This document shows positions 1 to 64,000 of a stretch of DNA of 64,000 bases, piece after piece (the first letter of the stretch is position 1; every line of letters starts with the position of its first letter). The translations under genes and the position numbers were made by a program. The DNA comes from Thelonectria olida (Eukaryota > Ascomycota > Sordariomycetes > Hypocreales > Nectriaceae). The stretch is taken from positions 496,001 through 560,000 of the forward strand of contig JAGPYM010000019.1 in assembly GCA_020736575.1 (NCBI GenBank), given 5' to 3'. The notes under the pieces were generated by a model, which was given only the letters and a program-made list of their open reading frames with translations, was not told where the DNA came from and made no database searches.

Positions 1-811
1 GCAGATGGTGTTCGTGTTGTGCTGAAGATGTGTTCCTTGGTGAAGAAGACGAGACAATGCTAGTGGACTACTTCAGGACTGAAGAATACGGGGACCTCTT
101 CTATCAAAGATCTGTAGTGATGTCTTTGCGTTATTTAGCCAGGGGTGATTTTGCAGCCGGCGCTTGTCTATCCTCTCATGACCTCAAAACACGGTTCAAA
201 AATTACCAGTATCTCTGGTATGCTGCCAAAAATGCTATCATTAAGCTGCTCAAAGTCAATTCCCAAATCATTTGTTGCCGACTTTTTCAGTTCTCGGCTC
301 AAACCGGTCCAATCGAGTCATGCCTACAAGCTGCCAACGGATGGCCGTATCCGGACGAAGTCAACTGCAACGAGCTGGAAGTCTCCGAAGAACGATTGGC
401 ATGCTTTACACCGGGGTTCGGACCACTCCACCTCCCTGTACATCTAGGGGCTCCGCCTTGCCTAATAGACGCGTTGATAGACCAAGGGCTTGACCTGGAG
501 GCTCGCTCAAAGGACGGAAGAACGGCCCTGCATGTGGCTGCGGAAGGCGAGGGTGAATTGGATACACTCAATGCTCTTCTCGTTTATGGTAGCGACATCA
601 GTGTGGTTGGCAAGCCTGGGACACAGCATTATCAATTGCAGCGGTGTACCGTACTCTTGCTTCCGTTAAGCTGCTTGTTGATTGCGGTGCGGAGACTGAC
701 ATGGTTGACGAGAATGCGCTGTTGCAGTGCTCTCAGGATAAACCAGACATCGCCCAGTATTGGGTTGAGTGTGGTGTCGATGTTCCTCCTGAAGACGGAA
801 ATTTTGAGTAA
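1..811 (+). pseudogene. ankyrin-repeat protein, C-terminal part with a frameshift
   Basis: The frame is already open at base 3, so the gene starts outside the window. About 150 residues of non-repeat sequence lead into an ankyrin unit around 475-600 (DGRTALHVAAEGEGELDTL). Near 618-622 the ankyrin pattern stops and resumes in the next frame (LSIAAVYRTLASVKLLVDCG, about 626-690), which runs to a stop at 809-811. One base seems to be missing near a GGG. Ankyrin tails of this kind are usual in fungal NACHT-ankyrin receptors, but no NACHT domain is inside the window. A sequencing error is possible, but the surrounding 12 kb is full of relics, so decay fits better. Confidence 0.6.
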
Positions 812-866
812 TGATGAGACAAAGTGGATGAGACTTGGCCAACTGAAACACCTCCTGGGTAGGTAA

Positions 867-1745
867 CTTTCTTTGATATTGATTTCTTCCCGCTTTGTAG
901 TGCATCTAGGATGTACTGTTCAATTCTGAGCCGTGATCCTCACTTTTCTTGTCCGCAATGAGCCTCTTTAAACTGACTACTATACATATTTGTGCTAATA
1001 GTAATCACTTTTGCCTCCTTTGTCTCCTCTCGCCTGTTAGTAGTTGTGTGAATACTATACAACTAAGAAACAGTAAAGTAGGTGGAATTCGGCCCTAGTG
1101 AATAAATCTCCCTATTTTGATACTGGGGTGGTCACTCGGTCATTACTCCAACCCTCTATTTGAGCTCATAATAAACTAGCACCAAAATATGCGCAAGCAC
1201 GGTAAAGTCAAAGTCGGTTAAGACAAAACCTGTCATTTACAGCTAGCTACACGCTGCTTGTCGTATTGATACTTGGACCTCCTGTATCCTATGAACTCGA
1301 GAATCCTGACCAGGTCAGGAGAAACTTTACCACGATGCTGAGCTGCAGACTTTTAGCCACTTACCTTAGGTATCTCAGGTCACGAATCTCTACAGAGCTA
1401 TCCATTTTTTAGTACCAAGCAACCTAAGCATTAGTGTAACCCTCAGAGACAAGTTTCTGTCTAAAAACCAACACTGTACTCAGAACATATTATGCGCATT
1501 ATGAAATGACTCAAATTCACTTCAGAAGGGGCATCGTATGTTATGTTTCATGCAAAAATCAGAATCTTTATTATCGCATACCAACGTGGAAGACAACACA
1601 CGTGCCTAAAACTATGTGCGATCCCTCAGTTGTGCAAGACGGACCAAAGTCCGAAAAGTGGCCGAGTCGCCGGGTTGTCTCTTCTGGCAAACACACTTTG
1701 CCCGACTGATTCATAAGAAGCTGGATAGGTAATGGTACTCTCGTG
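867..1745. other. intergenic, no recognisable gene
   Basis: AT-leaning non-coding sequence with only short unconvincing reading frames. No RNA gene or repeat was recognised. Confidence 0.5.
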
Positions 1746-1982
1746 TCAGTAATAAATCCAAAATTCTTGGCCGCGACGGGTCACTTCGTGCAGGTATCCA
1801 ATTGTGTTACCGTCTTGGTCCAAAGCCTCCGTACCCTCCTGTCGGCGCTGTCCACAGGCGTGGCAGTGAACATCGTAAACGCTGTTCAGATAGCCACAAC
1901 TCATGCCTGGATCGGTGGAAGAGGCATTATCGCAAGACCAATGGGTGTGGTCCATGCGGGTTCTATCATAAATGGGAGCCAT
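1746..1982 (-). CDS. small cysteine-rich putative zinc-finger protein
   Basis: A 78-codon single-exon frame. Residues 14-46 hold HWSCDNA, then GMSCGYL, then DVHCHACGQRR. The W-x-C start followed by a C-x2-C-G knuckle resembles the small zinc ribbons (RanBP2-like) common in fungal hypothetical proteins. No signal peptide or membrane segment is visible. The overlapping forward frames lack any motif. Function unknown. It may be a relic, and expression would be needed to accept it. Confidence 0.4.
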   Translation of the reverse strand: MAPIYDRTRMDHTHWSCDNASSTDPGMSCGYLNSVYDVHCHACGQRRQEGTEALDQDGNTIGYLHEVTRRGQEFWIYY

Positions 1983-2038
1983 TTCAGGTACTGGGAAAGT
2001 TGAATGGCTATGGTCGGGAGAATTGTTTGTGTTGTTAA

Positions 2039-3042
2039 GCGTGTGCGTGAATGTTGCGTTACTCAGTGCGATGGTTGTAGAGTTGGTAAGATGGTGTCTT
2101 TACAATCCTGAAGCGGGAGAGAAAGCTCTCAAGTTATAGTGCGAAGGGAAAACTGAGTGAAAATAGTGTTCTGGAATCGAAGTTGTTTGTTATGGTATGC
2201 TGCCTCTATTTAGTGGACGGTTTGAACACATTTGACTTGTCCTGTGAATAATTCACATTAGAGCTTTAAACAGAATCTCTAGTTCCCCTAAGCACAGCTT
2301 TCATGTTCCTAAGATTTATATCCCCGTTGTTGGATGATTAATTTATGAACTATGGCGTGTACTTGTACTACCAAAAGTCAAATTTTGGGAATAAATGTGG
2401 TGATAGGTAGTTCAGGTACATTGGTATCCATGACAAAGAGTACTGGAACACATATCACGAGAACAAATAATAATCGAACACAAAGTACGAGGACGCGTGT
2501 TGCTTGAACACACCTCGCTCTTTCACTCCGGATTACTGGCCCAGCGGCCAGTCATGTTCAGTTAAGTTCCTTGGGCACCTGGGTAGTTAAAGGTAATCCG
2601 GGAATAATAAGCCATTTCGCTATATTCTTTTTATTTAAATATTAGTATTTGAGCTACCGTATAGATAAGTTTGACGCACCAAGATGCTTAGCAGCGCCGG
2701 GCGGGATCATAAAGCATTGTTCACCTGTTTCTTTAAGCCCTTGGCGTCCGAGGTGACAGAAGCACCCTTCGCATTGCCGCATTGCTTATTGTCGGCACAG
2801 CGGTGGATAAACCGGTATTCGGATTCAGAGCTCAGGAGATGTATGCAACTCCATTGAGCTGATAAGTTGAAATGCAGACCGACATGATGTTGACGGAAGT
2901 ATTTGTGGTGAAAGGGGTGGAAGCTAAGGCCGATTCTTGCTTGGCAAGAAAGTAAGCTAACATTGGCCAGAGGTGATAATATTATAGCTTAATACATAAA
3001 AAATAATTGCAACAGAGACACCTGTTGGGGCGATCCCGGGTA
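2039..3042. other. intergenic, no recognisable gene
   Basis: About 1 kb without a convincing reading frame; it forms the 3' flank of the receptor gene to its right. Confidence 0.5.
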
Positions 3043-4406
3043 TTATCGTCTCATTGCGTATGAACGATCCATCTCCTCCACTTGTACCATCATGTCTTTT
3101 CGTACATGTATCCCCGGCATACCGTGCTCACTGCCACTGTAGCTCCGGGAAGTACGGATGTGACTAGATATCACGGTCTGGATGGTTTCTGGACCTTGGT
3201 CGAAGTCCGACGTACTCGGCAATCCTTGTTCTGGATCTGCCAGTTGATGTGTCGAGCTCGACTCGTCGATATCTTTGTCTTTTGTTCTCGTGATGGTGCT
3301 GAGCTTGATGGCGTGACTGTGATTCGTTCGACTGATGGGATGGCTGCTGCCGTAGGAGCTGAGGAATGAATGGGGAAGCATGTGGCGGAAAACCGGTCGT
3401 AGCAATGGAAAACAAGCTGAGATTTGATTGTTAAGCGAGATCTTGACGGAGGGTTTGAAGGTGCGGGGGGGTCAAATACCAGAAACAATTGCCAGGTTCA
3501 TCTCGACCTCTCCCCACATGAAACTGGGGGCTATGTCGTGTGGCATTTCAGTAGTTTTGGTATCATATCGGATAGACAAAACTATGCATATCACGGAGGC
3601 GAGGCAAACACTGCTTCGTTAGTCGCTTGTGTTATGCGGCATCGAAGAAAAACTCACATAAAGCCGACCAAGAAGAGGCCAATAACACCAAGCTTTTGGC
3701 CAGTTCGTAGATGGAGCCTGCCGACTTCAATCACCGGCAAGATCAGAATAATAATGTCCATAATGCAATGGGTCAGGATTGTGCCAAAGAAGAATTGGGC
3801 CTCGTTGATGGTACAGCGACCATGAATCGACTTGTCCCAGAAGTACGGGGTGGGAAGACATTGAAAGGACACCATGAATGTGCGAAGGATTATCCACATG
3901 ACAGATATGACAAACATGGCCTGGATTGGAATTCGAATCGAAGAATGTTTGAATAGTCGCCAGTAGAGGGCCAAGATGGTGAACTTTGTGCAGGCAATGG
4001 AGGCGGCATAGCATAACTCGACACAGAACATGAGACGTCTTCCATGTACAAGCACGTTCTCCCTCTGGCTTTCGGTGAGAGATGGGTCGAGGGTTTGGCC
4101 GAAGCTCCAGTGAACGGTCCCTGCATTCCAGTTAGAACTCCCAACATAAACTCGAAGCTACATTCTTACAGATGATGGTGAGGGTATTGAAACCGCTCGC
4201 AAATATCTCCGGTCGGTAAGCTTTCCGTTCGCCAGGACGCAGACGGCACACAATAGACTCACGAAGGCCGCCAGGCAAAAGTAATCATCAAACCACCAGC
4301 GCTGTTTCGTCATATGTCGGGCGATGACCCGAAGGATCAATGCCGCGAGAGCTGCAATCCAGGTGACGCTAGCGGCGACATAGACACTCGTTTGAAGCCC
4401 AGCCAT
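3043..4406 (-). pseudogene. PTH11-like seven-transmembrane receptor with one frame break
   Basis: Exons inferred at 4406-4170, 4120-3658, 3610-3480 and 3416-3043, with introns of 49, 47 and 63 bp, all GT-AG. The protein starts with a membrane segment (TSVYVAASVTWIAALAALI), has the KQRWWFDDYFCLAAF loop typical of the fungal Rhodopsin/PTH11 family, then further hydrophobic helices and a hydrophilic tail ending IHVRKDMMVQVEEMDRSY. Such proteins are plasma-membrane receptors, some needed for host-surface sensing. The exons sum to 1205 nt, not a multiple of three. Exon 1 changes frame between about 4235 and 4215: the first frame fits up to VCVLAN, the other from EIFASGFNTLTII onward, which also gives the right splice phase. 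So it carries a 1-nt indel or the assembly has an error. Confidence 0.75.
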
Positions 4407-7400
4407 GGCTGCGACTGTACGCTCACGACGAAGTTCTCATGAAAGCTTTGAGGGATACGGCATCACGGTTGACAAAAGATCCGTGTTGGCAACAGAACAG
4501 GAGCGCCAAAGTAACGAAGGAATGAGCGCCATGAGCATGCGTGGGGATGATCTGCGTTTAAACGCCAGCTGACTCAGGACCCGAACTTGTTGATTGCTAT
4601 GCGGGGGAGGGTCAACCAACTCCTTTCAGGTCAACTAGCACAAGCCTAACAACCCCGGGGAAGAGGCGTGGCTTCTGCGATTGACGACGAGGCCCTGGAT
4701 TAAGGGGTAAAGAGAGCGTCATATCGGTTCCCAGCATCTGATTTGAGGATGCAGTTGAATATTGGGATGGATGGACTGATTAACCCCATGAGACCGAGTC
4801 CAAGCTGCCCGCTGGAAACCGAGCGAAAACTTAGCGCCAACAACCAGACGAAACTGGACCATCTGGACCCTGGTATCTGAGCCCACTTAGCAGTCGATTT
4901 CTCATAGGGAGCGGTTTAAGGCGGTGATAGTACGCGAGTACTTCGTACGTAAGAATGTTCGTTCTGGCGCATAATCTGCGTGGCCAGACTGGACATGGGG
5001 GTGGTTTGCCACTCTACCGTGCCATGCAACCCCAGGGACCGGGGAAGCCGGCTTCCCAGGACAGTTAAGGGGCAGATCTGCACCTCTCCATTGGCTGGAG
5101 TTTGTTGGTTCTAGAACGTCATGCTGACTTGTGGTGTCCGCTAAAGCTGGGTGGCTGCACGCACACATGCTTTGCGAAACGAGTTCATTGATGCAGATCG
5201 AAGATCCCGGAGGAGCCGCAACGCGATGGCTTTTCCAGTTCTGACCTTCCTTTTCTGGGCACGCAAGGCTCGAGACGACGATGGTCTGCGTCAAATAAGT
5301 AAATGACTGGTATTGGGTATTGGGGTGTTATGGACAAGACAGTCGTCCAGGCAGCTCGAGAACTCGCCAGGACGATTTTACAAAGAACAGGAATGACTTT
5401 TCTTTCTGTCGAGTTGGCCAGGCCGGCGCAGCTATCCGCGAACGCGGGCAGTGTGAGGCATTCGGCGAGTGGTGTGAAAGAATAGCGCAGATCCGCCGCC
5501 CTCGCTCGGTTGCCAAACCCGAGCCATCGGTATGGTCCCGGTTCATCTTGTACTCGTCTGGTTGATCTGGTGAAGCCCTCTCAATGGACGTGTAAGTTGT
5601 AAATGAACGCCCACAAAAGATAAATGATGAATGATGCGGGCTGATGTCTTCTTATCTTCTGTAACTCTGCGGGCGTCAACCTGCCCTTCGTCGGTTCTGG
5701 TTCCAGCAAGTCGGGTGCTACGCCGGGACTCGGAATGCCCTCCCGCGTATCAAACTCATTAAGAATCTCCCCGTCTGTTTTCAGCTGAGGGTGCAACAGA
5801 ACTAACAATGTCCAGCCCTAATATCCGTTTCTCGTCTAAGGGCTGACTTGGAAGAACCCTTCAAAGCCTCGGACCGATCAGACAGTTAATTCCCGACGAA
5901 GGCCATAAGGTTCAGTCTGGAAGGGTCTGGAAACGACGTCGGAAAGATTTTCTGCGGGCAGGTGAAGAACAACAGCAGCGGGTAACCAATGCTGCCCGTC
6001 CCATCCCTGCAACACGAACAATAACCGAGGACCTACCTATAGTGGTTAAAGCCCCTAAGCTGCCTTGGGTAGGTCATTCGACATGCTGGCATGCGTACTG
6101 TAACTTATGTAAAGGACAGGACAGGAATTTATTCAAAAAGCTGCTATTACAACATTCGAATTGTCTTTGCGCTTTGTTGTGCCAGAATAACAGCCTCTGC
6201 AATCGTACTGGGGATTGTCCGCACGGTTGAGATTGAGAACCCTCACGCTGCAAACACCCAAACCAATTTGCCCTATCTAAACGCCTTGGGTCACGAACCC
6301 ACCTTGAAGGATGACAAAAGCAGCAATTAGAGGCTCAACCCACTTCGGTCAAAAGTTTGACCCTAAGAAACGGCGTTGTGGTGATCGGTGGGATTGTTAA
6401 GCGCCTTCACTGGCCTTGGACAGGCCACATCAAGTGGTGATAAAAAACCAGCAGACTAATCGGAGTGGAGACGGCCGTTCGCGCTTCCGCAAGTTCGTGG
6501 AAGCTATGACGCCTTGAACATGGCCGACTTCTCTGCAGATTTGGCCGTTTCCGTACCTATTCAAGCACTGATCGCGAGAGCCTTTTCTCGTTGTTACTGA
6601 GTACAGCATGAATCCGAAAAACACGCAGCCAGTTGGCTTCTCCATACCGAACCTGCCAGAACAGTTTGCTGGGCATGCGGCTGTTTACCTAGAATTCCCA
6701 CATGATATAGAATGTCAACACGGTTCCCGAGCAAGACTTTGGCGGTTGCGTCAATGGGAGATAATCGCAATGGTGGCTAAAGCCCCAAGCAAGATCTTCC
6801 GATTGGATTGTTAGGACCTTTCTCAGAGCATGCATATTCGCAGTGGCATGCATCTGACGGGCACTCAGTTCTCATAGTCGGCACATCAGCCAGCCAGACA
6901 ACGTAATGCTAAAGATTGCAGAGGCAGGGGGGAGAGCTGTGAAGGGAGTCATTTGGTCGTTTATGTGTGTTCATGCCGGTGCTAAATGGGAAAACAGTCT
7001 TACCTTGACTTTCGTAAGAATTCTAGTGATGACTTTTCCTACGCATAGGGTAATGCTCTACTCCGTCTCTGTTTTGAGGGAATCTGAGTCGCGGTCTCAA
7101 AGCCGAAACTCAAAGAGCCAGCCATAATCCGTCTTCATCTATATCAAAGCGAAATAAGTTCGTTGAGACTCCGGCAGACATCATTCGTTGATGAGATATC
7201 ACGGGAGCCATGCAATGCACCTTGACGACTCGTACCCTGTAGTCCCGATCTGCATCCCATGCTCAAACGCTGTACTGGTAATTCTTTCTCCGCCAGGACC
7301 ATCTAGAGCAAAGGACTGCGTTATGCCAGTCCACCGGTTGCTCGCAGTGTCTAGTATTCCGCTTGTGCCGAACCCTTCTTCTTTTCCATCTGTGTAAAAG

Positions 7401-7731
7401 AAAACAAAACCCCTCTAGCATCCACAGTACTCGCTAGGCATGGGCGCAACTCGGTTGAGGCGGGACAACTAGCCCTTCCGACAACCTCCAAAGTCCATGT
7501 TAAGAACAAAGGTGGGTTCGAGGGATGATTTCTGCCGTTTAGACTTGCACAACGATATTACATTGTTTTCCAACAGATAAGGCTTAGCAGGAAAGGTGTA
7601 CTGAAACGAATTTGCATGCCTCAGTGTGTATTGAAATACAGGTCTCAATATCCTGGCATGGTCTCTAACCTTTTCGGCTTTTATCAGTGGGTGTCTGGTG
7701 AGAAGGTTCCAGCGCAGGAAGTGGTGAAAAC
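4407..7731. other. gene-poor stretch, no supportable gene
   Basis: More than 3 kb with only scattered short frames on both strands. A minus-strand frame around 5808-5600 (EPTKGRLTPAELQKIRR) looks faintly coding but has no partner exon or recognisable family. Likely the decayed remains of older genes. Confidence 0.45.
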
Positions 7732-8268
7732 CTACATCAAGGCCAAAGATGGCTCTGTGTTCCAAACAAGCGCACCCATGCCGCTGTACCTGTCTTCGTC
7801 CTGCTGAGCAAGTCCCCGAGCCAATTGACCAGCTTCGTGCCCTTCCAGAACGAGCTCTTGCTCAACACCGCAGCCGTTTCGTAGAGTTGGCGCCTGATTG
7901 AAGATTTGAGCCAAGCAACGAGTTAGATGGCCACCACTTTGCCGGATTTGACGATAATTGCGCATGTGGCCAGTTTGAGTCTTGTCGCACAAGACGTGCT
8001 TGATGGGTTGCTTGATGTCGAAATAGAACTCCCGCGAGTCCCTTCTTATATTCCACGATGAGATAAATTCCCAACTGAGAAGCAGGAAGTTCATCTCTTT
8101 ATCTGCTGCAAAACGGCTTACATAGTAGGACTGGGGAAGATGACCAGGCTCGGCAAGACAGGCAATTGTCTTGGATGAAAGTCTCAGGTTGGAAAGCTCC
8201 GACGATTCCAGGGAGTGGGTCATGGTATGGTTCACTTCAGGGGGAACCTAGAGCAGCAGTCTGGGAGG
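7732..8268 (-). pseudogene. F-box protein relic
   Basis: On the minus strand, the sequence from about 8265 reads VPPEVNHTM..SSELSNLRLSSKTIA, an F-box-like start, then LPQSYYVSRFAADKEMNFLL, which matches the segment following the F-box in a large fungal family, and later ELVLEGHEAGQLARG before a stop at 7732. An in-frame TAG lies directly upstream of the first motif, so no start codon is left (or a splice acceptor CTAG is there). Further family-like but out-of-frame sequence continues to about 7470. F-box proteins are SCF ubiquitin-ligase adaptors; this copy is probably dead. Confidence 0.5.
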
Positions 8269-10079
8269 CTCTATAAGAATTGGGAGAAAGTCGGCTGTGC
8301 TTGCGCTTTGGTAGAAGGAATGGCACCGAATGTGCTGGGATCGGCCAGTAGAAAAGTCAAGAACGTGGGTAAGCTTGCAGGTGATTTCCAATCTTCCGAA
8401 GCGCCTCCAAAGTTAACAGCGGGAAAGGGAGCCTAAAAACGATCCATCGGGAGGCAGAAGATGAGGTTTCATAGAAGTTTTGCGATTCGTTGAGGCTCCT
8501 GGCTCCTGAGGACCTGCCAGCAGCGCGACCTGCCAAGGAGCATCTACCAGCAGACATTGCCAGGCCTTCACAGAGGGATATTAATGCATGGAATTTAATT
8601 TTAAGTGCTACCGTGAGTCTATGTAGTAAGCATCCGCGTTATTGCTAGCCCGAAGAGCTCCAGAGCAGATGTATCCGATATACGCGGGAGACAGCGAGTA
8701 TCGTTCCCGCCCAGACCTGGTTTGGAGCAGGTCGGCAGCCATATCAACTGGTAGCTAGCCATCTAACTTACCTGCCCTTATCTTACGCTGCCAGTCTAGT
8801 CGCTGTCTAGGGACGAAAGGGTGACAGCCAGTGTGAGAACTAGATGCGCCCCAAACAAGGTGCAATCAAGTTACAGCTTCAGTTGTGTGTTCGGCAGCCG
8901 CCGAACAGCAGGAAAATAAAGCTTTGAACAGGGACTGAGCGGTGGTAATTGATGGCTTCCCAGCTGTTGTTGCCCACGAATAAACACAAACGGTGAGCTG
9001 TAACAGGATTGCCAAGGCGATTGGAACTAGCGAATTATATTTACTTCACGCAGCATCACAGCTTTTGAAGTGGCATTTCCATTACGTGTCTAATATATGG
9101 TACTAAGCTTGCGAAAATTAGAGACAGCTCAGCTTCGCCCAATTTGCCTCCCAGAGGTGGACCTGGCATGTTGTCAGCATTGTGCGTAGGTATTGTCGAG
9201 CTCTGCACATCTATACCTAGTAGAGGACACTCTTTGTGCGGAATTACACAGCATGTTCGGTTTAAGAATTTTACCCTAAGCACCTATTCGTTGCACCTGG
9301 GACAACATCCTCGTCTCATGCCGAGACCAAGTTGAGGGGCCACTGTTGTCCGCATATGCAGTGAGACTTGAATGCTGCTTCAAGAGTCGCTATACATGTG
9401 GGCACACAGTGTCAACTTGGCGAACGGCTGTCCTCGGTTAGAACGTGCTTGTCCAAGGGCACAAGTAGAAGCTGCGTATGGGATATAGGTCTTGCTAAGG
9501 TGCTTTCAGGTTTACTCTCAATAATATATGTTTGCTCCCTACCTCGCACTTGTACCAAGTTAGACTTTTACGCGTCCCCGTCGTGTGGAAGTAAGTGAGT
9601 ATTGATGCCGACCTGACATCGAATCTAAACTCTGAAAGAAGCGTGAAAAGAGCCCTTTCGCTTTAGTCCCACTAATTAGGTAGTCCAGCTAGCCGTGCCT
9701 TCTCTTGGTGGTTGACCAGAAGTTCAGGACCAGGCATCTCAGACAAAGGCTCAACATCTCCTAATATTGGGGAATCTGCGTTTCTAGAGCCGCAAGTTCT
9801 TGGACGGGGGAAATGCTTCCCAGGTCTTGAATAAGCGTGGTTTTGAGCCTCAGGATGGCATGTATTGGGACGAGACCACACTAATTTGGGTCCAGGAAGG
9901 GCACGCAATCGAGCCATCATACTCGCGGATTTCGGAGGCTGCGGTGTTTCGACATTGGTTCTAGCAGAGGTTCTTTCGTGTATGGAAGTCGATGGGGTTT
10001 AGGTTCGGCTTCGGTAACTAGATTTGGAGGGTGATTAATAAACGAGACAGAGTCGCGACTGAGATCAAGAGAGGTACAG
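8269..10079. other. gene-poor stretch
   Basis: No convincing gene. Minus-strand frames around 9056-9283 and 9672-9920 have no recognisable motif. Confidence 0.45.
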
Positions 10080-10375
10080 TTTATTGGTGGACCGAAGGAC
10101 AAAATCTCCGTGCCCGGACTCGATCCCAGCGATGGTCGAAGGGACAGACTGTACAAAGGACTTGACATGTCCCAGCAGGAGCTTGATGGCTGCTTGTACT
10201 TCCGTGACGTGGCTACCACCTTCTTCGCGAACGGCTTCGGACTTTCTAATTCTGCTCAGCGTCTTCTTGAGAGCATCTTACCACTCGCCTGCATCGCGCA
10301 GTAAATCCTCGCCCGGGAGGCTTACTTCTCTGGACTCTGTCCGACTGAGATTTTTCTTCCAAGCCTTACCAGACG
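10080..10375 (-). pseudogene. unrecognised protein relic with an internal stop
   Basis: One minus-strand frame reads continuously for about 95 codons with amphipathic, coding-like composition (KNLSRTESREVSLPGEDLL, then GEW-stop-DALKKTLSRIRKSEAV, then IKLLLGHVKSFVQSVPSTIA). A single TAA interrupts it after GEW, and it closes at a stop near 10080. The style recalls the helical N-terminal domains of fungal STAND proteins, but I cannot assign it to a family. Confidence 0.35.
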
Positions 10376-12915
10376 CTTAGAAGACCGCGTTTGAGAGGTA
10401 CGGCTGCGGAAGGTTCGGATGCCATCATTGACGGAGATCACCCTAGCCTTGCTCAGCAAAGCTGAAACCTCTATCGTTGGCTGCGGTGAGAGCCACTCGA
10501 AGAGGCCTTTGGATGGGGAGGCTACCGGAAGAGTGGGAAAGCTATCAGCGGAGGCTGCTAGAAGGGTTGCCGGAAGAGCTTTTCGGAGGGCCGATGGAAA
10601 GGCTGATGAAAGACTTTTTGGCGAGGTTCGTTCTGAAGAGTGGTTGGAAGAAGCTGCTGGCTGCTGGAGAGGTTGAATGGCTGGCGATGTCAGGAGAGCC
10701 TCCAGGGGGGCGAGGGGGGCTACGGTGAGAGCCTCTTCGTGTACGTGCATGTACCTAAGGCGAATTAGAGCGCTTAAAATTTTACTGTCGGGTGCCCAAT
10801 TACCAGTCGGTGTGTTGGGCAGTACTGGGCAAGTCGAGCATCGTAACTCTTGTTTTGCCTGCCCGGGGGTAATCCATAATTTTTTGAGTCAGGCTCGCTA
10901 CAGGGCCGGCTTAAGATGTCTTGTAGGTGAGGTTTCAACGTGTCCAGCGAAAACCATTCTATTTGGTCTTTCTTAAACACTTGATAGATGTATGATTCTA
11001 GGCCAGTAACGATCATGATCCTGGGAAGCAATCTAGACGCATAGCACAGGTCGTGATAGGATATCTTCACAACTTGGGAGATTGTCTATAGTGCTAGAAA
11101 AGGTGACTGTACCGTCAAATGCCCATTGCGCCCATCTGTAGGTATGATAACGAGAGAATTCTTACGGCTTTTCGAACCGCAGAACGATACCGTTCACTGG
11201 CGTTCAGACCGCTATTTCCCGGGGCATTCATTGCTCAAGCTTGACGCTGAGGTGCGCAAAGTGCATCGGTTGTATAGCCGTCAAACTTGACCATCGTCTC
11301 CATTCAATGCGTCACGTCGTGGTCAACCTGGATGAATGGTATTCAATTAAGATCAGATCATACAAACAGCCCAAGGAGTAAACAATTTAGCATCATTCTC
11401 AGCGATCTGGAAACGTTATAATGACAATCTGACGATGCGGGTGTACCTAGCCACTCCAGGGAGAGGGAGGCCTCTGGTGAAGTCGGTGTGTGCTCACGGA
11501 AACTACCGAGCCAAGGCTAAAGAAACTCGTTTCATAAAACCAACGTTATCGAGCTTGAAGTATGTGATTTCGGATCATAGATTTGGGCCGAAGAAAACCG
11601 CATCCAGGGTCCATCGTTGAGGCGCAGCTTCAATAGTTCGATGCGTGCTTAAGGAGGCTGAGCTAAGTATGGGTGAATTACGTGGCTAACTGCCTTGTGA
11701 GGTAAGGGGCTTTGATCTGGTCCAAGACACAGCCTTGAGATTTGTTTCATGAAACTTTATTCGATTTAAAGCAGGCCATTGATCAACTCTTACCTTATCA
11801 GTCAACTCGTCGCCTTGAGAGTACTACGCTAAATATAGATGCCGCCGGAGGTACGCATCACAACTCCCGACGCGAGACGCCTCGATCAAGTGTTCAACGT
11901 GCTTCAGTACACAAAGTACAGGTTTTTTCATGACTGAAACATCATCCAGCAACCGATAACAGATTACGTTACGTAGTAGCCTGGCATTGAACAACGCGTT
12001 GCACAGGGTGGATTCAGGGGCGTGTGCAGCTTCATTTTAGCAGAGTAGGAACAAGTGTGTGGGAGCAAAACCAAAACAGACCGATGTTTTCGTACTCATA
12101 AAGACAGAGAGCAACCTTATCATTGTCTCCAGTTGTTAGAGACGCTATAGTTTGAGGAGTTCTTAACCTCGTGACAAAGCACGACTCGAAATGAGGCATC
12201 GATCTAAATGTGTTCGCTCGGGCGAAATGCAATAACAGAGCACTTCGTAGCGAACTGTCCATCAAGTAAACAAATGCCAAATGCATCCCAATGGCATCAT
12301 GTAACACAATGAGCGGGATAACGTTAGCAACTCTGCTGTTTGTTGGCTTGTTCGTAGCTTCATGGCTTGCTGTGGCGACCAGGGGCCACTCAAATACCCC
12401 CATGATCTTGCCCGTTTGAACTGCAGAATAGTCAGTCTGTAACCAACAAAAGTTCCCCCGTGTCGTATTAGAATTCTGGTAGCCAGCGATACCCCCTTGC
12501 TCCACGACGGTAAAATGAGAGCGAACGCAGACTTGACTGATCGCCGAGGCATTTCCATTATCAAATCAATCCGTTCAGGGGTGAACAATCGCAGCCTCAG
12601 CAGAGTCCCAGTTGCTATGGCTGTAACCAAGTTCACTTCGTCCCCAGATTTAGTTGCTGGGTCTTCTAGCAGACGGGATCAGGCGTGGTTCGACTTAAAT
12701 TCGAGTTGGTTCGGCGAAAGGTAGTGGAAGATTGCTCGACAGCCCCTTTCCAGATAAATAACCCATCGTTGCTTCTTCTCCTCAGTGCCTTCTACACCAT
12801 CCCAGTCAGTCACTTCTCTCTCTCCGTCTGCCCTTATTTCTATACTCTGCCTCGAAAACACGTTCCGGTCTACCCAGTTCGACGTCCATCGCTTCGCATC
12901 AGGGGCGGCCGTACC
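10376..12915. other. gene-poor stretch and 5' flank of the GT32 gene
   Basis: No supportable gene. Bases 12740-12915 are pyrimidine-rich (CTTCTTCTCCTC, TCTCTCTCCGTC), typical of a fungal 5' leader for the gene starting at 12916. Confidence 0.5.
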
Positions 12916-13857
12916 ATGAAGAATCCCTTCCGAAGATCATTTCGAACGCGAATAGCGGCTATCCTATTCTTCTTCCTCTCGATCGTCATTGTCCATCAGC
13001 TTAGCTACACGAACGACGTCGCACTCGCCAGCCCGATCTCAGACTCAATCAAGATACTCGCCGCGTGCCCAATACCCAATCTCGAAGCCTCAAACGATAC
13101 TTTTCCACGAAACGTTGCCACTATACCCAACCTCGTTCACCAGATTTGGAAAACGGCCGACCTTGATACATACCCGATAGAGGCATCGCACGAGTCTTGG
13201 AATACTTCATTTGAGCATTTGAACTATACAGTCAAGCTCTGGACTGAGGATGACGTGCTCCGTCTGATTAAGCGAAACTATTCTTGGTTGCTACAGACCT
13301 ACGAGGGATACCCCCAGAACATCCAGAGAGCTGATGTGGCAAGACTCGTGGTTATTCATGCCGAAGGAGGAATGTACGCAGATTTGGATGTATACCCAAC
13401 TTCGGTCGAAAGGATCATCTGTGTGCAGATTCAGGGCTTGCAAGCCGCCTTCGCGCCTACTGGAGGAACTCGTGGGCTAAGTAATCATTTCTTCATGGCT
13501 GAGCGAGGCTCACCTTTCATTATGTGGGCGTTGCAAGAAGCTAAACGACGCGGTTCGACATCGAAACGAATAGCTTTACCCTATCTTCAAGTCTTTTGGT
13601 CCACTGGACCGATGATGGTTACCTCGGCCTATCGCCAGTACATCTGGATGTATAATACAGCGGGCTATGAGTTGGGGGTATTGGAGGAGAGCTTTGGCGG
13701 ATCTGTGGTTCGGCATAAAGCTGGACGATCATGGCATCAGTTGGACGGCCTTATTTTAAACTGGATTGCAGACAATGTACAGACAGAAAGTAAATGGCTA
13801 ATTGCCTTGTCTTTAACTATTATCTTGGGATTAATATATAGAATAGCTAGGAGATAG
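12916..13857 (+). CDS. GT32-type glycosyltransferase, type II membrane protein
   Basis: 313 residues, no intron. The ATG at 12916 is chosen because the signal anchor follows it (RIAAILFFFLSIVIVHQLSY, residues 12-31); the in-frame extension upstream is the pyrimidine-rich leader. Then comes PNLVHQIWKT, the usual start of the Och1/Sur1-like sugar-transferase domain, NIQRADVARLVVIHAEGGMYADLDVYPT with the metal-binding DLD (DXD) motif, and W-HQLDG near the end. A second hydrophobic segment (WLIALSLTIILGLIYRI) closes the protein. The family makes alpha-1,6-mannosyl N-glycans or mannosylinositol phosphoceramide in the Golgi lumen; which acceptor this copy uses cannot be told. It is the only intact gene in the first 16 kb. 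Confidence 0.85.
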   Translation: MKNPFRRSFRTRIAAILFFFLSIVIVHQLSYTNDVALASPISDSIKILAACPIPNLEASNDTFPRNVATIPNLVHQIWKTADLDTYPIEASHESWNTSFEHLNYTVKLWTEDDVLRLIKRNYSWLLQTYEGYPQNIQRADVARLVVIHAEGGMYADLDVYPTSVERIICVQIQGLQAAFAPTGGTRGLSNHFFMAERGSPFIMWALQEAKRRGSTSKRIALPYLQVFWSTGPMMVTSAYRQYIWMYNTAGYELGVLEESFGGSVVRHKAGRSWHQLDGLILNWIADNVQTESKWLIALSLTIILGLIYRIARR

Positions 13858-14004
13858 TAATAGTAAATACAATCCAACGCCCTTGTTCTGTTATTCTGTC
13901 TTTTTACTTGATATTTAGCTATATACAGTGTCCCTAATATATTAACAACGTCCACAGGTGCTTTATAACCCTCATATTAAAGAAAGAGCTCAAGAGGTCC
14001 AGTC
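13858..14004. other. short AT-rich convergent spacer
   Basis: A 147-bp spacer between the 3' ends of the GT32 gene and the HeLo fragment; it probably carries both 3' UTRs. Confidence 0.4.
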
Positions 14005-14460
14005 TTAACTGTAAACATCACCTTGTGTGATAGATGACCGCCCAGTTCGACTAGTCAATCCATAGTTATGGCCGATCCTGCCCACGGGCGGCTGTCCGCT
14101 AAAGCCCAAGAGGATTGAATGGCCCTGCCGCAACGTAACATCACCGCTCACTACTGTCCGGTCCCATCGATGGCCAGATCCCCTCGACACAATGGCCTGC
14201 CGTAATGCCTGCTCGAGGGGCTTGTCTTCATTGGCTTTGCATGCGTTATATAGGAGCTCCAGTGCTATCTCTGGTTGGCCTTCCTGAGCTTGTTCCACTT
14301 CGATTCGAGAGAATTCTTGTTGGGACTCGACAAGTTGCGGGAACAACTTCTCTAAATGGCCGAAACTCTCGGTGATTTCGTCCAGAAGCCTGTCAAAGTG
14401 TTTTTTTTTTCGTATAGAGCCCATTTCGTCTTTCGTTTCCATACAACATCTCGTATGCAG
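14005..14460 (-). pseudogene. HeLo/prion-inhibition-type protein, C-terminal fragment
   Basis: The minus strand encodes KWALYEKK in one frame and KKKHFDRLLDEITESFGHL in another, joined across a run of ten A (T at 14401-14410). Together they resemble the last helices of the HeLo domain of HET-S/LopB-like proteins. The tail has two imperfect 21-residue units, each starting GH-(W/Y) with a later Q-G-(H/D): around 14120-14180 (GHRWDRTVVSGDVTLRQG) and at the end (GHNYGLTSRTGRSSITQG). HeLo domains are membrane-toxic cell-death domains in heterokaryon incompatibility. No N-terminal half is found upstream, so this is a fragment. Confidence 0.55.
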
Positions 14461-14560
14461 GAGCTGCGTTGCACCCGAATGACACCAACTCTACATACGT
14501 AGTTAATGAAGGCTGGAATCTGACCGAGAATTGTAATCCACACCTCATCTTCCGTCACTT

Positions 14561-16405
14561 GCCAGGCTTGAAAACCCTATTCTGTCAGGACCTAGAGCGC
14601 CACGGCGGGAAATTACAACTTTGGACCAACACCTTGCCTGACTTTTGGACTGCTTTGGCTCAATTGGGAAGACAACCGCGGGGGGTGAGCACGTTGCAGA
14701 AATCTCGGAATTCCTTCGTCGGGATTAGTCGTCCAGCCCGGGGCATACAACTAACGGCATCCTTCATATCTGTGTCCGACGCAAGTATGTGCTCTGCTGC
14801 AAGCTTAGCGTGCCTCTAATGTTCGAAATATTGGAGGGGATAGCTAATTGTACTTTGGGAGTCTATTTGCTTAGTTGGCCTGACGGGAATGATCTCACCA
14901 ACCTGTTGAGAATAGAAGCGTAGTTATTATATGTCAGTAGCTAAGCGCCATGGTTTGTTCACTCTGTGCGCGCCAACTACGCCTTCATTCATACAATATA
15001 ACATCCTGGCTTGAGGGATATAAATATTCACTCTTAACTATCCATGTGGTTGACCTTAGGCTCATGGATGATATGTGTCGTTTCGTTAAAAGCTATTGTT
15101 AGATAGAAGGGGATGGAACACTCGTCCTGGGAATGGACTTTAGGACTTGAAAGATGAAAGACTTAGCAGCACTTGATAAATTTAGTATAAACCTGAAAAG
15201 TACATGCAATAAGACACGCAGCTAAAGGCTGAGAGATTGTTTTGTTGGCGGAAGATTATTTTTCTTACACATCCGACCTTGTCAGCTTTCAGCATCGGGT
15301 TGACGAAGGAGCTCTCAAGGCGGAGCAAACTATTCCCTCTTAATTCTATTTCTACTAATAAAATCTAGAGCAAGTAATTTCTAGTTTAAACTCGATGTGA
15401 TGCCATGGCCTAGGCTCCTTCTTTTCTAAAAGTTTCCATTCAAAATCTTGATCTAGACATTGAACTTGTTTACCCTAGAGCTAGTCTAACGAGAAAAAAG
15501 GGCAACAGTGCTGCCCTCAGCTACCTATTCATACCTGCTTCCCATTTACTATTCTACCACTTCTACCTGCAGGAAAATGCGCATGTCGCTGTGTTCTAAG
15601 TAGGGTAGCTATACTAATGAGTAGAAGAAATATCCAGATTATCAAGAGTTCAAGTGAGTTCCTACATTTCAATGCTCAGGAATCTCGAGATGTACCGGCA
15701 ACGATTTCCTCACAATAACCTTCATTTGCAAGTTCTTAAAGAGCGCTTTAAGCAACAAGGCACCTTCGACAGCATCTCCTGCAGCATCTTCAACAACGCC
15801 TCTTGTCTCGCCCTTCTACCTGGGCCGTTGCGCTCCATACCGCATGCGGGTTAAGCTTATTATTAGGCGTGGCCGAGAAAGCCGGAGCAGATGGAAGCTT
15901 TGCTCCAGGTTTCATACTAGCCATAATGAGTAATTGACCGAGAACACACTGGATCCCCTGGTCTCTCCACCATTGGCAGATGGCCGGTGCCTCTTTAGCA
16001 TCTGCACGCCTCGTCATTTATGGTAAATGGCCGGAGGCTGATGAGCCCACCTTACTCAGAGTCAGTGGATTATGTGCCTCGACTTCATGGAGTACGGGGT
16101 AAAGCCCACAACATGGGCTGGGGTTGCGGGGAGACTGTTGAGTAACCCCGGATGGCGGCTGACCGGCGCCTGCTAACTGACTGAGTTCTAGCCCTCTGGA
16201 GGAAAACCGAAACTATCCTCCGGCCAGTTACCACAAGAAATCTAAGGAGCGAGAGACCATCCCGTACTCACATGTTGCTCAATTGACGAACTACATATCT
16301 TGTGGGTTGTCCCAGTCCTCGAAACACTTCAACACCAGCATCGAGAGTTTAACACATTCCAAAACACACACCCATACTTGATCCTTTTCTCTACCTCAAC
16401 CAACA
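14561..16405. other. intergenic, promoter side of the permease gene
   Basis: No gene recognised from 14.56 to about 16.1 kb. The last 250 bp before 16406 hold paired CGG triplets (CGGCTGACCGG near 16157) and a C/A-rich leader ending in CAACCAACAATG. The triplets could be Zn2Cys6 regulator sites; this is only suggestive. Confidence 0.4.
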
Positions 16406-18058
16406 ATGCCTTCTCCACTGGAGCCTGTTAACTCAGGGAAGGCGTCTGTCACCGCTATAGAAGCACCCGTTATCAACCCAGCCGACCTGGACAACTTCCC
16501 CGACAAGGCTCACGATGCCCAGGTTGCAACCACCAAGGAACATTCAATGTCGCTTTGGAAGGGCATCAAGCTCTATCCCAAGGCTATCGGATGGTCCATT
16601 CTTCTGTCCACGGCCATTGTTATGGAGGGTTACGATGTCGTTCTCATGGGCTCGTTTTACGCCTTGGAACCTTTCAACAAGCAGTACGGAGTGCTGCAGC
16701 CTGATGGATCCTACCAATTGACTGCTTCGTGGCAAGCCGGTCTGTCGAATGCCATGAGCGTCGGCCAGATCATTGGGTTGTTCATTACTGGCTTTATCTC
16801 GGAGCGTCTCGGGTACCGGAAGACAATGATGGCGGCCCTCACTGCCGTCACTGCCTTCATCTTCGTTCTTTTCTTCGCTCAGAATCTCCAAACTCTTCTT
16901 GTCGGCGAGATCCTCATGGGTATCCCTCTCGGTGTCTTCCAAACCTTATCCGTTACATACGCCTCCGAAGTCTGCCCCGTTGTCCTGAGATGCTACTTGA
17001 CAACATACGTCAACCTCTGTTGGGTCATGGGACAACTTGTCGGATCCGGAGTCCTCCGCGGCCTCCTCACCAGGTCGGACCAGTGGGCATATCGGATTCC
17101 GTTTGCAATCCAATGGGTGTGGCCCATTCCTATCATGGTTGGTGTCTTCTTGGCTCCAGAGAGCCCCTGGTGGCTCGTAAGACAGGGCCGTGAAGCGGAC
17201 GCTGTGGCTGCCCTCAAACGCTTGACTAGCAAGTCGGACACTGACTTCAATGCTGATGAGACTGTGGCTATGATGATCCATACCAACGAGCTGGAAAAGG
17301 AGGTTGAAGCGGGCACTACTTATTTCGACTGCTTTAAGGGTGTTGACCTTCGCCGTACTGAGGTCGTGTGCTTCACCTGGGCTGCCCAGAACCTCTGCGG
17401 TGCCGGTCTTATGGGGTACTCGACGTATTTCTACACTCAGGCAGGTTTGGCCACAGAAAACGCCTTCAATATGTCACTTGGACAATATGCCATTGGCTTC
17501 TTTGGCACACTCTTCTCCTGGGTTCTCATGTCACACTTCGGCCGTCGAACCCTTTACGTTGGAGGTCTGGCCGTCCTGAACGTCCTCCTGCTTGCCATCG
17601 GCTTCATTTCACTGGCCGGAAACCACAATACAGCTGCTTCATGGGCTACAGGCTCCCTCCTGCTAGTTTATACCTTTTTCTACGATTCAACAGTGGGACC
17701 TGTATGCTATTCCCTTGTATCTGAGTTATCATCAACCCGTCTACGCGCTAAAACCATCGTCCTTTCTCGCAACCTTTACAATATGTTTAGCATCGTTAAC
17801 GGAGTCATCATTCCCTATATGCTTAACCCAAGCGCGTGGAACTGGCGGGGCAAGGCCGGTTTCTTTTGGGCCTGTCTCTGCTTTTTGTGCGTCGTCTGGT
17901 CTTACTTCCGCCTCCCCGAGCCGCAGGGTCGTACCTATGGAGAGCTGGATATCCTCTTCCAGCAAGGTGTTAGCGCGAGGAAGTTTAAGGAGACAGCAGT
18001 GGACCCATTTCAGCATGGTATTGATGGCAATGAGAAGACGAACAAGGCGGATATGTAA
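16406..18058 (+). CDS. MFS alpha-glucoside/maltose permease
   Basis: 550 residues, single exon. This is a 12-helix sugar/H+ symporter of the plasma membrane, fungal maltose-permease branch. Visible family marks: IVMEGYDVVLMGSFYALEPF in helix 1, ERLGYRKTMMAA after helix 2, APESPWWLVRQGRE before the central loop, and LPEPQGRTYGELDILFQQ at the end of helix 12. The length is normal and the acidic/polar N-terminus (about 60 residues) is intact. It sits in the same cluster as the Zn2Cys6 activator and the GH13 glucosidase: import of maltose/isomaltose, hydrolysis, and regulation. Its C-terminus is clearly related to the transporter stump at 25494-25860. Confidence 0.93.
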   Translation: MPSPLEPVNSGKASVTAIEAPVINPADLDNFPDKAHDAQVATTKEHSMSLWKGIKLYPKAIGWSILLSTAIVMEGYDVVLMGSFYALEPFNKQYGVLQPDGSYQLTASWQAGLSNAMSVGQIIGLFITGFISERLGYRKTMMAALTAVTAFIFVLFFAQNLQTLLVGEILMGIPLGVFQTLSVTYASEVCPVVLRCYLTTYVNLCWVMGQLVGSGVLRGLLTRSDQWAYRIPFAIQWVWPIPIMVGVFLAPESPWWLVRQGREADAVAALKRLTSKSDTDFNADETVAMMIHTNELEKEVEAGTTYFDCFKGVDLRRTEVVCFTWAAQNLCGAGLMGYSTYFYTQAGLATENAFNMSLGQYAIGFFGTLFSWVLMSHFGRRTLYVGGLAVLNVLLLAIGFISLAGNHNTAASWATGSLLLVYTFFYDSTVGPVCYSLVSELSSTRLRAKTIVLSRNLYNMFSIVNGVIIPYMLNPSAWNWRGKAGFFWACLCFLCVVWSYFRLPEPQGRTYGELDILFQQGVSARKFKETAVDPFQHGIDGNEKTNKADM

Positions 18059-18785
18059 GATGGTAGCCTATGGAGAGAGTTCAAGTGACAAGGTCCCGTC
18101 ATCGTGCGGAAACCTCATATTCTCTCGCTTTGTATTCAACTTTGGTTAAACCGCCAAACACACTGCTATAGACAAATGCCGCGGTCTTCAGGCACTTGGG
18201 CGTCAGGGAGGAAGCAGACTGAGGTGTAGCTTATACGGTAGTAATTCAATTTGTCATATTGGGTTGTCGATAAGTTCAATGACTTGCTTAAGGATGAGAT
18301 TTGTGGAGGGGCATTTGATATAGTTTAGCGTGCCGTGGACTCAGCAGGTTCTTGCTGAGGCGCTCAAGAATTGAAACGCTCAAATGTCTCATGTCGACCC
18401 TTGTGATCATTCATCCGCTGAAGTAAAATGTCCTGCACTTTAACTCTCTCGCTGGCAAAGCGACGTGAAAAGTAAACGCCACTCTCCAGATTGGGAACAT
18501 AAGTCGCCGAACACTTTGTGTACAAGACCTGGAGCTGAGTGATTGCCGTAATCTGTCAGCCACACGTTGCTAGCCCCCCCTGTGGTCTGCCGTTCGTCCG
18601 GCCATTGACCAGAAAGAGCATAGTTAGGCACGAAGTTACTCCACCGGCTCATGGTGGCGGCGGGCTCTCCTCGGCGCGCTAATGATGATCATCTGGCCAA
18701 CGTCTGGGTTGATGGGGATGGACGTGTCTGATTTGTTACTGCAGTGTGGGGAAACCAGGTTATTAAACCTAAAACACTGCCCTAC
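18059..18785. other. 3' flank of the permease gene
   Basis: A 70-codon minus-strand frame (18652-18440) is the only sizeable one. It has no motif and no neighbour exons, so I do not call it. Confidence 0.4.
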
Positions 18786-19645
18786 TATATTATAACTGTA
18801 ATTATATACCTGAGTATGTTTTTATTAATAATATAAAAAGTAATTAGTAAAAGAAAATAAAAAATATATTATATAAAAGTTATTATTTTATAAATTTATA
18901 TTTTCTATATTAATATTTTATTTAAATAATTATATATTATTATATTGTTTATAATAATTTAATTAATTTTAATAATAAGTTAAATTATTTTAAAATTTAT
19001 TAGTAAAAAATTAAAATATTAAAATTTAAATAAATAAAAAGTAAAATATTATATATAATAATATATTTATTATAAATAAATATAAGGAAATTAAATTAAA
19101 AGCTTAAAGTATTATTATTTATAAAAAGATTAAATTTTTAAATATATAATAAAAATTAATATAAGTTAAATTTTAACTTTATATTTATTATTATAAGCTT
19201 ATTAATAGAGTTTAAATTTAATTTTTATATATAATTTTCTATTAAATAAAAAAAAGTATAAAAAAATTTAAAATAAATTTAAAATATTTAATTTAATAGA
19301 AATAAAATAAAATAATTAAATTATAAAGTATATTAAAAAGTTTATATAATTATAAAAAATTCTAAATATAAAATATTATAATAATATAATTTTATAATTA
19401 ATTATATTAATTTATTAATATATATTTTAATTATATTTATATTTTCTTTTTTTAAATAGAGCTAGCTATAAAAAATATTTAATATTATAAATTATAACTT
19501 TCTTTTTAAAATATATTTAATTATTTTAACAATTTTAACTTATTTTAATATTAAAATTATTTATTTTTTTAAACTTATTTAAGCAAGCTATAATATAATT
19601 AAAAAAAAAGGGGCATATATAATTATAATACAATTTTATAGGGTT
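18786..19645. repeat. extreme AT-rich block, probably mutated (RIP-type) repeat remnant
   Basis: About 860 bp composed almost only of A and T, with very rare G or C (mostly in AAGCTT, TAAG and similar), dropping abruptly to normal composition on both sides. Such islands in filamentous ascomycetes usually come from transposon copies exhausted by repeat-induced C-to-T mutation. No coding frame or terminal repeat survives. It separates the permease from its presumed regulator. Confidence 0.75.
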
Positions 19646-19909
19646 GTGGTATAGTGTTAGCAGACTTTTAACACGTGACTTTTACTTAATTTCATAGTGC
19701 TAGACTCATTTTGGTTCCTTAATAAGTAATTATCCTTAAATCTGACAGGGCGTAGGTACGCCTTCATATCCCACTTAATTCTTCCCGCCCCGGATTTTCG
19801 CGCCTTTGGCGTCTCTGAGCTGCTATCAACGTCGGCCGATTACCTCAATTAGCAGAGTGCAGGCCGGAATGAGGGTGACCTTTCATTTCACAAGACATCA
19901 CTGCTCCCG

Positions 19910-21983
19910 ATGATCTCTTTCAAACTGTACCATCCAAAGCCAGGAGGGCGACTGCACACGGCTCCCAGCGCCGTGTGTGATCAATGTCGACGAAAGAAAG
20001 CAAGGTGCAACCGTCAGCAACCATGCGAAACGTGTGGGAAGAATGAAAAAGTCTGCTCATACACTGCTGCTCCGAAAGCCAGAGGGCGCAAGCCTCGGAT
20101 CAGACCAAGGAGAGAAACACCTAGCTCCCCAGATCCATCTACGACATCGGATTCTCCCTCTGGCAACAATGCGCCTACACAAACAACACATCCTGTATCA
20201 TTCGTTTCCCCTCAGGAGTTTGCCAGCGCGCCGGGTAGCTCTTGTATGCCAGTAATGGACCCGGACCTATTGCAGGGTTGCAACACGTCGCAAAGCCCTC
20301 GCGAGACCGACGCATCGTTTGATGCCGGCAGCACTGTCGATATGCAGCAGCATGAGTCTGTTGACACATACCTCACCGAGGACGCCTCTCATTCGAAACC
20401 CCCCCAGCCAACGAAACGGACTCGGTAGCGTGGGCGAGCGACAGTGGACATCAGGATCTGTATCAGTCTTCATCCTTTGTAATTCATCGATTGGTGTTCG
20501 TCCCGTATGTACGGATTTTCCTTCGGCGTCTGTACCCTGTGTTTCCCGTTGTCGACCGGGAGGCGCTTTTGGCCTTGCTGGAGCCTGAAGAGCATGAGGA
20601 ACGACCCATACCCGTGGGGATGTATGGGTTTCTTGCCGCCCTTTCGGCTGCGGTTATTGTGCAACTGAATGTTGCAGATCTGGGGGCTCTTGAGACAGAA
20701 TCATCAATGTTTGGTGGCGAAGCCGCCGATTCAAGGTGGGATGTCAACTCACAGCTCCCTTTCTCAGCCCAGTTCTTCGTCGCCCAATGCATGCAAGCTC
20801 GCCAACAACAAGACTTTGTCGAGGAACCCGATGAATGGACGATTCTTACGTCATTCTTTCTCTTTGCATATTATGGAAACATGGACCAGAGTCGATCGGC
20901 TTGGTACTACCTTCGAGAAGCTATCGGATTTGTTCAAGCCTTGCGGTTAGACGAAGAGGATTCCTACTTTGGCGTTGATACGGAAACAGAGCAACGTCGA
21001 AGACGGCTCTTCTGGCTCCTGTTGGTCACCGAGAGGTAAGTTAAGTCTTGTTTATATTGTCCGGTTGCCAACATGATACGACATAGCTAACTGATTCTCC
21101 CCAGAGCATATGCCATCCAGCATCGGAGAAGGGCTGTTTTGAGACCTACCATCGATCTACCTCGCGTATTCGACTCGCAAGACCCCAAACTCGCATATGG
21201 ATTCGTCACCTTGGCAAAGCTGTTTGCCGCAGTTGATGAAGCCTTTATCGCCGCATGGACGGATCACCCGGCCCTTGTTGGTGCGGGCATGTCAAAGCAA
21301 TCGAGCCAGTCTATCGCCAAACTTCTCAGGCAAGATGATGTAGCAGGCGTACTTTCAGTGTCCGAAATTGACGAGACACAACGTTTGGACATATTGATTA
21401 CTCAACAATGGTTACGCATTCTTGCTTGTCAATTGCAGAAGGAGATTCCACCACAATCTACTTCAAGCCGAGACGGGCATGTCCCATGTCTGCAAGACGG
21501 CCTTAGAGGCAACACCCATCGTATTCTGGATACATCTAGGAGTTTGCTGGCGATCATCTCCTCAGCTACTCCAACAACTCTCGAATCTCACGGTATTGGT
21601 ATGGTATGCATCGTTCCCCCCATGAATCAACCCAAGCTGCTTCAACGTCAGTAGTCGCTAACGCTGTCTCATCGTCATAGGAGCAAAAGATATCCGACGT
21701 TGCGAATTGCCTGTGCGACCTACTGGCCGAGCTGGACACCAATGAATTCTACAACCCCCTCTTCTCTGCGCCGGAATGTCTTCATAACTTTATGGTTTTT
21801 CTAGCTGGATTCCGCCACCATGAATCGCAATATCTCCCGCCTCTGGCGCAAAAGGCAAGTAGTGTGTTAGCAGTCAGGCTTCAGCCCACAGCGTTCCCAG
21901 CGGCGGCTGAAGAGGGAGGAGGTATGTCAGAGAGCGTGGAGTGGCGGAGGAGCGAGTATATGAACGAAGATGTAATCCTCTAA
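19910..21983 (+). pseudogene. Zn2Cys6 MAL-type transcriptional activator, frame broken at a C7 run
   Basis: Segments 19910 to about 20402, then to 21035, 21105-21603 and 21681-21983; two GT-AG introns (69 and 77 bp). The DNA-binding cluster CDQCRRKKARC..PCETC..C lies at residues 23-49. The later part has the fungal-specific regulator region (RRLYPVFPVVDREALLALL; SAWYYLREAIGFVQALRL; RRRLFWLLLVTER-AYAIQH). The first segment stops at 20428, while the continuation reads in another frame from NETDSVAWASD; the two fit if the CCCCCCC at 20399-20405 had one more C. This looks like the activator of the adjacent permease and glucosidase genes. The break is either a real loss of function or a homopolymer sequencing error; everything after it is well conserved, which favours an error or a very recent event. 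Confidence 0.75.
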
Positions 21984-22178
21984 GCGTTTTTCACGACCTC
22001 GGGATGCCTCTACCTTATTTATATGTAGATATCGGAATGCGATGCAATCTGAGTAACTTGCCTAATACGGTAATAAACGTTATCTATTAACTTGTGCAAT
22101 ATGATTAAAATTATATCACAATTGTCTCACCTTTTTTAAGACGTCGGATATTTTCCTCGTTGGAATTTCTTTGGTGAC

Positions 22179-22221
22179 GGGGGGACACAGGGGGAGTCTC
22201 AGTCCCCCCACGTCCCCCCAG
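22179..22221. promoter_or_regulatory. CreA/Mig1-type sites and GC hairpin upstream of the glucosidase gene
   Basis: Two sites fit the CreA consensus SYGGRG on the minus strand: CCCCAC (22206-22211) and CCCCAG (22216-22221). They sit in a segment with the inverted repeat GGGGGA-GTCTCAG-TCCCCC. The position about 200 bp upstream of the start codon suits carbon catabolite repression of a maltase. Seen in sequence; binding is inferred. Confidence 0.5.
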
Positions 22222-22257
22222 TCCGGGCCCAGGTAGCCCACCTTCCCGTTTCGGTAA

Positions 22258-24617
<2,360 letters not shown>

Positions 24618-25493
24618 TTAACGAGCAATAGCTACTTAATCACACCCATGCATTAGCCTAACAGGGAGGATGACTTTCTTGATTTTCCCCAGTAAGCCCT
24701 GAACACTGTGGTTGAGCTGATTTGCTACGCATATGAGGCCATCCGCCATATGCCTTTTGGCAAAAAATAAAGACTCGTCGTGATCATGTTATTAGCTTCT
24801 CTTCGAAGACAAGGGCTGGGATCTTGTCCAAGGTAATGCTGCATAGTGTTACTAGCATCGAAATAACACAAATCCGCCTCGTCTGTCAATCCAAGAGATG
24901 CTTTAATCGTGGCGGCGAGCGCCGGTTCAGCGGTACGCGGACTCAAGCGGCCTCATTCCAGTTCGTATCGGCATTCTCCTCTCTGGATCAGGGGTTTACT
25001 CTTTGCGGTTTAACCTGCGTGCAGCAATCTTGGGGACGAATCAGCCTTGACGCTGCTTTCCCCACGGGGTAAGCACCCGGCCTCTAGATGGTAAATGTTA
25101 CGGATATCATTATGTCAGTTTACATCCAGATATGATGATCATCTCACTATGAATCTTTATCCATAGCAGTCTCCTTTCTGTTCCCTACCACTAGTAGAGT
25201 TGAACAATAGAAGATCTCCTGAGAGAAAGAACTCGACAAGTGTGGCTCTTTGACTTTCTCAAGGGGTGATATGGACTTTAATGGCTGAAGTGGATTGCTG
25301 ATTCGACGTGACAAAGGCCACAAGCTACCATTTGGTTTCTAAGAGGGTGGGGAACATTGCAGTTTGTTACGTGCTGAAGCCTGATGTGTGGTGTCAATAT
25401 TCTTGATCTTCATCCATTATTCTTGGCAAGTACACGTGAATGATAGAGGTTAGGCGGCACTCTGAGTGCACCCCCAGCTAACTTCGAGCCCCT
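24618..25493. other. intergenic, no recognisable gene
   Basis: About 870 bp. Short frames on both strands (for example minus 24946-24725) show no motif. Confidence 0.45.
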
Positions 25494-25860
25494 TCAGGAG
25501 TATGCCATCCACCCATGCCAGGAATTCCTTGATCTGTCCATCCCCGAAGCAGTGATGTAACCGGCGTCCTGGAGTCTGTCCTGAAGCTCTTTGAACTTTG
25601 CAGTTGGAGCCCTCTTTTCAAAGAGAATATCCAACTCTAGATAAGAAAGGGCCTTCGACTCTGGCAGCCGAAAGTAGCACCAAAGTAAACAGAAAAGTGT
25701 AGTGCCAAGATACAGAAAGTATACCTTCCCTTTCAGATCCCACCCAGTTGGGTTCAACATCTGCGGCACTAGAATATTATTTATCATCATAAAGATGTTA
25801 TCAAACCCGAATCTCGACGCAACCTATTGCCGCTTTAGTGGCACGAGATCTGGCGCTAAT
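25494..25860 (-). pseudogene. C-terminal stump of an MFS sugar transporter
   Basis: 98 codons encode only the last part of a transporter: MMINNILVPQMLNPTGWDLKGK, a final membrane helix (LYLGTTLFCLLWCYFRLPES) and LSYLELDILFEKRAPTAKFKEL. The permease at 16406 ends in the same pattern (MLNPSAWNWRGK, YFRLPEPQGRTYGELDILF). Upstream, a few more family-like codons are readable only with frame changes to about 25860, and then the homology stops. The missing ten helices and the adjacent recombinase gene suggest that the gene was cut by an insertion or rearrangement. Confidence 0.75.
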
Positions 25861-26222
25861 CAGCCTTCGCTCACCTGGCGCTCACCCTGCTCTCGGAGCT
25901 CACTGAGCTGCAGCGCTGAACCCCACTGAGTGGCCTGAGTCCTCAAGGTTGGACGCATGGATGTTACAGGTCTTGGTGGTGGGGCGGGGGCGGGGCGGAG
26001 GTGCAGGGTGGGAAGCGATGGCCAGGGTATGCTGGATGAATGCCTAGGGTGAGCGAGATGTGATCCTCAACCTCTGTGTCTATAAAGACGTTCTTGTCTT
26101 CCCAGAACCTCCCGTCAAGCCATTATCTACTTCCGTTCTAACATACTACCGACACAAATCTTCCTTATTTCTTCTCTTGCCTCTTTCTTCTCTTTTACAA
26201 GTCACGTCGAAACAGTGTCGAC
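25861..26222 (+). promoter_or_regulatory. 5' region of the recombinase gene, with TATA box
   Basis: A GC-rich patch (GGGGCGGGGGCGGGGCGG near 25981-25998) is followed by TATAAA at 26081-26086, 137 bp upstream of the ATG, and a strongly pyrimidine-rich leader (26120-26210). If the gene is a captain, the left end of the element should lie in or just left of this stretch; no terminal repeat could be recognised. Confidence 0.45.
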
Positions 26223-29200
26223 ATGACGATCAGTGCAACCTCCACAAATGAGGCAGAGGCGAGACCGCGAGGGAGAAAAGCACGAGACCCAAGCAAGTTG
26301 GTCGAGATAGCTCTCCAGAGCGGTCTTACCCAAGACAGATCACAGATTGACCCGCACCCAGTTCGTAGGCTTCTAAAACCGAGAAGCCAAAAGCAATATC
26401 GCCGTGAGCTTGAAATCTGGAAAGCGTACGTAACAAACCCTCAAAACCCATCGCTGCTAAACTAATGTACAATTAGGTATGAGAAGGAATTTCCCGGATC
26501 AAATCCCCAAGACATCCAAACACTCAAGCATTATGCAGAGTTTCTTGGGCGCATTATGAAGGGGAGAAAAGATCCAAATAAAGACAAGGCAACGGACAAG
26601 AGTGTCCGAGTAGCAATCCGGCGATTTTGCAACGCGTGGGAACGAGAGAATCATAAGTATATTTCCCTTGATGTTGAAAGATCAATGGCTCCAGTCAGTG
26701 CTCCTCTACATAGTCATTGGTGTTCTTCTAACAAATTTCAGTATATTCAGGGAGAACTAGCGGCAAAGATCGGCCTATTGGTAGGAAAAGAGGCACGCAA
26801 GCCAAAGACGTTCCTGACTATTGAGAACTTTGTCCTTATGCACGAGTTCCATTGGAGTAACGACTTCCACGATTATGTGCACGACGGCACCCGAGTAGAT
26901 AACACTAATTTGTTGAATACTCATTGTTTCACCTCTGGGAGATTGCAGGAGATATGCCAAGCGAGATACAAGGTAATGGCTCTCCGCACACAAAGATTGA
27001 CTCATCAAATCTCTGATGCTTCGATAGGATCTTCAATGTATTCTTTCATGGACTGAAGGGAAGCCAGACTTCAAGCTCAAGTTCACAAGAGAAATCTGCA
27101 AGGCAATTGATGAAAACCAGTAAGGCAATTGACTTTTCTTAGACTAGCGAAGAGACTAATGAGATGGTAGACCAGAACATCCTTTTGCAGAGCAGATGAG
27201 GGGTCCCGACGGCCTTCCACCACCCCTTTTTGCCCAACCCATGTTGCATTGGCTAGCCAACATCATCTCTGCTAAGGCATTTTCGGGCTCAAGCACGGTG
27301 GATCAAGTCCTCAGTATCAGACCACCCAGGGATGGGAACTTTCGGATCCTTGAATGGGCGGACAATGTCAGAGACCAGCCCGTATTTCCAGAATGGTCTC
27401 GGGATGGGCCAGGAAATAAAGTTAGGAATCCAACTTCATGGGGGAAACAAGCCTCAGACTGGGCGATACGGTCAGGCTTCACTGCAGGGTTTGGCTTACA
27501 TGCTGTACGCCGTGAAGCGCTGATCAAAGCCAATGGTGAGAACGGCAACTCTTTCTAGCCCAATATTTACTAACGTACTCTAGACAATGGCTATTCATTG
27601 GGGCAAGTATTGAGATTTGCCTCCCAGAATAACACCAACGTCTTGGTTAATCACTACCTGGGAAGTATTTCTACTATTGACGGAGCGGGAAGCTTTCTGG
27701 GAATGGAGCTCCGGTCCGACCTAGCAGAAGATTTCCGATCCGCAACAATGAGAAGAAACCCCGATCTCCAATTTTCTCTTCCTGCGCGGGTTCTTGAGGA
27801 TCTTCAAACCAGTCATGCTTATGCTTCCCTCACCGAAAAGATCCGTTCCATCAACCTGGAATTCAACGACTCCCTCTCCGAAGAGCGGCTCGCGAACCTA
27901 AAAGCTCAGCGAAAGACTGCCTATGAAGAGCGGAGAACGCTTGAGCGCGAGAAGCTTCAAGAGTTCCAGCAAAGCCAAAGGCTTGTTTATGAAAACCATT
28001 TGGGGGAGCATGAACAAGGTAATTGGCGCCGGACTTACTTCAACCGAGTTCGCCACGTGCTGCCTAAAGAGCGGTTGCGACTTGGCCAGACTTTGTCGCT
28101 CAGACTCTGGCCACGGAGCCCGGAATGGATTTCCGCGCTCGAAGATCTGATCGCTCTTCGCACCAAAGATCACCGTGTTGCATACCAAGATGCCTTGCAA
28201 CCTATTAACGGGCGCTGCCCGGTTCCAGATTGTGGCAAGGAGATCGAAAGGCAAGAACGCACCATTCTCTTATCCAAGCACATCAACTAACATAGTTCCT
28301 TAGTGACCCAGTTCAAACCCGTTGGAAGCATATATATCGCTGCTATGAAGCCTTTCACAAGAAATCGTCTGGCTTTGCTCGGTTTTGTTTCATTTGCAGC
28401 AAGTGGTGGACCAGCAAGTCCGACTGGCTGAATGACTGCCAGTCTCATATCGACAGCTGCAACGTTCCTTTCCGCTGTGATCCGATCACCTTCCGACACG
28501 CGATAGCATGTGCAGGATATTGCCCGGCCCATCTTGGACGAACTGATCTTCCCGCGGATGAACGCATGCAACAGTGGACCGATCAGACCGCCTGGAAACG
28601 ACACATCTCCGACTGCATCCCAAACTACATTAAGGGCCAGGAGGACATGAACTCTCTATCGTGTCCCCACTTCCGATGTCCTGTCGTCTGCTCCTCTGCT
28701 CAAGATTTGTGGCATCACCTGGACGATGTTCACAGTACCCCCAAAGAACCTGCTCGAAAGCGGAAGGCCAGGGCAGACGACGATCAAAACCTCGAGGAAC
28801 CCATGCGAAAGATCCGGAAATTCATTAATGTCTCAGGAAAGGTCGCGATGCCGCTTCAGGAAAGTCGATGTGCCAGTCCCGCGGTTGATTCGGCAAGCCT
28901 ATTTGATTCGATACCCTCAGGCAGTCCAACTCTATGCTGTTGCAGCGAAGGCGATGACTCACAGCATACTGGAAATTCTCTCCGCGATTGTGCTTTCACC
29001 GGATCGCCTCCTGGTTGTATCCACTCCAGTGTGGCTATCAAGACCCCGGTTTCGTACCTAGAAAGTCCAAGACCCTTACCTCTTCCCTCGCCAGAGGCTT
29101 CCTGCTCAGCGAAGTCACCAATTCGCTCACCCGAATCAGCCAGCTCAGTAGTGCCGATCGACCCGATGCTTTTATCCGCACACACTAGCCCGGAAATCAT

Positions 29201-29633
29201 CTCTGCATATCCGTCAACATTAGAGCTAGGATTGGAAGTTGTTCCAACGGAGATGCCAGCCGAATCCCCAATTTTAACAGGCAAATTCTTGTCGACGAAC
29301 GAAGGCGAATACTTGATCGACTGTTTACTCGGGAGATGGGGAAAAGACCTGTTCTTTTTGAGGTGGCAGGATGGAAGCTACGGTTGGGAACCTCGGCATA
29401 ACATTCTTGACGACGACCTGATCGAAAAGTTTGAAACGGAATACCAAGGGTTCCAACATGGAGTTGAGGTGCTGCGCACAAGGATCCGGAATAGAAAGGC
29501 GGAATATCGGTTGCACTGGATTGGTCGTCCTACATCTGAGGATTGGTGGGTGCTTGAAAGAGATATGAGTCCCGAAATGATTGAGAAGCACAAACCCCAA
29601 AAGAAGGGCAGAAGAGGGCGCAAGAGGGCTTAG
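26223..29633 (+). CDS. DUF3435-type tyrosine recombinase (Starship captain-like) with zinc fingers and two chromodomains
   Basis: Seven exons: 26223-26425, 26477-26693, 26742-26972, 27028-27119, 27171-27535, 27584-28250, 28304-29633; 1034 residues, frame intact throughout. The last intron is GC-AG (AG|GCAAGA, branch CTAAC). Residues about 50-420 match the DUF3435 recombinase pattern: SQKQYRRELEIWKAYEKEF, first catalytic Arg likely R207 (FTSGRLQEI), H358-x-x-R361 (GLHAVRREALIK), FASQNN at 381-386 and the nucleophile Tyr394 (VNHYLGSI). A charged coiled segment (about 470-510) follows, then C2H2/CCHC-like fingers (about 583-735; CFICSKW, CPHFRCPVVC..H..H), a low-complexity linker, and two chromodomain-like modules: 927-975 (EYLIDCLLGRW, LRWQDGSYGWEPRHNI; cage-type Y928, W946, W953) and 977-1025 (YRLHWIGRPTSEDWWVLE). 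A nuclear element-mobilising enzyme is expected. The chromodomain fusion is unusual for captains. Confidence 0.85.
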
Positions 29634-29869
29634 AGAACCCAGAAAAATATGCAATTGGCCATTTATTAGGCATGTTACCTCAGATGTTTCTCAAATTACG
29701 TTCCTTTTCACCTAAACTCTAGGTGATTGACTGCCTTGCCTTCTGTAGTCGAAATCGCCTCTTTACCCTCCATATTAATGACCAGTAACCGCTGGGCACC
29801 GAGTCTCTGCGACTGTTAACCCAGTGGCCTTCGAGAAGCAAACAAGTGCCATGGTTTTGTCACGATAAC

Positions 29870-30060
29870 TTAGTTCAAACCATGCATTCTTGAACAGGAT
29901 GCCAGATCCGAGCTCCTTCACTAGCTGGGATCATTTCCACCCACAGGTTAATTGTGTGGTGAGAATCTTGCGGCGTCGATCCCGTCCTTCTTTTTGGTCT
30001 CATCATGTTCGTGCTTGGGACCTGGAATTCTTACTAGCACTGCTTTAGTGGCTTTCAGGC
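29870..30060 (-). pseudogene. relic copy of the Ulp1-type gene (central segment)
   Basis: The minus strand reads RRRKILTTQLTCGWK-stop-SQLVKELGSGILFKNAWFEL, a close match to the segment RRRKRLTTHLARGRKWSRL and SGILLKNAWYARL of the Ulp1-type gene at 37.3-39.8 kb. Just before it, IPGPKHEHDETKK corresponds to ILGPKPKDDENDRK there. The stop replaces a Trp codon (TGG to TGA). No protease core is left. It lies tail-to-tail with the recombinase gene, 240 bp after its stop. Confidence 0.7.
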
Positions 30061-30654
30061 TTACCGGTGAAAGCTTCAATCAGCCTACAGTTTGCGTGGG
30101 CCACCACTTCCTGTGGGGTTCATTGTCCGTAAGGTCAAGAGCTTCAACGAACTATGGTCAGCCATTGAGGCAAGACGGGCTTGAGAGCCACACGACCAGA
30201 GAAGATGAATATGCGACGCTCGAGGAAGCGAAGCAGCCTCCGCCTCCGGTATTATCTCCTTTACGGGAAGCCCGGCTTTGCATAAATTGCCGATAAAAGA
30301 GGTTAAATAATGCATGGGGCCAATAATACTGCCATGGGGGTAATTCGCCACGGCCCAATCCTTAGCTCCGAGGCACTGGTCGTACTGTGGTCCAGTTTCC
30401 CGCCTCTCTGCGAATTGTCAGGGGCGAATCGTCTGGGCGAATGTCAGAGGCGGCTGCCACCATTCTTATTCCACTATGTAGATTCCGCCGCCTTGCAAAC
30501 AACGTGCAATTATACTGTAGAGGTAGTTATGCGAAAGCAAAAACTATAATTTACCCGCGACTCCTACGACCTTCCTCCTACAGAGGTAAAAGAGAATGAA
30601 AGAGATGTATGCTTACAGCTGTTCTTATAGGCGATTTCTGAGACTGTTGGACGG
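30061..30654. other. intergenic, further decay products
   Basis: No supportable gene. Minus-strand sequence up to about 30300 may be the more strongly decayed N-terminal side of the Ulp1-type relic. Confidence 0.35.
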
Positions 30655-33600
30655 TCACGAAACCGAGAAGCCGATCGCGAGAACCCTCCCTGATGGACAG
30701 CCGAGGGCAATCGTGGCGGTCGAGGGCGATATGGCCGAGGCGGAGGGCCGGTAGCCGGGAGGAAGCCAGAGCGCGTTATGCCCGTTCCACTTGATCCAGA
30801 ATTCATCGGGGCTTAGACCGCAGCGTTGAGCTTGGAGATCAGGCTGAGGCTGAGCCGCAGTACTAGATCCAGTCTTGTCTCCGGCCTGGACTTCAGCTTG
30901 GGCTTGTCTGCTGTAGGCTTCCACGAGATCACTTAGTTGCATTAGGCCATGGCCCTCGAGCGTGTGCTGCAGCGCCCCCGTCGCCGCATCCCAGATCTTG
31001 ACCGTCTTGTCCTGCGACGCTGACGCGAGCTGCCTGCCGTCGCTAGAGAACGCGACCGAGTTGACCGAGCCGCCATGGCCCTCGAGCGTGTGCTGCAGCG
31101 CCCCCGTCCCCGCATCCCAGATCTTGACCGTCTCGTCCTCCGACGCTGACGCGAGCTGCCTGCCGTCGCTAGAGAACGCGACCGAGTTGACCCAGTCGCC
31201 ATGGCCCTCGAGCGTGTGCTGCAGCGCCCCCGTCGCCGCATCCCAGATCTTGACCGTCTCGTCCTGCGACGCTGACGCGAGCTGCCTGCCGTCGCTAGAG
31301 AACGCGACCGAGTTGACCCAGCCGCCATGGCCCTCGAGCGTGCGCTGCAGCGCCCCCGTCGCCGCATCCCAGATCTTGACCGTCTCGTCCTCCGACGCCG
31401 ACGCGAGCTGCCTGCTGTCGCTAGAGAACGCGACCGAGTTGACCCAGTCGCCATGGCCCTCGAGCGTGTGCTGCAGCGCCCCCGTCCCCGCATCCCAGAT
31501 CTTGACCGTCTCGTCCTGCGACGCCGACGCGAGCTGCCTGCCGTCGCTAGAGAACGCGACCGAGTTGACCCAGCCGCTATGGCCCTCGAGCGTGTGCTGC
31601 AGCGCCCCCGTCGCCGCATCCCAGATCTTGACCGTCTCGTCCCGCGACGCCGACGCGAGCTGCCTGCTGTCGCTAGAGAACGCGACCGAGTTGACCGAGC
31701 CGCCATGGCCCTCGAGCGTGTGCTGCAGCGCCCCCGTCGCCGCATCCCAGATCTTGACCGTCTCGTCCTGCGACGCCGACGCGAGCTGCCTGCCGTCGCT
31801 AGAGAACGCGACCGAGTTGACCCAGTCGCCATGGCCCTCGAGCGTGTGCTGCAGCGCCCCCGTCGCCGCATCCCAGATCTTGACCGTCTCGTCCCGCGAC
31901 GCCGACGCGAGCTGCCTGCCGTCGCTAGAGAACGCGACCGAGTTGACCGAGCCGCCATGGCCCTCGAGCGTGTGCTGCAGCGCCCCCGTCGCCGCATCCC
32001 AGATCTTGACCGTCTTGTCCTGCGACGCTGACGCGAGCTGCCTGCCGTCGCTAGAGAACGCGACCGAGTTGACCGAGCCGCCATGGCCCTCGAGCGTGCG
32101 CTGCAGCGCCCCCGTCGCCGCATCCCAGATCTTGACCGTCTCGTCCCCCGACGCCGACGCGAGCTGCCTGCCGTCGCTAGAGAACGCGACCGAGTTGACC
32201 GAGTCGCCATGGCCCTCGAGCGTGCGCTGCAGCGCCCCCGTCGCCGCATCCCAGATCTTGACCGTCTTGTCCCCCGACGCCGACGCGAGCTGCCTGCCGT
32301 CGCTAGAGAACGCGACCGAGTTGACCCAGTCGCCATGGCCCTCGAGCGTTTGTAAGCAAGGGTTCCAATTACGTTCCATGATCGGTTTTGTCGTTATCCA
32401 ATTAATTTGTTCCTGAAATGTCTCTCGAATAACGCTTCTCTCTGGGGCAAAGACAAGTGCCGAGGAGTAGAGCTGGAGGGGCGCCTGGTCAATTGTTGAG
32501 CGGCAGTTGAGGATAAAACGTTTCGCATCATGAAGAAACCGCGAGACTTCAGCACCATTATCGAGCTAAACAATTTGTTTTAGAAAATGCCGGCGCATGG
32601 CTTTGGGACTGACTTACATCAACCAGGCTCTGCAACTCGTCTATAAGCCCGATGCTCTCCGATATCCTCCCGATGAGACTCAACGCTTCAAGCCAGTGGA
32701 GGAAGTGGCGCTGAAGGAATTGGAGCGCTTGGTGCTCGTCGTGAAGGAATCGGAGCGCTTGGCCGTCGGGAAGCCTGACTGTGCTGCCCTTCAAGTGATA
32801 CACCCAGTACAGGCACGCATATTGAACCTCTGATGGTAGGCAGCTATCGATCTTTTGTCTGTCGACGTCCTCTCGAAGTCTCCCAAGCATCTGTAGGCCA
32901 CAGATATCTTTTTTGAGATGACCGTTCCCCAGCAGTTCAATGCATTTAGTCGTCAGCTTCCCGTGAGTTTCCCTTTCATCAACCCAAAATGGGTTTGTCT
33001 CGCGCTCGTCAGGGTCGACGAGGAAGTTTCGGAACGATAGGTGGAGGGGCTTAACAGGAGCATTTGAATCAGAAGGGATATCCAGGACCGAATGCAGCAG
33101 GTCTAGCCTATTGTCGATATCTGCCTTATCGATTCCAAGCAGGCACGATAGACATGCCGTGGAGAGGGGACTGGCGAGAACGACAAGTGAGCCGACGACA
33201 TCCCTGAATTCCCTTAATACGTTGTCTTTAGCCGGCCCGGAAAGGTCAACGAGCAACTGGTCCAAGACAGGGGAATACGTCGCGTTAAGTTTGGACATCT
33301 CTCTGCTCTGATACTCAAGAATCTTCGTGAGCTGTTTGTTCGGGGGGGCAAGCCTGCGGTCGCTAATAAACCGGCAAGCGGTTGCAGCAAAAATAAACAA
33401 TGGAACGGCCATCTTGGCGAGTTCCTGGATGTTCGTTTGACCTGGCCAATCTGACGACAATCGCCGGTCCCTGGGAACTAGTCTATTGTAATCATCTCTG
33501 ATATTTGAAAGCTCACCCTCTAGGAATGTGAATATGTCATTGTGGATGACACGTTCATCAACCTGATGAAGAGCCAGATCTTGGTAGGTGCCGCTGATTC

Positions 33601-35467
33601 TGTCGAACTCGAGGCGAATTGGGAATTCCGGTCGGCTTGTAACGAAGAACTTTAGGCGAATTGATGTCAATTGCGTCAGTTGTGGCAAGAGGCCAATGAT
33701 GGTTTGAGCATCCTCTTCGCGGTCACACTCGTCAAGGGCATCAACCACAACCACCATCGTCTCGGGAGCCGTCGGGTCCACTTCAACCTCCAGAGGCTGT
33801 AGAACAAGTTTCTTGAACTGTTCCTCCATAGACTTTTCGGCAATAGAGGGGTTGGTCTCAATCGCCTTTCGAACGTACTGGGCCAAGCGAGGGTGCTTTT
33901 GGGCCAGCTGGGCGGCGATAGTAGTGAAGAACCGCGCTGCTTTGCCGCGATCTCCTTCGCCCCTCTTGAACAAGAAGCTGGCGCCCAGCGCTCCGCTATT
34001 GCCGAACTTCTTGGCCACGGTGCGAGATATTGTAGACTTCCCGGTGCCTGCCATCCCCTGCAGCCAGTATATGCATTTACCATCCGGATCGTCGGCCCAG
34101 ATGTAAATGTCGGTGAGGAGGTCGGCTCGAGTCTCGGGATAGCATCCGGCGTCATGTTCGTTGGCATGGGAGTCAAATGCAGCGTCTTCGACAGGGCGCA
34201 GCTTAGCAAGGAAGATATCTTGGTGGATGTCGACGACTAGTATGCTGTAGACAATATCATCAGTGCTGCTCTAATTGAAGATATGTTCGCGACTTACGCC
34301 TGGTCCTGAATGGCTCGATGGGACTCTTTCGCTATGTTGAGGAGTTCTTCGACTTTGCCCCGATTCAGACGATTGCAATGTTTTTCGCAATCGTCGGCGG
34401 CTCGGGCAAGCTGGTCTTCCCTCTCCGTGAGCTTTTTGACATACTCTTCCATGTCGGTGAGCCTGAAAGGCGCGCTGATCCCGTTGCTCTTGCTTCGCTG
34501 GCGTTGGATTGCAAAGCCGAGAAACAACAGTGACTGAACGTAAGCTTGAACGATAGATTCCTCGAGGGGGCGCAAGACGTCCTTAGGTAGCCGGAGGGTG
34601 GGATCAAGAATCGTGTACAATCGCCAGTACGTGTCGCATTGCAAGACCAGCAAAGTGACCTTGGCAAGACCAAAGATGATTTGGCTCGTCAGCTCGCTAT
34701 AGGCGGTCAGAGACTACATGGGTCAGCTCAACTCGAGAAAGCGAACTTGGCGTCTGCCCAAGTATGACACGCCGTAGAGACCAGAGCCACTCACCACAAG
34801 AACAGACCGAACAGCAGCCCATGGTAGAGCAGCATGGGCCGGATCAAAGCTGACCGCAACGTCGCCAACCGCAACGAACTTGTTCAGTATCGCGACAGTT
34901 TTGTCGACAAATCCACGGACAGAGTATTCATACTGGCCGATTTTGATCTTCCAAGCTCGTTCTTCCCTGTCATGTTGATGATTGTTGATTTCCTGCTTCA
35001 TATTTCCCATGATTTCCTTGGCCAAACCGTGTGCTTGATTCTTCTCAAACTCTTGAATGATAGCAACGATCTTAGGGTCTTCTTTCGACTCTTCTAGACA
35101 TTTTAGGGCCTTGTCCCATAGCTCGAACTCACTCGGCTTTGCAAGCTGCGCATTTCCTTCGTCGTTGGCGGCTGTCCGTGCAAGGTGGCCACCACTTGAT
35201 GAGGTATTAACGGTATGCTTCGCGTCGGTCTGGTTGGCGGTAGTTGGCAAAGTATCGGGGACCTGAAGAACCGAAGACTGGATATAGTGATGTTAGCCAG
35301 GTGGATGAGAGGCGGGAGACGGGACGGCGGCAGTCGTAACAGGAGAGCGACCGAAATATGGGACTAACTTGTCTGTCCGTCTCGTGTGGCTCAGCGTCGG
35401 CGCCAAAACACCCACACAGCCGGGTCCAACATTTCCTTTTCCTCCGGGTGGGCCTATTCGAGCTCAT
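30655..35467 (-). CDS. NLR: NACHT-NTPase with 11 WD40 repeats
   Basis: Exons 35467-35369, 35277-34795, 34713-34298, 34244-32618, 32565-30655; introns 91, 81, 53 and 52 bp, all GT-AG; 1511 residues, uninterrupted. The N-terminus is basic with a Cys cluster (KCWTRLCGCFG, possible palmitoylation). Then comes an NWD-type N-terminal domain with the hallmark DPAHAALPWAAVRSVL (exon 2/3), the motif LRPVEDAAFDSHANEH before the NTPase, Walker A GMAGTGKST (396-404), Walker B VVVVDALDECD (497-507) and a VTSRPEFPIR sensor. The NACHT-winged-helix region runs to about 875, eleven WD40 repeats fill about 947-1408, and the conserved tail is CGLSPDEFWIKWNGHNALWLPP. Proteins of this plan act in fungal non-self recognition and programmed cell death (HET-E/D type repeats). 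It is also one of the gene families typical of Starship cargo. ATG at 35467 follows the first clear open start; an upstream in-frame extension exists. Confidence 0.92.
30967..32352 (-). repeat. array of 11 tandem 126-bp WD40 repeat units
   Basis: Eleven contiguous units of exactly 42 codons, nearly identical in DNA. Variation is concentrated at a few codons: G/S-D/G/S-S/W before VNSVAF, DG or DS before RQLAS, and S-G/Q/R/E-D-K/E before TVKIWD. These are the surface positions that are hypervariable in allorecognition WD40 NLRs. The near-identity indicates recent unequal exchange. Confidence 0.9.
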
Positions 35468-36356
35468 CTCCCAGGAAAACAGCTTCTTGAGCCTCAAGAA
35501 CGATTTATAAAAGAAGACAGCCGATTGCCTTCTCGAAAGAGTAGAAAGGACTTGGATTCCGTCCTGGCGTAGCTGTCGATGACGTCGAACTAATCTTGGC
35601 AACGATGGGATGGAGCAACGTAGTTCCCAGCACTACGACCAAGGTGACAGCCCAACTTGTCCCCCCAATCGCGGGGTTCGGTGGAATTTCAGGGTCCGTG
35701 CCAAAGTTCAATAATCGAGAGTGAACTTGGAGAAACGCAACGATTATGAAAGAGGTCACGAGAATATGATGACCATTGCTGACGAAAAGCTGTTGGGCAG
35801 AATTGGGCAGAGGGAACGTCGGTCAGGAATGCGTGATCAAGCCACCCTCGACCGTGGGCGCGTACTCGCAGCTGAATGAGCACCTCTCACCCAATAAATA
35901 TCGTTCTCATGCGCCACGACACGGCATATCACACACGCTTCACCAATCATGCGTGGCTGCTGGCTCGTGGACAAAGGGACTTCGCCGCCCCCGCCCGTCC
36001 TGCCAAAATGATCCTGGTTGAACACCAGGTCGAGTGGTAGCGCCGTGAGGTGTTTTCCTGAACGAATCGTGTCCAATCCCCCCCAGGCGACAGCGTCCGG
36101 TCGCGTCAATTCAGGAACCCGCTTCTCGGCAGCCTGGAGATGGCCGACAATTCTCAAGGCGGAGGCGAAACTCGAAAGCAGAGTCGAGTGCTCCCCGTTC
36201 ATGCTCCCCGTCGCTGACGCGTTCAAGCTCACAATTCTGCTAATAGAGTCCTCCATTCTCCTCCCGGCCCCTCGAGCGCGAGAACGGCATGGCGCCGACG
36301 CGTCGCGACACGACCAAGACCAGCGCCTACCGCTCTCGCCCCCATTGTACCGCATA

Positions 36357-36839
36357 GAGTCCGGTGACATGGCCGCTGCGAGTCGTCATGTCACAGCCTG
36401 CGTCGAGAAGGAGTTCGATCTGCAGCGGCTGACCAGCATCCACAGCTGGCTCTGGGTCTCGGGTCTGCCAATGCCACCGTCTTCGCTGTACCAACAGCTC
36501 TTGCTCGGCCACGATATCTTCGGCACGGAGTGTATGGACATGCATCTCGTCGGAACAACGGGCCGGAGGTCAGAATATCTTTCCCGCGGAGGGGAGTGCG
36601 GCTGCTCTGGCCATGAGGTCGCCGCCCAAGGATACACCCAGGAGTGCACGCGAGGTCTTCGGAAACGTGCGCTCGGCTTCCTGTTCTCCGACGCCGCCCT
36701 GATATCCCACGAGAGTGACTTCCGCACCGCTAAGGAAAAGCACTTGCTCCCGCTACAGGGCTATATGCCGCGCTGGAACCAGTACAGCGACTTCGTTCGC
36801 GACAATTTTGCCATGTTGCTCAACTCTGCTCTGATATAG
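36357..36839 (+). pseudogene. internally deleted copy of a fungal membrane-protein family (DUF6601-like)
   Basis: The frame has FDLQRLTSIHSWLWVSGLPM and PPSSLYQQLLLGHDIF..MDMHLV, the N-terminal signature of a large ascomycete family (I recall it as DUF6601; name not certain), then ALGFLFSDAALISHESDFR and KEKHLLP. Two family segments are missing in frame: after MHLVGTTGR, and between KHLLP and GYMPRWNQYSDFVRDNFA. It stops at 36839 before the membrane helices that normally follow. So it is a relic, although the frame is open. Confidence 0.55.
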
Positions 36840-36913
36840 TTGCTAATTTCACCCAGTCAACAGAGGGTTGCCTGACGAACAGTTAACGTTTGCTTCTACT
36901 CGTCGTGATGAGT

Positions 36914-37231
36914 TACTGCGAAAGTTGTGATTGAAGTTTTGTGTTTGAGGCAGCGCTTGAGCAAGATATATGCGATTCAAGCCGCCATACCTATTGCACA
37001 AGGTGCAAAAGGCCGTTTAGCTCTCAAGAGAGAGTGCAGCAGCATATTTGTGACTCTTCGAGTCACCACATCAACCCTAACTGCTCAACCGACGGCGACT
37101 TTTCAACAAGTAACAACTCAGAGGAGCATAGGGGAACATTCATCACTTTGGCACTCACTGCAATTATAGTTTCAATATGGGTCTTTTTATGTGCCTATAT
37201 ACATACATCGATTATGACATGGGGCCCTTGA
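36914..37231 (+). pseudogene. C2H2 zinc-finger protein relic with C-terminal membrane helix
   Basis: The frame reads YCESCD-stop-SFVFEAALEQ, ICDSSRHTYCTRCKRPFS, QERVQQHICDSSSHHI: repeating Y-C-x2-C-x12-H/D-x3-C-D-S-S units as in fungal tandem finger proteins. The TGA at 36932-36934 sits where the family has an Arg or Lys-type residue, as expected from a CGA-to-TGA change. The tail has one hydrophobic helix (FITLALTAIIVSIWVFLCAY) before the stop. Without the upstream part it cannot start properly unless the codons after the stop are used. Confidence 0.5.
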
Positions 37232-37262
37232 GTTAATTTCTCATATCCGCACGTCCAGCCGC

Positions 37263-39849
37263 TTATTTTCCACTGCTTACTTTCCGCCGTTTGCCCTTTC
37301 CCCCTGGGCCATCCTGCTCTCCTGCCCCGGCCTTCCGTTTGAGCCTTGGTGATTCCGGTGCAGCTTCCAAACCGTCACTCGCCCACGCCGAGCGCAAGAG
37401 CCGCACGGCCTCAGCCCTCACTTCCCTCGCATTATACCCATCCACACATCTAGAGACAACAGGCCGACCCAGCATCCGGCACCGGGCATGTCTAATCACC
37501 AGCGGGCCACAGCTATGCCCATCATCCTGCTGCGACGCCCTCTGGTCGCTTGTTGTTAGCCAAGCTCAATCTTTAACTTACTACGGAGGAGGAACATACC
37601 TCTTCGACATACTGAAAATCAGGGAACTCTTTTTCACATGCCGCCTATCAAACAATTAGCCCACACTCCTTAGTAGGTTACTCAATGCGAACCTTAACGT
37701 CAGCATTGTCTCCTTCGCCCATCGAGTCGTAGTGGAAAATGGACCCTTCCCTCTCGTTGATCTCGAGGAGGCTAAAGTGGTTTTGGCGCTGAAAGAGCGG
37801 AAAGAAGCATACCAAGCGGCTCCGTGCTTCCGCCTGGCGGTGCCATTCCGCCATCTGCTTCGCCGCTCTCTCGAACGGGCGCGGTATGGTGCTGTAGGAC
37901 CGCGTCTGCCGATGGATTGGGATGGAGAAGCCGACCCGGACGAAGGCCAGTTTGTCGGACAAGTGTAGGCAAGCGAGAATGACCTCGTCATTGAGCCACC
38001 TCGTCCCACCAAGCTTTCGTAGCGAGTCCACGCCGAACCTAAAGTCGGTGCCCTTGACGAGGAGCATATCGCCAGTGATGGAGTCCCGTACCTGCTCATG
38101 CAAGCCGTCAAGCTCGACACATCCGGTAGACGAGCGAGGGTCTGAGAACGGCAAGCCTTCGCTTTCTAGGTCGTCGCAGAACTTATCTGGGTTCGTCCTA
38201 CCTGTCTCTGAGAGTAGTGTCATCTGATCCGCCAACAGTCTTAAAACAGTTGTCTTCTCTGGGCTGCCCGGCAGCTCTCTGATCAGCGTGTTCAATGCCG
38301 GCTCTGGGGACTTGGCGAGTTGCCTGCCACAGGTCACTCAATCATCTTCTCCCTCAAACCTCAAAAGACGAGCATACCACGCATTCTTGAGCAAGATACC
38401 AGAGCCGAGTTCCTCCACTAACCGCGACCACTTCCGCCCACGGGCCAGGTGCGTAGTGAGCCTTTTGCGGCGTCGTTCCCATCGCTTCCTGTCGTTCTCG
38501 TCATCTTTGGGCTTGGGACCGAGGATACTCGCGGACACTTCTTGCGCGGCCTTCTGAGCCGTTGCTGCACGGTCGACCAACCGCACTTGAGACGCGTGCC
38601 ATCTAGCGAAGGCGATGGCCGTTAGCGCATAGCGAATAGCCCCCTTGTGTCGCTCGCCGTGTCCTGCCTCTAGGAGGGAAACCCACTCCGAGCCGTCCGA
38701 CCACCCCGGCCTTTCCTCTCCCACCTCGTTCGCCTCGTTCGCCTCGTTCGCCTCGTTCGCCTCGTTCGCCTCGTTCGCCTCGTTCGCCTCGTTCGCCTCG
38801 TTCGCCTCGTTCGCCTCATTTCCGAGCGAGTCGAGGAGAGCCTTGTACGTTTCTCGCGAGTTCCCCGGCGAACTGAACTGTCGGATCTGCTCGTGACTGT
38901 CGTGGACGAAGTCGTCCACGTTTTAGTCGAGGAGATCGAGACAGCCTTGCTCGCAATCATCCGTCTGCCTTGGGGGAGTGGCTCCTCTGGAGGGCGTTCT
39001 CTCGGGAGTCATGGGCTCGAAGGTAGATATCACGTTGGGCGAATTGGCCATAAGGGTGGTTCCGGCCACACTGGCTGATGCGCCTGAGACTATCGCACCC
39101 GTACCGTCGCTAACTCTCGTCTTGGGCCTGAGGGTTGCAGTACAGGAACCATCCGAGGTCGGTCCCATTCTCTCGTCGACGTCTTCAACGTGGATTGGTT
39201 GTGGATCCCTGCCGTCGATACGCTGCAAGGTAGACTGCTTGATATCATCATTATCTGCACATGGCTGTGTATCGCTGCCGGGAATCTCGACGCGTCCCTT
39301 GAGTGCGATATCGCCCTCCTCATTCTCGGCGATATGTACGGGCTTGATAGAGGCCGGAGGCTTGACGGCAGATTCGGGCTCGATGGCGGATCCAAGCGCG
39401 GCACCATCTTGAAATATAACATCGCCGTCGTCGAGCTGTTCGTGGTTTTGTCGGCATCCAACGTCGATCTCCTGGTTTACCAGACTCGGGCCGGCCTCGG
39501 ATAGGTTGTTACAGTTGCGATAGAGGCTGTAAGCGAAGAATCTTATCCGATGTTGTTCTGGGATAGACCGCTTGCTCAAAGCCGAACTCAACCGTTGGCT
39601 GAGTTGCTCGCCTTCATCTGTAACCCGGAGGATATTGTCAAGAATGAGGGGAAGGTGATCTCTCTCTGGCCGGCCGGCACCGATTTGGCTTGTCGAGCTA
39701 CGAGGACCCGAGTCTCTAGTCGGCTGATCGTTGGTAGGAGACATTCTGGCAATAGGAGGCGTTGAGGGCAAGTTGTTGAGATCCACGCAGGAAAGATAAG
39801 GATGGGAAAGAGAAGAAGAAGGAGTCACCTCCAACTCGGAGGAGGGCAT
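37263..39849 (-). pseudogene. Ulp1-type (C48) cysteine protease gene with two in-frame stop codons
   Basis: Exon 1 39849-37693, exon 2 37644-37600, exon 3 37541-37263; introns of 48 bp (donor GTTCGC, weak) and 58 bp. The catalytic triad is readable: His in HFSLLEINE, Asp in FHYDSMGEGDNADVK, Cys in DDGHSCGPLVIRHARC (exon 3), and WLNDEVI at the start of the core. Upstream are a long acidic, disordered N-terminus (from MPSSELEV), an NEA tandem repeat and a basic segment (RRRKRLTTHLARGRKWSRL). The frame is continuous except for TAA at 38923-38925 and TGA at 38338-38340; both could arise from CAA and CGA by C-to-T change. Ulp1 enzymes remove SUMO-like modifiers and are often carried by eukaryotic DNA transposons. 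With the stops, only pieces could be made; the protease core alone (38337 onward) is still intact. Confidence 0.75.
38723..38818 (-). repeat. 9-bp tandem repeat encoding Asn-Glu-Ala
   Basis: Ten copies of GAACGAGGC-type units (CCTCGTTCG on the plus strand) encode NEA x10 followed by NEV inside the Ulp1-type gene. The copies are identical at DNA level, so the array is young and probably length-variable. Confidence 0.9.
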
Positions 39850-39978
39850 GGTCTTTATACTTAAGTCCCTCATCCCACCATCCTTCAGGCCTTGGCATCA
39901 TGGCCTGCATCTGAAGACATGAGTGGCTAGATGGACCAACATTACAAGCCAGCCCCTGACACCCCTTGTCGCTGTCGC

Positions 39979-40018
39979 CCGATGCGACTTCCCAGGAAGT
40001 CGCGCTGCAGGCAGAGCA
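39979..40018 (+). repeat. palindrome-bearing direct repeat, copy 1
   Basis: Contains GCGACTTCC-CA-GGAAGTCGC (39984-40003), a perfect 9-bp inverted repeat with a 2-bp centre, followed by GC-rich sequence ending GGCAGAGC. Copy 2 is 136 bp downstream. It lies between the divergent Ulp1-type and sirtuin genes. Confidence 0.6.
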
Positions 40019-40114
40019 GACCCATGGTCTCTCCTTGGTCCGACCTGGTCGCGACTGTAGGATCCTCGAATAACAGGACAGGCCATCCCACATCCCCATC
40101 TTGCCTCATATAGC

Positions 40115-40154
40115 CCGGAGCGACTTCCCAGGGAATCGCGCCACGGGTAGAGCG
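40115..40154 (+). repeat. palindrome-bearing direct repeat, copy 2
   Basis: GCGACTTCCCAGGGAATCGC (40120-40139) repeats copy 1 with a shifted base in the right arm, and the flank GGGTAGAGC matches GGCAGAGC. The two copies, just upstream of the sirtuin start, look like paired binding sites for a dimeric factor or a small duplicated element. Confidence 0.55.
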
Positions 40155-40303
40155 TGATCCTGCCCTGCCTCCACGTCGGCGCCCTTCCAACGAGAAGGGG
40201 GATCGCCGGACACAAGGCTCAAGAGCTCGGCTCCTGGTCACGCTGCTACTCCGCCCTCCTACACGAAGACATCTCCCCGCTCTGCTTTGCCTCCTTTATC
40301 AAA

Positions 40304-41305
40304 ATGCCCAAGGCTTGCCTGAAAACAAGGTGTTTATCCCCACGCCATCAGCGGTACGAACGAAGTGCTAGAGTCCGCCGCGATGTGGTTAGAGGGATCC
40401 TTTCTGATGATATCACTTCGTTCTGGACTACTGATAATGAACGCGCTGGACTGGATCTGAAGGAAAAGCTTCAAACCAAGAAAAACATCATCATCGTCAG
40501 TGGAGCTGGTACATCTACCAATGCTGGCAGTAAGTACAATCGATCACCTATTGCAGGAAGCTTGCTGAATCTGTCAGTCGATGACTTTCGGAGTGTCTCC
40601 CGAACTAAGAAGTCTAGCCATAATGTGTTTGACTCTTCGGCGTACTCTACACTGGAGTCAGCCAGCAAGCTACATGAAGAAGTGTTGAGGATGTTCAAAT
40701 CTGGCATGTCCTCTTCGTTCACAACATTCGATTCCTTTCTGGAAGAGCTTGCTCGATCCGGCCGTCTACTCCGCCACTACACCCAAAACATCGATTGCCG
40801 CCAGTCTAGGTTGGAGTGTCTCGCTGCGAAGACCGTCTGGCTTCATGGCCGAGCAGATACTCTCCGGTGTCATAAAGCTCCGGGGCATAGAGCCAGCGTT
40901 AACCCCCAATCTTTTGAAGAGCTGGTGACGACCCCTTGCACGGAATGCGAGATGGAAAATGAGAGCCGGCGACGAGAGGGCAAACGCACACGAGACGGAG
41001 GGTTTTTCAGGACGGACGTGCTTCTCTACGGAGAGGACAGCCCGGACGAATCGGATTTCTTGGATGCTTTCAAACGCGATCTGCAGCAGCCTATCGATGC
41101 CCTTATAATCGTGGGGACGAGGCTGCGCGTCCACTCACTGAAGCAATTCGTGAGGCAGGTTTGCAAAACGATTCGCTTGCATAGCACAGATTGCATGACG
41201 GTGTGGGCGAATAAAGTGGATCCAAAGCCCAAGGAGTTGCGCTCCTTTATTAAGTATGAGGTTCTTGGAGATTGTGATGATTTTGCTTCTTTAATCTGCA
41301 GGTAG
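40304..41305 (+). CDS. sirtuin (Sir2 family, Hst3/Hst4-like)
   Basis: Two exons, 40304-40529 and 40578-41305 (48-bp intron), 317 residues. NAD-binding GAGTSTNAG at 67-75 continues across the intron into IDDFRS. HYTQNID is at 142-148 and the catalytic His165 in VWLHG. RTDVLLYGED, ALIIVGTRLRVHSLKQFVR and the closing YEVLGDCDDF match the Hst3/4 branch of NAD-dependent histone deacetylases. Of the four zinc cysteines, three are seen (Cys173, Cys196, Cys199); the partner of Cys173 is not at the expected place, where His174 and His179 stand. ATG at 40304 is chosen over an upstream in-frame one because it directly precedes the conserved part. It may act on chromatin of the host or of the element; activity is uncertain given the zinc site. 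Confidence 0.82.
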   Translation: MPKACLKTRCLSPRHQRYERSARVRRDVVRGILSDDITSFWTTDNERAGLDLKEKLQTKKNIIIVSGAGTSTNAGSKYNRSPIAGSLLNLSVDDFRSVSRTKKSSHNVFDSSAYSTLESASKLHEEVLRMFKSGMSSSFTTFDSFLEELARSGRLLRHYTQNIDCRQSRLECLAAKTVWLHGRADTLRCHKAPGHRASVNPQSFEELVTTPCTECEMENESRRREGKRTRDGGFFRTDVLLYGEDSPDESDFLDAFKRDLQQPIDALIIVGTRLRVHSLKQFVRQVCKTIRLHSTDCMTVWANKVDPKPKELRSFIKYEVLGDCDDFASLICR

Positions 41306-41468
41306 TAAGTTAATGAAATGTTCATGCAAGCCAATGATACAGCAAAGCGGCTTTTATGTCAAGTATAATAGCATACCAGCCACTTAGTATCTTAGCTACT
41401 CTTTGGTCATTGTTAGTCCTAAATATTGATTTAAGGAAACTATTGAGTTTATTGAGAATAAAGGGCAC

Positions 41469-41765
41469 TTAATTCAAGTCTGATGATTTGAATCGCTTTG
41501 ATGATCGATGACGCTCTGTATTATCTCCGAAATCACCAGGACTGCCACTATCCTGCAATGACTGCTTTGTCGAGGAGACCTTGGTATCTGACTGTGGGAT
41601 GAACTTGCTTAAGTTAATTCGCATGGCGCTCTCGAGGTCAGTGGAGGCACTCTGAGCAAGGATTTCGTTGTTTAACTTGGATGCAACCTACCCTGCCTGT
41701 AGCGCGACTTCCAGTCCGCTGTGACTGTTACCTCTAAGAAGGTCTATTCGCTTTCCCGTTAATAG
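41469..41765 (-). pseudogene. C-terminal fragment of an unrecognised protein
   Basis: The minus strand reads KRIDLLRGNSHSGLEVALQ-AG-stop-VASKLNNEILAQSASTDLE and on to SSKRFKSSDLN-stop (stop at 41469-41471). Composition is clearly protein-like over about 95 codons. One TAG (41688-41690) interrupts it, and nothing coding is found further upstream. Family not recognised; it resembles the end of a large nuclear protein. Confidence 0.45.
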
Positions 41766-42368
41766 TACGCAAGCTTAAAGTGGTGTCTGGACTTATGCAA
41801 TATATATTAACGTATGGTTAGTGTGATACAGTAGAATTCTGGTAAGGTTAAAACTAATAGCTAGGCACTAGTAGAGTTTCCAGTTGATAAGCTCTGGTAC
41901 TGTCTCTACTTTCTATTGTGCATACTATTGCTTCATCTAAGTATGTCTGAGAATCTTTTTTCGGGAGAAATAGATAAAATCTCAAAGGTACAATTGCTGT
42001 TCTTAACATAAAGCGGATGCGAGCTCCTGACTGACTTTCTAGATAATACGGGGCACAATGCGAGCAACCCCGTCTCGCCAGTTAAATGGAATGGCCTGAC
42101 TCTATCTTAACTCTGGGGTGACATAAGGGTTAAAGACATGTGCGTCAAGGCTGTGTTACGAAATTGTGCGTGAAGGAGGAAGCGCAGTCTAGTTACATAA
42201 TATCCACATTCCAGCCACTAGCAGACCGCTCCCCTCAGTCATATAGCTCTAATAGCAAGAGTGTAAGGCCGGCGCGGTTTCATCTGCGCGCCTAGCTATC
42301 CATAACAGATCCAAGCTTCTAAATCAATTTTCTAGATGGTATGGCATAGTAATTCTCCTTATGACCAA
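41766..42368. other. intergenic, no recognisable gene
   Basis: AT-leaning non-coding sequence between the fragment and the next gene; nothing recognised. Confidence 0.45.
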
Positions 42369-42881
42369 TTAAACCCGGCTTAAGTTGTATTCTGGTGGTG
42401 TGTCCATCTTGGCGAGATGCTCGGCTGGGAGCTCACAGGGAGCGGGTCCCAATCCATCGGCTAGCTCTCCGAAGCATGCGGGATCTTGGGGATTAGCCGG
42501 AGAATACTTGGGGAGTTCGGCGATTTCTGTAGGAAGATATGCCTGGCCTCGCGATGGAGAGTCAGGCTGCCGCTTTATGTGTTCTGTTGAACATTCTTCT
42601 CGCTTATGGTGGTAGTGAACATGAAGATGAATATATGGCCTGCTATCCGTGCCGCGAAGAAGTCGATTTCCGACCCGGCCGATGGAGCGAGGAATGAAGC
42701 TCAAAAGTCGGCGGAAGTTAGAAGAATGAGATGCCTGTGGTCCAATCTCCCGCGGGGGACGACATCGGCGACAAATCGAATAAACGACTGGATACCCTGA
42801 TCCAGCCGGGTGGTGTTGATGAAACTTCTTTGATCGAGGGCGACGGCACTTTTGGCAGATGTGTCGCGCTGTGGAGGACAT
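42369..42881 (-). CDS. small protein with an N-terminal zinc ribbon
   Basis: 170 residues, single exon. Residues 8-40 carry ICQKCRRPRSKKFHQHHP and, after a short linker, ICRRCRPPREI, that is two C-x2-C knuckles about 25 residues apart: a likely zinc ribbon. The remainder is polar with a His-rich patch (HLHVHYHHK) and a Pro-rich acidic end (PPEYNLSRV). No membrane segment. It is the first of a block of small proteins lying between the sirtuin and patatin genes. Function unknown. Confidence 0.6.
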   Translation of the reverse strand: MSSTARHICQKCRRPRSKKFHQHHPAGSGYPVVYSICRRCRPPREIGPQASHSSNFRRLLSFIPRSIGRVGNRLLRGTDSRPYIHLHVHYHHKREECSTEHIKRQPDSPSRGQAYLPTEIAELPKYSPANPQDPACFGELADGLGPAPCELPAEHLAKMDTPPEYNLSRV

Positions 42882-43125
42882 GTTGAGGTTTTGGTGGAAT
42901 TTTGGTTCTATGAGCCTTCAGATAGACTAAATCCTTTACCTATATGGTATCGTGATATCAAGGGGGAGTCCGGGAGATGGGGGCGGGGCAGGATATGGTA
43001 CCAGGGGCCATAAGTGTACACACTTGAACCCATGGGTCCGTAGAGAGTGTCTGCTTTCGGCCCAGGAAAATTAATAGATGTGCTGAAAGACTTGAGTGTA
43101 ACCGCTCTAAATTTGCAAAACAATC

Positions 43126-43877
43126 ATGCCGTCCATTAAATCCTTTCTCCAAATGGCCACTGAAAAGAGAAAGAGCAATTTAGAGCGCGGACAGTGGAGG
43201 TTGAAATGTCGCGAGGCCCTGTGCAACCACATCCGTGAGCGTTCTCTTAACTTCGATATAGTGCAATGCTAATTGGTCTCTAGAATCAAACTTAGGTATC
43301 GACCTTGAACCTGGCCAGGTCAGGCTACAACCTACCCGCGATGACGCCTACGCCTGGAAGGCAGTACAGGGTAAAGAGTACCTTTTCCAGAAGAATCTTA
43401 GCGATCACTCTATCGGCGCATACAAGGAGTTGTGTAATGGCGTGGGTGTGATCTTTGAGGCAGTATGGGCGAGTCCCGAGAAGCCTATTATTAGGGTAGG
43501 CGGTAATATGATGGTAAGACTCACCTCTTATAATATTGAACTTGATAATAACTAAATAGAACTCCAATGGAGAAGAACCGAGCTTTACAGCTCAGATTTA
43601 CAAATTGCAAGTTCAAAACGAGTACTCAGCCCAGCAATTAGATCTTCTCAATTCACAACTGGAATCAGAGGTCAAGCTGAGACTTAGTGTGGAAGAGAAA
43701 TTGAGGATATCCTATGAACGCTTGGAGGCCATAAGGGAGGAGCTGCAGAAAGTATCACATCGAGAGGATTACTTTCGAGAAATAGCACAGAAATATTGCC
43801 AAGGCGTGTCTAAGATTGTACCCGTCTTGAAAGAGATGATTGAAAGCCCCTCTATTACAGAAGATGGGTTCATATAA
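43126..43877 (+). CDS. coiled-coil protein of unknown function
   Basis: I infer three exons: 43126-43234, 43284-43495, 43560-43877 (introns 49 and 64 bp, donors GTGAGC and GTAGGC, acceptors CTAG and AATAG), 212 residues with frames that fit at both joins. The first part is basic (EKRKSNLERGQWRLKCREAL), the middle is compact (DAYAWKAVQGKEYLFQKNLS; AYKELCNGVGVIFEAVW), and the last 100 residues form a heptad-rich coiled coil (QLDLLNSQLESEVKLRLSVE). No family recognised. The start may also be the in-frame ATG at 43153. Confidence 0.65.
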
Positions 43878-44112
43878 AGAATAGTTATAGCTACAGTTAG
43901 TCCCGAGTTCACGTTGTTAGTACCGATAAACTCTTTAGTGCAACGTATTTGCTAAACAGATGTGATGATGCTAGGGCCACGTGAGTGCCCCGTGTCCGCT
44001 TTTGCTCACTCTGCTGATCCAATCGTGGAATCTCCAGTCCTTTCATAATAAATTGGTTTGAGCGGCCACTTAACGGCATCGTTTCTAATGTCACTTGCGA
44101 ATTATCCTCAAA

Positions 44113-44442
44113 ATGCCAGATTGTTCAGACCAGCTGTTTAATGATATACTCTATCGACTTGCTGACATGGAGAGGATGGGAGAGGTCTCTTCACTCCATC
44201 AACTGGAACGCGAGGCAACTATTCTACGGGAGCAGATAAACACCCGGACGGAACGCATCTCCACAACCTTGTCTATGCTGCAAGAAGCGGAAAAGATTTT
44301 CAAAGTCGTTTCAGTATCTGCTGAAGCGTTCGATATCAAGAAGAGGAATGCTGAAAACAAATGGGCACGATATTGGGGGGTTGCAGAGGGATTCCAGGAG
44401 GCAATTTTTGAAATGGAGTCAATCGTTTCGCGAATCACCTAA
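44113..44442 (+). CDS. short coiled-coil protein
   Basis: 109 residues from MPDCSDQLFNDILYRLADM, almost entirely helical with heptads (SLHQLEREATILREQINT), ending EAIFEMESIVSRIT. It resembles the neighbouring coiled-coil genes in size and style but not in sequence. Its TAA stop overlaps the stop codon of the next gene on the other strand. Function unknown. Confidence 0.55.
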   Translation: MPDCSDQLFNDILYRLADMERMGEVSSLHQLEREATILREQINTRTERISTTLSMLQEAEKIFKVVSVSAEAFDIKKRNAENKWARYWGVAEGFQEAIFEMESIVSRIT

Positions 44443-45048
44443 ATGGCTGTAAGTAGAGTCCATGAAAGTAAAAGCCCGGGACTTACCAGATGGTTCGTTG
44501 TGGGATTTAACTAGTTCAAAAATGGTCGACACAAGATGAGTTGTATCCTTCCAATGCTCTTCTGTCTTTTTTACCCAATTGCCATACTCCGCCATAATCT
44601 GTTCCGCATGGCTTTGCCATTGCTCCAAAGCCCTTACCCGAGCAACCAGAGATTGATTCAACGCGAGAAGAAGCTCCGGCGTGGGTTTTGTGAGATGGTC
44701 GGTACTCGTGCGAGGCTGGTTGTTGATAGCCATCCAGTCATAGGAATCCATCACTGGAACAACGTTGCAGTCAACAGCTGGAGGTGTGGATGGAGGATTG
44801 TAAGAATCCTGGGCACCGCTCAAGGCTTGGGATAAAGAGGAATCGAGAAGTGAATTCAGGTCAATGCCAAGAAGAACATCGTCACTGTTTGCCGCTGTTT
44901 CGTTTTCAGTGGTCGATAGAGTTGAGGGGACAACGCTCAAAGGCTTTGGCTCTTCTTTAGTCGAGGCTCCAGGACGCTCAGGTAGATCTAAGAGTTTGAT
45001 AAACTCCTCGAACTGATGGTCGAGTAAATTTTTCTCTGCGTGAGACAT
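44439..45048 (-). CDS. protein of unknown function with C-terminal coiled coil
   Basis: Two exons, 45048-44487 and 44446-44439, 189 residues. The ATG at 45048 (MSHAEKNLLDHQFEEFIKLL) is the first good start. An acidic, Ser/Pro-rich middle (VLLGIDLNSLLDSSLSQAL; NPPSTPPAVD) leads to a helical end (LLLALNQSLVARVRALEQWQ). The intron begins GTAAGT and ends TTACAG, so that the last exon adds only two residues and a TAG. The pattern of an acidic half plus coiled coil would fit a regulatory protein, but no DNA-binding motif is seen. Confidence 0.55.
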
Positions 45049-45576
45049 GATGAAATTGACAAGTGTTTGGGTGTTTGCGCAACAATCAGGAGACAAATCC
45101 CATTCCTTGCTAGGTAAAAAGAGGGTTGTTAAACCGTATTCAAATCATTGGAAGAGCCGGATAACCGAACTTCGGAGAGTATTGTAATGAAAATAGATAC
45201 AAAAGGCTGGGGTTGTTTCAAGATCCTAGCACTGCAACCTGTTGGCTGTAATGTCGGTCCTTTTGATCCAAGTTGTTCTTAACCAACATTCTGTGAATGA
45301 TTGCCACTTCTTCCCCCGCTGTCTTTGCCCTAAAGCACTGGAAAGCTCCACTGTACAGCGGTTAACAACCCTCATTCATTGGGTAAACTCTACCGACCTG
45401 ATGGATGAAACTCATTCGCTAGGGTGCGTTCCATCCCCTGTCTGTGCGCAGATGCTAATGCTCGTGATAGGAGCCGGTTCGTGTTCTCAAGGCCACCCGA
45501 TACTGGACCCTGATACACTTTCGGACCTTGGGACACTTTTGGACCGTTTGAGTTACAAGACACCTGACCATGGCTG

Positions 45577-45582
45577 TATAAA
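45577..45582 (+). promoter_or_regulatory. TATA box
   Basis: TATAAA 91 bp upstream of the start codon at 45673, at a usual distance for a fungal promoter with a short leader. Confidence 0.4.
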
Positions 45583-45672
45583 GAATGACTTCAGAATTGC
45601 AAGCTGGTGCAACAAACAACAGGATTGTCTCCATACCATATCTGACATTCATTTCAAGGTCACCCAAAAGCC

Positions 45673-46157
45673 ATGGTAAGCTCAAAGATGTCTAGCTCCC
45701 AATCAACAAGACCTAACACACCTAGCAACCACACCAGCCTCAGCAACAACAGTCGTACATACAACTGGCCCCTGTGCCAGAGAATACGATCGTGACTACA
45801 TGGCGGCCACCATTGGCTACCAGCATGCGTCAGCCACCTCAAACTTGGCATGGTCAATTAACCGCCGACCTCGCAAATTGTCAGAGAGAAAATGCGAATC
45901 TCAAGGCGATGCTCGATCAATCAAACACGAGGTGTGACTGGTGGAGACAGGAACACGAAGCCCTCTCCACTGCCTACTTCAAATTGGCTGAGCAGGTGAG
46001 GACTCTCAAAGCACAGAATTGGAAATTAAAGGAACGGGCCAGGAATTTTAGAAATGGTGAACAGAGCGGGAATGAGGCACACCGACCAAGTTCCGGTCGT
46101 GGGCTTGTAATCTCGACAGGGACTCAGGGAGAAATAGTTGATGACGCAGAACGCTGA
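45673..46157 (+). CDS. coiled-coil protein whose ATG forms a three-base first coding exon
   Basis: The first coding exon is just ATG (45673-45675), followed by a 50-bp intron (GTAAGC to CCTAG) and the main exon 45726-46157; 144 residues. The protein starts with a Gln-rich stretch (MQPHQPQQQQSYIQL) and then a coiled coil (LANCQRENANLKAMLDQSN; LKAQNWKLKERARNF). No family recognised. It is a third coiled-coil gene in this block. Confidence 0.6.
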
Positions 46158-46792
46158 ATGGGAGGCGTAAGTTGGTTTATGATGTGATGTAGCAGGGACA
46201 GATCCCCTTATCTTAGCAGATGATTGCGAAAATGCAAGGATAAAACCTGAAAATCCCCAGTAGTTGCGAATTTGCTCACTCAGGTGACTGATCATTGATG
46301 TTGGTTCTGGGTATCAAGCCAACAATCAAAAGTGGACAACATAAATGGAATCCGTTCATCCGAGTGGAACTAATCACTCACGTGACTGTTTGGGAGACCC
46401 ACTAATTAGACGTTGGTTCTAAGGCACCTGCCTCAGGCAGGGATGCTGTCAAGGATACAAGGTATAAGTTCATGACTCCCAAGCACCCCAATTGCCCAAT
46501 CCCACCCAATCATGGTGAAGCAACTGCCAATATCCGTGCACCCCCTCAATTTTCCGCTGAGGCAACAACGCTAGACAAAGGAGTGGAGTCCGTTTAGTCT
46601 TCTATTTATAGCCTGAGCTGAGCTGATGCCTTCGCCAACCTCCGATGCCAGAGGCAACAATCCAAGCCGGGTCATAAATAAAATGTTTTACCCTTCTCCT
46701 ACAGTCGCAGTCTGAGCCTTTTCTCAACCACCTATTTTGAAACTACCATTCCCGACTTTCGCTGCTTAACCACTTTCCCACTTCCCACAGCA
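46158..46792. other. intergenic, promoter side of the MADS-like gene
   Basis: No coding sequence. TATTTATAG at about 46603 and an AT-rich patch near 46675 could serve the gene at 46793. Confidence 0.35.
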
Positions 46793-47172
46793 ATGAAACT
46801 GGATCGTCGCCTAAAGGTCATGCGTAAGAGGCGTAAAAAGTCTCTGAGAAATAAGATCTGGGAGTTTGCGAGTCTCTTCAACATGGATATTGCTGTTATT
46901 CTCCGCGATAAGACCTCTTTGAAGAATGAGGTCATCAAATCCACCAGGGATGAAACCTGGCCACCGATGATGGAAAATGCTGTGAGATGAAAATCTTTTC
47001 CTCTTCCGTTAAATCAACTAATTATAAATAGGAAACTACCATTGTACAGGATGAGAATAGCGAGGAGAAGAGCAAGAAATTGCAGCTAATGAAGGATCTG
47101 GATACTGTCCACAGGCGGTTCAGACAGATGAAGATGCCTGTCTCACCGGCTCAGTGGAGGATGAGGAAATAA
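46793..47172 (+). CDS. small MADS-box-like protein
   Basis: Two exons, 46793-46981 and 47032-47172, 109 residues. Residues 5-35 read RRLKVMRKRRKKSLRNKIWE then FASLFNMDIAVILRD: a basic stretch followed by a helix and an I-A-V-I-type strand, the order of a degenerate MADS/SRF domain, with the WPPMMEN motif seen in short fungal MADS-like proteins. The second exon is charged and helical (DENSEEKSKKLQLMKDL). It could bind DNA as a short regulator; the assignment rests on pattern only. Confidence 0.5.
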
Positions 47173-47249
47173 ACGTGCGCTTCTGACCCTTTTTCTTTTT
47201 TTGTGCATCGGTATGTTCTGTGCCTCGTGTACCTGTTCCTACTCGTACT

Positions 47250-47552
47250 TCAAAGCACTTCTAGCAATGCCATTTCGAATTCTTCGAGGTCCTCCGGCGA
47301 CAGGTTGATGAGCTCTTGTAGTGGGGGAAATATGATCTTGCCGCTAGAGTCTAAATATCGGTTCGGAGGGCGATGCCGGTGTTGACTCGTAGCCCCATCG
47401 AGACGGACGGGACCGGGTGGTGGACGTTGGGCCAGGGAAGACGAGGCACCATGCTTAGAGTCTGTCGCTATGCAGCCGTTGTTGTTTCTGGAAGCAACCT
47501 GGCGACCCGCGGTGGTGATTGAGGGTTCCTCGGTAGGCGCGCCATGTGTCAT
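47250..47552 (-). CDS. small hypothetical protein
   Basis: 100 residues from MTHGAPTEEPSITTAGRQVA; polar, with RPPPGPVRLDGATSQHRHRP and an acidic helix at the end (LQELINLSPEDLEEFEMALL). The frame is open further upstream to 47690, but the start at 47552 gives the more natural N-terminus. It is convergent with the MADS-like gene, 78 bp apart. No family recognised. Confidence 0.5.
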   Translation of the reverse strand: MTHGAPTEEPSITTAGRQVASRNNNGCIATDSKHGASSSLAQRPPPGPVRLDGATSQHRHRPPNRYLDSSGKIIFPPLQELINLSPEDLEEFEMALLEVL

Positions 47553-47829
47553 TGTGGATACGTGACGAGAACCGAAATAATTGAATCCTCTGAATCGAGC
47601 TGAGCTGAGATGGAAAGTAGAATAGGGGAGAGGGGCAAGCAGAGGAGAAAGGAGCTCTCTTAAGGACCCAAGTGGAATGCACTGCCACACCTCTTACCAC
47701 CAAACGCACAATTTATCACGGACACTAGATTTCCCGATCTGTAGGGTGGTCTGCAGCCGGCCGCCTTGGCACTACTTTAATTCCATGCATTAAACATCTA
47801 CGAAACCCCTTTGACTAAGCTGGTAGTGT

Positions 47830-50800
47830 CTACCTACGTTCGCGACCTCGGACTTTTCGTAACTTTCTTCCTCGCTCTGGGAGGCTACGTATCTCACCCG
47901 TCGCTTTTCTCTTGTGCGTGCGAGTTCCGAAAACGGCTCTCAAGCACCCAGATGAAACAAGTTTGCTAATCTTGTAAGGCGAGCCGCTGAGAGGACAAGT
48001 CTGGCGACTTCCACTCTCCCTGAGCTCAATAAGCAGATCTTCACTGGTAGAAAAGGTAAAATTGTGACCAGGATCCGGGTGGCGATCACTACCCGTGTTT
48101 AATGGCACTGGCTTTCCGTTGATAAGAATTGTGCATTTACGAAATCGGTGAAGGATTTCCCGTAAGGCTTGATCGCCTTCCTTCCTAAGGCAGTAAATCT
48201 TCCCTCGGACGAAGAACTTGGCCCCAGTCTTTCGAGGAAGCGCGTCAAGTTCAAAGTAGAACAGGTTGGCAAACAGTCGACAAGCCATTTTATCAATCAC
48301 CTTGGAGAGACTCTTATCTCGGTGTACTAAGGTCTTTAACGTTGGCATCGTCTTGAAGTCGTCAAGACTCGGGGGTCGATGCAAAGTAATGTCGAGCCTA
48401 TATTGAGTGCCACCTCCAAGGATCTCCTTTGCAAGACCGGCACAGTCGTTCCACGTCTTCTGTCCTTGGATAAGGGACATATAGGCCCGATAGAGGCGGG
48501 CCAACCAGCTATCTTCAACCACTCTCGGTTGACTATTCTCAAGCGGCAGCCCTGGAGAAGAACCCGTCCCAACATTTAAAATGAGGTCTAACTTTGCTCT
48601 TGGCTCAAGTGCTACAAATTCGGACAGTGCTATAAGAGTAGGGTTATTTTGCAACACGCCCGCGTCTTGGAATGTCCCAAGCCCAGGGATATATTTTGGG
48701 GCAAAGAACCTAGGAGTTTGTTAGTTTTATCACATAACCTTCGCGTGTAGATACCTACAAGGGGGCGGCGGAACTGCTACGAGCACTAGAGAGAAGTCAG
48801 TGATGCGTTGACTAGAGGGATGTTTACAACATACACTTCCCATATTTTAACGGCTTCACAATCTTTCGGAATATAATAACCGGTTCTATCCTTACCTATT
48901 CCGTTATAATTGGTAAAAAGGCAAGTAGACGGCTGGAGAATGCTTGCAGCGGGTATTCCCACTTTTGCCCCGATTGTGTTCGCGTAGCACATATCAGTGA
49001 TTTTCTTACTGCCGAAGACTCTCCGTAATGCACCTTCAATCCCTCGTTCCGAGTAAAAGCTGCCTGAGAGAATCGAATAGATCCAATTGAGGATGGGGAG
49101 GCCAGCGATGGGGCGTGGATGAAATGCCACCTTGGCTAATTCTTCAAACTCAACGGCACACCGCTCAACAGGCCATCCATTCACAAACAACGCCAGAATA
49201 ATTAAGGCCCCTAGAATAACACTTCAACATCACAAATCCGCAACATAAGAACAGAATAAACTTACCAGCACTGACGCCGTACGCATGAGTGAAGTGTTCT
49301 TGGATTGGTATAGGGAGGCCCAATCGTTCCTCAATAAGCTTTAGGACAGTTGGGGGCACAATTCCACGAACGCCACCACCGTCTATACATAGAATACTAT
49401 ACCCTGCGGTTGGTGGACGAATACGCACTGTCAGTCCAGAAGTTGTTCCGCACAGCACACACGATTTAAGTGTGAATAGCCACTCGTCTTTATCATCCGA
49501 GGAGCCAAACAGCTGCAAGCAATCTTCGCAAATGAAGTGGCCGCAAGGATTCTTATGCTGGGGGGGCTGGATAAGACAAGAAAGGCAAGTCGTAGTACTC
49601 TTTATGAGTCTCCAATGCGATTGAAACCTCATCAATGTAGTCGTATGGACTGTAATTGACGATTCTCCCCTTACTAGACGATCGAAAAGAGACTCAAAAT
49701 GTACAAGGATTGTGGATACGATCGAGCTTGGGAGCAGTATGCCGTCAGTACGGTCTTGCTGAGCAGTGGCTCTGCTGGCTTCCACACATATACCCTTGTA
49801 CAACCGATGAAAAACATCAGAGGGTTTAAACACTGCATGATATTAGTGGTTTTACACACAGGACTCATTGGAGGGTAACATACAGTGCATTCCGGGTGGA
49901 TAGTTATCGATAAGAATGCTAGATGCGATCACCGGAGCTACAAAATCGCGAAGCTCTTTGGCTAGCTTCACTTGGTTCATGAAGTTGGAAAGATGTGTCG
50001 TCATATCGGCTGCGACGGGCCTATCTTGTCTTGCACCACAGATAAAGTCGAAGTCATGCTTGGGATTTATGGCCATTGAATCCCATGCTCTCTCGAATAG
50101 TTCATTAAAATGCTCAATCGAAAAAAGATTAGCTGTCTCACGACGATGCTGACGAATGGCTCCTGCATGTTCGGCCAAAACTGAACGGAAGGTAGTGTGT
50201 GAGACATTGTTGGGCATTTGGATTACATCAAGCCTCGAGAAGTGGGTTTCTAGAGTCTGAGAAGCAAATGAAGATATATACTTCTTGAACAATTCGAAAG
50301 CCACAACGGTAGCATTCGTTTGTCGCCAATGGGTATCACTGAGGACCAGCAAAAGAGAGGGACGTAAAGTCGATTCAACGTGGGAACGGCGTTCCATCCA
50401 ATAAGCAACCCGGCGAGCGATCGTCCCCAAATCTTCCATATTATACGAAAAAAAGCAGAAGACGTCCACAAAGCGGTAGAGCAACTGGGCATATATCGCA
50501 ATTTCAGCATCTAAAGATGATGTGATGGATGGAATCGATTCTTCCTTCTCTGGGACGCAGCACTGAACCCTTGTTTTGGACTTCATACTAAGGGCAGTGG
50601 TTCCAATGAGAAGAGGCTGGCTGCTGTCTGTAATATCCAAGTCTAAGCATAACTGTCCTGGATGTCGTCTGGGTTTGGGGGAGCAACTGGGCCTTTGCCG
50701 ACAACCCGTCACTATGATCAAACTTGGATTTGGAGACTGCGGCGCCAGCGACGCAGTCACTTCTCGCAAGCGCCGAGAAGTTGCAATTGCGGGATGGCGC

Positions 50801-50841
50801 TCCCCACAATTCCACACCCAGTGTGAGCAGGAGGAAGGCAT
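47830..50841 (-). CDS. patatin-like phospholipase with a RING-like zinc region
   Basis: Five exons: 50841-49884, 49832-49266, 49210-48835, 48785-48759, 48709-47830; 935 residues, all GT-AG, frame intact. The N-terminal ~320 residues have no known motif (FFSYNMEDLGTIARRVAYW). A RING-like cluster lies at 402-447 (CLSC, CGHFICEDC, CVLC). The patatin core follows: oxyanion-hole DGGGVRGI (470-477), nucleophile elbow GVSAG with Ser507 (usual form GTSTG) and catalytic Asp658 in FQDAGVLQNNP (usual DGG). Such enzymes cleave acyl chains from lipids. Patatin-like phospholipases are one of the recurrent accessory families of Starship elements and also serve as effector domains in fungal NLRs. The changed elbow may alter activity, but the Ser-Asp pair is kept. 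Confidence 0.87.
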
Positions 50842-51181
50842 GGCGTTTAGATAGAGGAATAGATAAGAAATGCTATATAAATCCAATCAGGGGAAGCCAA
50901 GTTCTTTATACCTCAGTTCTGACAGAGAGGGTCTGGTTTAGGTACCCTTATCTATTTATTGAGGAGGGGGGGGGGCTGTTTTCAGGCCCTCCCTCTTCCC
51001 GCACAAGGGGAAAGATGAGGTGGGAAAGACTTTGCACTTGCCATATATCGTAGAGTGAACAAGTCTACCGTACTGTGTATACGTACTTAAAGGATCACGT
51101 TGAAAATTTTTAAAACGTGGGATCGACAAATCGCCTCATCAAGATTGCATTTACCACGAGTTACGATATTTTTCGGATCCG
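50842..51181. promoter_or_regulatory. divergent promoter region
   Basis: 340 bp shared by the patatin gene (left) and the 290-aa gene (right). It contains a long G run near 50964-50975; no TATA box was seen. Confidence 0.35.
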
Positions 51182-52054
51182 ATGTCTATCTTCTGTTCTT
51201 CCTTCTATGCGAGGATGTCCGCTCAACTTAATACCGCCATAAAAACCCAAAACTACAATGAGCTCGCACATGATTATGTTTTTATTAATCACGGTAGTCG
51301 CGACGTCAGCCCCGTTGATATTGAGTCTGCCGACGAATTCGGCGACAAGATTGTGAACCATGCAACTTTCGCTAAGCGTGGTAATTCGCCTATGAATACC
51401 ACTCACTGCGGTGGCATTAAGCAAGGCCTTGGTCATGACTCCGACGATCCGAGTGAAAAGGATGGTGCATCCCGTAAGAGGCAGTGGAAAGCGGCATCCT
51501 GTCTCATCTGTCCTGGTCACGATGGGACCGCTTCTAATGTTGCGGCTGTCTTCATCACGGCTGAGTGCATGGACAAACTCTGTGCCAATCTAGACGCCTT
51601 GAGGGCTGGTTTGCACCCATGCAATCAGTATGCCTCTCAAAGCGACAATGTTAAACAAAAGGGCTTTCGTCCAGCTCCTAAGGCGAAGCACGAAGAGGTG
51701 AACGTAAGAGTATCGCGAGTGGTGTGGAAAGCAACAGATGCGTCCGAAGAATTGGAATATAGTTGGGAGTGCAGTGAGGGTCAAGGTGATGGGGGTTGGT
51801 CTAGGAATGGAGATGGGGAGTTCACGATTGTTTCAGGGGAGTTTCTCCTCAGCCACTGTCATGATCTTACTATTGAGGTCTGGCCGGATGGCGAGTGTCT
51901 CCCAATAATGGTCTCCTGGAATGGCCAGACAAAGTTATTCGAAGGTCAAGATGCTATAGAGGATTGGAAAATGGAGATTAAACCGGAGGTTATTATTGAT
52001 ATGCTCTGTCGGCCCGAGAACTCTCAATGGGGGCAAGGAGAGTGGATGTTCTAA
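51182..52054 (+). CDS. 290-aa protein of unknown function
   Basis: Single exon, coding-like throughout. There is a Cys/His group in the middle (SCLICPGHDGTAS) and Trp-rich acidic sequence at the end (LEYSWECSEGQGDGGWSRNG; WNGQTKLFEGQDAIEDW; PENSQWGQGEWMF). No signal peptide or membrane helix. The ATG at 51215 (MSAQLNTAIK) is an alternative start. Not assigned to a family. It lies between the patatin gene and the kinase-like gene. Confidence 0.6.
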   Translation: MSIFCSSFYARMSAQLNTAIKTQNYNELAHDYVFINHGSRDVSPVDIESADEFGDKIVNHATFAKRGNSPMNTTHCGGIKQGLGHDSDDPSEKDGASRKRQWKAASCLICPGHDGTASNVAAVFITAECMDKLCANLDALRAGLHPCNQYASQSDNVKQKGFRPAPKAKHEEVNVRVSRVVWKATDASEELEYSWECSEGQGDGGWSRNGDGEFTIVSGEFLLSHCHDLTIEVWPDGECLPIMVSWNGQTKLFEGQDAIEDWKMEIKPEVIIDMLCRPENSQWGQGEWMF

Positions 52055-52325
52055 CTAGCTAATTTGTGGTGCATCACATAACCCAAGATGAAATTGCTAC
52101 CCTAGAGCCAGATAGGAATAGTAACCAGATCACAAAGATGAGATGCAGCAATGGTTAGGCCTCTCGACCAAAGCTTAAGAGAACTTACGCTAAATTGTAA
52201 CGTTAATATGAAAAAAATAAAGCAATGTGGGAGCAACTCTATTTGCAGGGCGATACCTCTCCTTTCGCGGACCTAAATAGCTAAGTGGGATGGCCCATGA
52301 GCTGGATAAGTTGACTCATGCAGTC

Positions 52326-53323
52326 TTATTCTCGACTATGATGCGCTGTTATCAATACAAATAGTACTAGCCACTCCAATTCTTTCTGATTTCTCTTTCC
52401 TAAAAATGGGTGTCTTGATAAATCCTCCATAGTAGGTTGAGATATCATTTTTGTAAACAATTCGAAAGCCTCACTAGACCACCGGTTAGGATGGGTGAGC
52501 CCAACACTGGAAGATGAGCTCTTCTCTTTATCCATAAGCATCATTATCATTTTGCTGAAGGAGTCAAAGAACTTGGAGCTACTTCCATTCCGTTTGCAAT
52601 GTTCAATGTCACTGATTTTCACGGAGCCGGCGAAATTGACTAACACACAAGCACAAGAGATGTCCTCATGAACTAGATCAAACCGCAAAAGGTACTCGGA
52701 AGCAGACAGAATCTAAAACATATGAGATTAAATGCAACGACATGATAGGGATAACTTACTTGGTATACTATTGAGCTGAGCTGAGATTCCGACGGATACA
52801 TGGGCGAACGGCAAACATGTAAGAGAGACGTCGCCATCATCTCTGAAATAAGTGAATAGCTTTCATCGGTACTCGCGTAAAGCTCGACATTCCGAACGAT
52901 ATTTGGGTGAAACATCTGGCGTATATTTTGGATTTTCCCATCTGCGTTCGAGCCTGAGATAGTCCGAATCATGTATGGCTCTTTGTCACGGCTCTCTCGA
53001 GTAACGACTGCAAATGAACACCAGAACTTCAAACGGTATCTCTTCTCATAGTGCTTCCATGGAGATCCAGATACAACCGGAACTAGGACTTCTCCACTTG
53101 TGCGCTTCACTGGAAAACGGTTTCGTGGGGAATTTCTTGAGGCCACCCCGGGACTCATGTCGTCCTCCCCCCGAGCGGTCTCTTGTACGCTTTTCGCAGT
53201 GCTCAGCTCCCCTGTGCGGTTCAGTTGCTGAACTTGGTGGACTGCAACAGGACCGGAGACCATCTGGTGAAGAGCTGAAGAGTCATCATCGATGAACAGA
53301 GTATGACGATCGAGTTTTGACAT
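52326..53323 (-). CDS. degenerate protein-kinase-like protein
   Basis: Two exons, 53323-52760 and 52712-52326 (47-bp intron), 316 residues. The kinase fold is recognisable from FHPNIVRNVELYASTDESYS (helix C to strand 4), SEMMATSLLHVC (hinge), LLRFDLVHEDISCACVLVNF (catalytic loop) and GSVKISDIEHC. The HRD motif is HED (203-205), the loop Asn is replaced, and DFG is DIE (223-225); no glycine loop is visible. The end WSSEAFELFTKMISQPTMED and HPFLGKRNQKELEWLVL fits the C-lobe. The usual catalytic set is incomplete, so it is probably a pseudokinase. It is divergent from the DUF3723 gene, 299 bp apart. Confidence 0.65.
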
Positions 53324-53622
53324 TTTCGTTTGGCTTCTCCCGCCCTCTCTTTGCCCCTGATGATTCAAGTAACCAACTAAATATTATGACCCATGAGTGC
53401 TGACCTCTGATACGAAAGTGGCTCCCCTCGGAGCTTGGGCTCACGGAAATGGCCCCCCCGATAAGGAATCCGACCCTAAACCGCCCCCCCCCCCAACCTA
53501 CCCCGAGGGGGTTTCTGGCCAATGTTGCTGGTTTGATAAGCCAAATAAGCGAGTAAGACCTTTTTCTCACATGTCCATATGAGGCGAATGGAATAGCGTT
53601 CTTCGATGCCCCCGAAACAAAA
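53324..53622. promoter_or_regulatory. divergent promoter between kinase-like and DUF3723 genes
   Basis: 299 bp, including a C11 run at 53484-53494. The two start codons face away from each other, which suggests co-regulation. Confidence 0.4.
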
Positions 53623-56143
53623 ATGTCAACGTTCAGCTCACATTCGCAGGGACAACGTCTCAATGGAGGGAACCAACTCAATTACCAGGGGACGGCGAAA
53701 GTGTCGATTAATGCCCTTGTGTTTGCTCCTGATGACACGCCTTGCGACGTAAATGTCGATTTTGACAAAGTTGAGCGATTGAAACGGATTTTTAAACTGG
53801 AAGGATGCGATAGACTAAACCCAAGAAACTACATTCCGGGAGAAATTTCCCGAGAGGTCCTTCAGGCGGCAATGATAAAATCGAATGTCACAGAAGCAGA
53901 CCTCAATGCCGACGAACCTCGAATTCTATATCTTCCTCCATGTGCTTCGATACGATGTCCTCATGGTCGAAGTCGTGTCAAGGCACTGGAGGATTCTAAC
54001 GACTATGGTCGCCTTGCCCGCTGGTGGACAATAGAGCTGTACACTGGTAAGGATCACGACAAGTTTGTAATGTGATGGATCTTGACAATGAGCAGATATG
54101 GTACCGGAAGCATTTGATATACTGAGCGAGGAGTTTTTAAACGAAAAGAGCTTCTCCGATGGCCACATTTTAGTCAAGATATGTCTGTCTCGCCGAAAGA
54201 ACCTAACGGCTGAAAACCGTTGGTTGGCAAGACTAAGTAAGAGCAAAGCTGAGATTTTAAAGAGGGTGCTCAAACACCCCTTAATAGCACCGGTTCTGAC
54301 TAAAATCATGTTGGAAATACCTGGCATGCGTAATGGGTTAGAGATTGGCGTCTGGCATAAAATCATTGGGGCTAAAAACCCAGAGGTATTTTCTCAGGAA
54401 TGCTATCATACACATCAAACTAATTTTTTTTTTGGAAAGGAAGTAGTACACTACATGGAGTACATATATTCAACGTTGGTTTCTATTATGGGATCAAAAG
54501 AAGCTCTCCAGTTTGTCGATACTACCGCTATCCAGACATTTGAGCTTCGGTGTCCCGGATTGTCGCAACTTGATTGCCGGCACATTAAGCAAGCGATAAT
54601 CAACGGAGAAGTGTTCAAGACATTAACTGACGATGTAAAGAGAAAACAGATATTGGAACGTGCTCAGCAAGTTAAGTACTTGATACCATCTATTCACACC
54701 CTACAGAAGGATTTTAAGTATCTACGACCATGCACCGATGTACTCAGGCAGTTAGTCTTGGGGAAGAGTCAAATACCATTCAGCACCCAAACAATCGCCT
54801 TCGATGCGCTGCGCCGAGGAAACAACAGTTCTATAGATTCTGAAACCATCTTTTTCTCACAGATGAAGCTTCTCTATCTACACATCATGCAAAATATCGT
54901 AGAGCTCTCCGGTGAGAACCCGCTCATGGAGGATGATGAAGTTGCTCCCGCCAAACGGATTTACGATCAACGAGCTTGGTCTCGCTTGGCAAGCAAAGCC
55001 TCGCGGCTTGGATTTCGCTCGGATGAAATCTCACGACTCGTGTCTTTGGATCCCGATAGGTTAGTAGCCTTACGGGCACTCAACGATGCTCGGCCACCGT
55101 CAGAGTACGAGTATGGCAACACTAAATTAGAGGAATTCATTTCTTCAATAACCCAAATATTTCAACAAGCACAACGAAGAGAGTCTGTGGGTCCTAGGCT
55201 TCCCGTATTCACGACTTCTGGAGTGGGCGAGCCACTTCCTAGACGTTGTGGTCGTCATTACTCGAGGGCGTACTCTGAAGATCGGTCGTTTCTAACAGAA
55301 GATGTCTTCCGTCGCCAAATAGAAAAAGGAAATGATATTACGTCCTTATTTGTTCGAAAGTCAGTATTCAATGCGTTCTGGGGGGTTGATGACTGGGAGC
55401 CGGTGGACAATTCAGGATCAGGAAGTGGACAGGTGTCTCCCAGCGAGTCTGAAAACAGCATGCAGTTCTCAGACGACTACTTTGCGGGGATGGTGAGTGA
55501 TCAAGATCAGGATATGGAACAGCCAGAAGTCCAACAACTACAACAGCAAGAAGAAGGGCAGCAGCAGCAGCAGCTTGAAAAACTACGGCAACAACTCCAA
55601 CAACAACAGCAAGAGATTCAAAACCAACAACAGGCGATTTGGAACAGGCAACAAGATCTCCAGAGACAAGAAGAGGACCTTGAAAAACAGAAACGGCGTC
55701 AAGAATTCCAAAAAAAAAACCAAGAGCGCCACAAGAGCATACTGACAAAACGAAAAGGGGCAAAAGTAAATCAGCAGCGAGCACTGCCGACGAGTTCACG
55801 GCAACACCAATCTGCGTCTGAGGATAACGCAGTCGTTCAATTTCATGATCTTATCGATCCAAACTCGCAGCTTATATCATCGCCTGATGGACTGAGTCAA
55901 GGAGGAGAGACAAGCATCCATATCTCTAATAGTTGTGGCGATCGAGTTGAGCGATGCCGACGTCATCGACAATCGATTGAAGATATCCTTGCAGCTGCGC
56001 GAAACGAACACATGGGGGACTCAGTATTGATGTTGTACAATATTGAGAGACGCGGCATTGGTTTGGACGATTGTACAGCATTTTCGGATATCTTCCTGTG
56101 CCCTGAAGGCACTGATGAGAGTTTCTTCGAGGATGAATTATAA
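53623..56143 (+). CDS. DUF3723 family protein
   Basis: Two exons, 53623-54046 and 54096-56143 (49-bp intron), 823 residues. Family marks: RLKRIFKLEGCDRLNPRNYI, the CPHGRSRVKALE motif (usual form C-x-H-G-x-H-R), DYGRLARWWTIELYTD, then SDGHILVKICLSRR, ENRWLARLSKSK, PGMRNGLEIGVWHKI, and LIPSIHTLQKDFKYLRPCTD. A Gln-rich coiled coil occupies about 617-705. The molecular role of DUF3723 is not known, but the gene is one of the accessory families that recur inside Starship elements. The reading frame is intact. N-terminus chosen at the first ATG (MSTFSSHSQGQ). Confidence 0.9.
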
Positions 56144-56407
56144 AGAACCAGTATAAAGAAGTGAGACAAGATGATTTTGCACGAGACTGAGAACAAGCTA
56201 TCAGAAAGGCAGGAAGTTATAAATAATACATATAATAGTGAGTTACCATCAATCAATAAATCAAGTTGCGTCACAAAACCTTGAGAAATTCATAATCTAA
56301 GCACTGGCTGCCAGAGTCCAGTCGGTCCCATGCTGAAGATAAGAACGGGCATACAATCCTTCCGAATATTCCTCCTACTGTCCCGATACAGTACTAGCCT
56401 AACATGG

Positions 56408-57244
56408 TTAAATGGAAAGTAGCTGATCTTTTATACCTGCAAGGTTCAAGTCCTGCCCATCCACATAAGAAATCTGCCCTAGTTGATTCCCAGGCAAGAT
56501 TGCGATGTCCATGCAACTTGTATAGATTTCCTGTTGTCCATGAGGTAGTTGTTCCGTGGGTTTGGACGGCCAGTCCCAAACCCAATATAGACTATACTTA
56601 TCCTGCACATCAAAAGGTAGACGAATATCGGTCTGGCACCATAGATCAGCACCCTGTGGGTCAGCGGCAATTTTACTGAACTTCTTCTGTCGTTCTACTG
56701 ATATGTTACCGTTATTGATCTGGTAGCATCGGCCATCATCGAATGACCAAGTTCCCAAAAGCTTTCCGCGGCCATCACCCCCTGTTCCACTCTGAGTCCA
56801 AACTTGATGGATGTCGATAATTTTGGCATTATCCCGAGGGCTTGAAGTTCCATAGATGTAGATGTTTCCAGGGCTGCTCTTCTGTGGCGTGTTCTGGGGT
56901 AAAGTTACATGCCCGTTCTCCTGGTACTGGAGAGCGATAAAGTCGCCAGGATGAGCCTTAAGTTGAGGAAGTTCTTGGCTGTAATTTCCAATAATCTGAG
57001 TCTCTTTGCAAATTCGATCTGACTGGAAAGAGCTCTCCTGCCCGTTTGATGGCAGCAAGTTTTGCATCTGAAGATCATTGAAGACTGGATTAAGTCGAGA
57101 GACTGCACCACGAATATACCCAGGCTCCCCCACCATGGTGCCATTTAGGCCAACTCGCCTCAAGCGTTCAACCCAAGAATGAGCGGCGGAAAGGGTAGCT
57201 AGAGTAAGTATAAAGAATATCTTTGAACCTTCCATGATTTTCAA
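56408..57244 (-). CDS. secreted DUF7492-type protein
   Basis: 278 residues, single exon. A signal peptide (SKIFFILTLATLSAAHSW) ends so that mature protein could begin with His (HSWVERLRRVG). Conserved pieces: GEPGYIRGAVSRL, LKAHPGDFIALQYQENGHVT, FDDGRCYQINNGNIS, PQGADLWCQTDIRLP, YSLYWVWDWPS, QEIYTSCMDI. These match a fungal extracellular family that I know as DUF7492. An N-terminal His and a later His in NGHVTLP are reminiscent of copper-dependent polysaccharide monooxygenases, but that is only an inference. Length is normal for the conserved part. Whether it is element cargo or host sequence is unknown. Confidence 0.75.
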   Translation of the reverse strand: MKIMEGSKIFFILTLATLSAAHSWVERLRRVGLNGTMVGEPGYIRGAVSRLNPVFNDLQMQNLLPSNGQESSFQSDRICKETQIIGNYSQELPQLKAHPGDFIALQYQENGHVTLPQNTPQKSSPGNIYIYGTSSPRDNAKIIDIHQVWTQSGTGGDGRGKLLGTWSFDDGRCYQINNGNISVERQKKFSKIAADPQGADLWCQTDIRLPFDVQDKYSLYWVWDWPSKPTEQLPHGQQEIYTSCMDIAILPGNQLGQISYVDGQDLNLAGIKDQLLSI

Positions 57245-58507
57245 TAAACCAAAGGTAGTGATTAGGAAAATACAAAGACAGTGCTATTGACTTTATAACC
57301 TTGAGTCCAATAGTGTACACACTCGGTGCGGAAACCGTATCGTTGTGCCGGTTCCGTACTGTCGGCTGGGCTCGGATAGCTTCGGCCAATTTGACAGATA
57401 CAAACTGAATTACGTCTCTACCAGGGGCCATACTCGTAATTTCTGGTCTTGTGACTGCATATGTTCTGTCTGTGAATTTGCCCCCGCGTGATAGCTCACA
57501 CGTTCCTAGCAGAGCCGACCCCCCAAACGAGAGCGCAATCATGGTCGCGCGAGGAGGAAATCCAGAGCGGATCCGGCCAAGCAACTGCCTAGTCCGCCTA
57601 CAACTGAAGCGACAACGCCCCAGAACAGTCAAATTCCTCTAGGCGGCGAAGGCGGAGATGCGAGCCATGTACAAGGTATGCCCCTCGGTGATAGTTCCTT
57701 GAGGGAAAACCTTCGCTCACAAGCCTAGGAGACCAAACACTTGGATTCGAAGGCCTCGACCAGTTTAATTTCCCCGGTATCAGCTCAGGGGCACTTAGGA
57801 ACTTCTTTCTTTCTTCTTTATCTTTGATATAAATAGCATCCTGTGGGAGAGAGACATTGTTTGAGCCAAGGTCCTCTTTCTCCTGGCCCGTTTCCTGGGG
57901 GGGGCACGACCCTTCGCTGGATGCATGACTGTTGGCGCCGATGCACGTGAAAAGACTTGCACGGCCGATTGACCCGTACTAAATGCTGCTGCGGTGCCCA
58001 AGATCCCGCCAACTGTTGTCCCATGAAAACTACCAGATCGTGGCAGTAGAGTCCCCAGGGAAGAGTGTCCCAGAGAAGGGTGCCCCAGGGAAGTGATCGT
58101 TCCTTCTAAGGAACTAAGCTCGGTGGTCAAAACCGCCCGGGATATCCTTGCTCTCGGATAACGGGGATGCCCGGTAACCCACCTGTAATGCCCTTGAAGG
58201 GGCGTTCGTGGGGGCTGGGCCCCCAACGAAAGTATGCAATCAGAGGTCAGACTAGCTGATGATGTTTAATGTTCGAGGATCAGCCCCAACTTCTAATTAG
58301 TCTTGCCGCACAGCTTCAGCATCTCCTGACATTAGGTACAATCACATCTACTAACGGCAGGGCGGCTTAAGACGTCTCATTGTATTTGCAGCTGCTGGGG
58401 CCTCGGCTGCATCTACCGCTTCGAAACAGGCATCTTGACTGTCTGATCCTCTAGACTCCGTCCAAATGGCCTTTACTAATTGCGTATGCTACACACGCAA
58501 GGAAAGA
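57245..58507. other. intergenic, no supportable gene
   Basis: Two minus-strand frames (57632-57168 and 58226-57795) are long but lack motifs; the second includes a basic stretch (RAPPRKRARRKRT) that could be chance. Between 58020 and 58100 short CCCAGGGAAG-type repeats occur. Confidence 0.4.
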
Positions 58508-60138
58508 TTACCCCCGAGCGTTCCAAAAGTTCCAAAACCAATGAAAATAGCCATGGTGGGCGGGCATTTCATCCTTTCTGGATAGGGCATCCTCACAAGC
58601 ACCAGCTCTTTTGCGCCTCTTTTCTTGCAAAGTACGTGCTACCCACTCTTCCACGTTGTCCAGAGCAGAGTTGGGAGAGTCCCTATACCGGACGAGGAAG
58701 GACAAAATCTCGGCCGGGCTGAACTCGTGCTCGGGCACCTTGGCGGCAAATTCATCCGCAAGCCTTTCAAGTACCGGTTGATCTTTAGACCACTTCTCTC
58801 TGTTCAAGTCAACTTCGTCCGGCTGCTCAAACACGAAGTGGTATATTTGAGTGGCCAAATCCCTGTCGACAAGTTCGAACTCGACCTCCATGTCAATACG
58901 CCCAGGTCGAATGAGCGCGTCATCTAATTTCTCGATATGGTTCGTTGTCATGATCAGCAGCCGACCCTCTTGGGACGCCACACCGTCGATGGCATTGAGC
59001 AGCCCAAACAGCGTCACTGACTTAGTGTCTGCGGATTTCCCCGGTTCACTGGCATGTTCGCCTCCAGCATCACGAGAATGCGCTGCACCAGCGGCATCAA
59101 TATCCTCCAGCAGGACGACGCATTGTGGAGGGAGCTTGGTGAATAGGTCCTCGAGGGTTCGGTCGCTGACAGTCGATACGCTGAGAGCGTAGATATCTAA
59201 ACCAAAGCGGCCGGCCACGGACAGGCTCAAGCTAGACTTTCCAGTTCCAGGAGGACCGTACAAGAGGTAGCCTCGTCGATAAGGCATGGATTTGACGGAG
59301 TACCATCGTCGAGATCGTGGATTAAGGAATTCCTCAACGTCCTTGATGAATGATTGCTTTTGCGCGTCACCGAGGATGACGGTCGACAGCGGTCTGGCGT
59401 CTACCGCCGTCGCTCGCTCCCAGCGATCGGCCCGGTGTTTAAAGACAGAGGTCTTGTTCTTGATGAGATTGAGATATTCATCTCGACAGTCGCTCAAGAA
59501 ATTCTTCAATGCCCAGGAGGATCGACCTAGACAGGTGATGCAAATTTCTTCCTCCTTATGAAAGCCGACGTCCTTGAGCGAGGTATGATATGAGAGGAAG
59601 GTGTTCTTGTAACGGAAGATGAAGCTGCCATGCCAAGGCGAGAAGCTGAGCGCCTTCTTGACCTCGCCTGCATGATCTTCCTTGCCTCTTTGCTTCTTGA
59701 CACGTGCAATTGAGGATCGAGCAGCGTTATCAAGACCTCGAGACGAGATCCACTCCAGAACCATGTTGTACGTTTCTTCAGAGCGCGGCACATACACCGT
59801 GGATGCTTAGAATCTGTTAGGTTGAGCTGGTGTGGGCTGAAGTGGAATAACTCACTCAAGTGGTCTGCGAGAAACATTCTCAGCCTATGGGTATAAGTGC
59901 CAAGGAAGGCAAGTAAACCAAAAAGGCACATCAAGTGAGCGTAGCTGCTCAAGTCTCCAGCAAGAAGCTGTTGAACCGCGTTGAAAGCGTGGGTCAACCC
60001 AGGAAAGAAGACGTCCAAAATGGACATAGTTCGGAATGAGGCCTCTTGGGTGAGAGGGGGGCTAGTGTTGCTGGATGGCGCCATTATTTGGAGCTTCCTC
60101 ATAGTGAGGGAAGGCAATGCGGCGTTGAATGCGGCCAT
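58508..60138 (-). CDS. BCS1-like AAA ATPase
   Basis: Two exons, 60138-59856 and 59805-58508 (50-bp intron), 526 residues. It has the N-terminal BCS1 region (SILDVFFPGLTHAFNAV; a hydrophobic helix HLMCLFGLLAFLGTY; then WHGSFIFRYKNTFLSYH and RPLSTVILGDAQKQSFIKDV) and the AAA core: RGYLLYGPPGTGKSSLSLSV (Walker A 278-285), CVVLLEDIDAAG (Walker B), LIMTTNHIEKLDDALIRPGR (second region of homology). BCS1 itself folds the Rieske protein into complex III in the mitochondrial inner membrane; filamentous fungi have many BCS1-like paralogues of unknown role, often near incompatibility genes. This copy has a Gly/Ala/His-rich insertion after Walker B (AGAAHSRDAGGEHASEPGKS). Confidence 0.9.
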
Positions 60139-61610
60139 GATGAAAGTTGAGATTTAGTGAAAAGCAGGGGTTGGCAATGTTGAAAATTTGTAGCTGAAAG
60201 TTGAATGTGAGTGTAAATATACCCTTTCTTCGAAGAGCGAGTCCGCCATTCTTATGCTTTTCAACAGAACAGTGTCGACACAGCTTGGGACCAGCTTTCG
60301 CCCGCTACACTTTAGGATCCCCCACGCTCTATCAAGTTAATAATATTAACCCGCGTTACTGGGCACCAGACCGAACTCTTTCATCCTTGCGAGGTGTTGC
60401 CGATGGTTACGCAACTCGTATCATGCACATCCATGGCGCGAATACACGCTAGTGAGCGTTTACAACCAACACGGATGATCATCACGGCTCTTCAGCGTGC
60501 ATATTGACCTTCCGACGTGTCTCCAATCGTCAGAGACAAACACCGGCAGGAGGAGCATGGGTTTGCGCGTAATTTGATGCTGGCCATGCCTTGCATTAGA
60601 CTTGATATTTAGTCTCTTCGGGCTGGGCCTTCCGGCTATCTGACGAGAACTGAGCCAATCATTGTGATTTCATCCAGGGGTATGTCGTCTTGTAATGTGA
60701 CCCGAGGTGAGGATGGCACGTTGGTTTGCATCAATGCTGCCTCGATATCAAATCAGTCCCAGCAAAAATAGGATGAACGCACGGAAACGTCTACGTTGTT
60801 GGTCGAGCCCCGAAGTGTTTCACATAGTGGCCCCTATAAGCCACCAGAACTACTAATGCCGACACGGATGTGTATTCCTTTGCCGTAACCCCGAGCTAGC
60901 CAGCCATGCGGCCAGTTGGAGCGAGCTTTACTAGTTCCATCTTGAAGTGAAGCTCCCTGCAGTCACCTATACCATGCATATTTACGGCCTAAGCATATCT
61001 TCTTAAGACGAGAGGATCATTGAAGTCGGCCATACTCTGTCAACAATCATGTGTGATTTTTACCCTAAAAGTACTTACAAATCCTCATATTCAGTTAATC
61101 ATATTAAATACCGCTCTCGGATTTGTAAGTGCTCTCTCTTTCCCCCTACAAATCAATGAGTAGTTCATCGCTGCAACCCCAAGATGATGTGCTGTGACCA
61201 CATGGCCGGCCGTAATCCGATTCGGAGTTGAGTTCGCTGTCCGTTTCGATGTGGCCGGAACACTTAACTCGAGCAGCTGAATCGACCAACAGTGTGGGTC
61301 TATGTGTGACAAGGATCTTACTGACCGCATGAGTCTCATTCATCATTTACTGGAATCATAATCTATCTGTACTGGGCCATGGGTTGCCTCAAAAGCCTCG
61401 TACGCTCCCACTTCATCGGCAATCATTAGCAGTCTTAAGAGAGGTGTGGTCGCGAAAAACATGGAGTTGACTGAGCTGACTTTAGATCTACAAGCTTAGA
61501 ATAGCAAGCGGTCGAGAGAGTACTACGAGGCAGATCGCCATTGATAAGATTCATGTTTGATGGATACACTCCACCCCACACCTGAGTTGTGGGGTTTTTG
61601 ATAAGTAGCC
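60139..61610. other. intergenic, no recognisable gene
   Basis: About 1.5 kb with short frames only; no motif, RNA gene or repeat recognised. Confidence 0.45.
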
Positions 61611-61744
61611 CTGGAACGCCTGGAACGCCTGAACGCCTGAACGCCTGAACGCCTGAACGCCTGAACGCCTGGACGCCTGGACGCCTGAACGCCTGAACGC
61701 CTGGACGCCTGGACGCCTGGACGCCTGGACGCCTGGAATGCCTG
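61611..61744. repeat. 8-bp minisatellite
   Basis: About 16 consecutive units of GAACGCCT or GGACGCCT (period 8, the first two units 9 bp). The two variants occur in blocks (A-type, G-type, A-type, G-type), showing stepwise duplication. Confidence 0.9.
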
Positions 61745-62101
61745 AACACACATTGAACGCTGGAGAAATCACCTCAGAATCCAAAGAACTTGACGGTAGG
61801 CTTGATTCTAATTAGCAACGCCTCGAAACAGAACCCCGACTATCAATGCTGCGAGATGCAAGACCTCCAGAGTAAAAAGATATTTACTCCAGGATAGTAT
61901 ACTCCAATATGCGCCCGTAAAAACCAACCCTTAGCAAAAGCATACAGAGAGAGGAATCATATTCACATGCTAACATTGACCTTGAACACCGATGCTGACT
62001 CAGTTCAGGTATGATCCTCAAAACCAGCTTCTATTTCCACCACTTCCACCATTTCATTGAAATAGCAGGATGTTAGACCTCGGCTAATAGGTGCGATCTT
62101 C
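61745..62101. other. intergenic, no recognisable gene
   Basis: Nothing recognised; downstream side of the small zinc-ribbon frame. Confidence 0.4.
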
Positions 62102-62197
62102 TTATGGCTCTGTTTTTTTCCCACACTTAGTGCAAACAAAGCCATCTTTCGTGATGCCAGTGCCATCTACACATTGAGGACAGTCTTCATCCGACAT
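62102..62197 (-). CDS. 31-aa zinc-ribbon microprotein
   Basis: A complete small frame: MSDEDCPQCVDGTG, then FVCTKCGKKTEP and TAA. Two C-x2-C knuckles 13 residues apart form a plausible zinc ribbon, with the GTG turn seen in DnaJ-type zinc motifs. The start context CACCATGTC is good. It could also be one exon of a larger gene. Function unknown. Confidence 0.45.
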   Translation of the reverse strand: MSDEDCPQCVDGTGITKDGFVCTKCGKKTEP

Positions 62198-62549
62198 GGT
62201 GAGTAGTAGAAATCTATAATATTTAGCACGGAATCAACAATAAAATGTTTCCAAGACGTACCGTATTTTGTGGTTCTATCAGGCGGTATTTATTTGCCGT
62301 TCTCTCAGTTGGTTTATTATACTTCTCTCGGTTGACTAATTTGGTTGTGTGGTGAATGTAAAGGTAGTTAGGCGCGAGGTCTTTAAATAAAAGTTGTCGG
62401 TTAGGCACGCCCCATCGGATGATTTATAACCTAGGTTTAGCCGGATGGCGAAATCATGGTGCCTAAAAGGAGGGGCAGAAGATACCGCCACTGGCTTGTC
62501 CGGACACAGAAACCGTCTCCTGGCTTTTGTCCGCGTGCAATCACTAGCT

Positions 62550-63235
62550 ATGGCTCTATCCATACTCGACTCCTTTCAGAAGTCCCATATCTCAACGGAC
62601 ATATCCGCTGCTGCTTCAGTTGAGTTCTTTTGGAAATTTGGGATCTTCTACGCTGAAAACAGCGAGATTGGACAACTAGTGTCAGAGCTGGACAATGAGG
62701 AGCTCAGCGAAGACCACCTCGCCAAGTACAAACCAATCCTTTCAAAGGACGAGGTAGGTCCCCAGACCAGATCTGTGCTTCCTCGCTGACGCTTCTAGCG
62801 AATATCGAGTATCCTCGAATCCCAATCCTACCTCGAATCGTCCCCATTCCTAATCCAGAGGCTTGCCAGCGAACCGGGAAGATTTTTCGCCTCCACAACA
62901 GATGACGAACCGGACAACAGACTGCTTCTCTATGTATGCAGTCATGGAGCAATGCTCGAGCTCTGTCAGTTCTCCCACAAACAGAAGTGGAAGGGAGTTC
63001 CTACATCCGATGGCATGATGCAAATACCATATAGCCAGATAAAGAAAAGGAGGAAGATCGTCGAGACTCTTGTCGAGGTTCAATTTAATTTGGAACAAGG
63101 CGGCGTGTAAGCATCTATCTATCCTAGCTCATGCGCTCATTCCTGACAAATCTCAGTGTTCTGGTACATCCGCGACTCGCTATCCAGATGAAGAACGGCT
63201 TCACACACATCTATGGACTACAAGGGAACCCATGA
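62550..63235 (+). CDS. three-exon gene of unknown function
   Basis: Exons 62550-62753, 62799-63106, 63157-63235 (introns 45 and 50 bp, GTAGGT and GTAAGC donors, CTAG and CTCAG acceptors), 196 residues; an in-frame ATG at 62445 would add 35. Sequence runs from MALSILDSFQKSHISTDISA through EFFWKFGIFYAENSEIGQLV, FLIQRLASEPGRFFAST and LLYVCSHGAMLELCQFSHKQ to VHPRLAIQMKNGFTHIYGLQ. The frames fit at both joins, which supports the model. No family recognised. Confidence 0.6.
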
Positions 63236-63361
63236 ACAAATCTACAACCAGATCCACGAGACAGCTCTGACTCTAAACACTTCGTCTTCTGGATTGATTC
63301 CAGCATATCCAAATCTACACCATGACTACCCTGAATTGCCAGGTGGAAGCCCCCCAACCTC

Positions 63362-64000
63362 TCATTGAACATTTGTTTGGACCTGAACAAGGCCTGTTCT
63401 TTCAAGCCCTGGAGCTCTTTTGTCATAGAGGGCTCTCGGTGGATTTGCTTGGACATTGAACGGATACCTAGTTTGTCGATCATAGAGTGGTTGCAGTAAG
63501 ATCGGATCAATGCTTCGTGGACCTTGGACGTCACCCGTGCCTTCGCCAAGCTGAAATTCGCAACGTTGGGAACGGCTTTGATCATAGAGGTTTCGTGGCT
63601 GGTTTGGTTGGACTTTCGATTGATATTGAATGTGGCGGTCATACAGTGATTGTTGTAGGATCAGGCTAATGTTTGGTTCATCGTGACCCTCGAGTTCGTG
63701 ATTTTGAGAAACACTTTGGGTATAAAGTCCTCGTGCAGTCGGTAGAGTATTGTTTGGATTTCGGGCCTGACGGGCAAATAGTGATTGTTGTAGGTTCGGG
63801 TCGACACTGTTTGATGGATCTTGGACGTGACCGGTTCTTTCGTCACTCTCAGTTTCGCGAATTGGCGGAGTGGACTGCCCCGAATTCTCGTCGATATTTG
63901 ATGGAACTTGGACATCATCTGCCCCTTCTATGAGCTCGAGTATCTCGTCCATTTGATCAAGGTTCGTGGGCTTGGGTTCCTCGGCTGCGAGACCAATCGC
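63362..64000 (-). CDS. repeat-containing protein of unknown function, partial at the right edge
   Basis: The frame is open from the window edge to a stop at 63362, so the 5' end lies outside. After an acidic start (MDEILELIEGADDVQVPSN) come three imperfect repeats of about 45 residues, best seen in QSLYDRHIQYQSKVQPNQPR, QPLYDRQTRYPFNVQANPPR and, more weakly, QSLFARQARNPNNTLPTARG. Polar and Gln/Arg-rich, probably disordered. Not recognised. Confidence 0.45.
   Translation of the reverse strand, partial: AIGLAAEEPKPTNLDQMDEILELIEGADDVQVPSNIDENSGQSTPPIRETESDERTGHVQDPSNSVDPNLQQSLFARQARNPNNTLPTARGLYTQSVSQNHELEGHDEPNISLILQQSLYDRHIQYQSKVQPNQPRNLYDQSRSQRCEFQLGEGTGDVQGPRSIDPILLQPLYDRQTRYPFNVQANPPRALYDKRAPGLERTGLVQVQTNVQ

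What the first reader, a model, noticed from the sequence alone, without database searches (positions are those of the whole stretch)
26000..56150. Candidate Starship-type giant mobile element starting with a captain-like recombinase
Seen: an intact DUF3435-type tyrosine recombinase at 26.2 kb pointing right, then within 30 kb an NLR, a patatin-like phospholipase and a DUF3723 gene. Known: Starship elements begin with a DUF3435 captain at one end pointing inward, and NLR, patatin and DUF3723 genes are three of their four recurrent accessory families (ferric reductase is the fourth and is not seen here). Inference: the stretch from about 26 kb to at least 56 kb is one element or a nest of elements with new cargo (sirtuin, Ulp1-type protease, small coiled-coil genes). 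No termini or target duplication could be found by eye, and the right end may lie outside.
Basis: partly seen in the sequence, partly recalled or inferred. Interest (0 to 1): 0.9.

Follow-up and report, generated by a model that had tools for sequence, protein, structure and literature searches.

The report
A complete 102-kb fungal Starship element
This window holds the first 38 kb of a 102,000-base fungal jumping element that landed inside a sugar-transporter gene, and at least one short relative with the same ends but no recombinase gene of its own lies elsewhere in the same genome.

Summary
Confirmed and extended. The window lies on a 724-kb contig of Thelonectria olida (named through an identical protein). 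The element starts at 25,802, inside a sugar (predicted maltose) permease gene; the other half of that gene lies 102 kb to the right on the same contig and strand, outside the window. A 6-bp direct repeat, TGTTAT, flanks both ends, inverted blocks lie inside both ends, and leaving the stretch out gives an open permease frame. The element is 101,965 bp, 38,199 of them in the window. The captain (1034 aa) starts 421 bp from the left end, points inward, has the R-H-R-Y residues, and ends in two chromodomain-like segments. NLR, patatin, DUF3723 and ferric reductase genes are all present; the last lies outside the window. No second captain was found inside. Left ends recur at 12 other places in the genome, right ends at 17. 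One 5.5-kb relative has both ends, no captain and an open HET gene, so it may move in trans. Sirtuins lie near DUF3435 genes more often than expected (5 of 17 loci). It is a new member of a known kind; the short relatives and the fused chromodomains are the new part.

The parts
25494..25801 (-). 3' part of the interrupted sugar (predicted maltose) permease gene; its 5' part lies at window coordinate 127,768-129,167, outside the window
   Evidence: The two parts match paralog C103 positions 5209-5512 and 3817-5213. Joined, they give one open frame of 310 aa across the junction. PF00083 E 2.2e-71.
25796..25801 (.). left copy of the 6-bp direct repeat TGTTAT; right copy at window coordinate 127,767-127,772
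25802..64000 (+). part of the element that lies in the window; it continues to window coordinate 127,766 (101,965 bp in all)
25808..25818 (+). inverted block 1, CGAATCTCGAC; inverted partner at window coordinate 127,741-127,751
25827..25837 (+). inverted block 2, TTGCCGCTTTA; inverted partner at window coordinate 127,693-127,703
26223..29633 (+). captain tyrosine recombinase, 1034 aa; exons 26223-26425, 26477-26693, 26742-26972, 27028-27119, 27171-27535, 27584-28250, 28304-29633 (one GC donor); middle part rich in Cys/His (zinc-finger-like by eye), two chromodomain-like segments at the C-terminus
30655..35289 (-). NLR: NACHT_N-like start (weak, below cut-off), NPHP3_N, 11 near-identical 42-aa WD40 repeats; a GTAAGT...TAG intron, read by eye, joins the two large frames
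36012..36839 (+). DUF6601 protein
   Evidence: PF20246 E 3.4e-27
37678..39897 (-). region of a C48 (Ulp1-type) protease frame and two further frames, with a 9-bp tandem array coding for NEA repeats; that they form one gene is a guess
   Evidence: PF02902 23.8 bits against cut-off 20.7 for the first frame, no family for the other two; array 38724-38817
40304..41305 (+). sirtuin
   Evidence: PF02146 E 1.2e-14; 90% identical match on C131
47830..49842 (-). patatin-like phospholipase
   Evidence: PF01734 50.1 bits after splicing by eye
52326..53383 (-). protein-kinase-like frames
   Evidence: PF00069 and PF07714, below cut-off
53557..56143 (+). DUF3723 protein
   Evidence: PF12520 E 1.5e-74 and 5e-12
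56408..57283 (-). DUF7492 protein
   Evidence: PF24320 E 9.8e-98
58508..59806 (-). BCS1-like AAA ATPase
   Evidence: PF08740, PF00004, PF25426

Best explanation
This is a Starship of 101,965 bp, complete from end to end, in Thelonectria olida. Shown by sequence: a DUF3435 recombinase with an open reading frame and R-H-R-Y residues sits just inside the left end and points inward; a 6-bp direct repeat TGTTAT flanks the element; inverted blocks lie inside both ends; the element splits a sugar permease gene. Published for other captains: they are needed and sufficient for cut-and-paste movement. Inferred here: this captain recognises the inverted blocks, exchanges strands at the TGTT-type core and joins the element into a target with a similar core; the chromodomain-like segments influence where it lands; and the same captain could move short relatives that share its ends but lack a captain.
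For: Split gene and junctions. Matches to the left-end sequence start at the left end in 12 of 20 rows. Matches to the right-end sequence stop at the right end in 17 of 31 rows and, apart from the window's own copy, none runs past it. The core starts with TGTT in 7 of 11 left junctions and 9 of 17 right junctions that were anchored, this element's own included, with unrelated flanks; TGTT makes up 0.4% of window positions. Captain. Accessory families. An uninterrupted homolog of the split permease, P0023 of Fusarium nematophilum, is 77% identical over 100%.
Against: Only one genome was held, so presence or absence among strains was not tested. The captain scores 0.4 bits under the PF11917 cut-off. 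The model of a relative (P0002) is poor (mean pLDDT 57.2, below 50 over most of residues 314-426), and the 50 fold-search rows shown are all chromodomains, at E 0.095 or worse, none a recombinase. Chromo is under its Pfam cut-off in the window protein (19.8 against 25.1 bits) and passes it in only 2 of 5 relatives tested. No movement was observed.
Confidence: 0.95

Rival explanations
1. The permease was split by an ordinary rearrangement or a misassembly, and the recombinase is a lone DUF3435 gene with no element.
For: DUF3435 genes are more usually found alone than as captains (PMC12134995, passages).
Against: The two halves are in order, on one strand, overlap by 5 bp in the paralog and carry a direct repeat and inverted blocks. 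The same two ends recur elsewhere with unrelated flanks.
Confidence: 0.02
2. The ends belong to a small transposon family; the 102 kb is a composite carried between two small copies, and the DUF3435 gene is only a passenger.
For: Short elements with both ends exist, and the one that was read has no captain.
Against: Captain and left end are joined in C77 and C83, and the start of a captain-like sequence with stops is joined to the left end in C124. No frame of 90 aa or more in the 5.5-kb relative looks like a transposase by eye; only its largest frame was run against Pfam.
Confidence: 0.04
3. The short elements are only decayed leftovers of full ships and never moved as short units.
For: C124 carries captain pieces with stops. 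Clean repeats were seen for C77 and C2; those of C46 and C124 are imperfect. The ends of C46 are only about 80% identical to those of C77.
Against: C46 keeps both ends and an open HET frame of 549 codons; with an upstream frame that may be its first exon the gene takes about 2.2 of the 5.5 kb. GC is 0.49 and TA/AT 0.84, so no strong mutation signature.
Confidence: 0.5

Closest known systems
Starship elements, for example those of Aspergillus fumigatus (PMC12153272, passages and one section)
   Same: Captain at the 5' end, short direct repeats (2-12 bp there), inverted repeats, size in the published range; NLR, patatin, ferric reductase and DUF3723 genes as listed for Starships in PMC12506042 (passages).
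   Different: The core TGTT[AT][TC] matches, by eye, none of the predicted sites in that paper's Table 1.
Sanctuary and Frontier (PMC12506042, PMC11857905, passages) and Janus (PMC12153272, table)
   Same: Starships that carry a chromodomain.
   Different: In Sanctuary and Frontier the chromodomain is a separate gene at the end away from the captain; for Janus only a table entry was seen. Here two chromodomain-like segments are fused to the captain.
Swordfish of Zymoseptoria tritici (PMC11231334, abstract and passages)
   Same: A sirtuin gene close to a DUF3435 gene.
   Different: No direct repeats were detected at Swordfish; here the ends are clear and the captain frame is open. Whether the two sirtuins are orthologs was not tested.

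Membership tests
Starship | DUF3435 tyrosine recombinase as first gene, pointing inward | tested here: met
   ATG 421 bp from the left end. PF11917 E 8.3e-6, 0.4 bits under the cut-off; 5 of 5 relatives tested above it.
Starship | Catalytic R-H-R-Y (recalled as the tyrosine recombinase signature) | tested here: met
   Present in the captain and in every row that covers the four positions: 10 of 14, the other 4 having gaps there.
Starship | Tyrosine-recombinase fold | tested here: inconclusive
   Model of relative P0002 weak over the catalytic domain; no recombinase among the rows shown.
Starship | Short direct repeats at both ends | tested here: met
   TGTTAT, 6 bp.
Starship | Terminal inverted repeats (common, not required) | tested here: met
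   Two separate 11-bp blocks.
Starship | Empty insertion site | tested here: met
   By comparison with an uninterrupted paralog (C103) in the same genome and a homolog in F. nematophilum; no empty allele of this very locus was available.
Starship | Large cargo with recurrent accessory families | tested here: met
   Three NLRs, patatin, DUF3723, ferric reductase (FAD_binding_8 above cut-off; Ferric_reduct 25.7 against 28).
Starship | Presence/absence among strains or observed movement | not testable with these tools
   One genome held.
Named captain families (Phoenix, Hephaestus and so on) | Similarity to the reference captains | not testable with these tools
   No reference captain sequences were at hand; two papers asked for by id are not held.

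The most novel reading that the evidence does not exclude
A chromodomain-bearing captain serves a two-tier system: the 102-kb ship, and short elements of about 5-12 kb without a working captain that have the same ends, carry single genes such as a HET incompatibility gene, and are moved in trans. A published survey discarded elements under 15 kb (PMC12153272, passage), so such elements would have been missed there.
Probability: 0.35. Interest if true: 0.8.

Novelty: new member of a known kind. Interest (0 to 1): 0.58.

Why it matters
It bounds a Starship from a single genome by way of a split gene, with a target core read from 28 junctions. If the short elements move in trans, Starship ends could spread incompatibility genes without a captain, which is easy to test. 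A captain fused to chromodomains would make chromatin-guided landing testable. The sirtuin association would link a distant published case to a wider pattern.

Tried and rejected
The PF11917 search of the genome gave no hit on this contig, because the gene is cut into exons. Structure prediction of the relative P0002 did not give a usable catalytic domain. No held paper names both Starship and Thelonectria. Searches with words for captain-less, non-autonomous, miniature or degraded elements showed no captain-less Starship in their listings; of the papers listed, passages were read for some only. Horizontal transfer was considered because a Fusarium oxysporum protein is 91% identical over 63% of the captain while a Gibberella zeae one is 52% over 98%; it is not claimed, since neither DNA nor a genome-wide background was available. 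A nested ship of this family was rejected. The C83 sister captain is not whole: matches to it skip about 280 bp near the start. No right end of this family was listed on C83. Sirtuin enrichment is weaker without the case that suggested it: 4 of 16, P 0.0014; without C82 as well, 3 of 15, P 0.011. Loci may be related copies and were merged by hand, so these P values are rough. The DUF3435 list there holds all places plus C77 and C83:343551; the weaker places were left out.

Full report
What was checked. The window is contig C77:496,001-560,000 of a 52.5-Mb genome. A protein identical over 74% of the joined permease lies on a contig of the same length as C77 (724,033) and is named Thelonectria olida (P0024).

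Ends of the element. A search of the genome with the DNA around the left side gave 20 rows. In 12 of them, some of them short or weak, the match begins within window positions 25,794-25,805. The other 8 are the window itself, six inner pieces, and a permease paralog on C103 that matches outside the element up to the direct repeat. Compared with 238 kb of C77, the paralog region matches in two parts: positions 5209-5512 at window 25,801-25,498, and positions 3817-5213 at window coordinate 129,167-127,768. The junctions carry TGTTAT on both sides. Joining the flanks gives one open frame of 310 aa across the junction. The right end was then searched on its own (31 rows): 17 rows other than the window's own stop within 9 bases of the right repeat, 13 are inner pieces, and apart from the window's own copy none passes the end. 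These searches score only their best candidates, so the counts are lower bounds. The element is 101,965 bp, 38,199 of them in the window.

Inverted repeats and target. CGAATCTCGAC and TTGCCGCTTTA lie within 36 bp of the left end and, inverted, within 74 bp of the right end. Thirteen left and seventeen right junctions were printed, this element's own among them. Two left ones were not anchored by the script. The 6-base core begins with TGTT in 7 of 11 left and 9 of 17 right junctions. By eye one of the two left-out junctions (C46:654713) reads TGTTTC as well.

Captain. PF11917: E 8.3e-6, 25.4 bits against a cut-off of 25.8. Twenty-two related proteins were found among the 7990 candidates scored, most of them from genera that I recall as Hypocreales. 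R, H, R and Y are present in the 10 of 14 aligned rows that cover the four positions; the other 4 have gaps there. Two C-terminal segments align in 12 of 14 rows (its captain row is the 1050-aa model). Pfam's Chromo passes its cut-off in 2 of 5 relatives tested (P0002 30.5 bits, P0014 60.9 bits with two stretches), is just under it in one (P0010, 23.1) and is not listed in two (P0003, P0006); in the window protein it is under the cut-off at 19.8. The model of P0002 has mean pLDDT 57.2; the 50 of 222 fold matches shown are all chromodomains, the best at E 0.095. In the papers found, chromodomains in Starships are a separate gene (Sanctuary, Frontier: passages) or a table entry (Janus).

Cargo. 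Fifty-six open-frame segments of the element were scanned against Pfam, captain exons included; this is not a full gene list. Besides the families in the window there are, by window coordinate: DUF7924 (66.8-68.2 kb), a cyclin (72.9 kb), a ferric reductase (78.5-79.7 kb; FAD_binding_8 above cut-off, Ferric_reduct 25.7 against 28), an O-methyltransferase (81.7-82.6 kb), a DnaJ protein (88.6 kb), an NLR with ankyrin repeats (108.8-111.6 kb), an APH-type kinase (115.9 kb), DUF6540 (119.0 kb) and a third NLR (121.6-124.5 kb). The element as a whole shows no sign of repeat-induced point mutation (TA/AT 0.72), though 3 of its roughly one hundred 1-kb windows pass the weak test used; AT-rich blocks of the right flank pass it strongly. 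No second captain was found inside.

Short relatives. Left and right ends pair in order and strand on C124 (about 11.6 kb), C46 (5.5 kb) and C2 (5.3 kb). C46 was read in full: about 250 bp of left end and 210 bp of right end, both about 80% identical to C77, no captain match, and a HET frame (PF06985 E 1.8e-29). C2 shows a repeat CTGTTT; C46 and C124 do not show a clean one. The insides of C2 and C124 were not read; C124 has captain pieces with stops. The remaining ends were not paired.

Sirtuins. Of 17 SIR2 loci (20 rows merged by hand), 5 lie within 50 kb of a DUF3435 locus; these surroundings cover 3.2% of the genome (P 1.5e-4). DUF3723, a known accessory family, gives 4 of 9. Without C77: 4 of 16, P 0.0014. 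On C98 and C82 the sirtuin is about 4 kb from the DUF3435 gene. Matches to the C48 protease frame and the sirtuin also lie together on C131, which has a DUF3435 and a DUF3723 gene. Swordfish of Zymoseptoria tritici has a sirtuin next to its DUF3435 gene (passages).

What the insertion hit. To the left of the element lie a sugar transporter (16.4-18.1 kb), a Zn2Cys6 regulator (19.9-21.0 kb) and an alpha-amylase family enzyme (22.3-24.6 kb). With the split permease they look like a maltose-use cluster; that is inference.

Limits. One genome, no strains, no expression, no observed movement. Features that define Starships are taken from the papers named (passages) or recalled; two papers asked for by id are not held.

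Noticed in passing
window 30946-32349: Eleven 42-aa WD40 repeats, about 96% alike at DNA level, differ mainly at a few positions (6, 7, 17, 25, 27, 35 and 41 of the unit), a pattern recalled for NLRs of self/non-self recognition.
   Followed up: partly
window 18865-19900: AT-rich block (about 21% GC) outside the element, with a repeat-induced mutation signature.
   Followed up: partly
L013, L053, L045 (C46:686498-692004): 5.5-kb relative with both Starship ends, no captain match and an open HET frame.
   Followed up: yes
C83:343551-347005: Second copy of the same captain and left end, mostly 90-97% identical, with about 280 bp missing; no right end of this family was listed on C83.
   Followed up: partly
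C98:281832-287210 and C82:544987-550682: Sirtuin gene within about 4 kb of a different DUF3435 gene on two contigs.
   Followed up: partly
window 26223-29633: A Fusarium oxysporum f. sp. pisi protein is 91% identical over 63% of the captain, a possible sign of horizontal transfer.
   Followed up: no
C77:672628-672692: Another right-end-like sequence on the same contig, opposite strand, without a left end found nearby.
   Followed up: no
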